DNA of 64,000 bases from Spartinivicinus ruber (lineage in GTDB: Bacteria; Pseudomonadota; Gammaproteobacteria; Pseudomonadales; Zooshikellaceae): contig NZ_CP048878.1 in NCBI RefSeq assembly GCF_011009015.1, positions 2,331,001 through 2,395,000 of the forward strand. Reading direction: 5' to 3'. Within the stretch, counting starts at the first letter, position 1; every line of letters starts with the position of its first letter. The notes beneath the pieces are model-generated. The model was not told where the DNA came from and searched no databases. It worked only from the letters and a program-made list of their open reading frames with translations. Positions 1 to 64,000 of the stretch are shown here, in pieces. The position numbers and the translations under genes were made by a program.

Positions 1-868
1 CACGCCAGGCATTAATTCTATTTAAGGTATTTTCTGCATGGGCCGGGCGTTTCATGCTTTTAAGTACAGTTGGGCTAGCATGTTGGAAAGGGATATCCAG
101 ATAGGGCAGAATAATTCCATCTTCCATTAACGGAATAATTTCATCCACATGGGGGTAGGGGTAGACATAATGCAATCTTACCCAGGCACCTAACGATCCT
201 AAACCTTTACATAAGTCGAGCATTTTTGACTTCATAGGGCGACCTTGCCAGAAACCGGTGCGGTATTTGATATCGACACCATAGGCACTGGTATCTTGGG
301 AAATCACTAATAGTTCATTAACGCCCGCTTTGACTAGTCTTTCCGCTTCATCCATCACTTCTCCCACTGGCCGACTGACTAATTTGCCTCGTAAAGAAGG
401 AATAATGCAGAAGGTGCAGCTGTGGTTACAGCCTTCTGAAATTTTTAAATAGGCATAATGGCGCGGAGTTAACTTGATACCTTGTGGGGGGACTAAATCA
501 AGATAAGGATCATGCTGTATGGTTGGAGGCACATACTCATGTACAGCACCAACTACTTCTTCATATTGTTGGGGGCCGGTGACACTTAATACTTGGGGGT
601 GAATGGATTTTATTTGTGCTGCATCTTTACCCATACAGCCTGTTACTATCACTTTGCCATTAGCATCAATGGCTTCACCAATAGCCTCTAAGGATTCAGC
701 TTTAGCTTCGTCAATAAAGCCACAGGTATTAACTACCACTACATCGGCGTCTTGGTAGGTGGGTACAATTTCATAGCCATCTGTCCGTAGCTGGGTCAAA
801 ATACGTTCTGAGTCTACCAGGGCTTTGGGGCAGCCTAAGCTTACAAACCCAACTTTAGGATTTGACAT
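1..868 (-). CDS. rimO: Ribosomal protein S12 methylthiotransferase RimO (3' end cut by window)
   Basis: Radical-SAM enzyme that adds a methylthio group to an aspartate of ribosomal protein S12. Reading down from an ATG at 868, the N-terminus is [20 protein letters not shown], typical of RimO, with conserved cysteines in the UPF0004 domain (SLGCPK, NTCGF, VTGCMG). The radical-SAM cluster motif [10 protein letters not shown] falls near residues 143-152, so both iron-sulfur sites are present. About 289 codons are visible; the rest of the radical-SAM barrel and the C-terminal TRAM domain lie beyond the window edge. RimO is distinguished from MiaB by the SLGCPK(A/N)xVDSE start. The gene is transcribed away from the hydrolase on its other side. 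Confidence 0.96.
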
Positions 869-984
869 AATCAGTTATCTCCCAGCAGCTAATAATTTAT
901 ATTAATAGTCAAAAAAAGCGGGCTATTTTACCTAACAACTTTTTGTGTTGCTATGAGCGTGTTAATCAAAGAAGGAGAGCTTTC

Positions 985-1938
985 TTGAACGACTGTCTGG
1001 TTACCCCTCATTCGCATGCCGTATTTTCTGTCGATATTCCTATCACCTCTGGAATAATACGGGCCAATGGCATTAAGCTGGCTTATGAGTCATGGGGAGA
1101 GCCTGGCAAGCCAACGATTTTATTGGTAATGGGCTTATCCTGTCAGATGTGGATGTGGCCAGACCCTTTTGTAGCATTGTTAGTAAAACAAGGTTTCCGG
1201 GTAATTCGCTTTGATAATCGAGATATTGGTGGCTCTAGCAGTGTTAAACAACAGATACCAATTCACTTACCATTGAGTTATGCCAAGTATCGGTTAGGTG
1301 GTTTTCCTGAAGCCCATTACAATTTGCATGATATGGCGCAGGATACCTTAGCCTTAATTAATGGACTGAATTTAATCGATGTGCATTTAGTGGGGGTGTC
1401 TATGGGGGGGATGATTGCCCAACTGTTGGCGGCTAAGTATCCAGATAAATTAGCGAGTTTAACTTTACTGATGACGTCCACTAACCACCCGAACTTGCCC
1501 ACGCCTAATCCTCGATTGATTAAGTTTGTCTTTGCCAGAAAGTTAGCAGGGCGGAACAAACAACGGGTAGTGGATCAGCAACAAGCTATGTGGCAGACCA
1601 TTGGTAGTCCTGCTTACCCAGCTGATCCTGTGATGTTGCGTCAGTTATTGGAAAAATGTTTTGATCGGGATTTTCGGCCAGCGGGAATGATGCGTCAAAC
1701 TCATGCGATTTTAGCGACCGGCTCATTGATTAAATGGACCCGTGAAATCACCATACCTACTCAAATTATTCATGGTATGGCTGACCCACTTATTGCGGTA
1801 AAAGCTAGCACACAATTAAAACAGTTAATACTAGGTGCTAGGCTAGTGACCATTCCAGGCATGGGGCATGATATACCACAAAAGTTGTACCAATCAATTA
1901 GTGACATTATTATTTGTCATGCTAAGGGAGTTAGATAA
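985..1938 (+). CDS. Alpha/beta-fold hydrolase
   Basis: Probable soluble esterase or lipase-like hydrolase; substrate unknown. The nucleophile elbow GVSMGG lies near residue 138, an Asp candidate in HGMADPL near 267 and the catalytic His in GMGHD near 295, giving a full Ser-Asp-His triad. I chose the TTG at 985 because AAGGAGAG stands about six bases in front of it; the frame is open upstream to a TTG at 943 but that one has no ribosome binding site. About 317 residues, usual for the family. No signal peptide is seen. It diverges from rimO and converges with the DMT transporter, nine bases away. Confidence 0.88.
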   Translation: MNDCLVTPHSHAVFSVDIPITSGIIRANGIKLAYESWGEPGKPTILLVMGLSCQMWMWPDPFVALLVKQGFRVIRFDNRDIGGSSSVKQQIPIHLPLSYAKYRLGGFPEAHYNLHDMAQDTLALINGLNLIDVHLVGVSMGGMIAQLLAAKYPDKLASLTLLMTSTNHPNLPTPNPRLIKFVFARKLAGRNKQRVVDQQQAMWQTIGSPAYPADPVMLRQLLEKCFDRDFRPAGMMRQTHAILATGSLIKWTREITIPTQIIHGMADPLIAVKASTQLKQLILGARLVTIPGMGHDIPQKLYQSISDIIICHAKGVR

Positions 1939-1946
1939 TAGTATGC

Positions 1947-2864
1947 TTAGTGAGCAATAGTTTTTTCTCCTTTAACTCTTGCTGAGCTGTCACTTAACCG
2001 TTGTTGCAATAAAATACCAGTAATAATTAATATCAGTCCAACATAAGTTGCAGGGTGAATGACTTCGCCCAGTAAATAATGAATAAAAATCAGTGAAGTA
2101 AAGGGGGCTAAAAAGATTAAATTACTGATTTTGGCGGTATTTTCAGCCAGTTTCATTGCATTGAGCCACAAAATAAAACTAAACCCCATTTCAAATAAGC
2201 CGATGTAAAGTGCACCTGCCATGCCCTGCCAATGAGGGAGGGTAAAGTCAGCAAATATTGCTGTGCTAACAATTAATAAAGGGAAGCCCATTAAAAAACA
2301 AGCCAATAAGCTGACAATAGGATCGTGGTTTTGTTTGGTGTTTAATAACCAATATAAAGCCCAAAACAAGGTGCTAACTAATAAAAATAACACCCCAAGT
2401 GGATCGGAAAAATTTAAACTGAGTAATTCCCCTTTGGTAGAAATGACTAGTACGCCTAAATAACTGACTAAGCAGGCCAAGAACTCTAATAGGGTAATTT
2501 TTTGTTTCAGAATAGGTATTGATAATAGTGTTAAAGTAATAGCCCATGTGTAATTAATGGGTTGAGCTTGCTGGGCAGGTAACAGATCATAACCTTGCAG
2601 TAACAGCAGGTAATAAATAAAGGGGTTCATTGTCCCCAGCAGTAAATAATGAGCAGGCGCTGCTTTGATACAATGATAAACCTGCTTCAGTTTACCTTGC
2701 CAGCCTAGAATGACTGTTAACAAAATAATACAGCATAGGCTGGAGTAGAATAACAACTGAAGTGGATTTAAATGTTGCAGACTGATTTTAAATGCGGTGG
2801 CTACAGTAGACCAAAGCAGTACAGCAGATAGTCCATAAATAGTGGCGAGTTTTTGATTCTTCAT
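1947..2864 (-). CDS. DMT superfamily (EamA-type) transporter
   Basis: Inner-membrane permease of the drug/metabolite transporter superfamily, likely an exporter of a small metabolite; the substrate cannot be read from the sequence. The 305-residue protein has about ten hydrophobic segments in two EamA repeats. The first repeat starts with IYGLSAVLLWSTVATAF, a typical EamA opening, and the second with LGVLFLLVSTLFWALYWL. The C-terminus is short and basic (QQRLSDSSARVKGEKT). It converges with the hydrolase and diverges from the DJ-1 gene across about 100 bases. Confidence 0.88.
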   Translation of the reverse strand: MKNQKLATIYGLSAVLLWSTVATAFKISLQHLNPLQLLFYSSLCCIILLTVILGWQGKLKQVYHCIKAAPAHYLLLGTMNPFIYYLLLLQGYDLLPAQQAQPINYTWAITLTLLSIPILKQKITLLEFLACLVSYLGVLVISTKGELLSLNFSDPLGVLFLLVSTLFWALYWLLNTKQNHDPIVSLLACFLMGFPLLIVSTAIFADFTLPHWQGMAGALYIGLFEMGFSFILWLNAMKLAENTAKISNLIFLAPFTSLIFIHYLLGEVIHPATYVGLILIITGILLQQRLSDSSARVKGEKTIAH

Positions 2865-2966
2865 TTATAACAACTTATTACTTCCATTAGAGAGCGTTTT
2901 TGTGAGAATGCTTTTATCTTGTCATACTATTCTATAAGTACTCGATTTTCTACACTAGGTAATAAC

Positions 2967-3542
2967 ATGAAGAAGGTACTGGTTGCCATTGCTGATGGTA
3001 CAGAAGAATTAGAAGCGGTTTGTATTATTGATGTATTACGCCGTGCGGGTATAGAAGTGACGGTGGCTAGTTGTATGCCAGCAGACTTGTTATTAATTAC
3101 GGCTTCTAGAGGCGTAAAAATTCAGGCAGATTGTCATATTAAGGCCTGTGTTAACCAAACCTATGATTTAATTGTGTTACCGGGTGGGATGCCAGGTGCG
3201 AAACACTTATATGAATGCCAGCCATTGACTGAATTGTTGCAAAAACAAAGGAGTAATAAACAATGGCATGCAGCGATTTGTGCGTCACCTGCTGTAGTGT
3301 TGGCCCAACATGGTTGGTTGCAGGGGGTAAAAGCAACCTGTTATCCTAGTTTTCAAGATAATCTGATAGGGGCACAGGTTGATAAAACTGCGGCGGTGGT
3401 GGTTGATCAGGATAATAAACTGGTTACCAGTCAGGGGCCAGGCACTGCATTAGGCTTTGCCTTGGCCCTGGTTGAAGTCTTACTGGGTAAGGAAAAAGTG
3501 CAGTCAGTCGCTCAACCAATGATTGCAACTTATGCGGCATAA
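2967..3542 (+). CDS. yajL: DJ-1/YajL family protein
   Basis: DJ-1/PfpI superfamily protein, in bacteria linked to protection of thiols and proteins from carbonyl and oxidative damage. The start MKKVLVAIADGTEELEAV is the family signature, so I use the ATG at 2967 rather than an upstream in-frame start at 2919 that adds 16 non-conserved residues. The nucleophile cysteine lies in AAICASPA near residue 105, with the acidic partner in the DGTEE loop near residue 16. At 191 residues it is close to full length for YajL. Its last base abuts the end of the convergent OmpA-like gene. Assignment to YajL rather than another DJ-1 clade rests on the N-terminal motif and length. Confidence 0.9.
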   Translation: MKKVLVAIADGTEELEAVCIIDVLRRAGIEVTVASCMPADLLLITASRGVKIQADCHIKACVNQTYDLIVLPGGMPGAKHLYECQPLTELLQKQRSNKQWHAAICASPAVVLAQHGWLQGVKATCYPSFQDNLIGAQVDKTAAVVVDQDNKLVTSQGPGTALGFALALVEVLLGKEKVQSVAQPMIATYAA

Positions 3543-4250
3543 TTAGTTTTGTGCAACAGTTGCTGTGTTTTCATTGGTGCTGAGTGTCACAACGACTCGA
3601 CGATCTAAGGCATAACCGTCTAAATTTCCCTGTGCAGCTGATGTGTTGTGTTTGCCATGGGCAGTGATATTGATACGTTCTGAAGTAATACCGGCGCTGA
3701 GTAGGTATTGCTTTACTGCCTGGGCCCTAGCGAGTGATAACTGGTAGTTTATCGTATCAGAGCCTCGTTGGTCTGCATAGCCATCTAGCTGAATGGTTAG
3801 GGTTGGATTGGCTGTTAAAATCGTTACCCAATGATCAAGCAGCTCTAAATGGGAAGTGGGTATGCGGCTCTCGGCGGTATGAAATAGAACAGGAAATTGT
3901 GCTGTTTGTTTTTGACTCATTACCCAGTAACTGTCTTCATTAATAGACTCGCTACCAGCTTGGTTTGCAGCAAGCTGTTCTCTGAGTAATTCAATTTCCT
4001 GTTGGGCGCTAATTAGTGCAGCTTCATTCGCTTCAGCCTGGTCTGCCATGGCGAATTTTTCAGTGATTCCATCCCCAACAGCGGCTCCGATTACGGCACC
4101 AAAAGGGCCACCCGCTAAGGCACCAATCACCATACCTGATCCTACCCCCATTAATTTATCACCAGCACTGGCTTTAGGCTCTTTAGCCAAAACGGTGGTA
4201 GATAAACAACTAGTGGCGACTAAGATGCAAGCAAATTTTGCCAGTCTCAT
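3543..4250 (-). CDS. OmpA-family protein with glycine zipper
   Basis: Envelope protein likely bound to peptidoglycan. A signal peptide (MRLAKFACILVATSCLSTTVLA) is followed by a glycine-zipper hydrophobic segment around residues 30-62 (GSGMVIGALAGGPFGAVIGA), a coiled-coil stretch near 70-97 and a C-terminal OmpA domain from about 115. The OmpA domain carries the diagnostic LDGYADQRGS and NYQLSLARAQAVKQYL motifs and an ALDRRVVV end. There is no cysteine in a lipobox position, so it is not a Pal lipoprotein. It is monocistronic as far as can be seen and runs toward the DJ-1 gene. Confidence 0.87.
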   Translation of the reverse strand: MRLAKFACILVATSCLSTTVLAKEPKASAGDKLMGVGSGMVIGALAGGPFGAVIGAAVGDGITEKFAMADQAEANEAALISAQQEIELLREQLAANQAGSESINEDSYWVMSQKQTAQFPVLFHTAESRIPTSHLELLDHWVTILTANPTLTIQLDGYADQRGSDTINYQLSLARAQAVKQYLLSAGITSERINITAHGKHNTSAAQGNLDGYALDRRVVVTLSTNENTATVAQN

Positions 4251-4418
4251 GGTATTTCCTATGTTTCAATCTGATTACTAAATACAGCAGTTATGAAGTA
4301 GATTCCAAACACTGCTCTGTTAAGGTTATTGAAACAAAAGAAAGCGACTATCTAATATTCATATTAAGACAGTTGTCGGTAATAAAAAGGCAAAATATGG
4401 CATTAGCTTTTGGGCTAG

Positions 4419-4733
4419 TTAGTTAGACTTCTGCTTTAAGTGGTAACAACCATCAATAAACTGGTCGAAGTATAGGCCCAGGTTAGGATGGTTAATTTGT
4501 TCCTCAGTAGTATCAGACTCTAAATTTTTTTCAGCCACATAGGTTTGATGGACCGCTTTATCTACTAAAACGTGATACCAAGGTTTATTTTTTGGTGGGT
4601 GGCTTTTAGCCATAGTCTGATACCATTCTTCAGACAACATAAAGGAAGGGTCGATATTAATGATGACACCTCGATAATTAAAAAGCTTATGATGGATCAG
4701 TTGTCCAATCGAAAACTTTGCTTTCTCAGCCAT
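4419..4733 (-). CDS. hspQ: Heat shock protein HspQ
   Basis: Small cytoplasmic heat-shock protein (YccV-like, hemimethylated-DNA-binding fold) that in E. coli modulates Lon and affects DnaA stability. The 104-residue protein has the family core AKFSIGQLIHHKLFNYRGVI, then NKPWYHVLVDKAVHQTYVAEKNLE, which matches HspQ closely in order and spacing. Length is usual. No partner gene is apparent; the DUF2244 gene diverges from it across about 115 bases. Confidence 0.93.
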   Translation of the reverse strand: MAEKAKFSIGQLIHHKLFNYRGVIINIDPSFMLSEEWYQTMAKSHPPKNKPWYHVLVDKAVHQTYVAEKNLESDTTEEQINHPNLGLYFDQFIDGCYHLKQKSN

Positions 4734-4848
4734 AGCATCCTTAGCTTTTATGCTTCCTTACTATAAAGTAAGTGGGTTTTTAGAGACAGACTACTTGAAC
4801 TAAGCTTAGACATTAAGTGAGTGTTTTGCTTGTAGGTAGAGCTAGAAA

Positions 4849-5340
4849 ATGGTTGCTGTGGAGCAGAACAAACAAGCAGGCTTTGTTATTTGGTTACGGT
4901 CTAATCAATCGTTAAGTTGGCGAGCTAATTTGCAAGTTTGGGGAGCAATTGCTGTATTAAGCATGCTCATAGCAATAGGTTTCGCCTTGGTGGGGGCATG
5001 GGTAGTGTTACCCTTTGCTGGTTTAGAGCTATTGTGTTTAGCTATCGGCTTATATTACACCGCTTGGCAGGCCAGCCGACAGCAGAGAATATATTTTACT
5101 CTCGATCAGGTTTTCATCGAAAAAGGGCGTCGGTGCATAGAGCAACGTTATGTGCTCCAGCGAGAGTGGACGATTGTACAAGTAGGTCGTCCTTTGTATA
5201 GCTGGGGAATGGATGAGATAAGCTTATGTTATCGAGACGAATCAATTCCCGTAGGTGAGTTTTTAAATCAAGTTGATAGAGCATTATTGGTTGAGCACTT
5301 GAAGCAAAATGGTCTAATGGTTGAAACCTACCATAGCTAG
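4849..5340 (+). CDS. DUF2244 membrane protein
   Basis: Small inner-membrane protein of unknown function. Two adjacent hydrophobic segments near residues 30-52 and 55-75 are followed by a soluble domain. The pattern SNQSLSWRANL at the start and QLARL-like terminal segment are those of the DUF2244 family as I recall it. In proteobacteria this family often sits beside cytochrome oxidase genes, but no oxidase gene is visible here. It is followed 41 bases later by the DUF503 gene, possibly in one transcript. Confidence 0.78.
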   Translation: MVAVEQNKQAGFVIWLRSNQSLSWRANLQVWGAIAVLSMLIAIGFALVGAWVVLPFAGLELLCLAIGLYYTAWQASRQQRIYFTLDQVFIEKGRRCIEQRYVLQREWTIVQVGRPLYSWGMDEISLCYRDESIPVGEFLNQVDRALLVEHLKQNGLMVETYHS

Positions 5341-5381
5341 TGCTAAATGCTACTTAATTTAAAGGATGCAGCATTAGTCTT

Positions 5382-5660
5382 ATGGTCATTCAGTTACTCA
5401 CATTACACTTTCGTTTACCGGGTTGTCGGTCGCTTAAAGAAAAGCGCGGACGTTTGCGTGGTATTAAAGATAAATTTGGCAAAATGACCAATGTGGCTGT
5501 CACTGAATCGAACTTACATGACCAACATCAGCAGGCAGAATGGAGTGTTATTATTATGGCAAGTAATCAAACAATGGTAGACCGCATGATCGCTCAATTG
5601 GAGCTAGCTATTGACCAATTCGATGCAATATTAATTAAGATAACCAGAGAGCGGTTATAA
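5382..5660 (+). CDS. DUF503 family protein
   Basis: Small cytoplasmic protein of the DUF503 (YlxP-like) family, function not established. The 92 residues carry the family hallmark CRSLKEKRGRLRGIKDK near the N-terminus, VAVTESNLHDQHQQAEW in the middle and the predicted ferredoxin-like alternation. In many bacteria the relative YlxP is linked to ribosome or translation operons; here it stands between DUF2244 and a binding protein, 11 bases before the latter. Confidence 0.85.
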   Translation: MVIQLLTLHFRLPGCRSLKEKRGRLRGIKDKFGKMTNVAVTESNLHDQHQQAEWSVIIMASNQTMVDRMIAQLELAIDQFDAILIKITRERL

Positions 5661-5671
5661 GACACAATATA

Positions 5672-6646
5672 ATGAAAAAAACAACATTATCCTTTACTAT
5701 TGCTGGTATCATTTTATTGCTCATCATCAGTATTGGTTTTGCCATCTGGGTAGGGGGAAAAAAGCGCTGTTTTTATGTGGCCTCTTATCATAAAGGTTAT
5801 CCTTGGCAAGATGGTTTAGCTGCCGCTGTAGAAGAAGGACTATCGGGTTATTGCCGACTTAAGTCGTTTTATTTAGACACCATTCGTCAGTCCAGTGAAT
5901 TGAATAAGCAAACTATGGCTAAGCAAGCCTGGGCAATAATTCAAGACTGGCAACCCAATATTGTCATTGCCAGTGATGATAATGCGTCACAATACTTAGT
6001 GGAGCCTTACTTAAAGGGGAGTAAAATACCTGTGGTATTTTGTGGAGTAAATTTCTCAGCAGAAAAATATGGTTACCCTTATCCTAATGTGACAGGCATG
6101 GTGGAGTTTGAACCAATTCGGCCGATGATGGTGCAGTTGAAGAAGGTTAGGCCATCGATTAAAACTGGCGTTATGATTGCTGCCCATCGTATTACTAATA
6201 GTAAACTGCATGCTAACTTAGCAGCACTTGCTGATGAGTTCGATGTCACCCTTGATATTCGCTGGGTAAACAGTTTTGATCAATTAAAAACAGTGTTTTT
6301 AGACAGTCAGCAATATGATTTTATTTATATACCCAACAATCATGATTTGAAAGACTGGGATGAAGGAACGGCTAGAAAATTTTTTCATACAACGACTACC
6401 ACTACTATTACTGTGTCTACCGCTCGTTGGATGCAGCCATTTGTTATGCTATCTTTTTTTCACTTACCAGAAGAACAAGGTTATTATGCCGCAAATACTG
6501 CATTAAAAATAATGGCAGGTACCTCTCCTGCAGACATACCCATTACCACTAATAAAGACTGGCGAGTAAAAGTGAATCAGGTATTACTTGATAAAATTCA
6601 ACTGCAATTACCTAGTAACTTTAAACACTTCATTGAAACAGAATAA
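5672..6646 (+). CDS. Membrane-anchored ABC-type substrate-binding protein
   Basis: Periplasmic-binding-protein-like protein of the ABC_sub_bind type. An uncleaved-looking hydrophobic anchor spans residues 7-29, after which the two-lobed domain runs to the end (FYVASYHKGYPWQDGL, IVIASDDNASQYLVEPY, PVVFCGVNFS). No permease or ATPase gene is near, so it may act as a sensor rather than a transporter part. A run of Thr residues (HTTTTTTITVS) sits in lobe two. It follows the DUF503 gene by 11 bases and may be co-transcribed. The ligand is unknown. Confidence 0.75.
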   Translation: MKKTTLSFTIAGIILLLIISIGFAIWVGGKKRCFYVASYHKGYPWQDGLAAAVEEGLSGYCRLKSFYLDTIRQSSELNKQTMAKQAWAIIQDWQPNIVIASDDNASQYLVEPYLKGSKIPVVFCGVNFSAEKYGYPYPNVTGMVEFEPIRPMMVQLKKVRPSIKTGVMIAAHRITNSKLHANLAALADEFDVTLDIRWVNSFDQLKTVFLDSQQYDFIYIPNNHDLKDWDEGTARKFFHTTTTTTITVSTARWMQPFVMLSFFHLPEEQGYYAANTALKIMAGTSPADIPITTNKDWRVKVNQVLLDKIQLQLPSNFKHFIETE

Positions 6647-7031
6647 ATACTAATAAACACATTTGAGCATGGCGCTTTTATTTAGGAGGGTGACTATATA
6701 TTAGCAGCGGTGATTTCAACTTGTGCTTAGTTGAATATTGAATAGATATGTTGAATGAAATAATGACTACTTTTTTCGTATGATACTTATAATGCTAGTT
6801 CTCAAAGAATGAGTTTTGGCTACAGTTAATGTGTTGTGCATTCAGTGCAATAGTGATCAAGTGAAAAAATCAGACTATTAGGTTGTTATTCAGGTTATTG
6901 ATATTATCAATTGACAAAACTAATGAAGGGCGTTTTTAATTAAAATAATCACCTTTAGTGATTGAAATAAAAAAGTGATTCATTAGAAAAATAAATCAGC
7001 TGATATAGTTGTATGATTTTGGATGATCTAT
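6647..7031. other. Intergenic stretch without a recognised gene
   Basis: About 385 AT-rich bases between the binding protein and the end of the LysR gene. I see no open frame of useful length, no tRNA and no clear hairpin with a T-tract. It must hold the ends of both flanking transcripts. Confidence 0.5.
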
Positions 7032-7883
7032 TTAGTGGCTTGATGAGCTATAACATTGTTTACAGCGATCAACTAACACTTTTAATGGACCTTCAAGGGG
7101 GGCATGTTCCCTATAGGCCAGTACAATTTGGTGGCTAATGTTTAACTCGTCTAAAGGCAATAACACAATATCTACTCTTTTTTTTGTGTTTTCCCAATCT
7201 GGCACAAATGCGGCTCCAACCCCGGCACTTACTAATGCTAAGGCGTACTCAATAGTGCGAATATGGGCTCGGTTATTCAAATAAATATTTTGTTGAGCTA
7301 AGGCCTGCTTTAATTTTGTGAGGGCATCACAAGGGGGGCGGTTAATAAAGGGTAACCCAGCTAGATCAGTAAAGTTAATTGATGTTTGATTTGATAATGG
7401 GTGATCAATGGGTAATGCAATCATATAACAATCCTGCCAAATTGGTTGAGCGCATTCCTGTTGGCTGATTAAGCTGCTATCAATAATACGAGCATCACAA
7501 GGCTCTTCAGGGTTAACTAAGGTGAGCTCTAAGGCATCGACAGCACTGGTAAGTTCCTTTAGTAACCTACTCATCCGCTCAGCCCCTAGTGATCGCATTA
7601 ACCCCAAGCGAAAGGGAAGTGGCGTAGGCTCTCTGGCAAAGGTTTGTTGAATGGCTTTGGCATCATTGGTTAGCCTTTTGGCCATGGGGTAAAGCTGATG
7701 GCCTTCTTCTGTTGGCTCAACCCCTTTGGGGTGGCGAAGAAATAATGGGGTATTCAGTGACTCTTCTAGCTGATGAATAGCAGCCGAAATAGAGGGTTGG
7801 GCGACAAAGCAAGCTCTTGCTGCTGCACTAATATTGCGTAGCTCATAAACGGTAATAAAGTAGTTCAGTGAACGCAGATCCAT
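7032..7883 (-). CDS. LysR-family regulator, probable activator of gcdH (GcdR-like)
   Basis: DNA-binding regulator with an N-terminal winged helix-turn-helix (MDLRSLNYFITVYELRNISAAA, then SISAAIHQLEESLNTPLFLR) and a C-terminal effector domain. At 283 residues it is slightly short for a LysR protein. It is divergent from gcdH with about 137 bases between, the usual LysR arrangement, and a LysR regulator called GcdR flanks gcdH in pseudomonads. I infer that it senses glutarate or glutaryl-CoA-related compounds and acts from the shared intergenic region; no operator was resolved. Confidence 0.85.
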   Translation of the reverse strand: MDLRSLNYFITVYELRNISAAARACFVAQPSISAAIHQLEESLNTPLFLRHPKGVEPTEEGHQLYPMAKRLTNDAKAIQQTFAREPTPLPFRLGLMRSLGAERMSRLLKELTSAVDALELTLVNPEEPCDARIIDSSLISQQECAQPIWQDCYMIALPIDHPLSNQTSINFTDLAGLPFINRPPCDALTKLKQALAQQNIYLNNRAHIRTIEYALALVSAGVGAAFVPDWENTKKRVDIVLLPLDELNISHQIVLAYREHAPLEGPLKVLVDRCKQCYSSSSH

Positions 7884-8020
7884 AGCTTTTACCTATATCC
7901 GGCAAAGTTAAACAATATTTTAACCTAATTTTAAAACATCGTATCCTCGCTATAAACGACAATTGGGTGGTTTTAGCCCAGGATAGGAAATTACTATAAG
8001 ATAGAAGGTAGTCACTCATA

Positions 8021-9202
8021 ATGGACAAGCATAAACCGGCCTTTAACTGGCAAGACCCATTTTTTTTGGATGAGCAACTCACCGAAGAAGAACGTATGGT
8101 CAGGCAAACTGCCTTTGACTATGCGCAAAAGCGGCTAATGCCTCGGGTGCAGCAAGCTAATCGGGATGAAGTGTTTGATCGAGATATTTTATTTGAGCTG
8201 GGAGAACTCGGTTTGTTGGGCTCAACCTTACCCTCCGAGTATGGCTGTGCGGGTGTTAATCATGTGTGTTATGGACTAACCGCTCGGGAAATTGAGCGGG
8301 TTGATAGTGGTTATCGTTCTGCGATGAGTGTGCAGTCCTCGTTGGTAATGCACCCTATATATAGCTACGGTAGTGAAGCCCAACGGAAGAAGTATTTACC
8401 CAAATTAGCCACTGGAGAGTGGGTAGGCTGTTTTGGTTTAACCGAGCCAGATTCTGGCTCAGACCCCGCGAGTATGAGAACTAAAGCTGAAAAGGTGGTA
8501 GATGGCTATCGGCTTAACGGGAGTAAAATGTGGATTACCAACTCGCCAATCGCTGATGTATTTATTGTGTGGGCAAAACTGGATGGTGATGTACGAGGGT
8601 TTATTTTAGAAAAAGGTACCCCGGGTTTATCAGCCCCGAAAATAGAAGGGAAGTTTTCTTTACGGGCGTCCATTACGGGCGAAATTGTGATGGAAGATGT
8701 AGTAGTGCCTGAAGAACAACTGTTGCCTAACGTTAAAGGGATTAAAGGACCCTTTGGCTGTTTGAATAAAGCGCGCTATGGAATTGCCTGGGGAGCATTA
8801 GGTGCTGCAGAATTTTGTTGGCTGCAAGCGCGGCAATATACCCTGGATCGTAAACAATTTGGCCGGCCATTGGCAGCTAACCAACTGATTCAATTGAAAC
8901 TGGCAAATATGCAAACGGAAATAAGCCTAGGACTACAAGGTTGTTTAAGAGCTGGTCGACTAATGGACGACAACCGTTGTCCACCAGAATTAATTTCCTT
9001 ATTAAAACGCAACTCTTGTGGTAAGGCATTAGAGATAGCCCGTGTAGCAAGGGATATGCATGGTGGGAATGGTATTTCTGATGAGTTTCATGTTATCCGG
9101 CATGTCATGAATTTAGAGGCGGTGAATACTTATGAAGGGACTCATGATATTCATGCGTTAATTTTGGGTAGGGCTCAGACAGGAATACAGGCATTTAGTT
9201 AA
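8021..9202 (+). CDS. gcdH: Glutaryl-CoA dehydrogenase
   Basis: FAD enzyme that oxidises and decarboxylates glutaryl-CoA to crotonyl-CoA in lysine, tryptophan and glutarate breakdown. The 393-residue protein follows the GcdH pattern throughout: [18 protein letters not shown] at the start, the acyl-CoA dehydrogenase signatures [14 protein letters not shown] and [13 protein letters not shown], and [20 protein letters not shown]. The catalytic base is the Glu of [10 protein letters not shown] near residue 372. The N-terminus and this motif separate it from other acyl-CoA dehydrogenases. A LysR gene diverges from it; the usual CoA-transferase gcdG is not adjacent. Confidence 0.95.
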
Positions 9203-9413
9203 TTTGACTTATAAATAAATATACTCAAAGTTAACTTCTTTCATGACTGAAGGTTACCACTAAGAGATGTTGAAAATAAGTCTAGTGTTTGATAAGGAAT
9301 AACAAACTACAGAAAATAGCCTGTTACCCCATATTCACTTGCTTTAGTGATAACTTTTAGTTATTCGCAAAGAGTATCAATAAGACAGAGGTTGGGTGTC
9401 GCGAGGATAGGTG

Positions 9414-11672
9414 ATGAGAAACCGTGCCGAGGTCATTGACGAAAATTTTATTCAGCGGGTGCAACAAGGCAATTGGCCTTATTGGTCAGCTGAAACTGAT
9501 TTAGCGGATACTCACTTATCTCCACAGCAATTAGTGGAGTTGTTCGAAAGCCAGCTACTGAGTCGCCATCTTGATTTGGAGGCTCGGCGTATGCAAAAAC
9601 GTGGTGAGGCCTTTTATACCATTGGGAGTACTGGACATGAAGGTATGGCGGCGGTGGCAGCCGCTTTTAAATATACCGATATAGCCTTTTTACATTATCG
9701 TGATGCGGCTTTTTTTATTCAGCGCTCCAAACAGTTGCCTGGCCAAACCCCTTTATATGATATGTTATTAAGTTTTGCCGCTTCCAGTGATGATCCTATT
9801 GCTGGTGGTAGGCATAAAGTATTGGGTTCAAAAAATCTATTTATCCCTCCTCAAACTAGCACCATTGCTTCTCATTTTCCTAAGGCGGTGGGCACGGCTT
9901 ATAGTATACCTCTAGCGAAAAGGTTGCAGTGTGGGAAATTACCGAAAGATAGTGTGGTTGTGTGTAGTTTTGGTGATGCTTCATTAAATCATTCTACGGC
10001 ACAAGGTGCATTAAACACGGCGAGTTGGACGAGCTATCAACAAGTGCCATTACCCATTGTATTTGTGTGTGAAGACAACGGAATTGGTATTTCCACCTCA
10101 ACCCCAAAAGGGTGGGTTGCCCAATCCATACAAGCCCGAAAAGACATTATTTATCTAAGCTGTAATGGCCTTGATTTAATTGATACCTACCAAACAGCAC
10201 AGCAAGCGGTTCAAATAGCAAGAAAACATCGAACCCCCGTTTTTTTGCATTTTCGTTGTGTGCGGTTATTAGGTCATGCCGGCTCTGATGCCGAAACGGC
10301 CTATTTAAGCCGTGCTCAGATTATTGCCCAAGAATCACAAGACCCCTTGTTATTTAGTGCTTGCCTGTTGGTAAAAGAAAATATTTTAAACCAGCAGCAG
10401 GTGATCGAGCTTTATCAATGGACTGCTGAACGGGTGGGGGCTGTGGCTAAAGAAGTAGCGACTAAACCTTATTTAAGTGACCCTAACACAGTAGCTGCTT
10501 CATTAATTCCGCCTAAGATAAAACAGCCTGTAGTGGGTGCAATTTTCAATGAAAACGCTCGTACTCTGGCATTTGCCAGAGATAAACAATTGATGAATAA
10601 ACCGCAGCATTTGGCCAAGTTGTTAAACTGGGCATTGGTGGATTTAATGTTGCAATATCAGAATATTGTATTGGCCGGGGAGGACATTGGCCCTAAAGGT
10701 GGCGTATATAATGTTACCAGTAAACTAGTGGACAAGTTTGGTGCTCACCGAGTAATTAATACCTTACTGGATGAGCAAAGTATTTTAGGTTTAGCTATGG
10801 GCTTGGCCCATAATGGTTTTATTCCTATCCCTGAAATTCAGTTTTTAGCTTATATCCATAATGCCGAGGACCAAATTCGTGGCGAGGCATCGACACTGAG
10901 CTTTTTCTCTCAGGGACAATATACAAACCCAATGGTGATTAGAATTCCTGGGTTAGGTTATCAAAAGGGCTTTGGTGGTCATTTTCATAATGATAATTCA
11001 TTTGCCGTATTTAGAGATATTCCAGGGGTTATTATTGCCTGTCCATCCAATGGCACAGATGCTGTAGGTTTATTGAGAGAATGCGTGAGATTGGCTGCTG
11101 AAGAACAGCGAATCGTGGTATTTATTGAACCGATTGCCCTGTATATGACCCGCGATTTACACGAACCAGGAGATGAGCAATGGTTATTTTCTTACCCAGA
11201 GCCGGGCAAACAATTAATACGTTGTGGTGAAGTTGGTCAGTATGGAGTGGGTACAGATTTATGCATCATTACTTACGGTAACGGTTATTATTTGAGTCGG
11301 CAGGCGGCTAAGGTATTGGCTGAACAATATCACATCAGGTTACGTGTAGTGGATTTACGTTGGTTAGCGCCATTAAATCACGAAGCTATTCTCAACGCAG
11401 CTGCACCTTGTCAATCCGTATTAATAGTGGATGAGTGTCGACAAACTGGCTCGATTAGCGAAGCATTAATGACTTTGTTTATGGAACAATCCGTGGAGCA
11501 AGGACATTTTAATAAGCCGATTAAACGCCTAACTGCCATTGACAGCTTTATTCCTATTGGTCGAGCGGCCAGCTGTACCTTACCGAGTAAACAATCGATT
11601 ATTAAAACGGCACTTGATTTAGTTAATCAGTCAGGTGCTAAAAACTCACTATACGACATCAAGCAAGCCTAA
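9414..11672 (+). CDS. Fused alpha-beta 2-oxoacid dehydrogenase E1
   Basis: Thiamin-diphosphate enzyme that decarboxylates a 2-oxo acid. The first ~360 residues form an E1-alpha domain (GSTGHEGMAAVAAA, thiamin site GDASLNHSTAQGALNTAS, ending in CEDNGIGIST), and from ~390 an E1-beta domain follows (VLAGEDIGPKGGVYNVT, RVINTLLDEQSILGLAMG, then the C-terminal transketolase domain with RVVDLRWLAPLN). The fusion resembles branched-chain or acetoin-type E1 more than AceE. No E2 or E3 gene is next to it. The ATG at 9414 is preferred over GTG at 9411 on spacing from GAGG. It heads a tight three-gene run, four bases before the next gene. Confidence 0.88.
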   Translation: MRNRAEVIDENFIQRVQQGNWPYWSAETDLADTHLSPQQLVELFESQLLSRHLDLEARRMQKRGEAFYTIGSTGHEGMAAVAAAFKYTDIAFLHYRDAAFFIQRSKQLPGQTPLYDMLLSFAASSDDPIAGGRHKVLGSKNLFIPPQTSTIASHFPKAVGTAYSIPLAKRLQCGKLPKDSVVVCSFGDASLNHSTAQGALNTASWTSYQQVPLPIVFVCEDNGIGISTSTPKGWVAQSIQARKDIIYLSCNGLDLIDTYQTAQQAVQIARKHRTPVFLHFRCVRLLGHAGSDAETAYLSRAQIIAQESQDPLLFSACLLVKENILNQQQVIELYQWTAERVGAVAKEVATKPYLSDPNTVAASLIPPKIKQPVVGAIFNENARTLAFARDKQLMNKPQHLAKLLNWALVDLMLQYQNIVLAGEDIGPKGGVYNVTSKLVDKFGAHRVINTLLDEQSILGLAMGLAHNGFIPIPEIQFLAYIHNAEDQIRGEASTLSFFSQGQYTNPMVIRIPGLGYQKGFGGHFHNDNSFAVFRDIPGVIIACPSNGTDAVGLLRECVRLAAEEQRIVVFIEPIALYMTRDLHEPGDEQWLFSYPEPGKQLIRCGEVGQYGVGTDLCIITYGNGYYLSRQAAKVLAEQYHIRLRVVDLRWLAPLNHEAILNAAAPCQSVLIVDECRQTGSISEALMTLFMEQSVEQGHFNKPIKRLTAIDSFIPIGRAASCTLPSKQSIIKTALDLVNQSGAKNSLYDIKQA

Positions 11673-11675
11673 AAG

Positions 11676-12725
11676 ATGATGAAACCAAAACAAAGAGCAT
11701 TTGTCGTATGCCCAGGAAGGGGAACTTACAATAAAACGGAGCTGGGCTATTTACAGCATTATCACCACCACCAGCAGTCATGGATTAACCAGGCCGATGG
11801 TTATCGAGCAGAACAACAGCAAATTACTCTTACTGAGTTAGATAGCGCTGAAGAATATGTCTTAAAAAAACATAGCGCAGGTGATAATGCTTCTTCCCTG
11901 ATTTATGCCTGCGCTTACTGTGACTTTTTAGCGATTGACCAGAACCAATTTGAAATTGTCGCAGTGACGGGTAATTCCATGGGTTGGTACATTAGCCTGG
12001 CTGTAGCTGCAGCCATGGAATCAATGACTGCATTAACGCTGATTAATACTATGGGTAATTTAATGCATCAGTCGCTGATTGGGGGACAGGTGATTTATCC
12101 ATTAGTGGATGAACATTGGCAACCTATTGCAGGTCGGCGTGAGCATTTGTTGGAAGTTATGGCTGCAATTAACCAACAAGCTAGCTGTGAATTAACTATT
12201 TCTATCGAGCTAGGTGGTATGTTGGTATTTGGTGGTAATGAATTAGCTTTAAAAAAATTAACAGAAGCTTTGCCTCCAGAACAACAACGTTTTCCTATGC
12301 GGCTTTTTAATCATGCGGCATTTCATACGCCACTACAACAAGCAATTTCTCTACAAGCCAAGCAGTTATTAACACAAGATTTTTTTCAGCAACCGAAGAT
12401 TCCATTAATTGATGGACGAGGAAAGTTATGGTCACCTTATAGCACGGATCCCTCCTTACTATGGGATTACACCCTAGGCTATCAGGTGACAAACACCTAT
12501 GATTTTACTAAAGCCATTCAAGTGGGGGTGAAAGAATTTGCCCCTGATAAACTGATCATTTTAGGTCCTGGTAGCACGTTGGGTGGGGCTGTCGCTCAAT
12601 CATTAATTGCTATTAACTGGTTAGGCTGGCAAGCTAAAGAAGATTTTATTGAAAGCCAAAAAATTGATCCCTTTATAATCTCAATGGGATTAGAAGAGCA
12701 GCGCCAACAAATAGTTAAAAGTTAA
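11676..12725 (+). CDS. Malonyl/acyltransferase-like protein
   Basis: Member of the acyl-carrier-protein acyltransferase (FabD-like) superfamily. It shows the nucleophile elbow as GNSMGW near residue 108, where FabD usually has GHSxGE, and a late His in LFNHAAFHTPL near 215 that matches the catalytic His block. The start FVVCPGRGTYN replaces the FabD-like FPGQG motif. The canonical Arg block for malonate is not obvious, so the acyl group is uncertain. It is 349 residues, somewhat longer than FabD. Packed four bases after the E1 fusion and two bases before the deformylase-like gene, so surely one operon. Confidence 0.8.
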   Translation: MMKPKQRAFVVCPGRGTYNKTELGYLQHYHHHQQSWINQADGYRAEQQQITLTELDSAEEYVLKKHSAGDNASSLIYACAYCDFLAIDQNQFEIVAVTGNSMGWYISLAVAAAMESMTALTLINTMGNLMHQSLIGGQVIYPLVDEHWQPIAGRREHLLEVMAAINQQASCELTISIELGGMLVFGGNELALKKLTEALPPEQQRFPMRLFNHAAFHTPLQQAISLQAKQLLTQDFFQQPKIPLIDGRGKLWSPYSTDPSLLWDYTLGYQVTNTYDFTKAIQVGVKEFAPDKLIILGPGSTLGGAVAQSLIAINWLGWQAKEDFIESQKIDPFIISMGLEEQRQQIVKS

Positions 12726-12727
12726 GT

Positions 12728-13480
12728 ATGAAAGTAAGTAATAATGAACTGAGAATACGCCAGGTCGGCGACCCTATCCTGCATCAGACGCCTCAACCTG
12801 CTGATTTATCAAGTCTACCAATATTGGCAAACACCATTGCCATTATGAAAGAAAGTCTGAATGGTGGGGTTGGGGTTGCTTGTAACCAGTGCTCAGCAAT
12901 AGCTGAGCCAGTGCAAATTATGATTGTAGGTACGGATGACGAGCAATTAAGACAGCAAGCCATGGAACGTTATCCTGGAGAAACCATTCCTTACATTACT
13001 GTAATGATAAACCCCAAAATTACCACAGTCAGTCAGGAGACGTATTTTCCAACTTCTGGTGAAGGCTGCCTCAGTGTATTTGGCCCTTTAAGAGGCAAAG
13101 TTAAACGGCACTGGTCTGTGACAGTGGAGTATTGGGATAAAGAAGGTAAGCAACATATAGAAGTGTGTGATGGCTTTTTTGCACATATTGTCCAACATGA
13201 AATGGATCACTTGCAGGGTATTACCTTTGTTGAAAGAATTTTTGCTGACTGCTCAATAGAGCAATGTCTAGAATTAGCCAACTACGTTGATCAGGAGTTA
13301 GCGAGAAGAAAACAGTTGGGTTTGGAAGTGAATGAAATAGAAGTCGGTCCGGCTCCATTGGTATTTGAGCGTGATGATAATGGGGCGGTTACCTTTGATC
13401 CACAGTTTTTTCAAAATGCTTTGACAGAATTGATGACCCCAACAGTCGTTGGATTGAAAAAGGTATTGAATAAAACATAG
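12728..13480 (+). CDS. Peptide deformylase-like protein
   Basis: Metal hydrolase of the peptide deformylase family. The three motifs are present: GVGVACNQ (canonical GxGLAAxQ), EGCLSV with the metal Cys near residue 115, and QHEMDHLQG with the metal His pair and catalytic Glu near 156-160. It has 250 residues, about 80 more than the housekeeping enzyme, with an acidic C-terminal extension. The altered motif I (VACN) and the operon with an E1 fusion and an acyltransferase suggest a special substrate rather than nascent formyl-Met. The housekeeping def gene, normally beside fmt, is presumably elsewhere. Confidence 0.85.
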   Translation: MKVSNNELRIRQVGDPILHQTPQPADLSSLPILANTIAIMKESLNGGVGVACNQCSAIAEPVQIMIVGTDDEQLRQQAMERYPGETIPYITVMINPKITTVSQETYFPTSGEGCLSVFGPLRGKVKRHWSVTVEYWDKEGKQHIEVCDGFFAHIVQHEMDHLQGITFVERIFADCSIEQCLELANYVDQELARRKQLGLEVNEIEVGPAPLVFERDDNGAVTFDPQFFQNALTELMTPTVVGLKKVLNKT

Positions 13481-13514
13481 ACTTAAATTTATATATTTTC
13501 TTCCTTTCTCACTC

Positions 13515-13537
13515 AAACAGTCAGTTTATGACTGTTT
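13515..13537 (+). terminator. Hairpin after the E1/acyltransferase/deformylase run
   Basis: Perfect 9-bp stem AAACAGTCA / TGACTGTTT with a 5-base loop, 35 bases after the deformylase stop. The T-run is short, so it may act as terminator or as a transcript end stabiliser. Confidence 0.6.
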
Positions 13538-13653
13538 GATCCGGTAGTGCTATTAATTGTTGAAAAAGCTAAATATTTAAAACTAATTACTAAAGATCGT
13601 ATGTTGGTTATTTAGTAATAATTAAAGCAACTTAGCAAAAAATAATAAATACA

Positions 13654-16215
13654 ATGCAATCAACAACAATTAAAATAATTGCGCCGTCTAGTCAAGCATC
13701 AAAACCTAATTATGTTAGTCAATCAATTGTTTATATATATAAAGGCCGTATTGTTAAAATACTCAATAACATCGAACCAGGAAAAGTCAACAGCTCTAAT
13801 TGTTTTTCCTTTTTTAAGCACTGCTTAAAAAAGCAACAAAGTGAATCTCAATCGCATACTACTCCTTTCTACATACGCAATGAAACTGGGCAATGGCTGC
13901 GAACAAGCTTATTAGAGCTATTACAGTTATTTCAGAAAAAAACCACGGCTGTCGCCACGCTTAATACCTCTGACTCTTTGAATAATCATAAATTCAAAAA
14001 TTACACCATTCAATATAACACCAATAATCAAATAAAACAGTTAACTGATCAGTTAAGTGGATGTACGGAGGAAACATTGACTGATGCGGAAATTATCAGC
14101 TTTTATCAACTAGTAAAAAAATTAGCAAAAGAATTACCCGAGGGAACTGAATTTCAGGAGTTAACTGAGCTATTGGCAACACAAGCTAAATTACAAAACT
14201 TAGCCATTGCCAGAGAATTATTAAAGCAACAATTATACCAACAGTTAAGCCAGTTTGAGCAGCCAGGTAGTAGTAGTGAGTATCAGGCCCAGTTACGTCT
14301 ATCAGTTGGAGCCTGTTTGCTGGGTTTAGACTTATTAGAAGGTGGTGTGACCTTCAAAGCTGTCTTTAAGGTGTTAACGGATGATGATACAGGCATTTTA
14401 GAAATACGTGCCGCTGGATTAAAACTCAGTTTGGCGGCAGGTGATAAAGCCATTGCTGAAGGGGTGGTCGGTGCCCAGGCTGATTGTGGGACTGTTTACA
14501 GTGATGAGTCGTTAATGGCTTTTGTTGATCGTTATGTGGACTCGATCATGGGAGCTTTGTTTACTGCTGCTACCAGCAAAAGTATTGGTCAGTTGATGGA
14601 TTGGAAGCGCAACCAGACCTATGTTGAACTCCAGCAACAGGCATTATCAAGCCAGTATCGATTAAATAATTTATTACTCAAACAAGGCTTGCCTGCACAA
14701 TGGGTACCAGAGCTATCTCAAGAAAAAAAAATCCCAATGAAGATGAAACTGCTGACGGGTAAAGTAGCGGCAGGGGTACAACTATTTAAACGAATCTTTA
14801 GTAGTGAGTTATCAGCTAGTAGGCTTAAAGCAGATATCGCAAAACGAGAACCTTTAGTGGATAGTTTAAAACAAGACGTGTTACGACTATTTCGTTTTGA
14901 TCAGCATTATTACTCGAAAAGTATTCGAGACCTATCTAAACTGGGTTGTCAGCAACAAGTGCCCTTTGTTGATCGAGCTAAACAGGTATTGGACAAACTC
15001 GTGGCTGAATATCAGCATTATACTGAGTTGGTTCAATTTTGTGACTATGCTCGAGCTAATCCGAAAAAAATTCAACCCAGTCATTTAGCTCAAGCTAAAA
15101 AAGTAAAAGCGTCAATAGAGGCCCAGCGGGGGACAAAGGGCAGGGTTGATTATCTAAAGTCAGTATCAATTTCCTATGTAGCGTTATTACAGTTATATCT
15201 TGCTAGTTGCCCAGCAGTGCAACGACAACAATACGAGCAAGCTTATCAAGCTTTTGAAAAGCAATTAAGACAGCCACTTTTTTATGTGCCACTGAATAAA
15301 ATGATTAAGCAACTGAGTTTTCCTACTCGTTGTCAGTTATTACGTAATGAATATGGAGGCACTTTATCATTGGCGCTACCTTCTGAAAATGCTGGCTTAA
15401 GTCTTAATGTCACTTATACAGATACAGAACAACACCCAAACTATTATCGGCAAGGTAAATTTTTAGACTTTACTATCAAGCTTGATAACCAGTTTAATGT
15501 TGAAAATATCTTATCATTAATTGCCTCTGATAAAACTGCCTTTACCAGTTTAGACTCTATTCTTCAATCCAGTCGCGCTGACTCTGAAAATAATCCAGCA
15601 ACTCCAGGTGTCACTCAGCAAAGTATTTTATCTCAGTTAAGGCAGACCTTAAGCCATGTGTTTGATGTGGGATTGGAGTTAGGTGCTAGCCTAGAATGTC
15701 GTTTTAAACAGTCTGTTAAAGGTCATTGGAGTTTACAGTTTGTCAGAATAAAAACTCAAATGGGCCGTGCAGCAATGGTGCCTGGGTTAGGTGTTCTTGT
15801 CGCACCTGCTGTTAAAGCGGCAGTTAGTGCGAAAGCAGCTGAAAAACAAACAGTTGTAAGACAGGAATGGTTGGGTAGTAACACGCTAAGTTATTTATTG
15901 CCTATTTATAACACCTTACATAATACAGAGCAGATAGAGCGGTGGCAGTTATTTATGCAGCAGCATGAAAAAGAGCTGAAAAAAATGTTTATCGCTATTG
16001 CAACACCAGGGACGTCAATAAGAGAGGAAACGGAAAAGCTGCTAGCTAAGATTAATAATTCTGACTTGGAGTTAGCATTATTTGCTAAAATCAATGACTT
16101 CAAACAGCACGCAACTGCTAATAATTATCAGGAGGTGTTACCCATTTTTAATGAATTTTTAGAAAGTCAAAAGGAAGTTCATTTAAAACTGAGCGAGAAA
16201 GTGTGGCATGATTAA
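13654..16215 (+). CDS. Large protein of unknown function (853 residues)
   Basis: I do not recognise this protein. It has no signal peptide, no clear transmembrane helix and no catalytic motif I can name. It looks mainly helical and rich in Gln, Leu and Lys, with helical blocks at ~190-300 and ~400-530, a more beta-like block at ~560-610 (TRCQLLRNEYGGTLSLALP, LSLNVTYTDT) and another near 665-705 (LGASLECRFKQSV, HWSLQFVRIKTQM). A hydrophobic Ala/Val-rich patch at ~705-725 (VPGLGVLVAPAVKAAVSAKA) could insert in a membrane. It stands alone between two hairpins. Size and the amphipathic patch would fit a secreted toxin or effector, but this is only a guess. Confidence 0.7.
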   Translation: MQSTTIKIIAPSSQASKPNYVSQSIVYIYKGRIVKILNNIEPGKVNSSNCFSFFKHCLKKQQSESQSHTTPFYIRNETGQWLRTSLLELLQLFQKKTTAVATLNTSDSLNNHKFKNYTIQYNTNNQIKQLTDQLSGCTEETLTDAEIISFYQLVKKLAKELPEGTEFQELTELLATQAKLQNLAIARELLKQQLYQQLSQFEQPGSSSEYQAQLRLSVGACLLGLDLLEGGVTFKAVFKVLTDDDTGILEIRAAGLKLSLAAGDKAIAEGVVGAQADCGTVYSDESLMAFVDRYVDSIMGALFTAATSKSIGQLMDWKRNQTYVELQQQALSSQYRLNNLLLKQGLPAQWVPELSQEKKIPMKMKLLTGKVAAGVQLFKRIFSSELSASRLKADIAKREPLVDSLKQDVLRLFRFDQHYYSKSIRDLSKLGCQQQVPFVDRAKQVLDKLVAEYQHYTELVQFCDYARANPKKIQPSHLAQAKKVKASIEAQRGTKGRVDYLKSVSISYVALLQLYLASCPAVQRQQYEQAYQAFEKQLRQPLFYVPLNKMIKQLSFPTRCQLLRNEYGGTLSLALPSENAGLSLNVTYTDTEQHPNYYRQGKFLDFTIKLDNQFNVENILSLIASDKTAFTSLDSILQSSRADSENNPATPGVTQQSILSQLRQTLSHVFDVGLELGASLECRFKQSVKGHWSLQFVRIKTQMGRAAMVPGLGVLVAPAVKAAVSAKAAEKQTVVRQEWLGSNTLSYLLPIYNTLHNTEQIERWQLFMQQHEKELKKMFIAIATPGTSIREETEKLLAKINNSDLELALFAKINDFKQHATANNYQEVLPIFNEFLESQKEVHLKLSEKVWHD

Positions 16216-16284
16216 CACTGTTTTATGTGACGTTCAGTGATTAATAAATTGTAAATTAAATAAAAAATCATTTTCTCTAAAAAA

Positions 16285-16330
16285 CTACTGTATAACCCTA
16301 TTGATATAATTTATATAGGGTATACAGTAG
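16285..16330. terminator. Long inverted repeat, probable bidirectional terminator
   Basis: CTACTGTATAaCCCTAT pairs with ATAGGGTATACAGTAG: a 16-bp stem with a single bulged A and a short AT loop. It lies between two convergent genes, the unknown 853-residue gene and the small stress membrane protein, and has A-rich and T-containing flanks. Confidence 0.7.
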
Positions 16331-16350
16331 CAGTTACTTAGGCTTGACTG

Positions 16351-16599
16351 TTATTTATTAATAAGTCGATATAAAAACAGCAGTAAAAATGCGCCGCCTG
16401 TAGCAATAAAAATACCTTGTAAACTAAAGGAGTTTACACTACCGAAACCAAGGAGGCTACCGATATAACCACCGACTAATGCACCTGCAATACCTAATAA
16501 AGTGGTAAGAATAAAACCGCCGCCATCTCGACCAGGCATAATCCACTTGGCAAGTATACCAGCAATTAATCCTAAAATGATCCAAGCAATAATTCCCAT
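16351..16599 (-). CDS. GlsB/YeaQ/YmgE family stress membrane protein
   Basis: Small inner-membrane protein of the transglycosylase-associated family; several relatives are induced by stress, mechanism unknown. The 82 residues form three glycine-rich hydrophobic helices. MGIIAWIILGLIAGILAKWI, the PGRDGGG loop and TTLLGIAGALVGGYIG are the family signature. A ribosome binding site GGGGAGA precedes the ATG on the minus strand. It stands alone and converges on the large unknown gene. Confidence 0.92.
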   Translation of the reverse strand: MGIIAWIILGLIAGILAKWIMPGRDGGGFILTTLLGIAGALVGGYIGSLLGFGSVNSFSLQGIFIATGGAFLLLFLYRLINK

Positions 16600-16783
16600 T
16601 ATTAAATCTCCCCATATTTATGAGAAACCAAACTATACGCAAACTAAAAACGTTTTAGGTATTTTAAACTATTATTTTAGATAGAGTTCTCTAGTGAAAA
16701 CTCTTTTGGTTCACATTATTTTTGGTAATCACTGCTTATTTATACCAAAAGCGAAGGCTATAATTTTTAGCAAACAGAATTTT

Positions 16784-18058
16784 TTATTCATCAATTAAAT
16801 CCATAGGATAATCTCCCGGTAACCACATTCCTTGCTTATTTTGATCCTGATAGTTCACCCATACTATTTTACTGCTTGTTTCATTTAGTAATTGTAAGTT
16901 TTGATAGCCACTTCTAGGTACATCAAATTGATAGTTAGGGCCAAAGGCTTGTTTACACTGATGCTCTCCCTGAGACCAGCTTCCTTCGTTAGTTGTTATT
17001 TGCCAATGATTAGTTTGTCTATTACGACAACTATAAGGGTAATGGTTAGTACATGCTTCAGAGTAAAAACGGCCATTTTTGCCTTGAATCGCGCAGTGCT
17101 GATCGGTTGAGTTAGCTTTGGGTTCATCGGTTGCCCAACTCCATACCGCTGCATACAAGCGTGGATCAAATTCCTTCAATGGTTCTGCGCCTACTAAACC
17201 GAGACCACAGTTAACTGCATTTTGCATTACCTGAGGTGTGATTGTGGGTGGAGGATTGCCAAAGTGGCGGGTTAACCAGGTAGCATCCTCATAAATACGG
17301 ATTAACTGATTCGCCACTTCCATTGCAGAAAATCGTTTGGTCGTGCAAAGCGGGTAACCGCTAAAGCTGCCATTTTCGGTTGTCCAATGGTCTTTAAAAA
17401 CCGTTGAGCTCCATGCAGGAGTTGCACAATTCCCCCCAACTAAAATCACTTGTTTGCCTTGTTGCAAAATATCCTGTTTGGAGACTGTTTGGGGCAACGT
17501 TTGGCAGTTACTTGGGCGATAGATCAGGTCGCCGAAACTTTGGTTGAGTGCTGCTAATGCTTCCTGATAATGACCATCCAAGTGGTCTTCTAAATAGATC
17601 ATCAGTAGCTGATCTCGGTGGTTAGGCTTCCGTAACCAGTTACTTATTTCTTTGAGAGTGGCTGTCAATTGTCGGTCGAAAATACTACATCCTGTGTGCT
17701 TATTGGTACCGTGGCACAATAAAATTTCTTTTTTTGCTCGGGTGCCTAAGGTCCAATGGGTATCTAATTCAATAGCGCGGATACCATACTCTAGCTGCTG
17801 ATGAATACTTAATTGATGATTCGGGTCCCAATAACTACCCAAGTTTGCATAGGCTTTTGAATTGTAACTGTTATGGGTATATAAAAAAGTACTACGACCG
17901 AGAGGCTCGCTAATATCCAGTTTGATTTGCAACTGAATAGCACGGTTAAGCCAGCTTTGTGAGTAAGCCCCTGCCGATACAGTTGAGGTGTATAGCAGCA
18001 TAAACAAGATAGAGATAAAAAGTCGTATATTGGCTAGCAAGACAATAATTAAACGCAT
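16784..18058 (-). CDS. Secreted PI-PLC-like phosphodiesterase with possible lectin-like tail
   Basis: Exported protein of the phosphatidylinositol-specific phospholipase C fold. After a hydrophobic signal segment (residues ~7-29) the X-domain shows the two catalytic His blocks, FLYTHNSYNS near residue 62 and EILLCHGTN near 116, with the acidic metal-type residues in IRAIELDTHW and LMIYLEDH. From about residue 310 a Cys- and Trp-rich segment (WSWATDEP, CAIQGKNGRF, YPYSCRN) looks like a C-type-lectin-like or binding module. AGGAA eight bases before the ATG supports the start. Likely acts on phospholipids or glycolipids outside the cell; the true substrate is unknown. Confidence 0.75.
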   Translation of the reverse strand: MRLIIVLLANIRLFISILFMLLYTSTVSAGAYSQSWLNRAIQLQIKLDISEPLGRSTFLYTHNSYNSKAYANLGSYWDPNHQLSIHQQLEYGIRAIELDTHWTLGTRAKKEILLCHGTNKHTGCSIFDRQLTATLKEISNWLRKPNHRDQLLMIYLEDHLDGHYQEALAALNQSFGDLIYRPSNCQTLPQTVSKQDILQQGKQVILVGGNCATPAWSSTVFKDHWTTENGSFSGYPLCTTKRFSAMEVANQLIRIYEDATWLTRHFGNPPPTITPQVMQNAVNCGLGLVGAEPLKEFDPRLYAAVWSWATDEPKANSTDQHCAIQGKNGRFYSEACTNHYPYSCRNRQTNHWQITTNEGSWSQGEHQCKQAFGPNYQFDVPRSGYQNLQLLNETSSKIVWVNYQDQNKQGMWLPGDYPMDLIDE

Positions 18059-18552
18059 TATGAAAATTCCTTTTTTATTTTTATTGAGTTATTAAGGCTA
18101 GACGTAAAACGCCAAAAACGAAAATAAGCAAGGTAAAGTAGGGAATAATATAAATTGTAACAAGCCTAAAAAACATTCGCGAAGAATATAGTATTATTTA
18201 TGCATAAGGGATGTATACGATGAGCATTAGGTATAGGGTATTAAACGTTGAGGATATTGGGTACGCGGATGTCTTTAAAAACAGGGGCTTTTGTTACTGA
18301 AACAGTACATGAAACTGTGAACTTATAACTTTAACTTCAAAAGGAAATAAATAAAATACGACAAGATATTCATTAACCACTCCCAATAAGTGAAGGGATA
18401 CAGCTGTTTTATAGCCATGGAGGACATCAATGTACCGCAAGTTAAACTAAATCAGTTTCCTTTTATTTCCCTCCTTTATCCCAATAATTTCACCAGATTT
18501 TATACATTCTGGCGTTGTTTATTTGCTATAAAACGTTGTAGTGGTTGTTGTA
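18059..18552. other. Divergent intergenic region without a gene
   Basis: About 490 bases between the divergent phosphodiesterase and porin genes. No credible open frame or RNA gene was seen. It should carry both promoters; AT-rich candidates exist near 18510-18540 but none is distinctive. Confidence 0.5.
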
Positions 18553-20121
18553 ATGCATTCTAGTGTGGTAGCCGTAAGAAATTTATCGATTTTCACTGCA
18601 ATAGCTTTATCATTAGGTTTAATGAGTAGCGCTTGTGTTGGTATGGAGAAAAGCAATGGACCTGTTACAATGCGTTACAACAACTTGTTTGTTAATAGTA
18701 ATGCAGCTCAACGCAGTGAAGTATTTGACTTGGATGAATGGGTTCATGGTTTAGAGCTGGAATTTAAGTCCGATTATTATTTTGGTTTTATTGGATTTGA
18801 TTTCACCATGGGGAGTGCCTCTTATGTAAATGGCAACAATAACAGTAACAGTAACGGAGCAAATAATAGAGGTGGTGGCCATGGGCTAGTCGCTCAGCAG
18901 CAGGCAGTTGAAGGAGCTGAAGCAGCGGGTTTTATAGAGCAGCCTATAGCGAGTGATAGCGAATTTGTCTTTTCGTCTTTTAGTTATGAACAACTTGAGG
19001 CAAAAAGTAAGGAAATGCAGGGTTGTATGTTGGATCCTGATAATCAAGCCCCTCAAGCTTGTCAAATAGAAGTTCCTATTTTAGAAACAGAAGAGATTGA
19101 TTATTTACGTCAACCTCAATTGAGTAGTGACAGTAGTGGTAGTTTATCTACTATTTCACAGGCTTATACTAAACTGCGCTTTGGCGATGACACTTTTAAT
19201 ATTGGTTTACATTACGGTTTGCAAAGTGTCGATATAGCCACCTTTTCGACAGCAAACTCCAATGTTACAGCCAGTTCTATCTTTGGTGCGTTAATTACTG
19301 CTAATTGGAAAAATGCCCAAGTTTATTTGACTCGTTTTAATAAATACCACAATCGTCGCTCTAGCCAGTTATTAAGCAATTTAGAAAGTTATGATCGCCA
19401 GAGTAAAATTAAGCACATTGATATTCTGGGCCTTAACTATCAATTAGCACCGGGTCTAACCGGGCAGCTTGAGTATGGCAAAGCCGGTGATCAGCTTGCA
19501 AAATATTTTGCCAAACTGTTTTATATCACTGAGCTTAACAGTGACGTTGCTATTTTATTCGATGCACGTTATGGCCAAGCGCAAGGCAAAAATGGTTTTG
19601 GTTATTATGACTGGCTATCTTTTAATAATGCCCAAATGTTCACCTATGTGCGGTATGAAGACTACAAAAGCCGTTATATTAATTTAACGAGTGCTTTACA
19701 TACCCGCCATGGCAAACTTTATTTAGGCTATAACAAAACCTATGATGCTGATTGGGCAGGAGGGTATTTCTACGATGATGAAGGTACCTTTAACTCAACT
19801 TTGGCACTGCATAAAAACTTTAACCATAAAAATGAAGGTGCCTGGGTGTTGGGGTTTGATTACGATTTTGCAGAGGCTTCACTACCGGGCTTAACTTTAA
19901 GTATGCATTATGCCCGTGGTTCTCGACCTGATGAAATGCTATTAATTGAACAGGATGAAAAGAATGTCGCAACAGAGTTAGGTGGCTATCTGTCTTACAC
20001 TATCCAGACTGGGTTATTAGAAGGGCTTGGCTTAGGCTGGTACTATGCTAACCACAAAGGGCTTGAAAACAGCGAGCGGGTTAACCGGTTGCTAGTCACC
20101 TACGATTTACTTGAGTTTTAA
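18553..20121 (+). CDS. Outer-membrane porin, OprD-like
   Basis: Beta-barrel outer-membrane channel for uptake of small molecules; substrate unknown. A signal peptide (LSIFTAIALSLGLMSSACVG) precedes a barrel whose order of motifs fits OprD: SEVFDLDEWVHGLELEFKSDY at the start, amphipathic strands through the length, and a final strand VNRLLVTYDLLEF ending in Phe. Between residues ~93 and 110 there is a low-complexity Asn/Ser/Gly insert followed by an acidic, Gln-rich segment, probably an extended loop. The frame is open to a GTG at 18541; I prefer the ATG at 18553, though neither has a strong ribosome binding site. Confidence 0.8.
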   Translation: MHSSVVAVRNLSIFTAIALSLGLMSSACVGMEKSNGPVTMRYNNLFVNSNAAQRSEVFDLDEWVHGLELEFKSDYYFGFIGFDFTMGSASYVNGNNNSNSNGANNRGGGHGLVAQQQAVEGAEAAGFIEQPIASDSEFVFSSFSYEQLEAKSKEMQGCMLDPDNQAPQACQIEVPILETEEIDYLRQPQLSSDSSGSLSTISQAYTKLRFGDDTFNIGLHYGLQSVDIATFSTANSNVTASSIFGALITANWKNAQVYLTRFNKYHNRRSSQLLSNLESYDRQSKIKHIDILGLNYQLAPGLTGQLEYGKAGDQLAKYFAKLFYITELNSDVAILFDARYGQAQGKNGFGYYDWLSFNNAQMFTYVRYEDYKSRYINLTSALHTRHGKLYLGYNKTYDADWAGGYFYDDEGTFNSTLALHKNFNHKNEGAWVLGFDYDFAEASLPGLTLSMHYARGSRPDEMLLIEQDEKNVATELGGYLSYTIQTGLLEGLGLGWYYANHKGLENSERVNRLLVTYDLLEF

Positions 20122-20251
20122 GTGCACTTTAATCAAAACTAAAATCCTTCAAGAGAAAAATATCAATTTGATTTGATAATTAGATAAACTGGAGTGGCAT
20201 ATACTACAGTAGGTTATGATAGCTGTGTATTTGTTGTAGGAATGACAGTTA

Positions 20252-21646
20252 ATGAAACAGCGTATTTCCAGGTTGTTTGAGTTTTCTATTAATGCATTTA
20301 TCAATCATCCATTAATAACCTTGGCAGTCACTTTTACCATGGCCACCATCGTCATCTTATGGCATTTGGAGCACCTGGCTAATGAGCAAATCCAGACGAC
20401 GGCGTTGGATAATGCGCAATCTTACTCTCAGGCTCTTACGGAATTTCGTACCTTATATACTTCTGAAGTGGTGGTAATCGCACAAACCCATGGTATTAAG
20501 GTTAGCCATGATTATAGAACCAAAGCGGACGCAATTCCTCTTCCTGCAACGCTAAGTATGTTATTGGGAAATCGCCTTGGGGGGAAACAAGGTGGCATAA
20601 AAAGTCGGCTTTATAGTAAATATCCTTTTCCCTGGCGTGAAATTTCTGGTGGGCTAAGTGATGCTTTTGCTAAGTCAGCCTGGCAATACTTACAAAACAA
20701 TCCCAATCAGCCTTATTATCGCTTTGAAGAGGTGGATGGTCGAGCCTCTTTACGCTATGCTTCTGCTGATTTAATGCGGCCAAGCTGCATCAACTGTCAC
20801 AATTCCCATCCTGATAGTCCTAAAAATGATTGGCGAGTAGGTGATGTGAGAGGGGTTTTGGAAGTGGTTATTCCAATAGAAACTCATATGCTACTTACTA
20901 ATAGTATGCTCAGGCAGTCGTTTATTCTCATCAGTAGTATCTTAGTTTGTTGTCTTATCTGTATTACGTTGGCACTTCGTAAATTGCGACTACGCCAGCT
21001 TGAAACGAATGATTATGCAGTCGCTATTGTAGAAACGAATAAAAAGCTTGAAGCAGAAATTACTACTCGCAAGCAAGCTGAGACTGAATTACGACGATTG
21101 TCGCTTGTGGACCCACTGACTGAACTCAGTAATCGTCGCTATTTTGATGAAGTATTTAAAAGGGAGTGGAAACGAGCTGTTCGTCATCAGAAAAGTCTGG
21201 CCATTATTATGATCGATATTGATCATTTTAAGTTATACAACGACCATTATGGCCATCAAGCAGGCGACCAATGTCTTCGGTTAGTCGCTAAAGCTCTCAA
21301 CGCTTTGACTATGCGTGAAACAGATTCCATTGCCCGTTATGGTGGTGAGGAATTTGTGGTGATATTACCAGGCACTGATAAAGTTGGTGCGTTGAAAGTG
21401 GCAGAAACGATGCGAGAGGGAATTGAAAATTTACATATTCACCATGAGTTTTCTCCGACCAACGATAGTGTAACTATAAGTGCAGGTGTTGCTAGTGTCT
21501 TACCTTCGGTTAAGGCAAGCCATTTTGACCTATTAAAAGAAGCCGATCAAGCAATGTATCAAGCCAAGCAAGCGGGGCGAAACTGCGTCAAAGTAAAAGA
21601 CGGCTCAGTAATTCTCCTGGAACCTGGTAATCATAAATCTAAGTGA
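20252..21646 (+). CDS. Diguanylate cyclase with periplasmic haem-motif sensor domain
   Basis: Inner-membrane c-di-GMP synthase. A first membrane helix (residues ~21-38) is followed by a periplasmic DUF3365-like domain containing CINCHNSHP near residue 189, a CxxCH motif for covalent haem c. A second helix (~222-245), a short coiled coil and a GGDEF domain follow. The active site is intact as RYGGEEF, and RETD five residues before it forms an inhibitory I-site. It probably senses redox state or a gas and raises c-di-GMP. It is a single gene, convergent with the DUF58 operon. Confidence 0.9.
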   Translation: MKQRISRLFEFSINAFINHPLITLAVTFTMATIVILWHLEHLANEQIQTTALDNAQSYSQALTEFRTLYTSEVVVIAQTHGIKVSHDYRTKADAIPLPATLSMLLGNRLGGKQGGIKSRLYSKYPFPWREISGGLSDAFAKSAWQYLQNNPNQPYYRFEEVDGRASLRYASADLMRPSCINCHNSHPDSPKNDWRVGDVRGVLEVVIPIETHMLLTNSMLRQSFILISSILVCCLICITLALRKLRLRQLETNDYAVAIVETNKKLEAEITTRKQAETELRRLSLVDPLTELSNRRYFDEVFKREWKRAVRHQKSLAIIMIDIDHFKLYNDHYGHQAGDQCLRLVAKALNALTMRETDSIARYGGEEFVVILPGTDKVGALKVAETMREGIENLHIHHEFSPTNDSVTISAGVASVLPSVKASHFDLLKEADQAMYQAKQAGRNCVKVKDGSVILLEPGNHKSK

Positions 21647-21660
21647 TTTGACGGTAATTA

Positions 21661-22998
21661 TTAAAGCCTGCCACTGCGTTTAATATCTAGATAGTGGTTC
21701 ACTAAACGGGCCATCATTTCTTGTGGTGTACAATCAAGAGTTAAGGCTCCTTCTGCTACTAATTTGTCAACGGTTGCACTGCGTTCAGTTAAATATTGAT
21801 AAGCACCTAAATATCGCAGGGCATCGGAAAAATCGCTGATGGGTTGGTGGTTAATTTGTTGTATAGCGGTTTCTTGTAAATTGACCAATAATACCAAGTG
21901 TTTTCGGCGTAGTAATTTGATGGCAGCCACCAGATCTTGGGTATCTTCATCGCGCAGGTTGGTAACTAATACAACTAAAGCCCGTTTACGCTGGCGGGTC
22001 ATTAAATCTTCCGCAGCTGCAATATAGTCAGTAGGCTGTTCATCAGGGTATAAATCATAGAAGTTATTAAGCAACATATTTATATTGCCGGTGCCTTTAA
22101 TCCCAGGTACCCACCGATTGCTTTGCCCAAAACTCATCATACCTACTACATCACCCTGTTTTAATGCGACTAAAGCAAGTAACAATAAGGAGTTTAGCGC
22201 GTGATCAAAATGGGTTAGTTGGCCATCCTGAATGCGCATTCGTTTTCCACTATCCAACAGGATGAGTATTTGTTGGTCTCGCTCATCTTGATATTCTTTT
22301 GAGATAAGCGACAACCGTCTTGCAGTGGCTTTCCAATCTACTTGTCGTAGAGGGTCTCCAGGTCGGTACTCTCTTAGTTGATGAAAGTCCATGCCTTCTC
22401 CCCGACGTTGTTGCTTACGTATCCCCAGTTGAGAAGTATGATGGCTATTGGCTAATAGATTATAGCCAGTGACGGTGGCAAAGTTGGGGTAAATTTTCAC
22501 TTCGGTCGTTACTGGGTAAATAAATTGCATTTCCCATAAACCCAATTGGGAGCGGATACTGACTTCTACTTGCTCAAATCGTGCTGGCCCTCGTTGATGA
22601 GGGGTGACTTGATAATGGGCAATGGAGTATTTACCTGGAAGTAATTCTATGGTTAAAGGCAACCCAGCAAAATTAAATTGACTAGGTACATGGTCATAAA
22701 GCTGTATTTGCTGCCGTTGCCGGCTTTTATGGTGAATCAAAACTTCAACGCTAACGGGGTTGGACAGGGCTAAATTATGAGGCAATTGTCGGGTAATAGT
22801 GAGTGTGGGAGCTTGTTTGGATGAAAGCACATCAGCTATGGCCAACAGACTAATAATTAACAAACCAGCCAATAATAGCTGGGAAAACCAAGGCAATACA
22901 TTAGGCCAAAACTGACTACTAACAGCTTGAGCTAATCCCAGCCCAGCAAATAAAAGCAAAAAATACAGAAATGACTGACTAGGCTTAAACTGTCTCAT
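21661..22998 (-). CDS. DUF58 domain protein
   Basis: Membrane-anchored protein with a von-Willebrand-A-like DUF58 domain. Two hydrophobic segments lie within residues 10-55. The family motif REYRPGDPLRQVDWKATAR is near residue 210 and is followed by LILLDSGKRM, the remnant of a metal-binding MIDAS. DUF58 proteins pair with MoxR ATPases; here the start codon overlaps the end of the moxR gene by four bases, so they are translationally coupled. It is the last gene of a six-gene operon. Function: probably an adaptor or target for the MoxR chaperone. Confidence 0.9.
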   Translation of the reverse strand: MRQFKPSQSFLYFLLLFAGLGLAQAVSSQFWPNVLPWFSQLLLAGLLIISLLAIADVLSSKQAPTLTITRQLPHNLALSNPVSVEVLIHHKSRQRQQIQLYDHVPSQFNFAGLPLTIELLPGKYSIAHYQVTPHQRGPARFEQVEVSIRSQLGLWEMQFIYPVTTEVKIYPNFATVTGYNLLANSHHTSQLGIRKQQRRGEGMDFHQLREYRPGDPLRQVDWKATARRLSLISKEYQDERDQQILILLDSGKRMRIQDGQLTHFDHALNSLLLLALVALKQGDVVGMMSFGQSNRWVPGIKGTGNINMLLNNFYDLYPDEQPTDYIAAAEDLMTRQRKRALVVLVTNLRDEDTQDLVAAIKLLRRKHLVLLVNLQETAIQQINHQPISDFSDALRYLGAYQYLTERSATVDKLVAEGALTLDCTPQEMMARLVNHYLDIKRSGRL

Positions 22999-23972
22999 TG
23001 TCGAGGAGCATCCACTTGGGCAAGTAATTCTGCTAATGCCTGGTCAGCGGTCACTCCTTCCAATTCCCGGTCAGCACTTAATAATACCCTATGGCGAAGG
23101 ATAGGTAAGGCTAGGGTTTTGATATCATCAGGCGTGATGAAATTTCTACTATTTAGTAGCGCATTAGCTTTAGCTGCTTGCACAATAAACAAGCTGGCCC
23201 TGGGACCAGCGCCTCGGGAAATACCTGGCCAGTCTCGGGTAGTACGCACAATACGAACAGCATAATCCAACACACTGGTGTCAGTTGTTACTTGATTCGT
23301 CAGGTGTTGTAGATTAATCACAGCTTCAGCTGTTAAGATCGACTTAACTTGAGCCAGATAATCTTCTTTAGATGGTGCTGATAGCTTAGCAACCATGGCT
23401 AATTCTTGGTCAGCAGCGGGATAATTAATAAAAACTTTCATCATAAACCGGTCAAGCTCGGCTTCTGGTAACGGATAAGTGCCTTCTTGTTCAATAGGGT
23501 TCTGTGTGGCAAGCACCATAAATGGAGCGGATACTGCAAAAGAGTCCCCCTCAATAGTTACTTGTTTTTCCTGCATGACTTCCAGTAATGCGGCTTGGGT
23601 TTTTGCTGGAGCCCGGTTGATTTCGTCGGCTAATAATAAATTAGTAAAAACTGGGCCTTTGCGAATTTCGAACTCTCTGGATTGCATATTAAACAAGGCA
23701 TGCCCAGTAATATCCGTTGGCATTAAATCGGGAGTAAATTGAATACGACTGAAGTGGCCATTAAACGTTTTGGCTAAAGACCGCACCAGTAAGGTTTTAC
23801 CCAAGCCAGGTACCCCTTCAATTAAAATATGGCCACCTGCTAATAAACCAATTAATACTTGGTTAACCACTTCAGGCTGACCAATCACAACATTGTTCAG
23901 CTGTTGTTGAATTTGTTGGGTGAGCTCATAGGCTTGGGTTTGCTCCAGATTGGCATTGGGTGCTTGTGTCAT
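22995..23972 (-). CDS. MoxR-family AAA+ ATPase
   Basis: AAA+ chaperone-like ATPase of the MoxR group. The Walker A is GVPGLGKT near residue 59, Walker B LLLADEINRAP near 113, and sensor I LATQNPIEQEGTYPLPEAELDRF near 155, all standard. With 325 residues it is full length. It overlaps both neighbours by four bases, between the DUF4350 and DUF58 genes. MoxR proteins are thought to help assemble or activate VWA-containing partners, here DUF58. Confidence 0.94.
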   Translation of the reverse strand: MTQAPNANLEQTQAYELTQQIQQQLNNVVIGQPEVVNQVLIGLLAGGHILIEGVPGLGKTLLVRSLAKTFNGHFSRIQFTPDLMPTDITGHALFNMQSREFEIRKGPVFTNLLLADEINRAPAKTQAALLEVMQEKQVTIEGDSFAVSAPFMVLATQNPIEQEGTYPLPEAELDRFMMKVFINYPAADQELAMVAKLSAPSKEDYLAQVKSILTAEAVINLQHLTNQVTTDTSVLDYAVRIVRTTRDWPGISRGAGPRASLFIVQAAKANALLNSRNFITPDDIKTLALPILRHRVLLSADRELEGVTADQALAELLAQVDAPRQ

Positions 23973-25183
23973 AAACCGTTCCTAATTTGTTGTAGCCCTT
24001 TTAACTGTTGGGTAAATTCAACTTCTTTTCGGGAGACTGGTGAAAATAAGCTGTGTTCAATCAGGGCATCTGCTAGATGGGTATCTTTAGCAATATGTTG
24101 AGTTTGTTCGGAGGCACTTAGCTGTTTAAAACCAGGGTGCTTATCTGCGTATTGGGTTAAAATTGCTTTTCTTAGCTGATCCACTTGCTCAGCAATTTGT
24201 TGTTGTTGCCAGCATAATCGGCTGGCCGCTTCAATATGCTCAACAATCTGTCGTATTTCATAAGGCTGATAATGCTTTATGGGGCCAAAACGTATGCCTT
24301 GATGCCATAACCAGGCGATCAGCCATAAGCCAAAGCCAATTATAAAATAAGGCGCCCATTGCCATAACTTGGTAAATAATGAATCGCTATCCTGATTTTT
24401 AAATAGGGTTAAATCTCCTTTGGGATCAATTAGCTGAGTGAGTAAAAAAGCATTATCTTCACAACTGATATAGGGGTTACGCCATAATTTTAGGCTACCC
24501 ATAAAGCTGATTAAGCCATCGCCATATTGGAATTGAACCATTCTCACTAAATTATCATTTGTTTCAGCCGTCACCCAGCCATAAGCGTTATCTAGAGGTG
24601 CACTTAATAATCGATCATTGGAAAAATCAATGGTAAGGGGGTTGGTTAGGCCTTTAATTTTAATTTCGCCTAATAATCCATAACCACGGCAATTTTTTTG
24701 GCGTTTTCCTTTAGCCTGATCTAGGGTCGCGGCTAAAGATTGAAGGCGTTCTTCCAGGTTATCATCCACTGATTCATCGTCAATAACAGTAACATTAAAT
24801 TGACTGAAGATAGTGTCTTTTTTAGTGGCCAAATCATGAATAAAAGGATTATGGGCTTCCATAATTAAATGGCCACCCATTTTAACCCATTTCAGTAATC
24901 GTTGGGTCCGTTGTTTATCTAATGAACTGTATGCCTGAGAAAGAATAACAGTGCCATAACCAGACATTTTATCAACACCTGCTAAGCCTTGTTTGACAGT
25001 GGCATTAATGCCTTGTTTAGCAAGAAATTGTTGTAACGCCAGGTAGTGATTTTGTTTGGCTGCTTTGGAATAGCCTAAATCAATTTCTCGTTGTTGCCAC
25101 TCAATATGAATCAATAACCAGCCAGCACTTGCAATGATTAATAGGAGAATAATTGCCAGGATGATTTTAGTTGACTTAGCCAT
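23969..25183 (-). CDS. DUF4350 domain membrane protein
   Basis: Membrane protein with an N-terminal helix (residues ~6-27), a large extracytoplasmic domain of the GATase-like DUF4350 type (YSKAAKQNHYLALQQFL, then GTVILSQAYSSLD and GGHLIMEAHNPF), a second helix near 273-292 (WAPYFIIGFGLWLIAWLW) and a cytoplasmic tail. DUF4350 proteins accompany MoxR/DUF58 operons. Start and stop overlap neighbouring genes. No enzymatic residues can be assigned. Confidence 0.82.
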   Translation of the reverse strand: MAKSTKIILAIILLLIIASAGWLLIHIEWQQREIDLGYSKAAKQNHYLALQQFLAKQGINATVKQGLAGVDKMSGYGTVILSQAYSSLDKQRTQRLLKWVKMGGHLIMEAHNPFIHDLATKKDTIFSQFNVTVIDDESVDDNLEERLQSLAATLDQAKGKRQKNCRGYGLLGEIKIKGLTNPLTIDFSNDRLLSAPLDNAYGWVTAETNDNLVRMVQFQYGDGLISFMGSLKLWRNPYISCEDNAFLLTQLIDPKGDLTLFKNQDSDSLFTKLWQWAPYFIIGFGLWLIAWLWHQGIRFGPIKHYQPYEIRQIVEHIEAASRLCWQQQQIAEQVDQLRKAILTQYADKHPGFKQLSASEQTQHIAKDTHLADALIEHSLFSPVSRKEVEFTQQLKGLQQIRNGL

Positions 25184-26657
25184 CTGCTGCTCCTGTGTCC
25201 AGCTGCTGCCAGCGCTGGCAAAGTGCTGTTATCATAGGCTCGGTAGGTAGTTGATGGGCATAGGCCAATTGTAACCAAATGGCAGTGACATCTTGTAGAT
25301 ATTGAGTGAGCTGGCTGTTAGCTAAAGGTTTCGTTTTGTTTATACAATCACCTTCAGTATCCCCATTAATAATAGGCACTTGATAATGGCTAATTAATTG
25401 GTTGAGTATGGCTCGATAGAGCAAACCAACCGCTTCTCGGTGTTGCTGGTTTTTCCACAATGTTATGACGGTTGAAGGAATATTCTTAGGTAAGGATTCG
25501 GCATTTACTTCCAGACCAAACAGGGTGTTTGGCTGGCTAGAGGGTTTAGCTGGGGTGCTAATGGGTTTGGTTAAAGTCATTATCCAGTGGCGATAGCGAA
25601 ATGTCACCAATAGTATGAGTACAACAACAATGCTCCATAAAACCACCTCTATAAACGGAGCGATGGCCATGGCTAAATTGGCTAACCAACCTTGTTCTGA
25701 TGTATCATCATGTTCATCATCAAATAGCCAGCTCCAGTCTATGTCCAGTTTTGGAAAGCGGGTTGTTTCGATTTGATGGAAGTCATCGCTATTAAGTACT
25801 TCTTCTATGTTGGTTTTGGCTGCCTCAGGTGTTTCAACTACCCCTGCAAAAACATCTTGCATTGGATACAGGCTACCAATCAGTAAGCCTGCCGTTAACA
25901 TGAGTTGGGCTGTTTTATTTATAGACTTGGCTGGTTGCTTATGGCTAGCCGCCATTTGGCGGAATATTAGTTCAATATCCCAGCCTTCCAATAAAATACG
26001 ACGATTCAAGTAAAGAAAAAAACCACTGGCCACATAAAAGGGGGCAACCATCAGCATACTGGAATAATAAAATAAACTACCTATCCAGGTTATTTCGAGT
26101 AAGTCAACTGCTTCTGACAACTCATTGATATTTGGTGCCAGGTAGATGACTAGCATAAATGCACTTAATGAAAGAAAAGACTCTAAGTGTATGCCAATAA
26201 TAGTTAACCAGAAGGCAGGTGAGGTATTACCTCGATGTAAAATCGATAAGCGTGACTGGTATTGTTGGCCTTTTAATCCTTCTAATTGAATAACGGGCAA
26301 GTTAAAAGAGCGAGTTGGTGAAAACCGCCGCCAAGTGATTGCAGCGAATGCTTGGCGCCCGACGATTGATTTAAAACCTTGCAAGGCCTGACGAGTAGTT
26401 GGTGTCGATTGGAATACTGATTGGCTGAGAACTACCAGAACAATGCGCTCCCAAAGTGGTTTTAGCCACCAGATAACAAGGCTGCTGACGACTGTATTGG
26501 TCCAAATGATTTCAAGTAACACATAAATAGGCAAAGTAACCAGCAAGCAAAGCTTGACCAATTGCCAGTATAGAGAGCGGGTAAACTGCATTCCTAAGTC
26601 AGCCGCTTCCCAGGGTTGACGCGGACGGGCAGTAAAGGCAATTCGTTCAAGTTGCAT
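25176..26657 (-). CDS. DUF4129 domain membrane protein
   Basis: Multi-helix membrane protein (about five segments within residues 30-260 and one near 345) with a C-terminal cytoplasmic DUF4129 helical domain from ~425 (QQHREAVGLLYRAILNQLIS). It overlaps the DUF4350 gene by eight bases and the SpoIIM gene by eleven. An acidic extracytoplasmic segment (FDDEHDDTSEQGW) lies near 318-330. The family has no known activity and occurs mainly in this type of operon. Confidence 0.82.
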   Translation of the reverse strand: MQLERIAFTARPRQPWEAADLGMQFTRSLYWQLVKLCLLVTLPIYVLLEIIWTNTVVSSLVIWWLKPLWERIVLVVLSQSVFQSTPTTRQALQGFKSIVGRQAFAAITWRRFSPTRSFNLPVIQLEGLKGQQYQSRLSILHRGNTSPAFWLTIIGIHLESFLSLSAFMLVIYLAPNINELSEAVDLLEITWIGSLFYYSSMLMVAPFYVASGFFLYLNRRILLEGWDIELIFRQMAASHKQPAKSINKTAQLMLTAGLLIGSLYPMQDVFAGVVETPEAAKTNIEEVLNSDDFHQIETTRFPKLDIDWSWLFDDEHDDTSEQGWLANLAMAIAPFIEVVLWSIVVVLILLVTFRYRHWIMTLTKPISTPAKPSSQPNTLFGLEVNAESLPKNIPSTVITLWKNQQHREAVGLLYRAILNQLISHYQVPIINGDTEGDCINKTKPLANSQLTQYLQDVTAIWLQLAYAHQLPTEPMITALCQRWQQLDTGAADG

Positions 26658-27609
26658 GGCTTTTACCTCCTAAACCAAGGTAACCAGCAACCAGTAACCA
26701 AAATAAAGCGCCAATGCCGTATTTAAGGGTTGGGGTGAGCAGTGTAGAAGATGACCAAAATGCTTCAACAAAGGCTGCAATAACCAGCATAAAAGCAGCT
26801 CCCAACAGAAGCTGTATAGCAACTTTAGCGCTTTGTTTTAAAGCATCCAAGCGGGATAAGTTGCCTGGTGCCAAAAGGCTATAGCCCATTTTTATACCAG
26901 CTGCCCCAGCGATGGTGATAGCGGTTAACTCAAATGCACCGTGGCCGATCACAAAAGGAAAAAAAGTATTTTGATAACCGACATTAACGATATGGCTGGC
27001 AAAAGCGCCAAAAAATAACCCATTAAAAAGCATAAAGAACAGGCTGCCTACGGTCACTAAAATCCCGCCTGCAAAGGTTTTAAAGGCAACACCGATATTG
27101 TTCCAGATATAAAAGCCAAACATCATAATATCAGTATCTGACTGCCTGTCTCTCCCTATACGACGTAAGGTGGGGTCGTACATGCTTTCATATTCAGTGA
27201 CTTGGTGGGGATTCATTATGGTGTAAACCAGATTAGGGTCCCACTGAATAGCGAAAAACATGACCAACCCTGGGAGATAAAAGAGGGCCGTAGCCAACCA
27301 GAAAAAGTGCCCATTTTCTCGAAGCAAGGCAGGAAATTTCAGCAAAATAAATTGAATACTGTTATAGAGGAATTGTGTTTTACGGGTATACAACTGTTGA
27401 TGCCCACGTAACACCATGTTTTCCAGTTTGGCTTGTAACTGAGGGCTGTAGGTGCGAGATTTGGCTAACGCCAAATAGTGGCAAATACGGCGATAGTGGC
27501 TGGAAAATTGGGTCACGGAAGTTGCCTGGCGTTTTTCCAGTTGCTCAAGTATTACTTCAAATGCTTGCCAGTCATGTTGATAACGATTTTCAAAAGTTTC
27601 TTGCTTCAT
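26647..27609 (-). CDS. SpoIIM-like (DUF95) membrane protein
   Basis: Integral membrane protein of the stage II sporulation protein M family; in non-sporulating bacteria the family is widespread in MoxR operons. A soluble helical N-terminus (~1-100) precedes about five helices, with the family signature FGFYIWNNIGVAFKTFAGGI near residue 165-185 and VIGHGAFELTAITIAGAAG near 223. Four-base overlap with the RDD gene upstream. Possibly part of a membrane complex with RDD and DUF4129 proteins. Confidence 0.9.
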   Translation of the reverse strand: MKQETFENRYQHDWQAFEVILEQLEKRQATSVTQFSSHYRRICHYLALAKSRTYSPQLQAKLENMVLRGHQQLYTRKTQFLYNSIQFILLKFPALLRENGHFFWLATALFYLPGLVMFFAIQWDPNLVYTIMNPHQVTEYESMYDPTLRRIGRDRQSDTDIMMFGFYIWNNIGVAFKTFAGGILVTVGSLFFMLFNGLFFGAFASHIVNVGYQNTFFPFVIGHGAFELTAITIAGAAGIKMGYSLLAPGNLSRLDALKQSAKVAIQLLLGAAFMLVIAAFVEAFWSSSTLLTPTLKYGIGALFWLLVAGYLGLGGKSHAT

Positions 27610-28292
27610 TGGCGCCCAAGTATTCCATTGGCAACTTTTAATAAAGAGGTAACAGCGGCTTGGTCTTTATCATGGGTAATAGGCGCTAGCAAATTAGCCA
27701 GCTCTTGTTGTCGAGCTTCTGATAAGGTATTGCTACGCTCAGAAAATTGGATAATGGCTTGTTGCTGTTGCCAGTTTAAAGGGATGGGGAAAGGTTGGCT
27801 GCCTTCGATTGGGGTGCCAGTAAAATTGGCAGTGGTAGTGTCGTATACCACTAAGGTGCCAGCTGCTAAGTCCCCTAACCGTTGAAATCGCCGGTTACTC
27901 ATCATACTGAGCACCCCTAAGATATAAAAAGCCGGTAAAAAATCTGCTACTCGTAAAAGGTTACGTACCATTGAACTGGAAAAGCAGATAGGAGAACCAT
28001 CATCATGAATGACGCGTAAATGAAAGGATTTCTTACCAGGGGTGACACCATGGCGAAAAACGTCAAAGAAAACAGGGTAAAACCATTCCACTAAAAATAA
28101 GGCAACTAAGCCGATGCCGCTGCCAATATCACCAAAAAACTGTAAAGCAAGAAACACTGCAAATACGATAGAGTAGCGAATAATAGCATCGATTAAAAAT
28201 GCCAGGATTCGCACGCCAGGGCCTGCAGGTGTAAGTGGCAGGGAAATACCCTCTGGGGTTTCGATGACTATCTGTGAATCCAGCCGTTGCAT
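27606..28292 (-). CDS. RDD family membrane protein
   Basis: First gene of the MoxR operon. Three hydrophobic segments carry the RDD features: GVRILAFLIDAIIRY (the name-giving Arg/Asp pair) near residue 26-40, FDVFRHGVTPGKKSFHLRV near 75-95 and the final NRRFQRLGDLAAGTLVVYD. The cytoplasmic tail is Gln-rich. RDD proteins are proposed transporters or assembly factors. The promoter must lie in the ~370-base gap upstream. Confidence 0.9.
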   Translation of the reverse strand: MQRLDSQIVIETPEGISLPLTPAGPGVRILAFLIDAIIRYSIVFAVFLALQFFGDIGSGIGLVALFLVEWFYPVFFDVFRHGVTPGKKSFHLRVIHDDGSPICFSSSMVRNLLRVADFLPAFYILGVLSMMSNRRFQRLGDLAAGTLVVYDTTTANFTGTPIEGSQPFPIPLNWQQQQAIIQFSERSNTLSEARQQELANLLAPITHDKDQAAVTSLLKVANGILGRQ

Positions 28293-28659
28293 AATTGTTG
28301 AAGCTATTAGCCACTTAAAAATAAAGTTTGTTACTGTAACACAATTGTCTTATTAAGGTTAAATGCTTTCTAATGGCCACTTATACCAGTCCTGCCTTCC
28401 ATTGATCGATATTTTGGGCTGTTAAACCAAGCTTAGCTTGAATATCACGATGGATATCAAAGATTATGGATATTGTGGTTCAACCATTGGTTTTATTGTC
28501 AGCAAGGTTTGGCGGCTCCAAGACTTAAGCGTAGTAAGTTATGACTGGTATTTGCTTAGTGGTGATTAAAGGGTGACCAATTTGGTTGCTAGCTATACTG
28601 ACTGTATAACGTTGTAACAGCTTGCCTAAATGACCTGGAATGATAACGGATATCTGCTC
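28293..28659. other. Divergent intergenic region
   Basis: About 370 bases between the MoxR operon and a divergent membrane-protein gene. No intact gene. On the minus strand from about 28460 to 28381 a short frame ends ...IQAKLGLTAQNIDQWKAGLV before a stop; it may be the tail of a decayed gene but is too short to name. Confidence 0.4.
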
Positions 28660-29427
28660 ATGACTGAGACAAACCCTTATAAAAGCCCTGATGCTGATGT
28701 AGTAGGTGAGCATTCAACTGATCTGACTTTGCATGACCCTGTAAAACAAAATGTAGGTGCGGGGGTAACCTGGATTAGTGATGCTTTTAAATTATTTACC
28801 AGTAAACCTGGGATATGGATTGCTGCAACGATTGTTTACTGGGTAGTTGTATTTGTATTAGCGCTTATTCCCATTGTTAACCTGGTGTCTGGATTAGTGA
28901 CACCAATTTTTACTGCAGGCTTTGTCTACGCCAGTTATAAGCTGGATACGGGGCAGGGCATGGAAGTGGTTGATATTTTTGAAGGGTTTCAGCGAAAGCT
29001 GGGCACTCTGGTATTAGTCGGGGTATTTAGTTTAGTGCTTTCAATTATTGTAATTGCTGTGTTATTTCTGTTAGCCATGGCTTTTGGGGTTAGTCTGTCA
29101 TCCCAAACAGCTGGAGGTGCTCAAGAATTTAATGCAGCTTTAGGTATTATCTTTGCACTCTTATTTTTAGCTTTTTTGTTACCCATTATTATGATGATTT
29201 GGTTTGCACCCGCATTAGTTATGCTAAATGATATGGGAGCTTGGCCTGCCATGGTGATGAGCTTCAAAGGGTGTTTGCGTAATATTTTACCATTTCTTGT
29301 CTATGGCATTTTTATGTTCGTCATGGCGATTATTGCGGCAATACCTTTATTATTGGGCTATTTAGTATTGATGCCAGTAATGTATGCCTCTATTTATACA
29401 GCATATAAATCTATTTATATTAAATAA
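28660..29427 (+). CDS. BPSS1780-like multi-pass membrane protein
   Basis: Membrane protein of unknown function with about five hydrophobic segments after a short polar N-terminus (MTETNPYKSPDADV, a frequent opening of this group). The core WISDAFKLFTSKPGIWI and DIFEGFQRKLGTLVLVG match the BPSS1780 family as I recall it. I use the ATG at 28660; an in-frame ATG at 28630 adds ten non-conserved residues. It is divergent from the RDD gene and may be functionally tied to it, but nothing proves this. Confidence 0.75.
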   Translation: MTETNPYKSPDADVVGEHSTDLTLHDPVKQNVGAGVTWISDAFKLFTSKPGIWIAATIVYWVVVFVLALIPIVNLVSGLVTPIFTAGFVYASYKLDTGQGMEVVDIFEGFQRKLGTLVLVGVFSLVLSIIVIAVLFLLAMAFGVSLSSQTAGGAQEFNAALGIIFALLFLAFLLPIIMMIWFAPALVMLNDMGAWPAMVMSFKGCLRNILPFLVYGIFMFVMAIIAAIPLLLGYLVLMPVMYASIYTAYKSIYIK

Positions 29428-29573
29428 GGGCGGCCTCATTTTTTAACAAATACCTTCTGGTAATTAGCCAGTAATTTTTATAACTGCTTTTTTTGGGAGT
29501 TAATCTGTCAGCACGGAAGGCACAGCTTCATTATACTGTAACTAATTTACTGCAAAAGTATTGATAAAACATT

Positions 29574-30782
29574 GTGATTCTTTTTTATCAACTTAGTATA
29601 ATCAGGTGGGTGGTTTTCATAGCCTGGTTGTTGTTGCTAGGGTTAGAAAGTCGTTGGGCTGTTGCCAAAGCGCCTGTCAAAATAGGCTTGTCACTGGGTT
29701 TAACCGGGCGGTATGCCTTGATGGCTGATATGCAGCAAAAGGCTTATCGACTTTGGCAACGCCAGATTAACGCCCGCGGTGGTTTGTTAGGACGACCGGT
29801 TGAGATTATTATAAAAAATGATCAAAGCCAAAAAATGTTAGCCCCTGCGTTATATGAAGAACTGATTACCAAAGAAAAAGTTGAGTTTATTTTTGGTCCA
29901 TATTCTAGCGGTATTACCCTAGCCGTATCGGGAGTGGCTGAGCGTTATGGCTATCCTATGTTAGCCGCAGGTGCCGCTTCCGATAAGATATGGCAGCATG
30001 GTTTTAGTAATGTATTTGGTATGTGGACACCAGCCAGTCGTTATACCCTAGGCTTTCTAAAAATGCTGCTAATAATGGAGGAGGATAACTTAGCCATCGT
30101 TAGTCCTGATGACAGCTTCTCTAAAAGTGTTGGCTTAGGTGCGCGGGAATGGGCTAAACGTTTGGGCTTAACCATCAAGTTTTACCAGGTTTTTGAAAAA
30201 GGACTGGTGAATTATAAGGTGTTAGCCACAGCCGTGCGTCAATCTGGAGCGCAAATTCTAATGATGACTGGCCACTTTAATGAGTCGGTCGAAATGCGTC
30301 GAGCATTAACGGCAATTAATTGGCAGCCACGGGGTTATTTGGCCACAGTGGGCCCAACTCTGCCAAAATATTTAACTGAGCTAGGACCTGCTGAAGCTGA
30401 AAATACCTTTGCTATTTCCATTTGGGAACAAATTAAAGATCAGGGTAGCATCCAAGGTGGATCACAAGGATTTGCGAAAGACTTTGAAGCGACTTATAAC
30501 ATTTCGCCTTCTTATCATGCTGCAACGGCTTTTGCTGCTGGGCAAATTTTGGAAGCAGCTATCAAACGAGCAAACTCATTCGATCGAAATAAGGTAAGAG
30601 AAGCCTTGTTTACACTGGACACTTATAGCCTCATTGGGCGTTATGCCGTTGATCGAACTGGTGTACAAGTGAAAAGATTCCCTCTTACTATTCAATGGCA
30701 GCAAGGCAAGAAAGAAATTGTTTGGCCTGAGGCACTACGAACTAAACTACCTATTTTTATACCGACTGAAAAAGCCAATTAG
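29574..30782 (+). CDS. Periplasmic ligand-binding protein (branched-chain amino acid type)
   Basis: Type I periplasmic binding protein of the LivJ/Peripla_BP_6 group. A GTG start leads into a hydrophobic signal (residues ~8-25), then KIGLSLGLTGRYALMADMQQ, the family opening, RQINARGGLLGRPVEIII and the hinge region FIFGPYSSGITLAVSGVAE. No ABC permease is near. It is followed 20 bases later by a membrane GGDEF-EAL protein, so it more likely serves as the ligand-sensing partner of that protein than as a transporter part. The ligand is unknown. Confidence 0.84.
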   Translation: MILFYQLSIIRWVVFIAWLLLLGLESRWAVAKAPVKIGLSLGLTGRYALMADMQQKAYRLWQRQINARGGLLGRPVEIIIKNDQSQKMLAPALYEELITKEKVEFIFGPYSSGITLAVSGVAERYGYPMLAAGAASDKIWQHGFSNVFGMWTPASRYTLGFLKMLLIMEEDNLAIVSPDDSFSKSVGLGAREWAKRLGLTIKFYQVFEKGLVNYKVLATAVRQSGAQILMMTGHFNESVEMRRALTAINWQPRGYLATVGPTLPKYLTELGPAEAENTFAISIWEQIKDQGSIQGGSQGFAKDFEATYNISPSYHAATAFAAGQILEAAIKRANSFDRNKVREALFTLDTYSLIGRYAVDRTGVQVKRFPLTIQWQQGKKEIVWPEALRTKLPIFIPTEKAN

Positions 30783-30802
30783 TAGCAACAAAGGTATGAG
30801 TA

Positions 30803-33277
30803 ATGCTAAAGAAATTAACGAACTCTTTTGCATTTCGTGTATTCACCCCTTTTTTGGTGTTTGTCAGTTTGGTGGTAATCACTTTATATCTATTTACCTC
30901 GTACTCTATTTCTGATTCTGCTAACCATCAAATTAGAGAAAACCTCAACTGGTTATCCCGCAGTGTTTTGTATATTTGTGATACTAACTTAGATAAGCTA
31001 TTTCAAACCGGTAAAGCCACCAATGAAAAATTGGTCAGGTTGGAAAAAGTTTCCACAATGGTGGCTATTGAGGACTTTGTGCGCGCAAATAATGTGGGGG
31101 TGGTAGTATTTGATGAAAACCGCCAAGAAGTGATTGTTAAAACAGAGTTACCTAGAGAAACGTTGTCTATTATAGAAAACTTGTTGTTAACGAATAATTT
31201 ATCGCTTATTCCTGCCAAGCTAGAAGGTTATATTGTTTATTCCCAGCTGTTTCAACCTTGGCAGTGGCATATCATTTTATTGAAACCTAAAGCACAGGCA
31301 TTGCGGACAATGGAACAGCCTATTTACCGATATGCGTTTAGTGTGGCGCTGATAACCATTGTGATTGTGACTGGGCTGATGTTCTATTTCTTAAGTTATA
31401 AAGTAAGAAACCCAATAAATCGTATTATTGGAGCTATTAAAGAAGGGAATCAACCGAATTACAGTGGTGTCTTTGAGTTTGAGTTTTTAAGTGACAGTAT
31501 AGCGGGTATGATGCACTCCCTAACTGAGAAGACCCACTTATTAGAAACTACCAACCAGGAAATAGAAAAAGCGAAAGCGCAACTAAGTGATGCAATTGAA
31601 AGCATGTCGGAAGGGTTTGTCTTATTTGATGATAAAGATCACCTTGTTTTATGTAATCAGCACTTTAGAGACTTTTATAGTTTAACGTTGCTGCCGGAAC
31701 ATGCTTCATTTCAAGAAATCTTACGGGTTATGTATCGAGAAGGGGTCGTTTCAGTTGAGGTACCTTTGGAAACCTGGGTTAAAAGCATCATTCAGACTAG
31801 AGATAAAGTAGGACGAGCCCACCTGATTGAGTTAAACCAAGATCGCTTTATTGAATTTAGAGAATATGCCACCAGTGATGGTGGGGTAGTTGGTATTCAT
31901 ACTGATATTACTGAGCGCAAAATGGCTGAGCAACGGTTGCAGTATCTGGCATCATACGACATGTTGACTAATTTACCGAATCGGGTGATGTTTCAAAACG
32001 AATTAAAGAAAAATATTAATCGAGCTGAACGGTTTGATGGAATTGTTGCGCTATTTTTCATTGATTTAGATAAGTTTAAGGATGTGAATGACACACTAGG
32101 GCATATGGTAGGTGATGAGCTGCTAAAAAAAGTAGCAAATATTTTATTAAAGTCTATTCGTGGGTTTGATATTGCTGCCAGACTAGGGGGGGATGAGTTT
32201 GCAGTTATTTCCAGTGATTTACGTTCTGAAGTTGAAGCAGAAAATATGGCACAACGAATGAATGATCTGCTGAATTGCAATGTTGATTGTGAAGGACATA
32301 GTATTCACATTGGTGCCAGCATCGGTGTTACCTTATTTCCTTATGATGGTAATGACAGTGATCAACTATTAAAAAATGCTGATATGGCGATGTATGAAGC
32401 CAAGAATCTTGGCCGTAATCAATACCGGATGTATAACGATGAAATGAATCAGCGAGTACAAGAACGTAATGAATTAGAAAAAGACATGCATCGTGCATTA
32501 ATGAACAATGAGTTTTTAGTTTTTTATCAGCCGAAAGTTGACTTAAATACCTTTAAGGTAGTGGGTATGGAAGCATTAATTCGTTGGCAGCACTCTGATA
32601 GAGGTTTAATTACCCCGAATAAATTTATTCCTATTGCTGAACAAAGTAATCTAATAACTGATATTGGTGAGTGGGTGTTAGAAGAAGCGTGTAAGCAATG
32701 TAAAGTATGGAATGATGTCAGTCAGTTGGGAGCACTACAAGTTGCTGTTAATTTATCTGCCTCACAGTTTAAATATGGTGATATTACGGGGACTATTGAT
32801 AGGGTATTGCAGGACCAGGCAATGGAACCTGCCTTTTTAGAAGTTGAAATTACTGAAACGATGGTAATGAATGATGCTGATGCTGTTTCCCAAGCGCTGC
32901 ATCATTTTGCCCGACGAGGTGTGGGTATTTCTATTGATGACTTTGGAACTGGTTATTCATCCTTGGCTTATTTGTGGCGTTTTCCCGTTAACAAAGTCAA
33001 GATAGACCGGTTTTTTGTCAAAGACTTACTTCATAATCATGAATCTCAAGCAATAGTCCGTTCCGTGATTAGCCTTGCGCATAGCTTAAATTTAGTGGTA
33101 ATTGCTGAAGGTGTAGAAACGAAAAAACAACTGGAATTTTTACAGGATTTAAAGTGCGATCAAGCCCAAGGCTATCTGTTTACTCCTCCATTACCTGCTG
33201 CTAGATTTGTCGAGTGGATGAAACAATATCAGGAAAATCAGGCACAAAAAGGTGCATATCGAAAAGTGGGGAGATAG
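30803..33277 (+). CDS. Membrane PAS-GGDEF-EAL c-di-GMP enzyme
   Basis: Bifunctional cyclic-di-GMP signalling protein. Two membrane helices (~11-33 and ~178-198) bracket a periplasmic sensor region; a PAS domain (~255-370, SMSEGFVLFDDKDHLVLCN) is followed by a GGDEF domain with intact LGGDEF and an RGFD inhibitory site just before it, and an EAL domain with intact MEALIRW and DDFGTGYSSLAYL. Both activities are possible. It forms a two-gene unit with the binding protein upstream, suggesting that periplasmic ligand occupancy sets c-di-GMP output. Confidence 0.93.
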   Translation: MLKKLTNSFAFRVFTPFLVFVSLVVITLYLFTSYSISDSANHQIRENLNWLSRSVLYICDTNLDKLFQTGKATNEKLVRLEKVSTMVAIEDFVRANNVGVVVFDENRQEVIVKTELPRETLSIIENLLLTNNLSLIPAKLEGYIVYSQLFQPWQWHIILLKPKAQALRTMEQPIYRYAFSVALITIVIVTGLMFYFLSYKVRNPINRIIGAIKEGNQPNYSGVFEFEFLSDSIAGMMHSLTEKTHLLETTNQEIEKAKAQLSDAIESMSEGFVLFDDKDHLVLCNQHFRDFYSLTLLPEHASFQEILRVMYREGVVSVEVPLETWVKSIIQTRDKVGRAHLIELNQDRFIEFREYATSDGGVVGIHTDITERKMAEQRLQYLASYDMLTNLPNRVMFQNELKKNINRAERFDGIVALFFIDLDKFKDVNDTLGHMVGDELLKKVANILLKSIRGFDIAARLGGDEFAVISSDLRSEVEAENMAQRMNDLLNCNVDCEGHSIHIGASIGVTLFPYDGNDSDQLLKNADMAMYEAKNLGRNQYRMYNDEMNQRVQERNELEKDMHRALMNNEFLVFYQPKVDLNTFKVVGMEALIRWQHSDRGLITPNKFIPIAEQSNLITDIGEWVLEEACKQCKVWNDVSQLGALQVAVNLSASQFKYGDITGTIDRVLQDQAMEPAFLEVEITETMVMNDADAVSQALHHFARRGVGISIDDFGTGYSSLAYLWRFPVNKVKIDRFFVKDLLHNHESQAIVRSVISLAHSLNLVVIAEGVETKKQLEFLQDLKCDQAQGYLFTPPLPAARFVEWMKQYQENQAQKGAYRKVGR

Positions 33278-33295
33278 GTTGCCTTTTACTTTTCA

Positions 33296-33324
33296 GGAGT
33301 AGCGAAAGTATATCCAGCTACTCC
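33296..33324 (+). terminator. Hairpin after the GGDEF-EAL gene
   Basis: Perfect 8-bp stem GGAGTAGC / GCTACTCC with a 13-base loop, 18 bases after the stop. There is no long T-tract, so termination efficiency is uncertain. Confidence 0.5.
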
Positions 33325-33420
33325 ATGGTAGACACTGAGTTATTATATTGACTCTGTTATAATGATTAGGTTAACACCTATAGTCTTGCTTTTCTTTGTG
33401 ATAAAACCTTTATCTCATTT

Positions 33421-34692
33421 TTATGATAAACCACCACCTCTAAAATACTCCCAATCTTGCACCACGCATCTAGCATAGTGCACTGAGACTGCAGATAGGA
33501 GTTTGATAAAATCCTTTTGATTTTCCATTAGCTCATTTTTAACGTAATGAATAAATCGGTGGTTGGGTTCTTGTACTTGAATAGAGCCGCGGGCATGTTC
33601 TTTGCCTAATATTTCGCCCCATACTTCAGCTATTGTTAAATAGTGCTTGGGTTTAAATAGCTTATGGGTGGGAAAGTCTTTTTTAAATGGGGAGCGTTCT
33701 CTTACAGAATAAACTTCATCGTTATAATTTAGCCAGCCTAGCCAGGCATCTGGGTGTTCAGCAATTGCGGAGTAGGCATTGGCATGGCGCTGGCCTTCAT
33801 TGGTAAATTGGCTGTTATACCAGTTTTGTTCAATTTTCGAAAAGCAACGAATAGCGGCGGGTTGCTGTTGTTGTTTAATGTCTAAAATAATATTTTCTTC
33901 CGGGGTGGGGCCTTGGATTAATGCATAAAAGCGTTGATTACCTAGCGAGCCCATACCGGCTTTGACTCGTTTTACTAGATCTAATACTTCAAAACGGCTG
34001 GTAAAATTTTGAGTAACGGACTGTTGGCAACGGTGATAGTCCAGTAAAGCCCCTGTTAAGTTTGTTTTAACATGATCAGATAGTTCAATCAGTTTAGCAT
34101 TTGTATAATTGAAGTGGTTTAAGTCAGGTGTAGTCCATTTCTCTAGCATGCTTAAGCGGGTATTATTCTTATGGACTTTTTGCAAAAACTTTCTAATTGG
34201 TTTGGCTGCATTCTCAATATAAATGGTAGAGTCATCAGCTTCGCTAGCAACAATACCTTGTAAATAGGCCGAACCTAATAACTTTATTGCTTCTTCAGCA
34301 AAGTCTTGTTGATAATAATCACGCTGTTGTAAGTCCAAAACTAAACTGGAGGCTAACCGCCATAAGTCGAACTGGTAATCAGCAATAATGGCATCGTCAA
34401 AATCATCCATACCATAGTAAACCCGATCATAGTGATCGTGCAGGGCACCAAAATTATACACATGGGCATCACCTTGCAACCACACTTGTGTTTCGGGGCG
34501 ACCACCATAAAGGCTGATGCGCCAGTCACGGGAAACGTCGTGCCAGTAAATGTGATTTGTGCCTCTGAAAAAAACAAAGGGAGACACTTGCATTTTTTCA
34601 AACTTTAAACGTCGATCAGCATCACTGGACTGTTGATTAAATTGGTTAATTTGTTCTAAAACGTATGCCTGGCGAGTATGCAGTACTTTCAT
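33421..34692 (-). CDS. DUF2252 family protein
   Basis: Cytoplasmic protein of the DUF2252 family, distantly kinase-like in fold. Motifs seen: MQVSPFVFFRGTNHIYWHD near residue 35, QVWLQGDAHVYNFGA near 75 (the GDxHxxNFG block that gives the kinase-like reading) and YGMDDFDDAIIADYQFDLWRLASS near 95. About 423 residues, normal. I use the ATG at 34692, eight bases after GGTGA; a TTG at 34707 would overlap the DUF2269 stop. It lies directly behind the DUF2269 gene and is probably co-transcribed. Substrate unknown. Confidence 0.88.
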   Translation of the reverse strand: MKVLHTRQAYVLEQINQFNQQSSDADRRLKFEKMQVSPFVFFRGTNHIYWHDVSRDWRISLYGGRPETQVWLQGDAHVYNFGALHDHYDRVYYGMDDFDDAIIADYQFDLWRLASSLVLDLQQRDYYQQDFAEEAIKLLGSAYLQGIVASEADDSTIYIENAAKPIRKFLQKVHKNNTRLSMLEKWTTPDLNHFNYTNAKLIELSDHVKTNLTGALLDYHRCQQSVTQNFTSRFEVLDLVKRVKAGMGSLGNQRFYALIQGPTPEENIILDIKQQQQPAAIRCFSKIEQNWYNSQFTNEGQRHANAYSAIAEHPDAWLGWLNYNDEVYSVRERSPFKKDFPTHKLFKPKHYLTIAEVWGEILGKEHARGSIQVQEPNHRFIHYVKNELMENQKDFIKLLSAVSVHYARCVVQDWEYFRGGGLS

Positions 34693-34700
34693 AGTTAAGG

Positions 34701-35177
34701 TCACCAAAGAGTGGGTTTAAACACCATAAAATAAAAAATGATGATTACGCTAATAAAAGCGGGCCAGCCTAAGCTATACCAATAAGTCATTAATTTTCGA
34801 TAGCGGGTGGGTAGTGGTTGGTTTTTGCTAAGTGCTGTTTTGGCTAGCTTAGCGACTTTAATTTGAATATAAACTACTGGTAGCCAACATAGCCCAATGA
34901 TTACGTACAAAAGCAAACTTGCCATTACCCAAGAAGTGGTGAGGGGTAATCCCACCAGCATTAACATCCAAATACCTGTAACAGGCTGAATAATGACAGC
35001 AGGTGTGGTAAACAGCCAGTCAGCTAATACGACATTTTGGCTGGTAATGGCGATGGTATTCAGGTTTTGGCTACGATCAGCACGCCACATATAAAATGCC
35101 GTACCTAATCCAGTACCGAACAGCAAAGTGGAAGAAATGATATGCACTAATTTTAATAATAAATAATACTCAGCCAT
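34701..35177 (-). CDS. DUF2269 family membrane protein
   Basis: Four-helix inner-membrane protein. The start LKLVHIISSTLLFGTGLGTAFYM with its conserved His is typical of DUF2269. It has 158 residues. No cofactor motif beyond the His residues can be named. It is the first of a two-gene minus-strand unit with DUF2252, eight bases apart. Confidence 0.82.
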   Translation of the reverse strand: MAEYYLLLKLVHIISSTLLFGTGLGTAFYMWRADRSQNLNTIAITSQNVVLADWLFTTPAVIIQPVTGIWMLMLVGLPLTTSWVMASLLLYVIIGLCWLPVVYIQIKVAKLAKTALSKNQPLPTRYRKLMTYWYSLGWPAFISVIIIFYFMVFKPTLW

Positions 35178-35309
35178 TTAATTCTTTACCTTAAGCGGGG
35201 TGTTGTAAAAACTAGGGGATATGAGATAACAGGGTATTCTGTTATTTCATATCTGACTCATAAGTTTACATAAGGGTGCATCTAAAAAAGTGCATTATTA
35301 GGTATACCT

Positions 35310-36596
35310 TTAACGTGCTTCTTTAATTGCCCAATAACACCATATCATCATTAAAACCGCTACATTTTTGATAAGTCCACCCAAAGGATCTAGCCAAGTA
35401 AATGGCGCAAATACCCCTAACATTAAGGTGTAACCTAAAACTGATAATACCATTAAACCCAGAATTAACGTCGGTCGCCAGTTTAGAATAAATAAAATAC
35501 ATAAACTGATGTCTAATACACTGGTGATTACCACAAGTGTTGATTGGTATTCAGTTGGAATTGACAGATCATTTAAAATAGGGGAGAACTGATCTGGGTT
35601 TGTCAGAAAGCCAGCTCCAGCTGAAAATAGCCAAATAAGTACAATGGCAAACCAAAGTATGGGCCTCACCCAATAAAGTCGAGCATGCCAGCGGTCTTGG
35701 ACAAAACTAGGGGTGTTTAATAGTGTCGTTTTGACAGATTGTGGTATGTAATTCAACTCCTTAGTCAAATCCTGATATTCATTATCCGGTGCGACATTAC
35801 CCTGTTCCAGCATAGCTAAAAGTGTGTCATTAAACGGTACAATATTGAGTTTACTGTTCAATTTAGTGAATGGTTTAAACAAACTTATAGGAGTGGGTAA
35901 CCAGCGAGGCTCAGGCCATTTTAACCACCGCCTTAGGGAACCTAAATAATCTTTGATAGATAACACCTCTGGACCAACGGGATAAAAAACCCGCTTGTTT
36001 CCTTGATATGTCAGCAGCCGGCTAACAACATTGGCCAGGTCTTCCAATAAAATAGGCTGAAATTGTTGGCTGCCATCTCCAGCTAGGGGAATCACCGGCA
36101 AACTGGCTATCGCTCTCATTAGTGAAGTGCCTCCATAGGAGCCCCGGCAAGATAAAACAACAGATGGCCTGACAATAATGCCTGATGGAAAATACTCAAT
36201 AAGGTAATCATCAAACTGATGTTTGCTCTTGATAAAGGCACCATCAGTAGGGTTTCCAAGAGCAGATAACTGAATAAAGCAGTTGATGCCTTGTTGTAAG
36301 CAGGCTTCAGCTAGTGCTTTAGGCGCTTGGTAATGTAATTGCTCAAAATCACCTGGCTTGGACTCCGTTAAAATCCCTGCACAATTAATCACTGCGTCAA
36401 TGTGCTTTAAATGGGGTAACCAGCTTTCAGGGGTTAAGTAGTTGGCTAGGTTTACTTGAGTAATCGACAAGTTGGGATGATCCGGTAAATTACGTGGGTT
36501 TCGTACACAAGCACACACCAGATGCCCCTGGTGTAATAATTCAGCCACAATAGCACTACCAATAAAGCCAGCGGCACCCGTTATTAAAATCTTCAA
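35310..36596 (-). CDS. SDR-type NAD(P)-dependent epimerase fused to a DoxX-like membrane domain
   Basis: Two-part protein. Residues 1-~290 form an extended short-chain dehydrogenase/reductase domain with the nucleotide-binding GAAGFIGSAIVAELL at 7-21 and DAVINCAGILTES near 72; the usual YxxxK is seen only weakly (ASALGNPTD, then SKHQFDDYL). Residues ~305-428 hold four helices of the DoxX-like type. Such fusions are known in proteobacteria; the substrate is not. It is the last gene before the flagellar region and is transcribed away from it. Confidence 0.82.
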   Translation of the reverse strand: MKILITGAAGFIGSAIVAELLHQGHLVCACVRNPRNLPDHPNLSITQVNLANYLTPESWLPHLKHIDAVINCAGILTESKPGDFEQLHYQAPKALAEACLQQGINCFIQLSALGNPTDGAFIKSKHQFDDYLIEYFPSGIIVRPSVVLSCRGSYGGTSLMRAIASLPVIPLAGDGSQQFQPILLEDLANVVSRLLTYQGNKRVFYPVGPEVLSIKDYLGSLRRWLKWPEPRWLPTPISLFKPFTKLNSKLNIVPFNDTLLAMLEQGNVAPDNEYQDLTKELNYIPQSVKTTLLNTPSFVQDRWHARLYWVRPILWFAIVLIWLFSAGAGFLTNPDQFSPILNDLSIPTEYQSTLVVITSVLDISLCILFILNWRPTLILGLMVLSVLGYTLMLGVFAPFTWLDPLGGLIKNVAVLMMIWCYWAIKEAR

Positions 36597-36768
36597 TTTG
36601 GCAACTCTCTGATTTAATCAATTACAGGGTTATTTCAACACCTTCGCTATAGTAAATAAGAAACCTTCTTAGATATGTAACAGGGTCCGAAGAAAACATC
36701 AAAAACTTCTTTAACTCTTTATTATAACTATCTGAATAAGCTAACTATTTTTAGCCTAACTTAATGTA

Positions 36769-36784
36769 TGGCGTAAAAAATGCA
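36769..36784 (+). promoter_or_regulatory. Sigma-54 promoter of fliE
   Basis: TGGCGTaaaaaATGCA keeps the GG and GC dinucleotides (36770-71 and 36782-83) at the 12-base step that sigma-54 needs. Start of transcription would be near 36795, about 42 bases before the fliE ATG. Flagellar fliE operons are sigma-54/FleQ dependent in related bacteria. Confidence 0.72.
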
Positions 36785-36836
36785 GCCTCCTGTTAGAAAG
36801 CCAATTGTTTGTCATCGGGTGCGCAGGGAGTTACAT

Positions 36837-37193
36837 ATGTCTTCGCAGTTATCCATGAATCGTTTACTGGTTGAAATGAGGGCTATGCAGGCAGAAGCCA
36901 TGGCACAGCCTCTGCCTGGTAAGTTGCAGGCTAATGAGCAGAATACCGAAGGGGATGTCAAGCAAGTGACGCCTTCTTTTGGGGATATGTTTAAACAGGC
37001 TATTGATGCGGTGAATACTCAGCAGCAAGTTAGCAGTGAGTTAAAAGACCGCTACACGCGAGGGGATACCACAATTGATTTGCCCCAGGTGATGGTTGAA
37101 AGTCAAAAGGCCAGAGTGGCCTTTGATGCAATGGTAGAAGTGCGGAATAAGCTTGTCAGTGCTTATGAAGAGATCATGAAAATGCCAATTTAA
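36837..37193 (+). CDS. fliE: Flagellar hook-basal body protein FliE
   Basis: Small rod-base adaptor joining the MS ring to the rod. The 118 residues have the FliE core: FGDMFKQAIDAVNTQQQVSSEL, RYTRGDTTIDLPQVMVESQKA and AFDAMVEVRNKLVSAYEEIM at the C-terminus. The ATG at 36837 is chosen since GGGAG sits seven bases before it; an upstream in-frame ATG at 36780 overlaps the sigma-54 -12 element and cannot be transcribed from it. First gene of the fliEFGHIJ run. Confidence 0.95.
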   Translation: MSSQLSMNRLLVEMRAMQAEAMAQPLPGKLQANEQNTEGDVKQVTPSFGDMFKQAIDAVNTQQQVSSELKDRYTRGDTTIDLPQVMVESQKARVAFDAMVEVRNKLVSAYEEIMKMPI

Positions 37194-37211
37194 TGGTTGA
37201 GTATTATTGCA

Positions 37212-38960
37212 ATGGCAACAACTGAGGCTGAATCTAACAGCAATCAACAGCCTGCCGTTGTGGGTGATCAAACTGCGTCATCAAACCGTTTCGGGGGTGG
37301 GCTTTTTGACTCACTCAGCAGTCTGTCAATTGCCAGGCAAATTGCCTTAATGGTGGGGTTGGCAGCCAGCGTGGCGATTGGCTTTGCGATTGTCATGTGG
37401 TCCCAGTCCCCAGACTTCCGCCCTATTTATGGCTCGATGCAAGGCTTTAACAGCGCTCAAGTCATCCAAGCACTACAGGATAGTGAAATCAACTATAGAA
37501 TTGAGCCGAACAGCGGCATCATTCTGGTTGAGGCTGATCAAGTGGCGAAGGCACGAATGGCACTAGCCGCCGCAGATGTGATGGATGAAACCAATGTAGG
37601 TCTTGAGGTACTGGATAAAGAACAAGGTCTGGGTACCAGTCAGTTTTTAGAAAATGCGCGGTATCGGCGTGGACTCGAGGGGGAGCTGGCGAGAACCATT
37701 GCCAGTTTGTATAACGTCAGAAATGCCAGAGTACACTTAGCTATTCCCAAACGCTCCGTGTTTATTCGTGATGCCCGCCTGCCTTCTGCATCGGTTTTTC
37801 TGGAGTTATATGGAACTCGCACCCTCAAGCCTGAGCAGGTCAAGGCCATTCGTAACCTGGTGGCAGCCAGTGTGCCAGATATGCCCGTTGAGCGAGTGGC
37901 TGTGGTGGATCAGCATGGCCAGCTGCTTTCTGTAGAATCCACTGTTGAAGAGAGTCGACTCAAGTTGGCTAATCAGCAGCGGGAATATATCAACAAAGTA
38001 GAGGATATTTTGGTTCAGCGGGTACACAACATTTTAGAGCCAGTGCTGGGTCGAAATAACTATAAGGCTGAAGTCTCAGCAGATATTGACTTTACTGCTA
38101 TTGAGCAGACATCTGAGTTGTTTAACCCTGATACACCAGCCCTGCGTAGTGAACAAACCTTGGATGAAAGCCGTAAAACGGGTGCAGGGCAAGGGGGAGT
38201 TCCTGGGGCACTGTCTAACCAGCCGCCGGGAGAGGTGACCGTACCTGAGCAAGTCGAGGGAGGACAGGCAGAAGGCCAGGCCACGGCTGCAAAGCCAACG
38301 GATGTGCGAGTACAAGCGACTCGTAACTTTGAGCTAGATAAAACCATCAGCCATACCCGTTTTCAACAAGGGCGATTAAAGCGTTTGACGGTAGCAGTGG
38401 TAGTCAATGACTTGGTGACAGCTGCTCCTGATACTGGTGAAGTAGTTCGTACGCCGTGGGATGAGAATGAGCTAGCCAGGTTCACGCAGTTAGTCAAAGA
38501 TGCAGTGGGGTTTGATATATCACGGGGCGATAGTGTGAATGTGATTAACTCTGCTTTTGTCGATGTGCCAACGGAAGCGATTGAAGAAATTCCGTTTTGG
38601 ACGCAACCCTGGTTCTGGGAAATCATCAAACTGGTATTGGCCGGATTATTTTTACTGATTTTATTATTTGGTTTTTTAAAACCAATGGTTCGTCATTTAT
38701 TTGCCAAGCCTGCACCTGAAGCAGCTGGCGCAGGTGGTGTTGGGGGGATGGAAGCCTTTGAAGAGCTGGAAAGCCTAGGTGAAGACGGTGGGTTGGCTGA
38801 AGATCAGGTTAGTATTTCTGGCGGTGCGGGTGGCAGCATCCTGTTACCAGGTCCTCATGAAGGTTATGAGCAGCAGCTTAATGCCGTGAGAGAGCTGATT
38901 AGTGAGGATGCTGGTCGGGTTGCATTGGTCATTAAGCATTGGGTATCGGAAGATGACTGA
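37212..38960 (+). CDS. fliF: Flagellar MS-ring protein FliF
   Basis: Inner-membrane protein that forms the MS ring. The N-terminal helix (~40-60) leads into the YscJ-like ring domain (DFRPIYGSMQGFNSAQVIQAL, RRGLEGELARTIASLYNVRNA), then the C-terminal FliF domain with a low-complexity Gly/Pro/Glu loop near 370-400 and a second membrane helix (~465-485). The extreme C-terminus (RELISEDAGRVALVIKHWV) is the FliG-binding tail. The ATG at 37212 is preferred to a TTG at 37197. Its stop overlaps the fliG start (ATGACTGA). Confidence 0.96.
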   Translation: MATTEAESNSNQQPAVVGDQTASSNRFGGGLFDSLSSLSIARQIALMVGLAASVAIGFAIVMWSQSPDFRPIYGSMQGFNSAQVIQALQDSEINYRIEPNSGIILVEADQVAKARMALAAADVMDETNVGLEVLDKEQGLGTSQFLENARYRRGLEGELARTIASLYNVRNARVHLAIPKRSVFIRDARLPSASVFLELYGTRTLKPEQVKAIRNLVAASVPDMPVERVAVVDQHGQLLSVESTVEESRLKLANQQREYINKVEDILVQRVHNILEPVLGRNNYKAEVSADIDFTAIEQTSELFNPDTPALRSEQTLDESRKTGAGQGGVPGALSNQPPGEVTVPEQVEGGQAEGQATAAKPTDVRVQATRNFELDKTISHTRFQQGRLKRLTVAVVVNDLVTAAPDTGEVVRTPWDENELARFTQLVKDAVGFDISRGDSVNVINSAFVDVPTEAIEEIPFWTQPWFWEIIKLVLAGLFLLILLFGFLKPMVRHLFAKPAPEAAGAGGVGGMEAFEELESLGEDGGLAEDQVSISGGAGGSILLPGPHEGYEQQLNAVRELISEDAGRVALVIKHWVSEDD

Positions 38961-39996
38961 ACCAGAAACGCCTGCCCCTATTTCTGAAGAAACGGCTGAA
39001 GCTGCAAAAATGTCTGGAGTTGAACGCTCTGCTATTTTTTTGTTGAGCTTAGGAGAGGCTGACGCTGCTGAAGTGTTAAAACATATGGGGCCAAAAGAAG
39101 TGCAAAAGGTTGGGGCAATGATGGCTCAGCTGGAAAATGTTAACCGCGGTAAAGTGGTTTCAGTGCTGAAATACTTCGTTGAAATTGTCCGTCACGAAAC
39201 AGGCTTAGGGATGGGGGCAGATGGCTATATTCGCAATATGCTCACTCAGGCACTGGGAGAAGATAAGGCCAGCGGGCTGATTGATCGTATCCTGATTGGT
39301 GGTAACACGACAGGATTGGATACCTTAAAATGGATGGAGCCGCGGGCAGTGGCTGACATTATTCGTTATGAACACCCACAAATTCAGGCGATTGTTGTAG
39401 CTTATCTGGATGCTGATCAGTCAGCAGAAATTCTAGGTTATTTCGATGCTAAAGTGCGCCTGGATATTATGTTGCGGGTTGCTAACTTGACTACAGTGCA
39501 GCCAGCAGCATTACAAGAGTTGAATGATATTCTGGAACGCCAGTTTTCTGGTAGTGGCTCAACCAAAACTACCTCAATGGGAGGGGTGAAAAGGGTTGCA
39601 GATATTATGAACTATGTAGAAGGTTCCATCGAAGCTCCTTTGATGGAGTCTATCAAGCAAGTAGATGAAGACCTGTGCACTGAAATTGAGGACTTAATGT
39701 TTGTTTTTGACAACCTTTCTGATGTCGATGACCGTGGTATTCAAGCATTAATGCGTGAAGTGTCGTCTGATGTGTTAATCCTGGCATTAAAAGGTGCTAA
39801 TGAGGCGGTAAAGGAAAAAATATTCAAAAATATGTCTAAACGGGCTGCCGAATTACTGCAAGATGATTTGGAAGCCAAAGGCCCTGTTCGGTTAAGTGAA
39901 GTGGAAACGGCACAAAAAGAAATCCTTAGCATTGCCAGGCGGATGGCTGATTCGGGTGAAATTGCCTTAGGTAAAGGCGGTGAGGAAATGGTATAG
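38953..39996 (+). CDS. fliG: Flagellar motor switch protein FliG
   Basis: C-ring protein that binds FliF and takes part in torque generation. 347 residues: N-terminal FliF-binding domain (SGVERSAIFLLSLGEADAAEVL), middle domain with the EHPQ motif (RYEHPQIQAIVVAYL) and C-terminal torque domain (EDLMFVFDNLSDVDDRGIQALM, then KNMSKRAAELLQDDLEAKGP) with the charged residues expected. I take the ATG at 38953, overlapping the fliF stop, instead of an upstream in-frame start that adds 17 residues inside fliF. Confidence 0.97.
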   Translation: MTEPETPAPISEETAEAAKMSGVERSAIFLLSLGEADAAEVLKHMGPKEVQKVGAMMAQLENVNRGKVVSVLKYFVEIVRHETGLGMGADGYIRNMLTQALGEDKASGLIDRILIGGNTTGLDTLKWMEPRAVADIIRYEHPQIQAIVVAYLDADQSAEILGYFDAKVRLDIMLRVANLTTVQPAALQELNDILERQFSGSGSTKTTSMGGVKRVADIMNYVEGSIEAPLMESIKQVDEDLCTEIEDLMFVFDNLSDVDDRGIQALMREVSSDVLILALKGANEAVKEKIFKNMSKRAAELLQDDLEAKGPVRLSEVETAQKEILSIARRMADSGEIALGKGGEEMV

Positions 39997-40030
39997 GCCC
40001 AACTCTCAAATTAAGTAGTGGCAACAGTGT

Positions 40031-41047
40031 ATGACAAGAAAGGATGTTGAACGGGTAATTTCGGCAGGTGAGGCGGCAGATGTTAAGCCATTTGGCTTAC
40101 CAGTGTTTGTCAATGCTCGGCATATCGTTAAGCATCGAACGCGAGATCCTGAACGGTCGCCTGCCAGTAAGTCGATCCAGCAACAAGCATCAGCAGCACC
40201 TCAAACACCGGCAACAGAGCCTACAGGACAGGCTCCCATGCCGGCTTCCCCCCAGCCAACAGCAGTTTCAACTGCTGAGTCCCCAGCAGCAAGCCCTGCA
40301 CCCGCCCTAAGTGAGTCAGATCAACAGCAGGAACAAGGCTTCCATTCCGGTTTTAATGAAGGTAAGCAATTGGGTTGGCAAACTGGCCTAGAAGAGGGAA
40401 AAACGGCAGGCTACCAAGAAGGATTAACATCAGGGCAAGAAGCGGGTTATCAGCAAGGATTGAAACAGGGGCAGGAAGCAGCCGTTGAAGAGATGCATAA
40501 GCAAATGGGGCGTTTACAACAATTGATTAATGCGTTGTATGACCCAATTGCTGAACAGGATGAAGCATTGACTCAGCAATTGGTGAATATTGCGATAACC
40601 ATTGCCAGGCAAGTTATCCAGCGTGAGCTGTTGCTAGACTCACAGCAAATAACTGCAGTAGCCAAAGCGGCTATTCAAGCGATGCCTGTGACAGATCAAC
40701 AGATCAAGGTTTTCTTAAACCCTCAGGATATTGACCTAATCAATGAACATATTACCCAGCAGGGGGAAAGTTGGCAGCTCCTGCCAGATGAAAAATTATT
40801 ACCCGGCGGCTGTCGAGTAGAAACAGCCAACAGTTTGGTGGATGCTTCCGTAGAAGCTCGGCTGAGTCAGTTAACTGAAAGATTGGCTGAACAACACTTA
40901 CACGCTCACGCACAAACTATTCAACAGCAGCCTTCTATTTCAAAAGAAACTACGGAAGCAACCCCGGAAGTTGCTTCTGATCTAACTGAACCCCCCCAGG
41001 CTATACCAAATGACCAATCTGCGGATTCCCCTGACAGAGAGGCTTAA
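40031..41047 (+). CDS. fliH: Flagellar export ATPase regulator FliH
   Basis: Cytoplasmic stator-like regulator of the FliI ATPase. 338 residues, longer than enteric FliH because of a Pro/Ala/Gln-rich linker (~45-100). Residues ~110-160 carry glycine-spaced repeats ([20 protein letters not shown] and on), the GxxxG helix typical of FliH. The C-terminal FliH/YscL domain follows (~170-270). Its end overlaps the fliI start by 38 bases, indicating translational coupling. Confidence 0.92.
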
Positions 41048-42356
41048 GCCTTATCAACAGAGCTTAACTCAACCAGTTCAGCCATTAGTGGAAGGTCGTT
41101 TGACCCGGATGGTAGGGCTAACTTTAGAAGCTGTTGGTTGTCGGATTTCTACCGGCCAGCGTTGTATGGTCGTGGCAGACGATAACACTCAGGTTGAAGC
41201 TGAAGTGATGGGTTTTGCTGGCGATAAGTTATTTTTGATGCCATTGACGTCCGCAGAAGGGATTCATCCAGGAGCGAAGGTGATTCCAGTGGCCAGTGAA
41301 ACCTTGGTACCAGTAGGGGCTGGCTTATTAGGCCGCATCCTCGGGGGGTTAGGAAAACCTCTTGATGGGCAGGGGCCACTGGACGTGGAAGATTATGTGG
41401 AGCTTCATGGCCCAATGATCAACCCACTTTCACGGCGGCCAATCAAGGAACCACTGGATGTTGGTATTCGGGCAATTAATGGGTTGCTAACGGTTGGTGG
41501 GGGCCAGCGGTTAGGGTTATTTGCTGGTAGTGGCGTTGGGAAAAGTGTTTTGCTGGGCATGATGACTCGCTTTACTGCAGCTGATATCACTGTGGTGGCG
41601 CTGGTTGGTGAACGGGGCCGTGAGGTGAAAGAGTTTATTGACCACACCTTGGGGCAAGCAGGGTTAGCTCGCTCAGTGGTAGTCGCTTCTCCTGCGGATG
41701 ACTCACCGTTAGTGCGGCTACGGGCTGCAATGTTAGCCACGAGAATTGCTGAGTATTTTCGTGATCAAGGCAAGAGTGTCTTATTATTGATGGACTCATT
41801 AACCCGGTATGCCCAGGCGCAACGGGAAATTGCTTTGGCGATTGGTGAGCCTCCTGCCACTAAAGGTTATCCTCCCTCCGTGTTTGCTAAACTACCTCAG
41901 CTGGTAGAACGCGCCGGTAACGGTGCTCAGGGCAGTGGCTCAATCACTGCATTTTATACTGTGCTGGCTGAAGGGGATGATCAGCAAGATCCTATTGCAG
42001 ATGCGTCTCGGGCAATCTTGGATGGCCATTTAGTGTTGTCCCGTCACTTGGCTGATGCAGGCCATTACCCTGCGATTGATATTGAAGCCTCAATTAGCCG
42101 TGCGATGCCTGCTATTGTTGATGCCAGTCACTTGGCTCATGCTCAACGGTTAAAACAATTAGTCTCTGCTTTTGAAAAAAACCGTGACTTAATCAACATT
42201 GGGGCCTATACCCAAGGAAGTGATGTTGTAACAGATGAAGCGATTTTACGAAGACCTCAGTTGGAGCACTATTTAACCCAAGGATTGAATGAACAAGCGA
42301 ACCTGGCTGACAGTATCAGCCAACTGGAACAATTGTTATCAACTCCTATGGGGTAA
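41010..42356 (+). CDS. fliI: Flagellum-specific export ATPase FliI
   Basis: ATPase of the flagellar type III export apparatus, related to the F1 beta subunit. Walker [14 protein letters not shown] near residue 172, Walker [21 protein letters not shown] near 255, and [21 protein letters not shown] are diagnostic of FliI. 448 residues is full length. The start lies within the end of fliH. Confidence 0.97.
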
Positions 42357-42426
42357 GGGCATCGCGACAGTACCGTACATAATAAGCTGTTGGTAATGGC
42401 TGAGCAGTATGCTGGGAGCAATGATG

Positions 42427-42861
42427 ATGAAACCTGCACAACAACTTAAGGTAGTGTTAAAAGTTAACCAGGCAAGGGAGGCTTCAGCAGGGCAATACTT
42501 GCAGCAATGTCAGCAACAATGTTTGTTGGCTGAGCAACAACTGCAGCAATTGTTTCAGTTTCAAGCAGAGTATCAGCAACAGGCTGCGGGGCCTCATGTG
42601 AATGTGCAGCATTTGCAAATGATGAGCAGCTTTTTGGCACAACTAGGCAGAGCCATTGAGCAGCAGCAACAGCAGCTTGTTACCGTGACTAAACAGTGGC
42701 AGCAGGCTAGGGAACAGTGGAAACTTGCCCATCAGGAAACCAGAAAAGTGGAACAATTGCAGGCAAGAATAGCAGCTGCAGAACAGGTGCAGTTAACCCG
42801 AAAGGAACAACGGCTATTGGATGAATGGGTGGCAGTCCATCAATCTCATAAGCACTATTAA
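42427..42861 (+). CDS. fliJ: Flagellar export chaperone FliJ
   Basis: Coiled-coil chaperone/escort of flagellar export that acts with FliI. The protein is almost one long helical hairpin, very rich in Gln (QQQCLLAEQQLQQLFQ, IEQQQQQLVTVTKQWQQ), with a C-terminal KEQRLLDEW typical of FliJ. The position behind fliI supports the call. Three ATGs stand in tandem at 42421-42429; GGGAG at 42414 gives the best spacing to the third. Confidence 0.88.
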   Translation: MKPAQQLKVVLKVNQAREASAGQYLQQCQQQCLLAEQQLQQLFQFQAEYQQQAAGPHVNVQHLQMMSSFLAQLGRAIEQQQQQLVTVTKQWQQAREQWKLAHQETRKVEQLQARIAAAEQVQLTRKEQRLLDEWVAVHQSHKHY

Positions 42862-42912
42862 GTTGATTAATGCTATGCTGAAAAGATAAGGGAATGAATC
42901 AAGGGGGATACG

Positions 42913-43215
42913 ATGGCAATATCCACAAGTAAGTCAGAGGATGGCAAACTAACCATCAAAATTCAAGGTCGCTTCGATTTTGGTGAGCACCAAGCATTTC
43001 GCGATGCTTATGAGCGCATTTCAGGGCGTCCTGCCGAGTATGTGATTGACCTTAATGAAACAACCTATTTAGATAGTTCGGCGCTAGGCATGTTGTTATT
43101 ATTGCGTGATCACGCCGGTGGTGACGAAGCTGATATTAAAATTGTCAACTGCAAGCCGGATGTTAAAAAAATTCTATTAATTTCTAATTTTGAGCAGCTA
43201 TTTGCTATTCAGTAG
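42913..43215 (+). CDS. hsbA: STAS-domain anti-anti-sigma factor (HsbA-like)
   Basis: Anti-sigma factor antagonist in a partner-switching pathway. The 100-residue STAS domain has the phosphorylatable serine block TYLDSSALGMLLLL at residues ~51-64. In Pseudomonas aeruginosa HsbA, HsbR and HptB form such a pathway controlling FlgM, c-di-GMP and the choice between swimming and biofilm; the same three gene types follow each other here. AGGGGG ahead of the ATG gives a good ribosome binding site. It sits behind fliJ within the flagellar run. Confidence 0.85.
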   Translation: MAISTSKSEDGKLTIKIQGRFDFGEHQAFRDAYERISGRPAEYVIDLNETTYLDSSALGMLLLLRDHAGGDEADIKIVNCKPDVKKILLISNFEQLFAIQ

Positions 43216-43454
43216 TTTTTCACTGTTTCGTCTCAAGGTATGCATTTCTCGTTAGTCGGGAATTATACGATGAATGTCGTGTGACAACAGTTGATGTAGG
43301 GCACCCAATAATCAGCTAACACTAATGACACCTTTAATATAATGGGTAATAAGATAATGGTGCTAGTGGTAGTTTGGCTCAACAAATTCAGTCATCCATA
43401 AAACAAGGCTGTTGCTTGGCCTGATCACTTATTTTGGTGTTTAAGCGTAAAACT

Positions 43455-45140
43455 ATGGGGCTCACCATATTAATTGCCGATGACACAGAGACAGACCGGC
43501 TTATTTTAAAGACAATAGTCACTAAGTTGGGGCACCGGGTTGTCATTGCAACTGATGGTGCAGAAGCCGTTGAATTATACCAACAAGAACATCCTGCCTT
43601 GGTATTACTGGATGTCATGATGCCTAATGTCGATGGTTTGGAAGCAGCAAGGCAAATTAAAACATTAGCGGGTGAAGAACTAGTCCCTATTATTTTTCTT
43701 ACGTCATTAACGGATGCTGAGTCACTTGCTCGTTGTTTAGATGTAGGAGGGGATGACTTTTTATCTAAACCTTATAATGCCACTATTTTACGTGCAAAAA
43801 TCAATGCCTTTAACCGCATGCGGATGATGCATAATACGTTGCAGGAGCAGCGGGACAAAATAGTTGAGCACAATCAATACTTACTGCATGAGCAAACCGT
43901 AGCAAAAGAAATTTTTGATAAGGTAGCCCACTCGGGTTGCTTGAATGCCCCTAATTTACGTGCTGTGCAATCTCCATTTGCCATTTTTAATGGTGACATT
44001 GTTGTGGCTGCACGAAAACCATCGGGGGGAATGATGGTATTGTTGGGTGATTTTGCTGGTCATGGGTTACCTGCTGCTATTGGTGCAATGCCGTTATCTG
44101 AAATCTTTTATGGCATGATTTATAAAGGCTTTTCCATGCCAGAAGTGTTAGCAGAAATTAATGGTAAATTAAAAAAGGTATTACCTGTCTCTAGCTTTTG
44201 CTGTGCGGTGATGGTCGATATCGATTTTACCAGTAAGCTCGTTAAACTATGGATTGGTGGTTTACCTGACTGTTACTTATACCGCAGTTGTACGGGTGAG
44301 TTTGAAACACTTGCTTCTCAGCATTTACCTTTAGGCATTCTTGGTGCACAAAAATTTAATGCCGATTATCAGTTGATAGAAATGGCTGATGGCGATCGAT
44401 TATTACTGATGAGTGATGGTGTCATTGAAGCACAGGACGAATCCAAACAGTTTTTTGGTGTGGATCGGTTGTTACAGGTATTTAAGCAAAATCAGCAAAT
44501 TGATAGTTTGTTTAATGAAATTCGTGAATCGGTATTTAGCTTTATTGGCGAACCTACAGATGACTTGACCATGGTGGAAGTCACTATGGTGCCGCTGGAA
44601 ACGTTTGCAGATGAAGATGAAGTTTTTGAAGTGTCTGCTGCGAGAGGTGCACAAAACTGGTCAGTTAATTTTGAGTTTCGCCCGGAAACGTTGCGCCACT
44701 ATAACCCAATCCCTTTAGTGCTGCATTGTTTGATGGAAATTCCTGGTTTGGGATTACATAACAGTAAATTGTATACCATTTTATCAGAACTGTATTCCAA
44801 TGCGCTGGAGCATGGTGTACTACAAATGAGTTCTTCGCTTAAGCATTCCAGCCAGGGGTTTTCTGAATATTATGCAGAAAGAGAAAGCCGCTTACAGTGG
44901 TTAAAGCAGGGCTATATTCGGTTTTCAATTAATCATCAGCCTACTGTGCAAGGTGGTAGTGTTCAAATTAGAGTTGAAGACAGTGGCCCAGGTTTTAACT
45001 ATCAACAGCTTCAAAATGCCATGGATGATCAATTATTTCATGGACGAGGCGTCAGCCTATTACGTTCATTTTGTCAGCAGGTGGTTTATCTTGGTAAGGG
45101 AAATTGTGTGGAAGTGGTTTTTGCATGGACAAATGATTAG
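43455..45140 (+). CDS. hsbR: Response regulator-PP2C phosphatase-serine kinase (HsbR-like)
   Basis: Three-domain switch protein. The receiver domain (1-~125) has LLDVMMPNVDG with the phospho-Asp at 53. A SpoIIE/PP2C-type phosphatase follows (~165-385: GDFAGHGLPAAIGAM, LLLMSDGVIEAQD). The C-terminal GHKL ATPase (~430-560: LSELYSNALEHGV N-box, VEDSGPGFN, GRGVSLLRSF) would phosphorylate the STAS partner. The order matches HsbR. I use the ATG at 43455; a TTG at 43434 adds seven residues before the conserved LTILIADD. Confidence 0.9.
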   Translation: MGLTILIADDTETDRLILKTIVTKLGHRVVIATDGAEAVELYQQEHPALVLLDVMMPNVDGLEAARQIKTLAGEELVPIIFLTSLTDAESLARCLDVGGDDFLSKPYNATILRAKINAFNRMRMMHNTLQEQRDKIVEHNQYLLHEQTVAKEIFDKVAHSGCLNAPNLRAVQSPFAIFNGDIVVAARKPSGGMMVLLGDFAGHGLPAAIGAMPLSEIFYGMIYKGFSMPEVLAEINGKLKKVLPVSSFCCAVMVDIDFTSKLVKLWIGGLPDCYLYRSCTGEFETLASQHLPLGILGAQKFNADYQLIEMADGDRLLLMSDGVIEAQDESKQFFGVDRLLQVFKQNQQIDSLFNEIRESVFSFIGEPTDDLTMVEVTMVPLETFADEDEVFEVSAARGAQNWSVNFEFRPETLRHYNPIPLVLHCLMEIPGLGLHNSKLYTILSELYSNALEHGVLQMSSSLKHSSQGFSEYYAERESRLQWLKQGYIRFSINHQPTVQGGSVQIRVEDSGPGFNYQQLQNAMDDQLFHGRGVSLLRSFCQQVVYLGKGNCVEVVFAWTND

Positions 45141-45182
45141 AAAAAAATTGGCCATCCCGAAAGGAAGCGATGAGGAGGTGGG

Positions 45183-45524
45183 ATGATTGAATCACATTTA
45201 GATATGGATGCCATTCTTGAACTGAAAGCTGTAATGGAAGATGAGTACGCAGTGCTTGTTAATACCTTTATGCGGGATAGTGCTACACGAATTGAGGGAA
45301 TGGCCAGTGCTATTGCTGAAAGCGATGCTAGTCGATTGCGTGAGTTGGCCCATAGTATGAAAGGCAGTTGCTTTAATATGGGGATCATGCCGTTGGGGAA
45401 TATGTGCTTAACCCTTGAAGAAAAAGGCAAGAGGGGTGATATAAGCGATACAGAGTCAGTTTTGGTTGCTATTGAACAGGAATATAAGTTAGTTGAAGGG
45501 TTTTTAAAAAGCACCATTAACTGA
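45183..45524 (+). CDS. hptB: Histidine phosphotransfer protein (HptB-like)
   Basis: Hpt domain protein that passes phosphate to the HsbR receiver. The phospho-His is in LAHSMKGSCFNMG at residue 57. 113 residues, a single four-helix Hpt domain. GAGGAGG in front of the ATG is a strong ribosome binding site. Position directly after the HsbR-like gene and type match the hptB-hsbR-hsbA module, in reverse gene order to what I recall for Pseudomonas. Confidence 0.88.
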   Translation: MIESHLDMDAILELKAVMEDEYAVLVNTFMRDSATRIEGMASAIAESDASRLRELAHSMKGSCFNMGIMPLGNMCLTLEEKGKRGDISDTESVLVAIEQEYKLVEGFLKSTIN

Positions 45525-45543
45525 CTTTCTTCGCTTACCTGTT

Positions 45544-45559
45544 TGGCATAGCCATTGCT
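45544..45559 (+). promoter_or_regulatory. Sigma-54 promoter of fliK
   Basis: TGGCATagccaTTGCT differs from the consensus TGGCAC-N5-TTGCW at one base, with GG at 45545-46 and GC at 45557-58. Transcription would begin near 45570, about 80 bases before fliK. Confidence 0.82.
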
Positions 45560-45650
45560 CCTTTTCCTGAGTAGCAAAAGTAAGCGGCAAATTCAGGTAG
45601 CTATATTGTTAGCAACAAATAAGTCAGTAAAGTAGTAAGTGAGCTAAGCA

Positions 45651-46943
45651 GTGGATACTTTCTTATTAAATCTTGGTGTGGCAAAACAGAAACCGGTGAA
45701 AAATCAGCCGGAAGAGCCTCCAGTTGTTAATAATCAGCAAGCGGTAGCGGCAGCTGATGGCAAACCTTTTCAGAAAACTTTGGATAAACAACGGCAAAAC
45801 GTTGCCACAGAGTCTAATCATGAACAGCCTCAATCAGTAAAACCGCACCAACAGAAAACCGAAGCTACGCCAATAGCAAAGCCAACTGATGACAGTAACA
45901 CTGAGCTATCCCTAGTAGAAGCGATATCAGAAACAGAGGCTTTTGCACTACTGGATAAAACCTTGCTGCTAACAACTGAGCAACCCAGCCAACAGGAAGG
46001 TGAGCAAGCTGAAATGGATATTAGCACGCTAATGGAAAGCACCTCTTCTACTTCCAAGCGGTTAAAAGAGGTAAGTGAGGTGAAGCAGGAAAGTGATCAG
46101 CAGACAGACCCTATTCTCAGTGTTTTGAGTGAGCCAAGTCCTTTTGCTGAGATCATGAAAAAGGAAGGATTACTTCAGTTTAACTGGCAGGATTTAGCTA
46201 AAGCAGAGCGAGGTTTATCTCCTCATCAAACCATGCCCCATCAATTATTAGGTAATGCACTGGCGGATGTTAAAACTCAGTTGTTGAGTGGGGAAAATAG
46301 TACGGCATTGACCACTTTATTAAGCCCTGACAAGCTTAATAATCAGTTGGGGTTCATGGGCTTACAGGTTGGTGTTGAGCAGCGTTTAGAGTTTCCACTA
46401 TTAAATTCGGTAGGGCAGGACAATTCACAACCCCATCTGCCACAATTTCCTGCTTTGCAGTTTGGCAGTGCAAGTGTCAATGTCAACTCGGGACAGCTTG
46501 CACAACCGTCAGTGGTTGCTTCGCAATTACCCTTACCCATGCCTCATCCTAATTGGGGGCAGCAGTTTTCTGATCGGGTGGTCTGGCTGGTTCAACAAGG
46601 CGTAAAAACTGCCCATATTCAATTAGACCCACCTGACTTAGGAATGGTAGAAGTTAGGGTGCAAGTGACTCAAGATCAGGCGAATGTTCAGTTTGCCAGC
46701 CACCATGCCAGTGTGCGGGAGAGTATTGAGGCGCAGTTAGTTCGGTTACGTGAAATGTTTTCCCAGCAAGGTATTGATTTGGTTAATGTAGATGTGTCCA
46801 ACCAGCAATTTTCTGAGTCTAATCGTCAGTCCGGTTTGCATGCTGATGCAGCAGATGACATGGATGATGAGTTGGATGAAACAACCACAACTGGTGTAGA
46901 TAATAATCAACAAGGTATTGGGTTGGTTGATTATTTTGTTTAA
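45651..46943 (+). CDS. fliK: Flagellar hook-length control protein FliK
   Basis: Exported ruler that ends hook growth and switches the export specificity. The 430-residue protein has a long, polar, Gln/Glu-rich N-terminal part with low conservation and a C-terminal Flg_hook domain (~305-395): WLVQQGVKTAHIQLDPPDLG, MVEVRVQVTQDQANVQF and VRESIEAQLVRLREMF. The C-terminus is acidic and Thr/Asn-rich. Start is a GTG at 45651. In related genomes fliL follows at once; here a gas vesicle cluster intervenes. Confidence 0.92.
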   Translation: MDTFLLNLGVAKQKPVKNQPEEPPVVNNQQAVAAADGKPFQKTLDKQRQNVATESNHEQPQSVKPHQQKTEATPIAKPTDDSNTELSLVEAISETEAFALLDKTLLLTTEQPSQQEGEQAEMDISTLMESTSSTSKRLKEVSEVKQESDQQTDPILSVLSEPSPFAEIMKKEGLLQFNWQDLAKAERGLSPHQTMPHQLLGNALADVKTQLLSGENSTALTTLLSPDKLNNQLGFMGLQVGVEQRLEFPLLNSVGQDNSQPHLPQFPALQFGSASVNVNSGQLAQPSVVASQLPLPMPHPNWGQQFSDRVVWLVQQGVKTAHIQLDPPDLGMVEVRVQVTQDQANVQFASHHASVRESIEAQLVRLREMFSQQGIDLVNVDVSNQQFSESNRQSGLHADAADDMDDELDETTTTGVDNNQQGIGLVDYFV

Positions 46944-47016
46944 CCTTCAAAGCAACCTCAGTTAATAATACGAATTCCCACCAAAACGTCTTTCCCGTAC
47001 TACACTAGATGTGTTT

Positions 47017-47040
47017 CCTGTTAACAGGCCCTAGGCTGTT
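47017..47040. repeat. Palindrome and hairpin after fliK
   Basis: CCTGTTAACAGG at 47017-47028 is a perfect 12-bp palindrome; AACAG..CTGTT at 47023-47040 can also form a hairpin with CC/GG extension. It lies at the junction of the flagellar and gas vesicle parts. It could be a weak terminator or a regulator site. Confidence 0.4.
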
Positions 47041-47071
47041 GAAAAAGAACAAAAAATAAAATCAGTGCCTG

Positions 47072-47089
47072 ATATGGAATACCCCATAT
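47072..47089. promoter_or_regulatory. Palindrome ATATGG-N6-CCATAT upstream of the first gas vesicle gene
   Basis: Perfect 6-bp arms with a 6-base spacer, about 50 bases before the ATG at 47139. A related TATGGA-N6-TCCATA lies upstream of gvpA. Both share TATGG...CCATA, so the same regulator, perhaps the GvrA-like one, might bind both; spacing between the shared parts differs by two bases. Confidence 0.4.
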
Positions 47090-47138
47090 ATATTAGCGTT
47101 TGTGATAGCTTCATCTGGAAGAGATACTCGTTACTAAC

Positions 47139-47753
47139 ATGAACAATACACATGAAACCACCGTTGCTAATCGGGTCATTATTCAAATTCCAATTATTCA
47201 TACTCAGATTGATCTAGGGAGTTTAGCTGCTTCGGTCCGTGAACAAAAAATTAATCAGCAGGGACAACAGGCTTGGGATCAGCAGCAAGCTTTAATTATG
47301 AAAGCTTGGAATGAAATAAAACAATTTGTGCATAGTTTGCGACTTAATTTTAGCAAAGTGAAATTATATCAAGATGGCTTACCGGTATGTGGAAAAGAGC
47401 AGCAAATTGTTTGTGACTTGGCAGAGCAGGGCAGTATCAATCATCAGCTACTGTTGGATTTAATGGACAAAGGCGCGACATTGATGGGAACGGAGTCACC
47501 GGAGTTGTTACGTGAAGAGTATCAGTTAACCCAAATTGCAAATAATAGCGATCATCAGCAGCAATCAATCGCAAAGGCTAAGCAATTACTGCAGCTACGG
47601 GACCAGTTTATTGCGGAACGGATTAATGCAACCTTAGCGGAAAACGAAACAGCCGTCCTGTTTTTAGGTATGTTACATAACCTTGTAGGATTTTTACCTA
47701 ATGATATTCAGTTAATTAATCCAATTGCAGCTGCACAAAAAAGTAATGGCTGA
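47139..47753 (+). CDS. Gas-vesicle-linked protein of unknown function
   Basis: 204-residue cytoplasmic-looking protein that I cannot assign to a named Gvp family. The middle is polar and Gln-rich. The C-terminal third, RDQFIAERINATLAENETAV then LFLGMLHNLVGFLP, resembles the end of TraB/GumN-type proteins (R...A..I...L....VLF.G..H). The rest of that family's motifs are not seen. Its stop overlaps the start of the GvrA-like gene (ATGGCTGA), so the two are coupled. As I recall, gvpY precedes gvrA in the Serratia 39006 cluster, and this gene may take that place, but I see no sequence proof. Confidence 0.65.
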   Translation: MNNTHETTVANRVIIQIPIIHTQIDLGSLAASVREQKINQQGQQAWDQQQALIMKAWNEIKQFVHSLRLNFSKVKLYQDGLPVCGKEQQIVCDLAEQGSINHQLLLDLMDKGATLMGTESPELLREEYQLTQIANNSDHQQQSIAKAKQLLQLRDQFIAERINATLAENETAVLFLGMLHNLVGFLPNDIQLINPIAAAQKSNG

Positions 47754-49146
47754 GGGAAGTAGGGTGTCAGTTGCTGAAGAGGGTAAAGTACTAATTGTTG
47801 ATGATGACTTGGATATGTGTCAGATGCTGTGTTATTTGATGCAAACCCATGGTTACCAAACAACAACTGTACATGATGGCTATGCAGCATTGAAAAAGAT
47901 TAAGACAGTCTGGCCTGATGTAATGTTGGTTGATGTGCAAATGCCTGAAATGACTGGGATTGAATTGTTAAAGCAGGTTTTACAACAGCGACCAGCGCTC
48001 CCTGTGATTATGATTACCGGTCATGCAGGTGTTGCTGATGCAGTAGAAGTCATGCGAGCTGGCGCGGTGGATTATATTTCGAAGCCTTTTAATCATGAAC
48101 ATGTAATGCGGGTGATTCGTTGTGCGCTAGAACAGAGAAAACAAGCCACTGTTAAAGCCAGCTCAGCTATTGAAGTGGAAGCCCAGCTTCATCAACAAAT
48201 GGGGCCAAGTGAAGCAATTGCGCACATCGCTGCTGATGTCAGACGGGTAGCACAAACCAGTTTTACTGTAGTATTACAAGGCGAAACTGGTACTGGAAAA
48301 AGCTTGTTAGCCAGAACCATTCATGATGCCAGCCCACGTGCTAAAAAAAACTTCGTTGCTTTAGATTGTGGCGCTATTCCTGAAAGCCTGTTAGAAAGTG
48401 AGCTATTTGGTTATGAAAGGGGAGCATTTACGGGGGCTAACTGTCGTAAAGCTGGGCAGTTTGAGTTAGTACAGGGCGGGACATTATTTTTAGATGAAGT
48501 GGCTAATATGTCACTGTCATCTCAAATGAAATTATTATGTGCATTGCAGGATAAGGTGATTTTTCCGTTAGGTGGAGCCAAAGCTATTCCTGTGGATGTA
48601 AGGTTGCTGGCGGCTTCTAACCAAGATCTACGAGCTGCTGTCGCTAATGGTGAGTTTAGAGAGGATCTTTATTACCGGCTGAATGAATTCGCAATTAACT
48701 TACCAGCACTTCGTGAACGTTCTGAAGACATTTTGTTTTTAGCCGACAGGTTTCGTCAAGCTTCTAACCAAGAGTTGAAAAAATCTATCAATGGATTTTC
48801 CAAGGAAGCTCAATGCCAATTACAAACGTATGACTGGCCTGGTAATGTTCGACAATTACGAACTGTGGTGCGACGTGCAGTATTATTGGCAGAAGAGATG
48901 ATTACTGCACAGCATATTCAGCTTGACCCTCCTAAAGACAACGACATTATTCAAGTCCTTGATAAGGTACCCTATCAAGGACTTTCGTTGAAAGAAATTG
49001 TGAAAAAAAATACTGCATTTGTTGAACAACAGGTTTTAACTGAAGTATTAGCATTTACCAATGGTAATAAAGCAGAAGCGGCGCGTTTACTTCAGGTGGA
49101 CTACAAAACAATTCATACTAAGCTAAAAAGATATGGAATAGCATAA
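47746..49146 (+). CDS. gvrA: NtrC-type sigma-54 response regulator (GvrA-like)
   Basis: Transcriptional activator that works with sigma-54. An N-terminal receiver (LIVDDDLD, phospho-Asp in LVDVQMPEMTG at 63) is followed by an AAA+ domain (Walker A GETGTGKS near 179; sigma-54 contact loop GAFTGA near 226; Walker B GGTLFLDEV) and a C-terminal Fis-type helix-turn-helix (NGNKAEAARLLQVDYKTIHTKL). All parts are intact. In Serratia 39006 the NtrC-type GvrA activates gas vesicle genes. The start at 47746 overlaps the preceding stop. Its likely targets are the sigma-54 promoter before gvpA and perhaps those of fliK or fliL. Confidence 0.9.
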   Translation: MAEGSRVSVAEEGKVLIVDDDLDMCQMLCYLMQTHGYQTTTVHDGYAALKKIKTVWPDVMLVDVQMPEMTGIELLKQVLQQRPALPVIMITGHAGVADAVEVMRAGAVDYISKPFNHEHVMRVIRCALEQRKQATVKASSAIEVEAQLHQQMGPSEAIAHIAADVRRVAQTSFTVVLQGETGTGKSLLARTIHDASPRAKKNFVALDCGAIPESLLESELFGYERGAFTGANCRKAGQFELVQGGTLFLDEVANMSLSSQMKLLCALQDKVIFPLGGAKAIPVDVRLLAASNQDLRAAVANGEFREDLYYRLNEFAINLPALRERSEDILFLADRFRQASNQELKKSINGFSKEAQCQLQTYDWPGNVRQLRTVVRRAVLLAEEMITAQHIQLDPPKDNDIIQVLDKVPYQGLSLKEIVKKNTAFVEQQVLTEVLAFTNGNKAEAARLLQVDYKTIHTKLKRYGIA

Positions 49147-49186
49147 TCTCCCTTTCACTTGGGGTAGAAAAAATAGGAACTAGGTT

Positions 49187-49726
49187 ATGGCAAAGGATAA
49201 TGAGCGCGGTGGCGCTGGTGTGCATTTTGGCGGCATTTTGGAAGGCTTAAATGGGTTAGTGGAAAAAATGACAGAGCTGGCTGAAGCTGGCGAGCACTTG
49301 AAACGTACTGGTGAAATGGAATTCAAGCTCAAAGAAGGCCAAGAAGCAAAAGGAGTTTTTGGTTTTTCGGTAAAAATGGGGCTAGGAGAACAAGGTGATT
49401 CAGAAGTGCAGGTTGAGCCTTTTGGTAATGTATATCGTAATAAAAAGACTGGTAAAACCGAAATAAAAGACGTGCGTGAGCCCTTAGTAGATATTTTTGA
49501 AGAAGACGATCATGTGTTGTTGGTAGGTGAAATGCCTGGTATCAATCAACATGACTTAAAGTTGGAATTGAAAGACGACATTTTAATTCTTACTGCTGAG
49601 CGAGGTGATAAAAAATACCGTAAAGAAATGTTATTACCTGAAAGATTCAATGAAGACAGCATGACGGTTAGAGTCAAAAATGGAGTAGTGGAAATAAAGC
49701 TAGAACGTGTTAAGACGCCGACTTAA
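49187..49726 (+). CDS. gvpH: Hsp20-family protein of the gas vesicle cluster (GvpH-like)
   Basis: Small heat-shock-like chaperone. The alpha-crystallin domain occupies about residues 95-175 (VREPLVDIFEEDDHVLLVGE, MPGINQHDLKLELKDDIL, ending VKNGVVEIKLE), close in pattern to Hsp20. The N-terminal half is Gly- and Glu-rich (GGAGVHFGGILEGLNGLVEK), typical of gas-vesicle-linked GvpH. Likely role: keep GvpA-family proteins soluble before assembly. It stands between the GvrA-like regulator and the CDC48-type ATPase. Confidence 0.85.
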   Translation: MAKDNERGGAGVHFGGILEGLNGLVEKMTELAEAGEHLKRTGEMEFKLKEGQEAKGVFGFSVKMGLGEQGDSEVQVEPFGNVYRNKKTGKTEIKDVREPLVDIFEEDDHVLLVGEMPGINQHDLKLELKDDILILTAERGDKKYRKEMLLPERFNEDSMTVRVKNGVVEIKLERVKTPT

Positions 49727-49757
49727 GGGATAACATAAAAAGGACAGTGATAAACTC

Positions 49758-51905
49758 ATGGACGAACAACCTGATAAAGAAAAAAACTCCCATAAAGCTT
49801 TGACACTAAAAGTGGCAGAAGCGTTAAGCAAAGATGTTGGGCGTTCGTTTGCACGGATGGGGCCTGAGGATATCAAACAGTTGGGCATGGATGTAGGCGA
49901 TATTGTAGAAATATTTGGCAAGCGTCGTACTGTGGCTAAATTAATGCCAGCTTACAAGGAAATGCGGGGTAAAGGTCAGGTTCAGTTAGATGGTATTACC
50001 CGACAAAATGCGGGTGTTAAATTAGATGAACAATTGACTATTCAGCCAGTTCGAGCACGCCATGCAGAACGTTTGGTGATTGCACCGCTTACTGTTACCC
50101 CTAAACAACGAGATTTAGATTATATTTGCAATTTAGTGGATGGGTTGCCAGTAATGGAGGGCGATCGAGTTCATGTACCGTTATTTGGTCGTGGTTCAGC
50201 AGATTTTCGAGTTCAGAGCACAGTGCCACGAGGCGCGGTATTGATTAATCCCACCACAGAATTAATCATTGGTAAATCCCAGGAAAATGAAACCTCATTA
50301 ACAGCATCTTATGAAGATGTGGGGGGTTTAAAAAACCAATTACACCGCATTCGTGAAATGATTGAACTGCCCTTACGTTACCCAGAAGTATTCGAACGAT
50401 TAGGTATTGATGCACCTAAAGGGGTGTTATTACATGGACCACCTGGCTGTGGAAAAACCTTAATTGCACGGATTATTGCACAGGAAACAGAGGCCAACTT
50501 CTTTTCTGTCAGTGGTCCGGAAATTGTGCACAAGTTTTATGGAGAAAGTGAAGCAGCATTACGCAAGGTATTTGAGCAAGCCAGCAAAAAAGGGCCGAGT
50601 ATTGTTTTTTTAGATGAAATTGATGCGATTGCTCCTCGTCGTGATCAAGTAACTGGTGAAGTGGAAAAGCGGGTAGTTGCCCAGTTGTTAGCATTAATGG
50701 ATGGCCTGAATAAACGCAATAATGTAATTGTTATTGCTGCCACCAATTTACCTAATGCCTTGGATCCTGCCTTAAGGCGACCGGGCCGATTTGACCGGGA
50801 AATTGCGATACCGATACCTGATCGTCATGGACGGCTGGCTATTTTAGAAATTCATAGCCGTGGCATGCCTTTAGCTGAAGATGTTGACCTGGAACAACTC
50901 GCTGATAGCAGCCATGGTTTTGTTGGAGCTGACTTAGAAGCTTTATGTCGTGAAGCGGCAATGGTCGCCTTACGCCGTATTTTGCCGGATATTAATTTCA
51001 CACTAGAAGAAATTCCCTCTGAACAGTTGTTAACGCTCCAGGTCCAGATGGATGATTTTTTAGCTGCTATGTGTGAAGTCGAGCCATCAGCTATCCGTGA
51101 AGTGTTTGTTGAAGTACCCGACGTACATTGGGGTGATGTGGGAGGAATGGAAAATGTTAAAAAGAGTCTTAAAGAGGCCGTAGAGTGGCCACTCAAATAC
51201 CCTGAATTATTCCAGCAAGCTGGAGTAAGACCACCCAAGGGCGTGTTATTGGGTGGTCCGCCAGGGGTAGGAAAAACCTTAGTGGCCAAAGCCGTTGCTA
51301 ATGAAAGTGGGGTGAATTTTATCAGTGTGAAAGGTCCTGCATTAATGTCCAAATTTGTAGGCGAGTCTGAGCGGGCCGTGCGGGAGGTTTTTCATAAAGC
51401 CAGACAAGCTGCCCCTTGTATAATATTTTTTGATGAAATTGATAGTGTAGTGCCAGCACGCAGTGCGGCAGGAACAGACTCCCACGTATCTGAACGGGTA
51501 TTAAGCCAGTTTTTGGCAGAAATGGATGGTATCGATGAGTTGAAAGGAGTGTTTGTATTAGGCGCCACTAATCGTACTGATTTAATTGATCCTGCTATGT
51601 TAAGACCTGGACGGTTTGATCAAGTGGTAGAAATAGCATTGCCTAGTGCCTGGGATCGTGAACAAATTTTTACTATTCACCTTAACAATAAGCCGGTTGT
51701 ATCTAGTATTTCTGCTGCTAGCCTAGCGGATCAAACGGTAGACTTTAGTGGGGCGGATATTGCTGGTGTTTGTAATCAAGCGGCTATTGCTGCTATTCGG
51801 CGAGCTATTGCCACCATGGACAAGCCGGATACTATGCAAGTCTGTATTGAAGAAGCTGATTTCTCAGCAGCGCTGGAGGATACTTGGAAACATCGTCATG
51901 GCTAG
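49758..51905 (+). CDS. CDC48/VAT-type double AAA+ ATPase
   Basis: Two-ring unfoldase of the CDC48/p97/VAT group, 715 residues. An N-terminal double-psi barrel region (~8-90: LKVAEALSKDVGRSFARMGPED) and a CDC48_2-like domain (~95-180) are followed by D1 with Walker A GPPGCGKT near 227 and Walker B FLDEIDAIAPRRD, and D2 with Walker A GPPGVGKT near 499 and Walker B FFDEIDSVVPARS; Arg fingers appear as RRPGRFD and LRPGRFD. Such ATPases occur in some gas vesicle clusters. Its end overlaps the next gvpF/L gene by eight bases, so it belongs to the same transcript. Likely disassembles or remodels Gvp proteins. Confidence 0.92.
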   Translation: MDEQPDKEKNSHKALTLKVAEALSKDVGRSFARMGPEDIKQLGMDVGDIVEIFGKRRTVAKLMPAYKEMRGKGQVQLDGITRQNAGVKLDEQLTIQPVRARHAERLVIAPLTVTPKQRDLDYICNLVDGLPVMEGDRVHVPLFGRGSADFRVQSTVPRGAVLINPTTELIIGKSQENETSLTASYEDVGGLKNQLHRIREMIELPLRYPEVFERLGIDAPKGVLLHGPPGCGKTLIARIIAQETEANFFSVSGPEIVHKFYGESEAALRKVFEQASKKGPSIVFLDEIDAIAPRRDQVTGEVEKRVVAQLLALMDGLNKRNNVIVIAATNLPNALDPALRRPGRFDREIAIPIPDRHGRLAILEIHSRGMPLAEDVDLEQLADSSHGFVGADLEALCREAAMVALRRILPDINFTLEEIPSEQLLTLQVQMDDFLAAMCEVEPSAIREVFVEVPDVHWGDVGGMENVKKSLKEAVEWPLKYPELFQQAGVRPPKGVLLGGPPGVGKTLVAKAVANESGVNFISVKGPALMSKFVGESERAVREVFHKARQAAPCIIFFDEIDSVVPARSAAGTDSHVSERVLSQFLAEMDGIDELKGVFVLGATNRTDLIDPAMLRPGRFDQVVEIALPSAWDREQIFTIHLNNKPVVSSISAASLADQTVDFSGADIAGVCNQAAIAAIRRAIATMDKPDTMQVCIEEADFSAALEDTWKHRHG

Positions 51906-52755
51906 ATCGGCTGCAGAATTATTGCTACAAAATGATCAAGCGATTTATGTTTATGGTTTTATTGACAATATAGCGTTGCGAGAAGAAATTACTGTTGCAG
52001 GGATTGCAGGATTTCCAGTTTTTATTTATTACCATCAACAGTTGGCGGCTATTGTTAGTAAAGTGCCGATTGATCTCTTTACCGGGTTTGAAGCTGAAGC
52101 CAATTTGCAAAACCCTGAGTGGTTGACGCAACGGGCTTATCAGCATGAACAAGTGGTAGAGCAAGTTTGGCAGTATACACCTATTTATCCAGTGGGGCTG
52201 GCAACGTTATTTTCTTCTGCCACTCAACTGGTTGAGCAAATGACGTGTTACCAACGGGACATTATACAAGCACTGATCACATTTGCTAATTTTGATGAAT
52301 GGGCAGTAAAGGGGTTTCTTGATAAAAAACAAGCGCAGGAAAAACTATGGGAAACAACCTGTCAGCAACATCAAAATAAACTATCAAGTTCTGCTGGTAT
52401 ACGGCATTTGCAGGAACAGCGTTTGCGCCGAGAGTTTAGTAAACAGGTGAATACCTGGGTACAGCAAACTTGTCAGGAAGTCGCCACTGAGTTATCAATA
52501 TTAGCCCGTGAGTGGTGCCAGCGAAAAGTAGTAACTATGAGTCATATTACCTTAAATGGTGGCAGACAAGCTGAAAATATATTGAATTTAGCATTGTTGG
52601 TCGCAACAGACAGGCAAGATCAGCTGTTACAAATAATAGAAGACAGGAATAATTACTGGCAGAATTACGGATTACAGTTTACCTGCAATCGCTGGCCACC
52701 TTACAGTTTTTGCCAAGCACCTTTTACTACTGAGTCATTAACAGCCACCTTATGA
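51898..52755 (+). CDS. gvpF: GvpF/GvpL family protein (copy 1)
   Basis: Gas vesicle assembly protein of the GvpF/GvpL family, thought to bind GvpA and help nucleation. Hallmarks are the N-terminal AIYVYGFIDN and the C-terminal NRWPPYSFCQ (family W.PY.F). 285 residues. I start at the ATG at 51898, inside the end of the CDC48 gene; the frame is open further up but that region is fully inside the ATPase. It overlaps the next gvpF/L copy by four bases. Sequence is quite different from the other two copies, so they are probably not interchangeable. Confidence 0.88.
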   Translation: MARSAAELLLQNDQAIYVYGFIDNIALREEITVAGIAGFPVFIYYHQQLAAIVSKVPIDLFTGFEAEANLQNPEWLTQRAYQHEQVVEQVWQYTPIYPVGLATLFSSATQLVEQMTCYQRDIIQALITFANFDEWAVKGFLDKKQAQEKLWETTCQQHQNKLSSSAGIRHLQEQRLRREFSKQVNTWVQQTCQEVATELSILAREWCQRKVVTMSHITLNGGRQAENILNLALLVATDRQDQLLQIIEDRNNYWQNYGLQFTCNRWPPYSFCQAPFTTESLTATL

Positions 52756-53561
52756 AGTGTTTGTTGTATTGTTTATTTCATAATTTACAGGGAGCAGATG
52801 TATTAGTGGCATTGCCTGAGGGGGTGGAAGGTAACAAGGTATTTTTGGTTGGGCATCATGATATTTTTGGTGCGTATAGTTTTTATTCTGATAATCCTGT
52901 CCAGCAGACAAGCAGTTTAGTAAAAAAAATAAATAACTATCATCCTGAGCATAGCGAAGGGCAGGCTATTCATGATGCTTTAGTATTTAACCAGATAATA
53001 GAAATACTACATCAGCATTACGCGCTCATTCCAATGCGTTTTGGTTGTTGTTTTAATAGTGAACAAGAGGTAGTTACACACCTTAAACACTATTATCAAA
53101 AATATCTGCAAAAATTAACTGCGTTGGCTAACTTTACCGAACTTAGTATTAAGGTAATCTTACCAGTATCCATTATTAATGGGATAGCCGACGTTGACAT
53201 AGTTAATGGTAAACACTTTTTAGTGAAAAATAACTTTGCAACTGATGGTCAGTATGCAAAGGGAGGGGCGTATTTGCTGGAAAGAAGAGCTCACTATAAT
53301 CAAACGGTTAATGATGCAGTGGTAAATCACTTAGTAGCAGATATCAATAGCGCTTTTCACGGACTTTATAGCGAATATTGCTGGGAAACCAAGTCTCAAG
53401 CAGGCCAACAGGTGTTGTCAATTTATTACTTGGTTGCAAAAGAGTTAATAGAGTCTTTTAATATCGTATTCCAGCATTTAAATACAGAGCCAAATAGCTG
53501 TAAGTTATTACTGAGTGGACCTTGGGCACCTTATAATTTTGTAACCGACTCAGCTAGTTAA
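52752..53561 (+). CDS. gvpF: GvpF/GvpL family protein (copy 2)
   Basis: Second GvpF/L protein, 269 residues. Family marks: QIIEILHQHYALIPMRFGCC in the middle (the IPMRFG block of the family), KEGGxYL-like KGGAYLLERRAHYN, and the C-terminal GPWAPYNFV. The N-terminal half is more divergent than usual. It overlaps the copy before it by four bases. In Serratia two such copies (gvpF2, gvpF3) stand side by side in front of gvrB, and the same order is seen here. Confidence 0.9.
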   Translation: MKCLLYCLFHNLQGADVLVALPEGVEGNKVFLVGHHDIFGAYSFYSDNPVQQTSSLVKKINNYHPEHSEGQAIHDALVFNQIIEILHQHYALIPMRFGCCFNSEQEVVTHLKHYYQKYLQKLTALANFTELSIKVILPVSIINGIADVDIVNGKHFLVKNNFATDGQYAKGGAYLLERRAHYNQTVNDAVVNHLVADINSAFHGLYSEYCWETKSQAGQQVLSIYYLVAKELIESFNIVFQHLNTEPNSCKLLLSGPWAPYNFVTDSAS

Positions 53562-53655
53562 ATTATAGAATTAATTTTATAACCTGCAAGACGGTAACGA
53601 CTAGATATTAAGTAGTCATATACTTTAATTCGAATATTATAGAGGTTACTCTTAA

Positions 53656-55131
53656 ATGCTGACAGACATTCAGTGTTTGACTTTGCCTGATAAAATGCAG
53701 CTTTATAGTATTTTATTGGATGCAATCCCTTCCTCTATCTTAGTATTGGATGAAAATTTGCGGATAGTCTCTGTCAATCGAAATTTTTTAGAAAAAAGTC
53801 AGCGACTAATGAAGGATACCATTAGCCGACGGTTGGAAGAAGTATTCCCGGCTGTTATTTTAGAGCATACCAGTATTAAAAAGCAGGTACATGATTGTTT
53901 TGAAAAAAAACGGCTTATACGTGGTCACCGGATGACTTACCGTGCCCCTGGTATACCAATTCGAACTTATTATTATAGTATTTTACCGATTGGTGCTGAT
54001 GACAGTGTGCGATTGGTTGTGTTATTGATGGAGGATGTGACTGAGCAGGTTCGATTAAGTGAAGAAGTACGACGAATGGAACGACATTTAGCCAGCGTGG
54101 TCGAAAGTGCCCAAGATATTGTGTTATCGACTGATTTATCTGGGCGTATACTGACGTGGAATTCAGCAGCAGAAAAGCTATCAGGATTTAAATTTAATGA
54201 TGTTAAAGGCCATTGTTGGTCTGAGTTTTGTAGTCAGGTAGCAGATATCAAAGGTTTTCTTAGTCACTTTTGTACAGGGACTGATGTACATACTGCGGAG
54301 TGGGAACTTATTACTAAAGCTAGCCAGATGATTCCAGTATCATGGGTGGTTTCACCGATGATGGATGATTATCGAAAAGTGGTTGGTTTTGTTGCTGTTG
54401 GGCGAGATTTAACTGAGCAGCGTAAGTTGGAATACCAATTAAGACAATCACAAAAAATTGCTGCTTTAGGAGTCATGGCTGGAGGAATTGCTCATGAAAT
54501 TCGTAATCCGTTAGCGATTTGTTCATCTGCGGCTCAATTTCTTCAAGCAGAATCTTTGCTCACTGACTTTGCCCGTGAGTGTGCTGATAAAATACAAGTC
54601 AGTATTGAGAAAATTTCTTCTATTATAGAAAATTTATTACGATTTTCACGACCAACCACTGCTTCAGAAATGGTATCAGTTGATTTAGTGAGGGTGGTTC
54701 AAGAAGCATTAACCTTAATTGACAGTCATGCTAAAGTACAAAATATTTGTGTCAGTAGTCAACTTCCTGAGCAAGCTGTATTGGTAAATGGTGTGGCTAG
54801 TTTACTGCAGCAGGTTTTTCTAAACTTATGTTTAAATGCAGTTAATGCTATGCAAAATGGTGGAAATTTAGTAGTTAAATTTTTTCTTTATCCAAATTCA
54901 GATTGTGTTGAGGTTCAAGTAAAAGATACTGGGGTCGGGATAAATCCTGCTGATTTTGATAAAATATTTGACCCATTTCATACCACATCTCCTATAGGAA
55001 AAGGCACTGGGTTAGGCTTGGCGATTTGCTATTCAATTATTAAACAACACTTTGGTAGCATTTTGGTAGAGAGTATCCCTAGTAAAGGGAGCACCTTTAC
55101 TGTGAAACTTCCTTTGCAAAAAAGGGAGTAG
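53656..55131 (+). CDS. gvrB: Soluble PAS sensor histidine kinase (GvrB-like)
   Basis: NtrB-type histidine kinase without membrane helices, so it senses a cytoplasmic signal. Two PAS domains (~10-125, ~138-258) precede the dimerisation domain with GGIAHEIRNPL (phospho-His at 280) and the ATPase domain (N-box LCLNAVNAM, DTGVGI, GKGTGLGLAICYSI). Likely partner of the GvrA-like regulator and the single-domain regulator behind it. It starts about 95 bases after the gvpF/L pair and ends four bases before the next gene. The PAS pair might bind haem or flavin to read oxygen or redox state, but no binding residue is certain. Confidence 0.88.
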   Translation: MLTDIQCLTLPDKMQLYSILLDAIPSSILVLDENLRIVSVNRNFLEKSQRLMKDTISRRLEEVFPAVILEHTSIKKQVHDCFEKKRLIRGHRMTYRAPGIPIRTYYYSILPIGADDSVRLVVLLMEDVTEQVRLSEEVRRMERHLASVVESAQDIVLSTDLSGRILTWNSAAEKLSGFKFNDVKGHCWSEFCSQVADIKGFLSHFCTGTDVHTAEWELITKASQMIPVSWVVSPMMDDYRKVVGFVAVGRDLTEQRKLEYQLRQSQKIAALGVMAGGIAHEIRNPLAICSSAAQFLQAESLLTDFARECADKIQVSIEKISSIIENLLRFSRPTTASEMVSVDLVRVVQEALTLIDSHAKVQNICVSSQLPEQAVLVNGVASLLQQVFLNLCLNAVNAMQNGGNLVVKFFLYPNSDCVEVQVKDTGVGINPADFDKIFDPFHTTSPIGKGTGLGLAICYSIIKQHFGSILVESIPSKGSTFTVKLPLQKRE

Positions 55132-55134
55132 ATT

Positions 55135-55494
55135 TTGTGTAAAAAAGCAGAATATCTAGTCGTTGATGATGAGCCAGATATTGGCTGGGTAATGAAGCGT
55201 ATCTTAGGTTCTGCTGGTGGGGTAGTCGTCACATTACAAACAGGTGCAGAAGTATTGCCTATGATAGAAAAAAATCACTTTAGTCGTGTTTTTATGGACG
55301 CCAAATTACCGGATATTGAGGGGCTTGAATTAGCAAGAGAAGTGCATAAATTGATGCCTGAATTGCAAGTGGTCTTGGTTTCTGGTTATTATTATAAAGA
55401 TGACCCTACCATCCAAAAGGCCTTATCAGAAGGTTTGATTGATGATTTTATTGCAAAACCTTTTACTCATAGTGATATTTTAAAAATACTTTAA
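55135..55494 (+). CDS. gvrC: Single-domain response regulator (GvrC-like)
   Basis: Receiver domain without an output domain, 119 residues. VVDDEPD at the start, phospho-Asp in FMDAKLPDIEG at residue 55, VLVSGYY and FIAKPFTH complete the site. It starts with TTG at 55135, backed by GGGAG six bases before; no ATG in frame would keep VVDDEPD. It may act as phosphate sink or as a link to another protein, as for GvrC in Serratia. Last gene before the gvpA promoter region. Confidence 0.87.
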   Translation: MCKKAEYLVVDDEPDIGWVMKRILGSAGGVVVTLQTGAEVLPMIEKNHFSRVFMDAKLPDIEGLELAREVHKLMPELQVVLVSGYYYKDDPTIQKALSEGLIDDFIAKPFTHSDILKIL

Positions 55495-55563
55495 TTATAT
55501 TTTTGAGGATATCTCTTTAATACCTACTACTTTATTTGCTTGTCTATGGAATATAAACCCTAT

Positions 55564-55581
55564 TATGGATTTTACTCCATA
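55564..55581. promoter_or_regulatory. Candidate activator site upstream of gvpA
   Basis: TATGGA-N6-TCCATA, a perfect palindrome with a further half-site CTATGGA at 55544-55550. Its centre is about 140 bases before the predicted gvpA transcription start, the usual distance for an NtrC-type enhancer. Confidence 0.5.
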
Positions 55582-55648
55582 GCTTTTATTGGATAAATTG
55601 ATTTGGTCGTTATCATATTAGTTAGGTACAAGTATAAAAAACCTTGGA

Positions 55649-55661
55649 AATCAATTGGTTT
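55649..55661 (+). promoter_or_regulatory. IHF-like site in the gvpA promoter region
   Basis: AATCAATTGGTTT matches the IHF consensus WATCAANNNNTTR at all but the last base and lies between the candidate enhancer and the sigma-54 promoter, where a DNA bend would bring the two together. Confidence 0.5.
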
Positions 55662-55686
55662 TTATAAATACAATAAAAATGCAGCG

Positions 55687-55702
55687 TGGCATCGCCTATG
55701 CT
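55687..55702 (+). promoter_or_regulatory. Sigma-54 promoter of gvpA
   Basis: TGGCATcgcctATGCT: GG at 55688-89 and GC at 55700-01 with the required 12-base step; two deviations from TGGCAC-N5-TTGCW. Transcription start expected near 55712, leaving a leader of about 74 bases before gvpA. Confidence 0.78.
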
Positions 55703-55716
55703 ACAGTGTTTTCATA

Positions 55717-55736
55717 GAAGTGACGCGTGTCATTTC
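55717..55736 (+). promoter_or_regulatory. Stem-loop near the 5' end of the gvpA leader
   Basis: GAAGTGAC-GCGT-GTCATTTC folds as RNA into an 8-bp stem (one G-U pair) with a 4-base loop, only a few bases after the predicted start of transcription. A 5'-terminal hairpin of this kind can protect an abundant mRNA from decay; as DNA it could also be an operator. Confidence 0.45.
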
Positions 55737-55785
55737 TGATGGAGTAAAATTTTTTATGATTGAAAAATAAAATAGGGAGATTCAA

Positions 55786-56004
55786 ATGGCTACTATTCAA
55801 AAGTCAACTGACTCATCAGGTCTTGCTGAAGTTGTTGATCGTATTTTAGATAAAGGCATTGTTGTTGATGCTTGGGTTAAAGTTTCATTAGTTGGTATTG
55901 AGTTATTATCTGTAGAGGCTCGTGTTGTGGTTTCTTCAGTGGAAACTTATCTTAAATATGCAGAAGCAATTGGTTTAACCGCTAGTGCAGCAGCACCTGC
56001 TTGA
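55786..56004 (+). CDS. gvpA: Gas vesicle structural protein GvpA
   Basis: Main shell protein of gas vesicles. The 72 residues follow the GvpA pattern almost without gaps: [40 protein letters not shown] and [12 protein letters not shown], with a short Ala-rich tail. AGGGAG seven bases before the ATG is a strong ribosome binding site. It follows a sigma-54 promoter and leader hairpin and is followed by a GC-rich hairpin, as expected for a highly expressed first gene. No gvpC follows, in contrast to many clusters. Confidence 0.97.
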
Positions 56005-56014
56005 TGGTGATGAT

Positions 56015-56034
56015 TGGGGGCAATTTTGCCCCCA
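56015..56034 (+). terminator. GC-rich hairpin after gvpA (attenuator or processing stop)
   Basis: TGGGGGC-AATTTT-GCCCCCA: a 7-bp stem of six G-C pairs, 10 bases after the gvpA stop, without a T-run. Best read as a partial terminator or a 3' shield that gives more gvpA message than message for the genes behind it. Confidence 0.7.
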
Positions 56035-56133
56035 GTATATACCCAAAGTGTAGAGCTTTAGAAAATAATATTAAAAAAGATAAATAATTATAGCCCGTGT
56101 AGTATTTGATCCTTTCTGGGGAGTGAATTGAAA

Positions 56134-57117
56134 ATGGTAAAAAATCAAGCCGGCTTTAGTTCGATGACTGCAACTAAATTACCAGTCAATCAAGATAAAG
56201 TGATTCCTACAGCAAGTGATAAGTTTGTTCTTACTTCTTATGTAGAAGAAATTGTTAAGCGGGCATTGAGCTACTTGGAAGCGGGCTATCCAGTGCACTT
56301 TGCAGGCCCTGCTGGTACAGGAAAAACAACCCTGGCATTTCATGTGGCTGCTTCAATTGGCAGACCTGTTACCTTGGTACATGGTAATGATGAATTTGGT
56401 AGTTCAGATTTGGTTGGTAGAGATGCAGGTTATAGTAAGAAACAAATTGTTGATAATTTTATCCATTCTGTAGTTAAACGAGAAGAAGAAATGATGCAGT
56501 TATGGGTAGATAACCGGCTTACGTCTGCCTGTCGCAATGGTGATACATTAATTTATGATGAATTTAATCGTTCCCGGCCTGAGGCAAATAATGTGTTACT
56601 CAGTGTATTATCTGAGGGGGTATTAAATTTACCTGGGCTACGACATATGGGCGAAGGCTATCTTGGTGTGCACCCAGAGTTTCACGCCATTTTTACCTCT
56701 AATCCAGAAGAATATGCGGGTACTCATAAAGCACAAGATGCCTTAATGGATAGGATGGTTACTATTAAACTTGACCATCTCGACTTAGAAACTGAAATAG
56801 AAATTGTCACAAAACAGTCAGGTATTGAAAGAAGTGATGCTCAACGTATTGTCAGAATTATGCGGACTTTAAGAAAAGCTAAAAAAAATAAATTTAAAAC
56901 CACTATTCGCTCGGCTATTGCGATTGCTAAAGTATTGGCTAGATCAGGTGGTCAAGCCTGTTGGGATAATATCAGCTTTCGTCGTACTTGTTATGACCTC
57001 TTTAATATTGTTACTGCAAATGCATCTGTCAACGAAACGATGAGAAAAGAGCAAGTTATTAATGAAGTAATACGGAAAGCCTGTTCAGTTAATCTTGTTA
57101 AGTTAGAAAAAAACTAG
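56134..57117 (+). CDS. gvpN: Gas vesicle AAA+ ATPase GvpN
   Basis: MoxR-like AAA+ ATPase needed for gas vesicle growth. Walker A AGPAGTGKTTLAFHVA near residue 57, Walker B TLIYDEFNRSRPEANNVLLS near 140, and FTSNPEEYAGTHKAQDALMDR as sensor region are characteristic of GvpN. About 327 residues. The ATG at 56134 is ten bases after GGGGAG; a TTG at 56128 is closer to it and may be used instead. It is separated from gvpA by the GC hairpin and followed 14 bases later by a small coiled-coil gene. Confidence 0.96.
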   Translation: MVKNQAGFSSMTATKLPVNQDKVIPTASDKFVLTSYVEEIVKRALSYLEAGYPVHFAGPAGTGKTTLAFHVAASIGRPVTLVHGNDEFGSSDLVGRDAGYSKKQIVDNFIHSVVKREEEMMQLWVDNRLTSACRNGDTLIYDEFNRSRPEANNVLLSVLSEGVLNLPGLRHMGEGYLGVHPEFHAIFTSNPEEYAGTHKAQDALMDRMVTIKLDHLDLETEIEIVTKQSGIERSDAQRIVRIMRTLRKAKKNKFKTTIRSAIAIAKVLARSGGQACWDNISFRRTCYDLFNIVTANASVNETMRKEQVINEVIRKACSVNLVKLEKN

Positions 57118-57131
57118 TCAGGAGTATTATC

Positions 57132-57443
57132 ATGGGTATCCCAACAAAACCAAGACTTGGAATGGCTGATATTAAAACAATGGGCGGTAGAGTTAATCAG
57201 CAGCATTTAAGCTACCAGTCTTACTTTAAATTAGGTGCTTTAGAAATTCAAAAAATGAGAAAACAAAAAGAACGTGAGGCAGCTATTTCGCGAATTGAGC
57301 ATATTGATAAATGTTTAGATCAAATTAATAATGAGTTAAATGAGTTGAGGAATCAATTAAGTAATGAAACTGACATGTTACAGAAAAAAGACTCAAAAAT
57401 AAGTCAACTTTCATTATCTAATGGTTTGCAGATTAAATACTAG
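57132..57443 (+). CDS. gvpV: Small coiled-coil gas vesicle protein (GvpV-like)
   Basis: 103 residues. An N-terminal polar part (GIPTKPRLGMADIKTMGGRV) leads into a strongly charged coiled coil at ~38-92 (KMRKQKEREAAISRIEHIDK and on). In the Serratia 39006 order gvpN is followed by gvpV, a small protein of unknown role, and this gene takes that place. It has none of the 33-residue repeats of GvpC, so it does not replace GvpC in a recognisable way. The symbol rests on position and size. A stretch of about 290 bases without a gene follows. Confidence 0.65.
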   Translation: MGIPTKPRLGMADIKTMGGRVNQQHLSYQSYFKLGALEIQKMRKQKEREAAISRIEHIDKCLDQINNELNELRNQLSNETDMLQKKDSKISQLSLSNGLQIKY

Positions 57444-57731
57444 TGGTGCATGTGCAAAATAAGGTAACAGTCTTCAAAACCATTTATTTTTTGGCAAGAT
57501 GTTTTTTGCAGGCATATAGTGGGCTTATGTCAAGAAAAAGCACTAGAGATATCGTACTTGACCTGATAAGTTTGCTTGGGAAGACTTTATGTGTTGTCAT
57601 TTAATCAGTGATAGTTATTCAGTCAATGTCTATACTTCGAAAAGCAATAAAAATTAACTCATTCTTACGAAGTAGCTATTGACGCTGAATACATAGTAGA
57701 AAGCCTGGCTTAGGCAAGGAGCGCTATAATC

Positions 57732-57959
57732 ATGAAAATTAATTGTACTTCCTGTGGCCATAGCATTGATCTGGGTACAAATTATGATAACTATCATGGA
57801 CCGGTAAAATGTTGGGTATGTTCTGCCTTGCTTGAATTGAGGGCTGAAGCTGGTCAGGTTAAATCTGTGGTGCCACGTTCACGGGTATCAGAGCCACAAC
57901 ACCAACACTCAGAGGAGTCTTTATCACCTGCTTCTACCACCAAGCGCTTCATATCATAG
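57732..57959 (+). CDS. Zinc-ribbon-like small protein of the gas vesicle cluster
   Basis: 75 residues, not a known Gvp family to me. CTSCGHS at residue 5 and CWVCSA at residue 27 give two CxxC pairs with a 18-residue gap, a small zinc-ribbon. The C-terminal half is polar and Ser/His-rich and probably disordered. AAGGAG precedes the ATG by nine bases. It lies seven bases or so before the gvpF/L copy 3, so it is translated with it. It may bind a partner protein or nucleic acid during vesicle assembly; this is inference. Confidence 0.75.
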   Translation: MKINCTSCGHSIDLGTNYDNYHGPVKCWVCSALLELRAEAGQVKSVVPRSRVSEPQHQHSEESLSPASTTKRFIS

Positions 57960-57969
57960 GAGTGCAATG

Positions 57970-58746
57970 ATGACAAAGCGTAGTCAACGTAGTGGTAAAT
58001 ATATATACGCTTTAAAAGCAGCTACAGACAAACAACAGGTGCCGTTAAAAGGTATTAATAAAGCATCTGTTTATACTGTAAGTCATGGTAAGGTTGCTGC
58101 AGTGGTTAGCGATATTTTATCTCCTAAGGCAAGGCCGGAACGAAGAAATTTAGCTGCTCACCGAGAAGTGCTTAAGTATTTTACTGAGGCAGAAACTGTA
58201 TTACCCATGCGTTTTGGTGTTATAACCAATAGCACCCAATCAATTCAGCAGATGCTAACCAATAATGAGTCACTTATTGTAAATGCACTTAATGAGTTAG
58301 GTGGCAAAGTAGAAATGGGGCTACGAGTTAAGTGGAAAGTGGGTAATATTTATGAATATTTTGTTAATCATTATCCGCAACTCAAGGATGCAAGAGACCA
58401 GCTATTGATTGACCAGAAAGGCAAATCAACACTTAAAAATAGAGATGAAAAAATAGCAATTGGTAGTTTATATGAAAAACTGTTGAATCAAGAACGCGCT
58501 GCTCATCAGCAAATAATAGAAGCAATGTTACAGCCTTGTTGTCGCAAGATAAAAACACTTCCTCCGGGTAATGAATTTGAAATAGTCAATTTAGCCTGTT
58601 TGGTTGATCGAGAAAATCTTGATGATTTAGAGCAGTATATTAATGATACAGCCACACAACTGAGTAATGATTGTCATATTGACTTTACTGGTCCGTGGGC
58701 TCCTCATAATTTTGTTGATCTGGATTTAAAAGTGCTGGCAAGCTAG
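57970..58746 (+). CDS. gvpF: GvpF/GvpL family protein (copy 3, GvpF1 position)
   Basis: The most typical GvpF/L copy of the window, 258 residues. KYIYALKAATDKQQVPLKGI at the start, the central LPMRFGVITNS block, the MGLRVKWKVGNIYEYF strand, and the C-terminal FTGPWAPHNFVDL are all family marks. AGGAG supports the ATG at 57970, with another ATG three bases before it. It is followed by gvpG, as in most clusters. Confidence 0.94.
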   Translation: MTKRSQRSGKYIYALKAATDKQQVPLKGINKASVYTVSHGKVAAVVSDILSPKARPERRNLAAHREVLKYFTEAETVLPMRFGVITNSTQSIQQMLTNNESLIVNALNELGGKVEMGLRVKWKVGNIYEYFVNHYPQLKDARDQLLIDQKGKSTLKNRDEKIAIGSLYEKLLNQERAAHQQIIEAMLQPCCRKIKTLPPGNEFEIVNLACLVDRENLDDLEQYINDTATQLSNDCHIDFTGPWAPHNFVDLDLKVLAS

Positions 58747-58768
58747 TGGGAAATTAGGAGGCTGTAAT

Positions 58769-59080
58769 ATGTTTTTAATTGATGATCTGCTGCTAGCACC
58801 TTATAAAGGGGTTAAATGGATATTTAAAGAAATTCACCGGCTTACTCAAGAAGAGCTTGAAAATGAGTCTGAGCAAATTACGCAAGCATTAACGGAATTA
58901 TACAGAAAACTAGAAGCAGGTGAAATTACGGAAGAAGAATTTGATGATGGGGAGCAGCAGTTGCTTAATCGATTGGATGAAATTGATGAAATGCTCAATC
59001 CGTCTGATGAAACATTGGAACATGGTGAAGCTGAACCTGAAGACATGACTGAGATAGAGCAGGAGTCCAGGGATCAGTAA
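58769..59080 (+). CDS. gvpG: Gas vesicle protein GvpG
   Basis: Small acidic accessory protein, 103 residues. FLIDDLLLAPYKGVKWIFKE at the start is the GvpG signature, followed by a helical acidic part (LYRKLEAGEITEEEFDDGEQ, LLNRLDEIDEMLN). The C-terminus is strongly acidic. TAGGAGG supports the ATG. Found between gvpF and the second gvpA-type gene, its usual place. Thought to take part with GvpF/L in assembly. Confidence 0.95.
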   Translation: MFLIDDLLLAPYKGVKWIFKEIHRLTQEELENESEQITQALTELYRKLEAGEITEEEFDDGEQQLLNRLDEIDEMLNPSDETLEHGEAEPEDMTEIEQESRDQ

Positions 59081-59173
59081 TCCATTCTAAAAAAACAAAC
59101 CTTTGATTTTTAGTCACTTGCCTTATTATTAATAAGGTTGAGTGAATTAAACTAATTTATTTTTAATAAATTG

Positions 59174-59398
59174 ATGGCTTTCAAATCCCAAGAACAAACA
59201 TCATTTGTCTTAGAAGATACTGAACGGCTTACCATTTGTGAGACATTGGATCGAATTTTAAATAAAGGTGCCGTGGTAGCAGGTGAAGTCACTCTGTCAG
59301 TAGCGAATATTGAGCTTATTCACCTTAGTTTGCAATTAGTACTCAGCTCAATTGAAACAGCAAGACAACATCAAATTAGCGGAGATAAGTCCAACTAA
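59174..59398 (+). CDS. Second GvpA-family protein (GvpA2/GvpJ/S type)
   Basis: 74-residue minor GvpA-like protein. ICETLDRILNKGAVVAGEVT then LSVANIELIHLSLQLVLSSIE follows the GvpA fold, but the strand [11 protein letters not shown] is changed to VAGEVTLSVAN, a feature of GvpJ/GvpS/GvpM proteins that start or cap vesicles. The ATG at 59174 is used; a TTG directly before it adds one residue. The stop overlaps the gvpK start by one base. Confidence 0.9.
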   Translation: MAFKSQEQTSFVLEDTERLTICETLDRILNKGAVVAGEVTLSVANIELIHLSLQLVLSSIETARQHQISGDKSN

Positions 59399-59769
59399 TG
59401 AGCCAGCAAGCTAAAGTGTCGTCTGACTATTTGGCGGATTTTGTTGATATAGTAACAACAGAGTGGTCTGATCAAAAAGAATTGTGCCAATCACAACAGC
59501 CTGCTAATCAACGGATTAATGTGGATGCTGGTCAGGTAAAAAATGGTTTAGGCCAGTTGGTATTAACTTTGGTTAAGTTGTTACATGAACTGTTGGAGCG
59601 TCAAGCGATTCGTCGAATGGATGCTGGTTCTTTAACTGAAGAAGAAATAGAACAGCTAGGCATTGCCCTGATGCAGCAAGCAGAAGAAATTGATCGATTA
59701 TGTGAGGTATTTGGATTAACTGAGGAAGATTTAAACTTGGATTTAGGACCGTTGGGTCAATTATTATAA
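59398..59769 (+). CDS. gvpK: Gas vesicle protein GvpK
   Basis: Accessory protein essential for vesicle formation in several systems. 123 residues. The core RINVDAGQVKNGLGQLVLTL, VKLLHELLERQAIRRMDAGS, LTEEEIEQLGIALMQQ and the end EDLNLDLGPLGQLL are diagnostic of GvpK. Overlaps the second gvpA-type gene by one base. Confidence 0.96.
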   Translation: MSQQAKVSSDYLADFVDIVTTEWSDQKELCQSQQPANQRINVDAGQVKNGLGQLVLTLVKLLHELLERQAIRRMDAGSLTEEEIEQLGIALMQQAEEIDRLCEVFGLTEEDLNLDLGPLGQLL

Positions 59770-59816
59770 TTCTTCATGCAGAGTCGAGGTCCCCATGGTT
59801 GGTAAGGAGCAAACAA

Positions 59817-60194
59817 ATGGCATTGCATAATCAGCAAGGCCTTCGTCACTCGACGGAAACTACGTCAGTTGCTGACTTATTGGAACGGATTCTTGATAAA
59901 GGTATCGTTATTACAGGCGATATTAAAATAAAACTGGTCGATATCGAGCTGCTCAGTTTAGAAATTCGTTTAGTCGTATGTTCTGTTGATAAAGCGGTAG
60001 AACTCGGATTAGACTGGTGGAGGAATAATGCGTCTTTGCAAAGTGCCACTTCACAATGGCAAACTAATCAATTACCAACCAGTCAAGTTGAAAAAGCAGA
60101 TATTTCAGCACTCTCTGCTGATGTGCAGCAAAGCTTACAGCGAATTGATGAGCGTTTGTTAATGCTTGAAAAAAAAAACAACAATAATAAATAA
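59817..60194 (+). CDS. Third GvpA-family protein with extended tail (GvpA3/GvpJ/S type)
   Basis: 125-residue protein: the GvpA-like domain (~16-66: [40 protein letters not shown]) is followed by a polar linker and a short coiled coil (~98-120) ending in KKNNNNK. The GDIKIKLVDIEL strand resembles GvpJ/S. AAGGAG eight bases before supports the ATG at 59817 over a TTG at 59799. It is the last gas vesicle gene; the next gene is convergent. The C-terminal run of Lys and Asn codons is A-rich and could be slippery. Confidence 0.9.
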   Translation: MALHNQQGLRHSTETTSVADLLERILDKGIVITGDIKIKLVDIELLSLEIRLVVCSVDKAVELGLDWWRNNASLQSATSQWQTNQLPTSQVEKADISALSADVQQSLQRIDERLLMLEKKNNNNK

Positions 60195-60231
60195 TGATTT
60201 TTTGAATGACAATTTATTGGTATGTATTGAG

Positions 60232-61116
60232 TTAGCTTTTAGGTAGCCAGAGAGCCACTTTCTTTTTATTGGTGCTCAACCATCGTTTGGCGCTTTCTTC
60301 TGGAGTCATCCCACTATTAATCCACACCATAACCTGGGCTATATCAGTTGGGGTCCACTCAAATGTATCTAATATATAGGCTGCTTCTGGCTTCTCTGTT
60401 TTTAGACCTTTTCTTGCAATGGTATGAATAAACTCTTGTTTACCATAAACTCCTTTGGGATCTGCCAAATATTTCAGGTCAAACTTGGCGAACTTCCAAT
60501 GAGGGGTCCAGCCTGTCACTACAATGGGTTTATTACTGTTAATTGCTGTTGATAGTGCTTTGGTCATTGTGGCGCCACTACCTTCAATTACTTGATAGTT
60601 AAGGCCATATTCGGTGATTGCCTGGTGAGTTTTTTTCATTAAACCTGCGCCAGGGTCAATGCCAATAATTTGGCCCGACAGCTCGTTAGTCATCGAATTA
60701 AGCTCTGTAATAGAGTTGATGGGTAGATTAGAAGGCACAACTAAGCCAATACGAGTGCCTTTTAGGTTTGGGCCATAGTCATCAACTTGTGCCTGATGTT
60801 GTTGTAGATAGTGAGCGTGAGTACTGGGTAGCCAAGCAGCCACCATGGCATCGGCACTACCCTCAGCGACACTTTTCCACATAACATCAGCAGAGACTGG
60901 CTTTATAGACACCTGGTAGCCATAAGAAGATAACAATGCTGCAATTACATGGGTACTGGCAATTTCACTGGCCCATTCAACATAGACTAATGCCAGTGGG
61001 CCTTTGGGCTCTATGGGAACTGCTTTTTCTTCTGGCTCTTCACCACAAGCGGTAACTAATAACAATAAACTGACGGTGATGAGTATGCGCAATAAATAAA
61101 TGGGGAAAAGCCACAT
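60232..61116 (-). CDS. Glycine betaine/choline-type ABC substrate-binding lipoprotein
   Basis: Binding lipoprotein of the OpuAC/ProX group. A signal peptide ends in the lipobox LVTAC near residue 24, so it is membrane-anchored. The domain starts ALVYVEWASEIASTHVIAAL and has the aromatic ligand-box residues expected (AWLPSTHAHYL, GWTPHWKFAKFDLKYL, MVWIN). No permease or ATPase gene is beside it. BetI, the regulator of choline-betaine genes, diverges from it, so it is probably osmotically or choline controlled. It may serve a transporter encoded elsewhere. Confidence 0.87.
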   Translation of the reverse strand: MWLFPIYLLRILITVSLLLLVTACGEEPEEKAVPIEPKGPLALVYVEWASEIASTHVIAALLSSYGYQVSIKPVSADVMWKSVAEGSADAMVAAWLPSTHAHYLQQHQAQVDDYGPNLKGTRIGLVVPSNLPINSITELNSMTNELSGQIIGIDPGAGLMKKTHQAITEYGLNYQVIEGSGATMTKALSTAINSNKPIVVTGWTPHWKFAKFDLKYLADPKGVYGKQEFIHTIARKGLKTEKPEAAYILDTFEWTPTDIAQVMVWINSGMTPEESAKRWLSTNKKKVALWLPKS

Positions 61117-61456
61117 GGTTTTAGCCCGAATGTTCTGAAATTTGATAAACAGGCTTAAGACAAGTTATTACAACCTTCAAAGTACTAGTCCCTTGATTTC
61201 ACTGGATCATCTGCACATTATCTGTGGTTTGGTGAAACATTTGGGTTAATACTCGTTGGGCCTGAATAAACTATAGCACTTGACGGGTAAAGTGACTTTT
61301 AAAAATGTAATTAACATGACAAGCTGGTTTCATGTATCATGTTGAGCTTTAATTAAATAAGCAATATTTTGATTGCTCAGTTAATAACATTTAATTAAGA
61401 ATAAATGACTGGGTAATTGAGTTTGATATTTTTATGAGAAGATAGGAACTAACTGT
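61117..61456. promoter_or_regulatory. Divergent intergenic region between binding lipoprotein and betI
   Basis: About 340 bases without a gene, holding both promoters. ACATGA-N10-TCATGT at 61314-61335 is an inverted repeat that may be a regulator site; it does not look like the BetI operator I remember from enteric bacteria. Nothing else stands out. Confidence 0.45.
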
Positions 61457-62050
61457 ATGCCAAAGCTTGGAATGGGGCCAATACGGCGTAAACAATTAAT
61501 TGAAGCAGTATTAAATTGTATTGATGAGTGGGGGTTGTCTGAAACCACCACACAGCGAATCAGTAAACAAGCCCAGGTATCTGCAGGTATTATTAATCAT
61601 TACTTTTCTGGTAAAGATGGTTTGTTGGAAGCTGCAATGCGGCAAATCCTGAAAGACCTGCAACTTGGTGTGAAAGCCAGGCTGTCGTCTATTTCAAATG
61701 ATGACTTTAAAGCGAGAATTCACGCCATCATTGATGGTAATTTTGACCAGACTCAAATGACTTCCGCTGCTCGTAAGGCTTGGCTGGCTTTTTGGGCTGA
61801 AGCCATGCATAAGCCGGAATTGCGCCGATTGCAAAATATTAACGCGAAACGGTTGGTGAGCAATTTGACCTTTGAGTTAAAAAAAGCTTTTCCGCGTTCT
61901 CAGGCACAGCATATGGCTGAAATTCTTGCTGCGGCTATTGATGGTGTTTGGCTGCGTGAGGCACTTAATGTTACTCCTAATGATGTGACCACCTCACGAA
62001 AAAAAGTAGAGGATGTTTTTCACTTATTTCTTGCCCAATATAGTCATTGA
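61457..62050 (+). CDS. betI: TetR-family regulator BetI
   Basis: Choline-responsive repressor of betaine synthesis genes. 197 residues. MPKLGMGPIRRKQLIEAVL is nearly the BetI N-terminus of E. coli, followed by the helix-turn-helix (TTQRISKQAQVSAGIINHYF) and the BetI C-terminal domain (RKAWLAFWAEAMHKPELRRL, DGVWLREALN). The betA and betB genes normally next to it are missing here. It lies between a betaine-type binding protein and fliL. Confidence 0.93.
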   Translation: MPKLGMGPIRRKQLIEAVLNCIDEWGLSETTTQRISKQAQVSAGIINHYFSGKDGLLEAAMRQILKDLQLGVKARLSSISNDDFKARIHAIIDGNFDQTQMTSAARKAWLAFWAEAMHKPELRRLQNINAKRLVSNLTFELKKAFPRSQAQHMAEILAAAIDGVWLREALNVTPNDVTTSRKKVEDVFHLFLAQYSH

Positions 62051-62251
62051 ATCAAATTAACTTGATTTATCTTATTTCCTCGACGATAGGCAAGTTTGTC
62101 AATCGTCAATTTTTCTCTTATTGCTTACCCCTTTAATTGCCAAATTATTGGTATAGCCTGAGTTTTTATTTCTATAATTTTTTAAGCAGATCTGAAGATC
62201 GTTGTCAAAGTAAAGGAGTTACCATTTTTTTGTAGCAATCAATGAATTCAA

Positions 62252-62267
62252 GGGCATGGCATTTGCA
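62252..62267 (+). promoter_or_regulatory. Sigma-54 promoter of fliL
   Basis: GGGCATggcatTTGCA has GG at 62253-54 and GC at 62265-66 with the correct 12-base step; it departs from consensus at the first base and at position 6. Transcription would start near 62278, about 50 bases before fliL, giving the fliLMN part its own promoter. Confidence 0.75.
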
Positions 62268-62329
62268 TCTGTACCATTAACATTTGATTTCAAATCACAA
62301 TAAATGTTGGATTATTGACGGGTAAGGGA

Positions 62330-62839
62330 ATGGCTGACGATAAAGAGCAGGAACAGGCTCAAGAAGAAGAAAAGGAAACGGGTGGTAACAAAAAGTTAAT
62401 ACTGTTTATTGTTATTGCTTTACTGCTGGTGGGTATTTCAATAGGTGTTACGGTTTTTTTGATGTTGGGCGAGGAGGAAAACGGTGGTGAAACGGAACAA
62501 CCGACAGAACCTGTCAAACAGCCTGCAGTTTATCAGTCTTTGGATCCACCTTTCGTGATTGATTTTAATGTAGGAGGCAGACAACGATTTTTGCAGGTGA
62601 GTTTAACGGTAATGGGGCGTGATCCTGGAGCCCTTGATGGGTTGACCAAGCACATGCCGTTAATTCGCAATAATCTGGTGCTACTCATAGGTGGCTTTGA
62701 CTATCACTCTTTGCAAAAAGAAGAAGGCAAAGAAAAGCTTAGAGAAGCGTTGACTAAATCAATCCAGGAAGTATTGGAAAAGGAAATTGGTAAACCCGGT
62801 ATTGAACAAGTGTTGTTTACTAATTTTGTTATGCAATAA
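62330..62839 (+). CDS. fliL: Flagellar basal body-associated protein FliL
   Basis: Inner-membrane protein that supports the stator units. About 169 residues: a charged Glu/Lys-rich N-terminus, one membrane helix (~25-48, LILFIVIALLLVGISIGVTV) and a periplasmic domain (PPFVIDFNVGGRQRFLQVSL, ending VEKxIGKPGIEQVLFTNFVMQ-like). The end VLFTNFVMQ is typical. The ATG at 62330 is used; a TTG at 62315 is also in frame with somewhat better spacing from GGA. First flagellar gene after the gas vesicle block. Confidence 0.92.
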   Translation: MADDKEQEQAQEEEKETGGNKKLILFIVIALLLVGISIGVTVFLMLGEEENGGETEQPTEPVKQPAVYQSLDPPFVIDFNVGGRQRFLQVSLTVMGRDPGALDGLTKHMPLIRNNLVLLIGGFDYHSLQKEEGKEKLREALTKSIQEVLEKEIGKPGIEQVLFTNFVMQ

Positions 62840-62895
62840 CTGGCTTAAGCAACAACTGTTGTTTACTTCAGTAGGAATGCGGTGAGTGGTGTACT

Positions 62896-63861
62896 ATGCA
62901 AGACTTACTGTCACAAGACGAGATTGATGCCCTATTACATGGTGTCGATGACGGTGCCGTCGAAACGGAGGGTGATGAAAGCCCGGATGGCGTGGCATCC
63001 TATGACCTGACTAGTCAGGATAGGATTGTGCGGGGCAGAATGCCCACACTGGAAATGATTAACGAACGGTTTGCCCGTTATACCCGGATTAGTATGTTTA
63101 ATATGCTAAGGCGGACAGCGGATGTTGCGGTAGGTGGCGTTCAAGTCATGAAGTTTGGTGAGTATGTACATACGTTATATGTACCTACCAGCTTAAACTT
63201 AGTAAAAATTAAACCTTTACGCGGCACTGCTTTATTCATTCTGGATGCCAAACTTGTCTATAAGCTAGTTGATAATTTTTTTGGTGGTGAAGGACTGCAC
63301 GCCAAAATTGAGGGACGGGAGTTTACCCCAACGGAAAACCGGGTGGTGCAGATGGTACTTAACCAGGTCTTTGTGGATTTAAAAGAAGCCTGGAATCCGG
63401 TGATGAAAGTCATATTTGAATATATCAACTCAGAGGTTAACCCTGCTTTAGCCAATATTGTCAGCCCAAGTGAAGTGGTAGTGGTCAGTACTTTCCATAT
63501 TGAATTGGAAGGTGGCGGGGGTGATATGCATATTACGATTCCTTATTCAATGATTGAGCCCATTCGAGAAGTTTTAGATGCTGGTGTACAAAGTGATGTG
63601 GATGATCGAGATGAACGTTGGGTACGCTCACTTAGGCAAGAAGTGTTGGGTATTAATGTTGAACTGAGCGCCACTATTTTGAAGCAAGAATTAAAACTAA
63701 GGGATATTTTAAATTTAGAGGAAGGGGATGTGATTCCTGCTGAAATGCCCCCTTATATAGTGTTAACGGCCAATCAAATTCCTATTTTTAAAACGCGCTT
63801 AGGAGTATCACGGGAAAATCTGGCACTGCAGGTTCTTTCGTCGATTTCAAGACCTAAATAA
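62896..63861 (+). CDS. fliM: Flagellar motor switch protein FliM
   Basis: C-ring protein that binds CheY-P. The N-terminus MQDLLSQDEIDALLHGVDD is the CheY-binding peptide; MINERFARYTRISMFNMLRR, the middle-domain GGxG region (FFGGEGLHAKIEGREFTPTE) and the C-terminal SpoA domain (LRDILNLEEGDVIPAEMP, IFKTRLGVSRENLALQV) follow. 321 residues, full length. Confidence 0.97.
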   Translation: MQDLLSQDEIDALLHGVDDGAVETEGDESPDGVASYDLTSQDRIVRGRMPTLEMINERFARYTRISMFNMLRRTADVAVGGVQVMKFGEYVHTLYVPTSLNLVKIKPLRGTALFILDAKLVYKLVDNFFGGEGLHAKIEGREFTPTENRVVQMVLNQVFVDLKEAWNPVMKVIFEYINSEVNPALANIVSPSEVVVVSTFHIELEGGGGDMHITIPYSMIEPIREVLDAGVQSDVDDRDERWVRSLRQEVLGINVELSATILKQELKLRDILNLEEGDVIPAEMPPYIVLTANQIPIFKTRLGVSRENLALQVLSSISRPK

Positions 63862-63905
63862 GTTTCAACTAATAATAGGTAGGTAAGGAGGCAAAGCAGA
63901 TTACT

Positions 63906-64000
63906 ATGGCAGATCCTGAAGAGCCGAATGAAGAGACTAATGGCGAAGCGAATCCAGAGGACTCACTCGAGGATGAGCTAGGCACGAACCAGGATGACGC
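63906..64000 (+). CDS. fliN: Flagellar motor switch protein FliN (start only)
   Basis: The first 31 codons (MADPEEPNEETNGEANPEDS and on) are strongly acidic, as FliN N-termini often are, and the gene follows fliM directly. The SpoA domain that would prove it lies outside the window. AAGGAGG is about 15 bases before the ATG, a rather long gap. Confidence 0.8.
   Translation, partial: MADPEEPNEETNGEANPEDSLEDELGTNQDD

Follow-up and report, generated by a model that had tools for sequence, protein, structure and literature searches.

In the red marine bacterium Spartinivicinus ruber, a gas vesicle (GV) gene cluster lies inside the flagellar gene cluster, between fliK and fliL, and this nesting is real, inherited and unusual. 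We propose, with a probability of roughly 0.77, that it represents an acquired and self-regulated GV cluster of known type that became lodged at a transcription-unit boundary, without functional coupling of the two organelles.

Results

The gas vesicle cluster separates two flagellar gene blocks

The window analysed here, a stretch of 64,000 nucleotides drawn from the S. ruber genome (G000), holds two blocks of flagellar genes on the plus strand. The first (36780..46943) comprises fliE, fliF, fliG, fliH, fliI, fliJ, a partner-switch module and fliK, a gene order common to the members of the genus. All ten proteins matched Pfam families above cut-off (FliE, YscJ_FliF, FliG, FliH, ATP-synt_ab with T3SS_ATPase_C, FliJ, STAS, SpoIIE, Hpt and Flg_hook). 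The plus-strand partner-switch module between fliJ and fliK is made up of STAS, RR-SpoIIE (PP2C) and Hpt proteins, and fliK (45651-46943, +) was recognised by Flg_hook at 8.7e-23. The second block (62315..64000, identified by Pfam and position) starts with fliL at about 62330 (open reading frame from 62315, TTG start) and continues with fliM (62896) and fliN (from 63879) on to flhB; fliP, fliR and flhB lie past the window end, flhB ending 3904 bp beyond it. FliL (PF03748, 3.6e-24), FliM, FliP, FliR and FlhB were identified by Pfam, and fliN and fliO are named by position.

The interval between the two blocks measures 15345 bp, which agrees with the gap of about 15.3 kb given in the preliminary description, and 15666 bp and 15427 bp in two further Spartinivicinus genomes (G001 and G002, respectively). 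It is occupied by the GV cluster (47139-60194, +), followed by genes for a binding lipoprotein and BetI, as also described before. To call this cluster complete is fair: it encodes three GvpA-family proteins, GvpN, three GvpF/L copies, GvpG, GvpK and GvpH, and it also has three regulatory genes and one for an AAA ATPase of the CDC48 type.

The cluster has the gene content of a two-unit gas vesicle locus

All genes of the GV cluster are encoded on the plus strand. The regulator operon comes first and opens with an uncharacterised GV-cluster protein (47139..47753), which matches no Pfam or NCBIfam family and has homologues at 33 of the 80 other GV loci that we surveyed. It is followed by an NtrC-type sigma-54 activator (47725..49146; Sigma54_activat 1.2e-64, REC 2.6e-30, HTH_8; homologues at 48/80 loci), which is GvrA-like and owes this name to gene order. 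Next are gvpH (49187..49726; Hsp20-like, HSP20, GvpH 22.5 bits against a cut-off of 22), the CDC48-type AAA ATPase gene in the GvpZ position (49758..51905; TIGR01243 885 bits, cut-off 803; 48/80 loci) and two gvpF/L copies (51748..52755, PF06386 8.7e-39; 52752..53561, PF06386 3.8e-31). A GvrB-like PAS histidine kinase (53656..55131; HATPase_c, HisKA, PAS; 49/80 loci) and a GvrC-like receiver-only response regulator (55135..55494; Response_reg 1.5e-20; 43/80 loci) complete the unit. As in the Serratia type, the sigma-54 NtrC activator, the PAS kinase and the receiver thus share an operon with GvpH, an AAA protein and two GvpF/L proteins. We also considered whether activator and kinase might be misplaced flagellar regulators and rejected this, because both recur at GV loci without flagellar neighbours; the match to the Pfam family FleQ reaches only 1.1e-6 and falls on the receiver domain.

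The second unit is preceded by an imperfect inverted repeat (CTATGGAATA...CTCCATAG; 55544..55582, +), conserved in the three genus genomes and a candidate activator site, and by a sigma-54-type site (TGGCATCGCCTATGCT; 55687..55702, +). Equivalents of the latter are found in all three genus genomes, so that a predicted sigma-54-type promoter before gvpA, as in Serratia, is present as a conserved sequence site. Such a site also occurs in 48 of 67 other gvpA upstream regions, compared to 2.45 expected from base shuffles. The operon itself encodes the shell protein GvpA (55786..56004; PF00741 9e-16), GvpN (56128..57117; TIGR02640 341 bits, cut-off 267), a coiled-coil-like protein named for the GvpV position only (57132..57443; homologues at 78/80 loci), a small CxxC...CxxC (zinc-ribbon-like) protein without Pfam or NCBIfam family (57732..57959; 44/80 loci), a third GvpF/L (57967..58746; PF06386 4e-57), GvpG (58769..59080; PF05120 3e-15), a GvpS/J-type GvpA paralogue (59171..59398; PF00741 1.6e-16), GvpK (59398..59769; PF05121 1.8e-33) and a further GvpA paralogue with a C-terminal extension (59799..60194; PF00741 2.7e-16). 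GvpA is thus accompanied by GvpN, GvpF/L, GvpG and GvpK, each above its Pfam or NCBIfam cut-off. No GvpC family match was obtained among the 19 interval proteins scanned, three of which match no Pfam family at all.

Judged by its genes alone, this is a standard proteobacterial GV cluster of known type. Serratia sp. ATCC 39006 is described as having a gvpA1 operon, with gvpA1 under a sigma-54 site, and a gvrA-gvrC operon, with gvrA having its own promoter (PMC4982088). Set against this published text rather than against the sequence, the Spartinivicinus cluster has the same two units and the same order of gene kinds, but its regulators come first, it sits between fliK and fliL, and a GvpC is not recognised. 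By their description, two other published GV loci share the inverted operon order (PMC4982088); the available parts of that text do not mention flagellar neighbours for them.

The two genes next to fliL are of a different kind. One encodes an OpuAC-type choline/betaine-binding lipoprotein on the minus strand (60232..61116, -; PF04069 2e-64; TIGR03414 sub-threshold at 130 bits, cut-off 379), the other a betI-type TetR repressor (61457..62050, +; TIGR03384 229 bits, cut-off 201). We rejected both as members of the GV unit: no open reading frame of the 80 GV loci has either as best match, and hence they are not a general GV feature.

Predicted transcription signals at the borders of the cluster

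The consensus TGGCACN5TTGCW was applied in the search for sigma-54-type sites. One such site with a single mismatch lies upstream of fliK (TGGCATAGCCATTGCT; 45544..45559, +) and has equivalents in all three genus genomes; as for the site before gvpA, its promoter activity is predicted from sequence.

Between fliK and the regulator operon, a gap of 195 bp (46944..47138, +) holds a conserved block at about 46973-47017, a putative promoter that contains the -10-like CTACACT (47000-47006). With up to one mismatch allowed, a 15-mer from this block (46994-47008) has a single match per Spartinivicinus genome, an exact one in the fliK-GV gap, and none in two Zooshikella genomes. Since its reversed control also gave few matches (0, 0, 3, 1 and 1 across the five genomes), the single occurrence alone means little. 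A plus-strand terminator-like site was found in this gap neither in G000 nor in G002, and one weak site in G001. Scans of the region returned 43 sigma-70-type promoter sites versus 47.0 in shuffles and 14 terminators versus 13.1; as these counts are no higher than, or barely above, those in shuffles, both scans carry little weight. On the other side, a conserved block is found in the betI-fliL gap (62051..62329, +), along with a sigma-54-like site at 62252 that is weak. The -12 GC of this site is absent from G001 and G002, and the candidate fliL promoter is not conserved across all three genomes.

The arrangement is conserved across the genus

Gene order is identical in all three Spartinivicinus genomes, which represent three species and two of which are 4-contig assemblies. 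FliK of the other two is 66-67% identical to that of S. ruber. The preliminary description had named an assembly error at 46.9 or 62.3 kb as grounds for dismissal. We rejected an artefact joining two loci, whose probability is negligible, because three separate genomes agree at both junctions; in addition, the S. ruber genome was assembled from PacBio and short reads according to the species paper (PMC7484904). Support for such an error was not found.

Between G000 and G002, dN/dS of the GV genes is at most 0.25 wherever calculable, with dS saturated for the second gvpF/L copy, the receiver and the gene in the GvpV position. GvpA is 100% identical between the two at a dS of 0.78. By these sequence comparisons, the GV and flagellar gene sets are both under purifying selection. 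The words 'gas vesicle' and 'float' are absent from the main text of the species paper, and its available parts report no flagellum for S. ruber (PMC7484904).

Flagellar junctions are opened in the family, also by other genes

Within each block, gene order is that of the Pseudomonas/Oceanospirillales-type polar flagellar cluster, from which Spartinivicinus differs by inserts at fliK|fliL and flhB|flhA. That fliK is directly followed by fliL in known clusters proved true outside the family: the gap is 4-640 bp in 32/32 loci having both genes, out of 37 loci of other families; in the remaining five, the stretch examined does not contain both genes. Within the family, fliK and fliL of Zooshikella G003 are 28182 bp apart with unrelated genes between them. 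In the fragmented assembly of Zooshikella G004, both sides of the junction match to near contig ends, which is consistent with an opened junction. Unrelated genes at this position in relatives had been put forward as an argument against a meaningful nesting. This argument holds by half: neither of the two Zooshikella genomes, the closest relatives, has an intact fliK-fliL junction, while more distant relatives keep it.

The flhB|flhA junction is opened by 42571, 45259 and 14821 bp of unrelated genes in the three Spartinivicinus genomes, compared to 77 bp in Zooshikella G003. The insert in G000 includes cytochrome genes and an IS1595 transposase. As flhB|flhA is opened as well, GV genes are not the only ones to have entered the flagellar cluster at a boundary.

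Other gas vesicle loci lack flagellar neighbours

The survey covered 80 other GV loci, with 188 further GvpN relatives outside it. Searches with 13 proteins (phmmer) and 12 family HMMs revealed flagellar genes in the examined flanks of none (0/80); in 62 of these loci, the sequence on one or both sides extends far enough to reveal a fliK-GV-fliL arrangement, and the HMM control is not independent, the models having been built from the same order-level loci. FliM is encoded in 24 of the 80 surveyed genomes, by coordinate comparison never on the GV contig. A general GV-flagellum association was thus not found among the 80 loci. Co-location does not recur in independent lineages within these flanks, and the sister genus has its GV cluster elsewhere. 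A published report of GV-flagellar co-location was not found in a search mainly of literature outside subscription, of which PMC11974857, PMC5374385 and PMC7484904 were available in part.

In Zooshikella harenae (G003), the GV cluster lies on a contig (C212) other than that of the flagellar cluster; no GvpA match was obtained in Zooshikella G004. The Z. harenae cluster shares the order of the Spartinivicinus one for 16 of 17 genes, with the small CxxC gene unmatched. It differs in lying outside the flagellar cluster, in a GvpN of 53% identity and in forming a separate branch in a 6-gene tree. The locus carries a second identifier (L165); so as not to count it twice, the trees include it as G003 only.

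Discussion

Spartinivicinus and Zooshikella probably acquired their GV clusters separately, as the 6-gene tree suggests. Alternatively, a GV cluster may have resided at fliK|fliL in the family ancestor and later been moved and replaced in Zooshikella, which we regard as improbable. The junction is opened in both genera, their GV gene order is the same, and in a 4-gene tree with more rows (66, after G183 was dropped from 67 for its long branch) a common GV clade for the Zooshikellaceae passes the AU test (p-AU 0.169). Against this, the 6-gene tree rejects a common clade of both genera (p-AU 2.56e-6), with the caveat that 12 of its 31 rows, including the three Spartinivicinus, have a composition outside the model assumption. 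These rows were taken from 48 and consist of four from the family of the window, 13 Pseudomonadota and 14 hand-chosen others, with G190 and 16 further rows omitted. The same tree places the GV proteins of Z. harenae with rows from Methylococcaceae and Chromatiaceae, and the missing GvpA match in G004 also speaks against an ancestral cluster.

We thus favour the following scenario. A two-unit GV cluster, regulator operon first and gvpA operon second, would have been acquired by the Spartinivicinus lineage, presumably by horizontal transfer, have landed between separately promoted fliK and fliL transcription units and then been inherited by the genus. In Pseudomonas fluorescens, FleQ likely regulates both fliK and fliLM, which the published list gives as distinct genes or clusters (PMC6120874), and by analogy fliK|fliL may be a transcription boundary in S. 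ruber, too. An insertion at such a boundary would have cut no operon. Most likely, the NtrC-type activator (47725), with the PAS kinase and the receiver, would drive the sigma-54 promoter at 55687 via the inverted repeat at 55544, and flagellar control would stay separate from GV control. For the fliE-K and fliL-flhB span alone, the chance that at least one of 25 insertions lands there is about 6%; it is higher if all flagellar genes count, and a chance landing is not absurd. Several observations count against this scenario, besides the 4-gene tree: the arrangement is intact across a dS close to 1 or higher, as would equally be expected under a selective benefit, no conserved terminator lies between fliK and the regulator operon, and the fliL promoter candidate varies among the three genomes.

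The preliminary description had suggested that the nesting has functional meaning, with reference to inverse regulation in Serratia 39006. That flagellar motility and GV production are inversely related in Serratia is in print (PMC11778176), and CtrA is described to co-activate the fla1 flagellum and gas vesicles, a link in trans (PMC11974857). A functional meaning of the nesting itself is unsupported in view of the 80 GV loci, the Zooshikella junction, the flhB|flhA insert and the standard GV regulators. One form it could take, possible on the sequence yet in our estimate unlikely, is that read-through from the sigma-54 fliK promoter across the 195-bp gap reaches the GV regulator operon, whereby the expression of late flagellar genes would prime or tune GV production. 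Both units are on the same strand, the sigma-54-type site before fliK and the fliK-GV-fliL order are kept in all three genomes, and a plus-strand terminator-like site is lacking or weak. This missing terminator is weak evidence, as the scan finds hardly more sites than shuffles do. Moreover, the -10-like block may give the operon its own promoter, as for gvrA in Serratia (PMC4982088), and no other GV locus is so placed in the flanks examined. In a further, also unlikely reading, the insertion would have been kept because it couples the organelles, either by fliK read-through feeding the operon of the GV sigma-54 activator and kinase, with the effect that cells completing the hook would be primed to float, or by a shared demand for sigma-54 that makes swimming and floating compete at this one locus. 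The gap at 46944-47138 is the place where a real coupling could lie.

The locus of a floating organelle inside that of a swimming organelle, kept in three species, comes with natural controls in the sister genus and in the second opened boundary. The placement is unusual and worth recording, and it calls for caution against inferring function from nesting alone: insertion at probable borders between transcription units can bring about the nesting of two motility-related systems.

A gas vesicle cluster between fliK and fliL in Spartinivicinus

The S. ruber genome comprises 6,687,090 bases in four contigs, with a chromosome of 6,361,125 and a plasmid of 141,078 bases; the window corresponds to C1:2331001-2395000. 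The flagellar genes fliE-J, a STAS/RR-SpoIIE/Hpt module and fliK end at 46943 (Pfam matches above cut-off for all ten proteins), and fliL-fliM-fliN follow from about 62330 onward to flhB, which ends 3904 bp beyond the window (fliN and fliO were named from position). The preliminary description of a complete gas vesicle (GV) cluster inside the flagellar cluster was borne out: between fliK and fliL lie 17 genes of the GV cluster (47139-60194), followed by a minus-strand OpuAC lipoprotein gene (60232-61116) and by betI on the plus strand (61457-62050).

Scanning a species-genome collection gave 268 relatives of GvpN, and the analysis took in the best 80 of their loci, that of Zooshikella harenae among them. 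Among these best 80 of 268, homologues of the NtrC-type activator, PAS kinase and receiver occurred in 48, 49 and 43 loci, respectively, where the kinase and activator counts contain some partial or paralogous matches. Two window proteins belong to no Pfam or NCBIfam family: a 204-aa protein encoded directly 5' of the activator gene (47139-47753; homologues in 33/80 loci) and a 75-aa CxxC...CxxC protein (57732-57959). The latter has homologues in 44/80 loci and so is probably a small, hitherto unrecognised GV accessory protein. The choline/betaine-type binding lipoprotein and betI (60232-62050) adjoin the GV genes in all three Spartinivicinus genomes, and no ORF in the 80 other GV loci (best 80 of 268) had either as best match. 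Betaine alters turgor, and turgor alters vesicle collapse.

Gene order was identical in the three genomes analysed from the genus, with fliK-fliL intervals of 15345 bp (S. ruber), 15666 bp (G001) and 15427 bp (G002). Between S. ruber and G002, dS was about 1 or higher for most genes (saturated for gvpFL2, the receiver, the GvpV-position gene, fliH and fliJ), dN/dS was at most 0.25 in all GV genes where computable, and the GvpA protein was identical at a dS of 0.78; the top dN/dS of the G001-G002 pair was 0.38 (gvpS). Low dN/dS across a dS of about 1 or more indicates that GV and flagellar gene sets are both maintained. No flagellum is reported in the S. ruber description (PMC7484904), whose main text lacks 'motil', 'gas vesicle' and 'float'; floating and swimming are here predicted from genes. 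A small contig of G001 (C77; L057 4153-5454) carries an additional gvpA together with a homologue of the GvpV-position gene, with no gvpN match there.

Two flagellar gene boundaries are opened by different genes

FliM was present in 42 of 56 relatives, and 39 FliM loci were compared (37 from other families and two from Zooshikella; the three Spartinivicinus genomes were excluded). Both fliK and fliL were present in 32 loci, always on the same strand and 4-640 bp apart, so that the supposed usual arrangement, fliK directly before fliL, holds outside the family. The seven loci without both genes in the stretch examined were the Zooshikella loci (G003, G004), G036 (at a contig start), G037 (no fliL found), G027 and G053 (neither found) and G048 (fliL without fliK). 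The synteny comparison proposed beforehand thus gave a divided answer: the junction is intact in the 32 loci of other families and opened in Zooshikella by other genes. In Z. harenae (G003), a single contig carries fliK and fliL on the same strand with 28182 bp between them; ten proteins from this gap were scanned and eight had Pfam matches (Hsp20, two solute-binding proteins, hybrid kinase, HlyD, ketoacyl synthase, alanine racemase N-domain and phosphofructokinase). The second Zooshikella genome (G004) aligns to both sides of this insert, nearly up to where its contigs end (C23 to base 231, C41 to base 1967). The junction is thus open in both genera of the family, each with different cargo.

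The flhB-flhA distance is 77 bp in Z. harenae and 42571, 45259 and 14821 bp in S. ruber, G001 and G002; about 14.6 kb adjoining flhB is common to all three Spartinivicinus genomes. Six proteins of the S. ruber insert, which lies beyond the window end (L060 4520-19667), were scanned: three were of multihaem-cytochrome type, one had ferredoxin domains, one was an IS1595 transposase and one had no match. Since flhB-flhA was opened by unrelated genes, boundary insertions in this flagellar cluster are not specific to GV genes. Outside the flagellar cluster, the S. ruber chromosome carries three more FlhA-family export gates (PF00771; 3.91-4.02 Mb), perhaps type III secretion systems; G001 has two additional gates, G002 three and each Zooshikella genome one.

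Predicted control of the GV genes and possible read-through from fliK

The activator-kinase-receiver order of the window is that published for gvrA, gvrB and gvrC in Serratia (PMC4982088), where GvrA and sigma-54 control gvpA1 and read-through between the two GV operons was not detected. The same study reports the window's inverted operon order in Psychromonas ingrahamii and Desulfomonile tiedjei. Sigma-54-type sites lie 5' of gvpA (55687, two mismatches) and 5' of fliK (45544, one mismatch), each at the same place in all three Spartinivicinus genomes. Such a site occurred at most 250 nt 5' of gvpA in 48 of 67 other gvpA genes (expected 2.45). The 28-kb region contains ten, several of them intragenic and not conserved, versus a base-shuffle mean of 2.8 and maximum of 6 (200 shuffles). 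The sites at 55687 and 45544 and an inverted repeat at 55544-55582, a candidate activator site, are control elements predicted from sequence matches.

In the genus, fliL is preceded by a conserved block and by a weak sigma-54-like site, whose -12 GC is lost in G001 and G002; a better site precedes fliL in each of the two Zooshikella genomes, at differing distances. The fliK-fliL site is likely a transcription boundary, because of these upstream sites, the conserved sigma-54-type site of fliK itself and the separation of fliK and fliLM in Pseudomonas fluorescens, where fliE, fliK, fliLM and flhA are given as separate genes or clusters with likely FleQ regulation (PMC6120874). The sole concrete route to functional coupling would be read-through from fliK into the GV regulator operon, which we consider unlikely. 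Between fliK and ORF 47139, G001 showed a weak plus-strand terminator-like site and S. ruber and G002 showed none, in a scan whose sites across the region were not more numerous than in shuffles. The same gap holds a conserved block with a -10-like CTACACT, and we take this block to be a putative separate promoter of the regulator operon. A 15-mer of this block is found a single time in each Spartinivicinus genome, in this position, and in neither Zooshikella genome; its uniqueness carries little weight alone, as a reversed control pattern was also rare (0, 0, 3, 1 and 1 matches across the five genomes).

Origin of the nested arrangement

Flagellar genes were found beside GV genes in none of the best 80 of 268 loci, either by phmmer with 13 flagellar proteins or with 12 family HMMs; the latter matched 22-82 times each in order-level loci, from which they were built, so this control is not independent. 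Available flanks extended 9.2 kb or more upstream of gvpN in 44 of the 80 loci, 5.3 kb or more downstream in 54, both in 36 and either in 62. FliM was present in 16/50 and 8/30 of the genomes bearing these best 80 of 268 loci, and lay on the GV contig in none of the 24 by contig and coordinate comparison. Within the class, GvpK was above cut-off in 4 of 369 genomes (7/369 at E 0.001). In one of the three non-window genomes above cut-off (G190), the FliI ATPase query matched, to be read in light of its many ATPase relatives, and eight other flagellar queries had no match.

In a four-gene tree of 67 rows, the three nested clusters group together and Z. harenae falls in another starred group. Uniting the Spartinivicinus and Z. 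harenae clusters was not rejected with four genes (66 rows, p-AU 0.169) and was rejected with six (31 rows, p-AU 2.56e-6), in an alignment where 12 of 31 rows, including the three Spartinivicinus, deviate from the letter make-up assumed by the model. We favour separate acquisition by the two genera, without regarding the matter as settled. Plasmid A of S. ruber (141 kb) carries another GV gene set, diverged and rearranged (G000:C2, about 49.1-56.9 kb), which comprises gvpA, gvpN, three gvpF/L, gvpG, gvpS, gvpK and gvpA2 (L058 14148-18828; L059 381-1885); CDC48, NtrC-type activator and PAS-kinase homologues had no match in the 60 kb searched around this set. The set adjoins IS240-type and DDE_3 transposase genes, which is consistent with GV gene movement in the lineage.

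The fliE-K and fliL-flhB runs make up 0.25% of the chromosome. If 25 insertions occurred independently in genomes with flagella, the chance of one or more landing there would be about 6%, a lower bound with the remaining flagellar genes uncounted. A single such event, in one genus, does not argue strongly that nesting was selected for, and the functional meaning initially suggested for it is not borne out by the comparative evidence. The GV cluster itself is of a familiar kind; its location is what is unusual.
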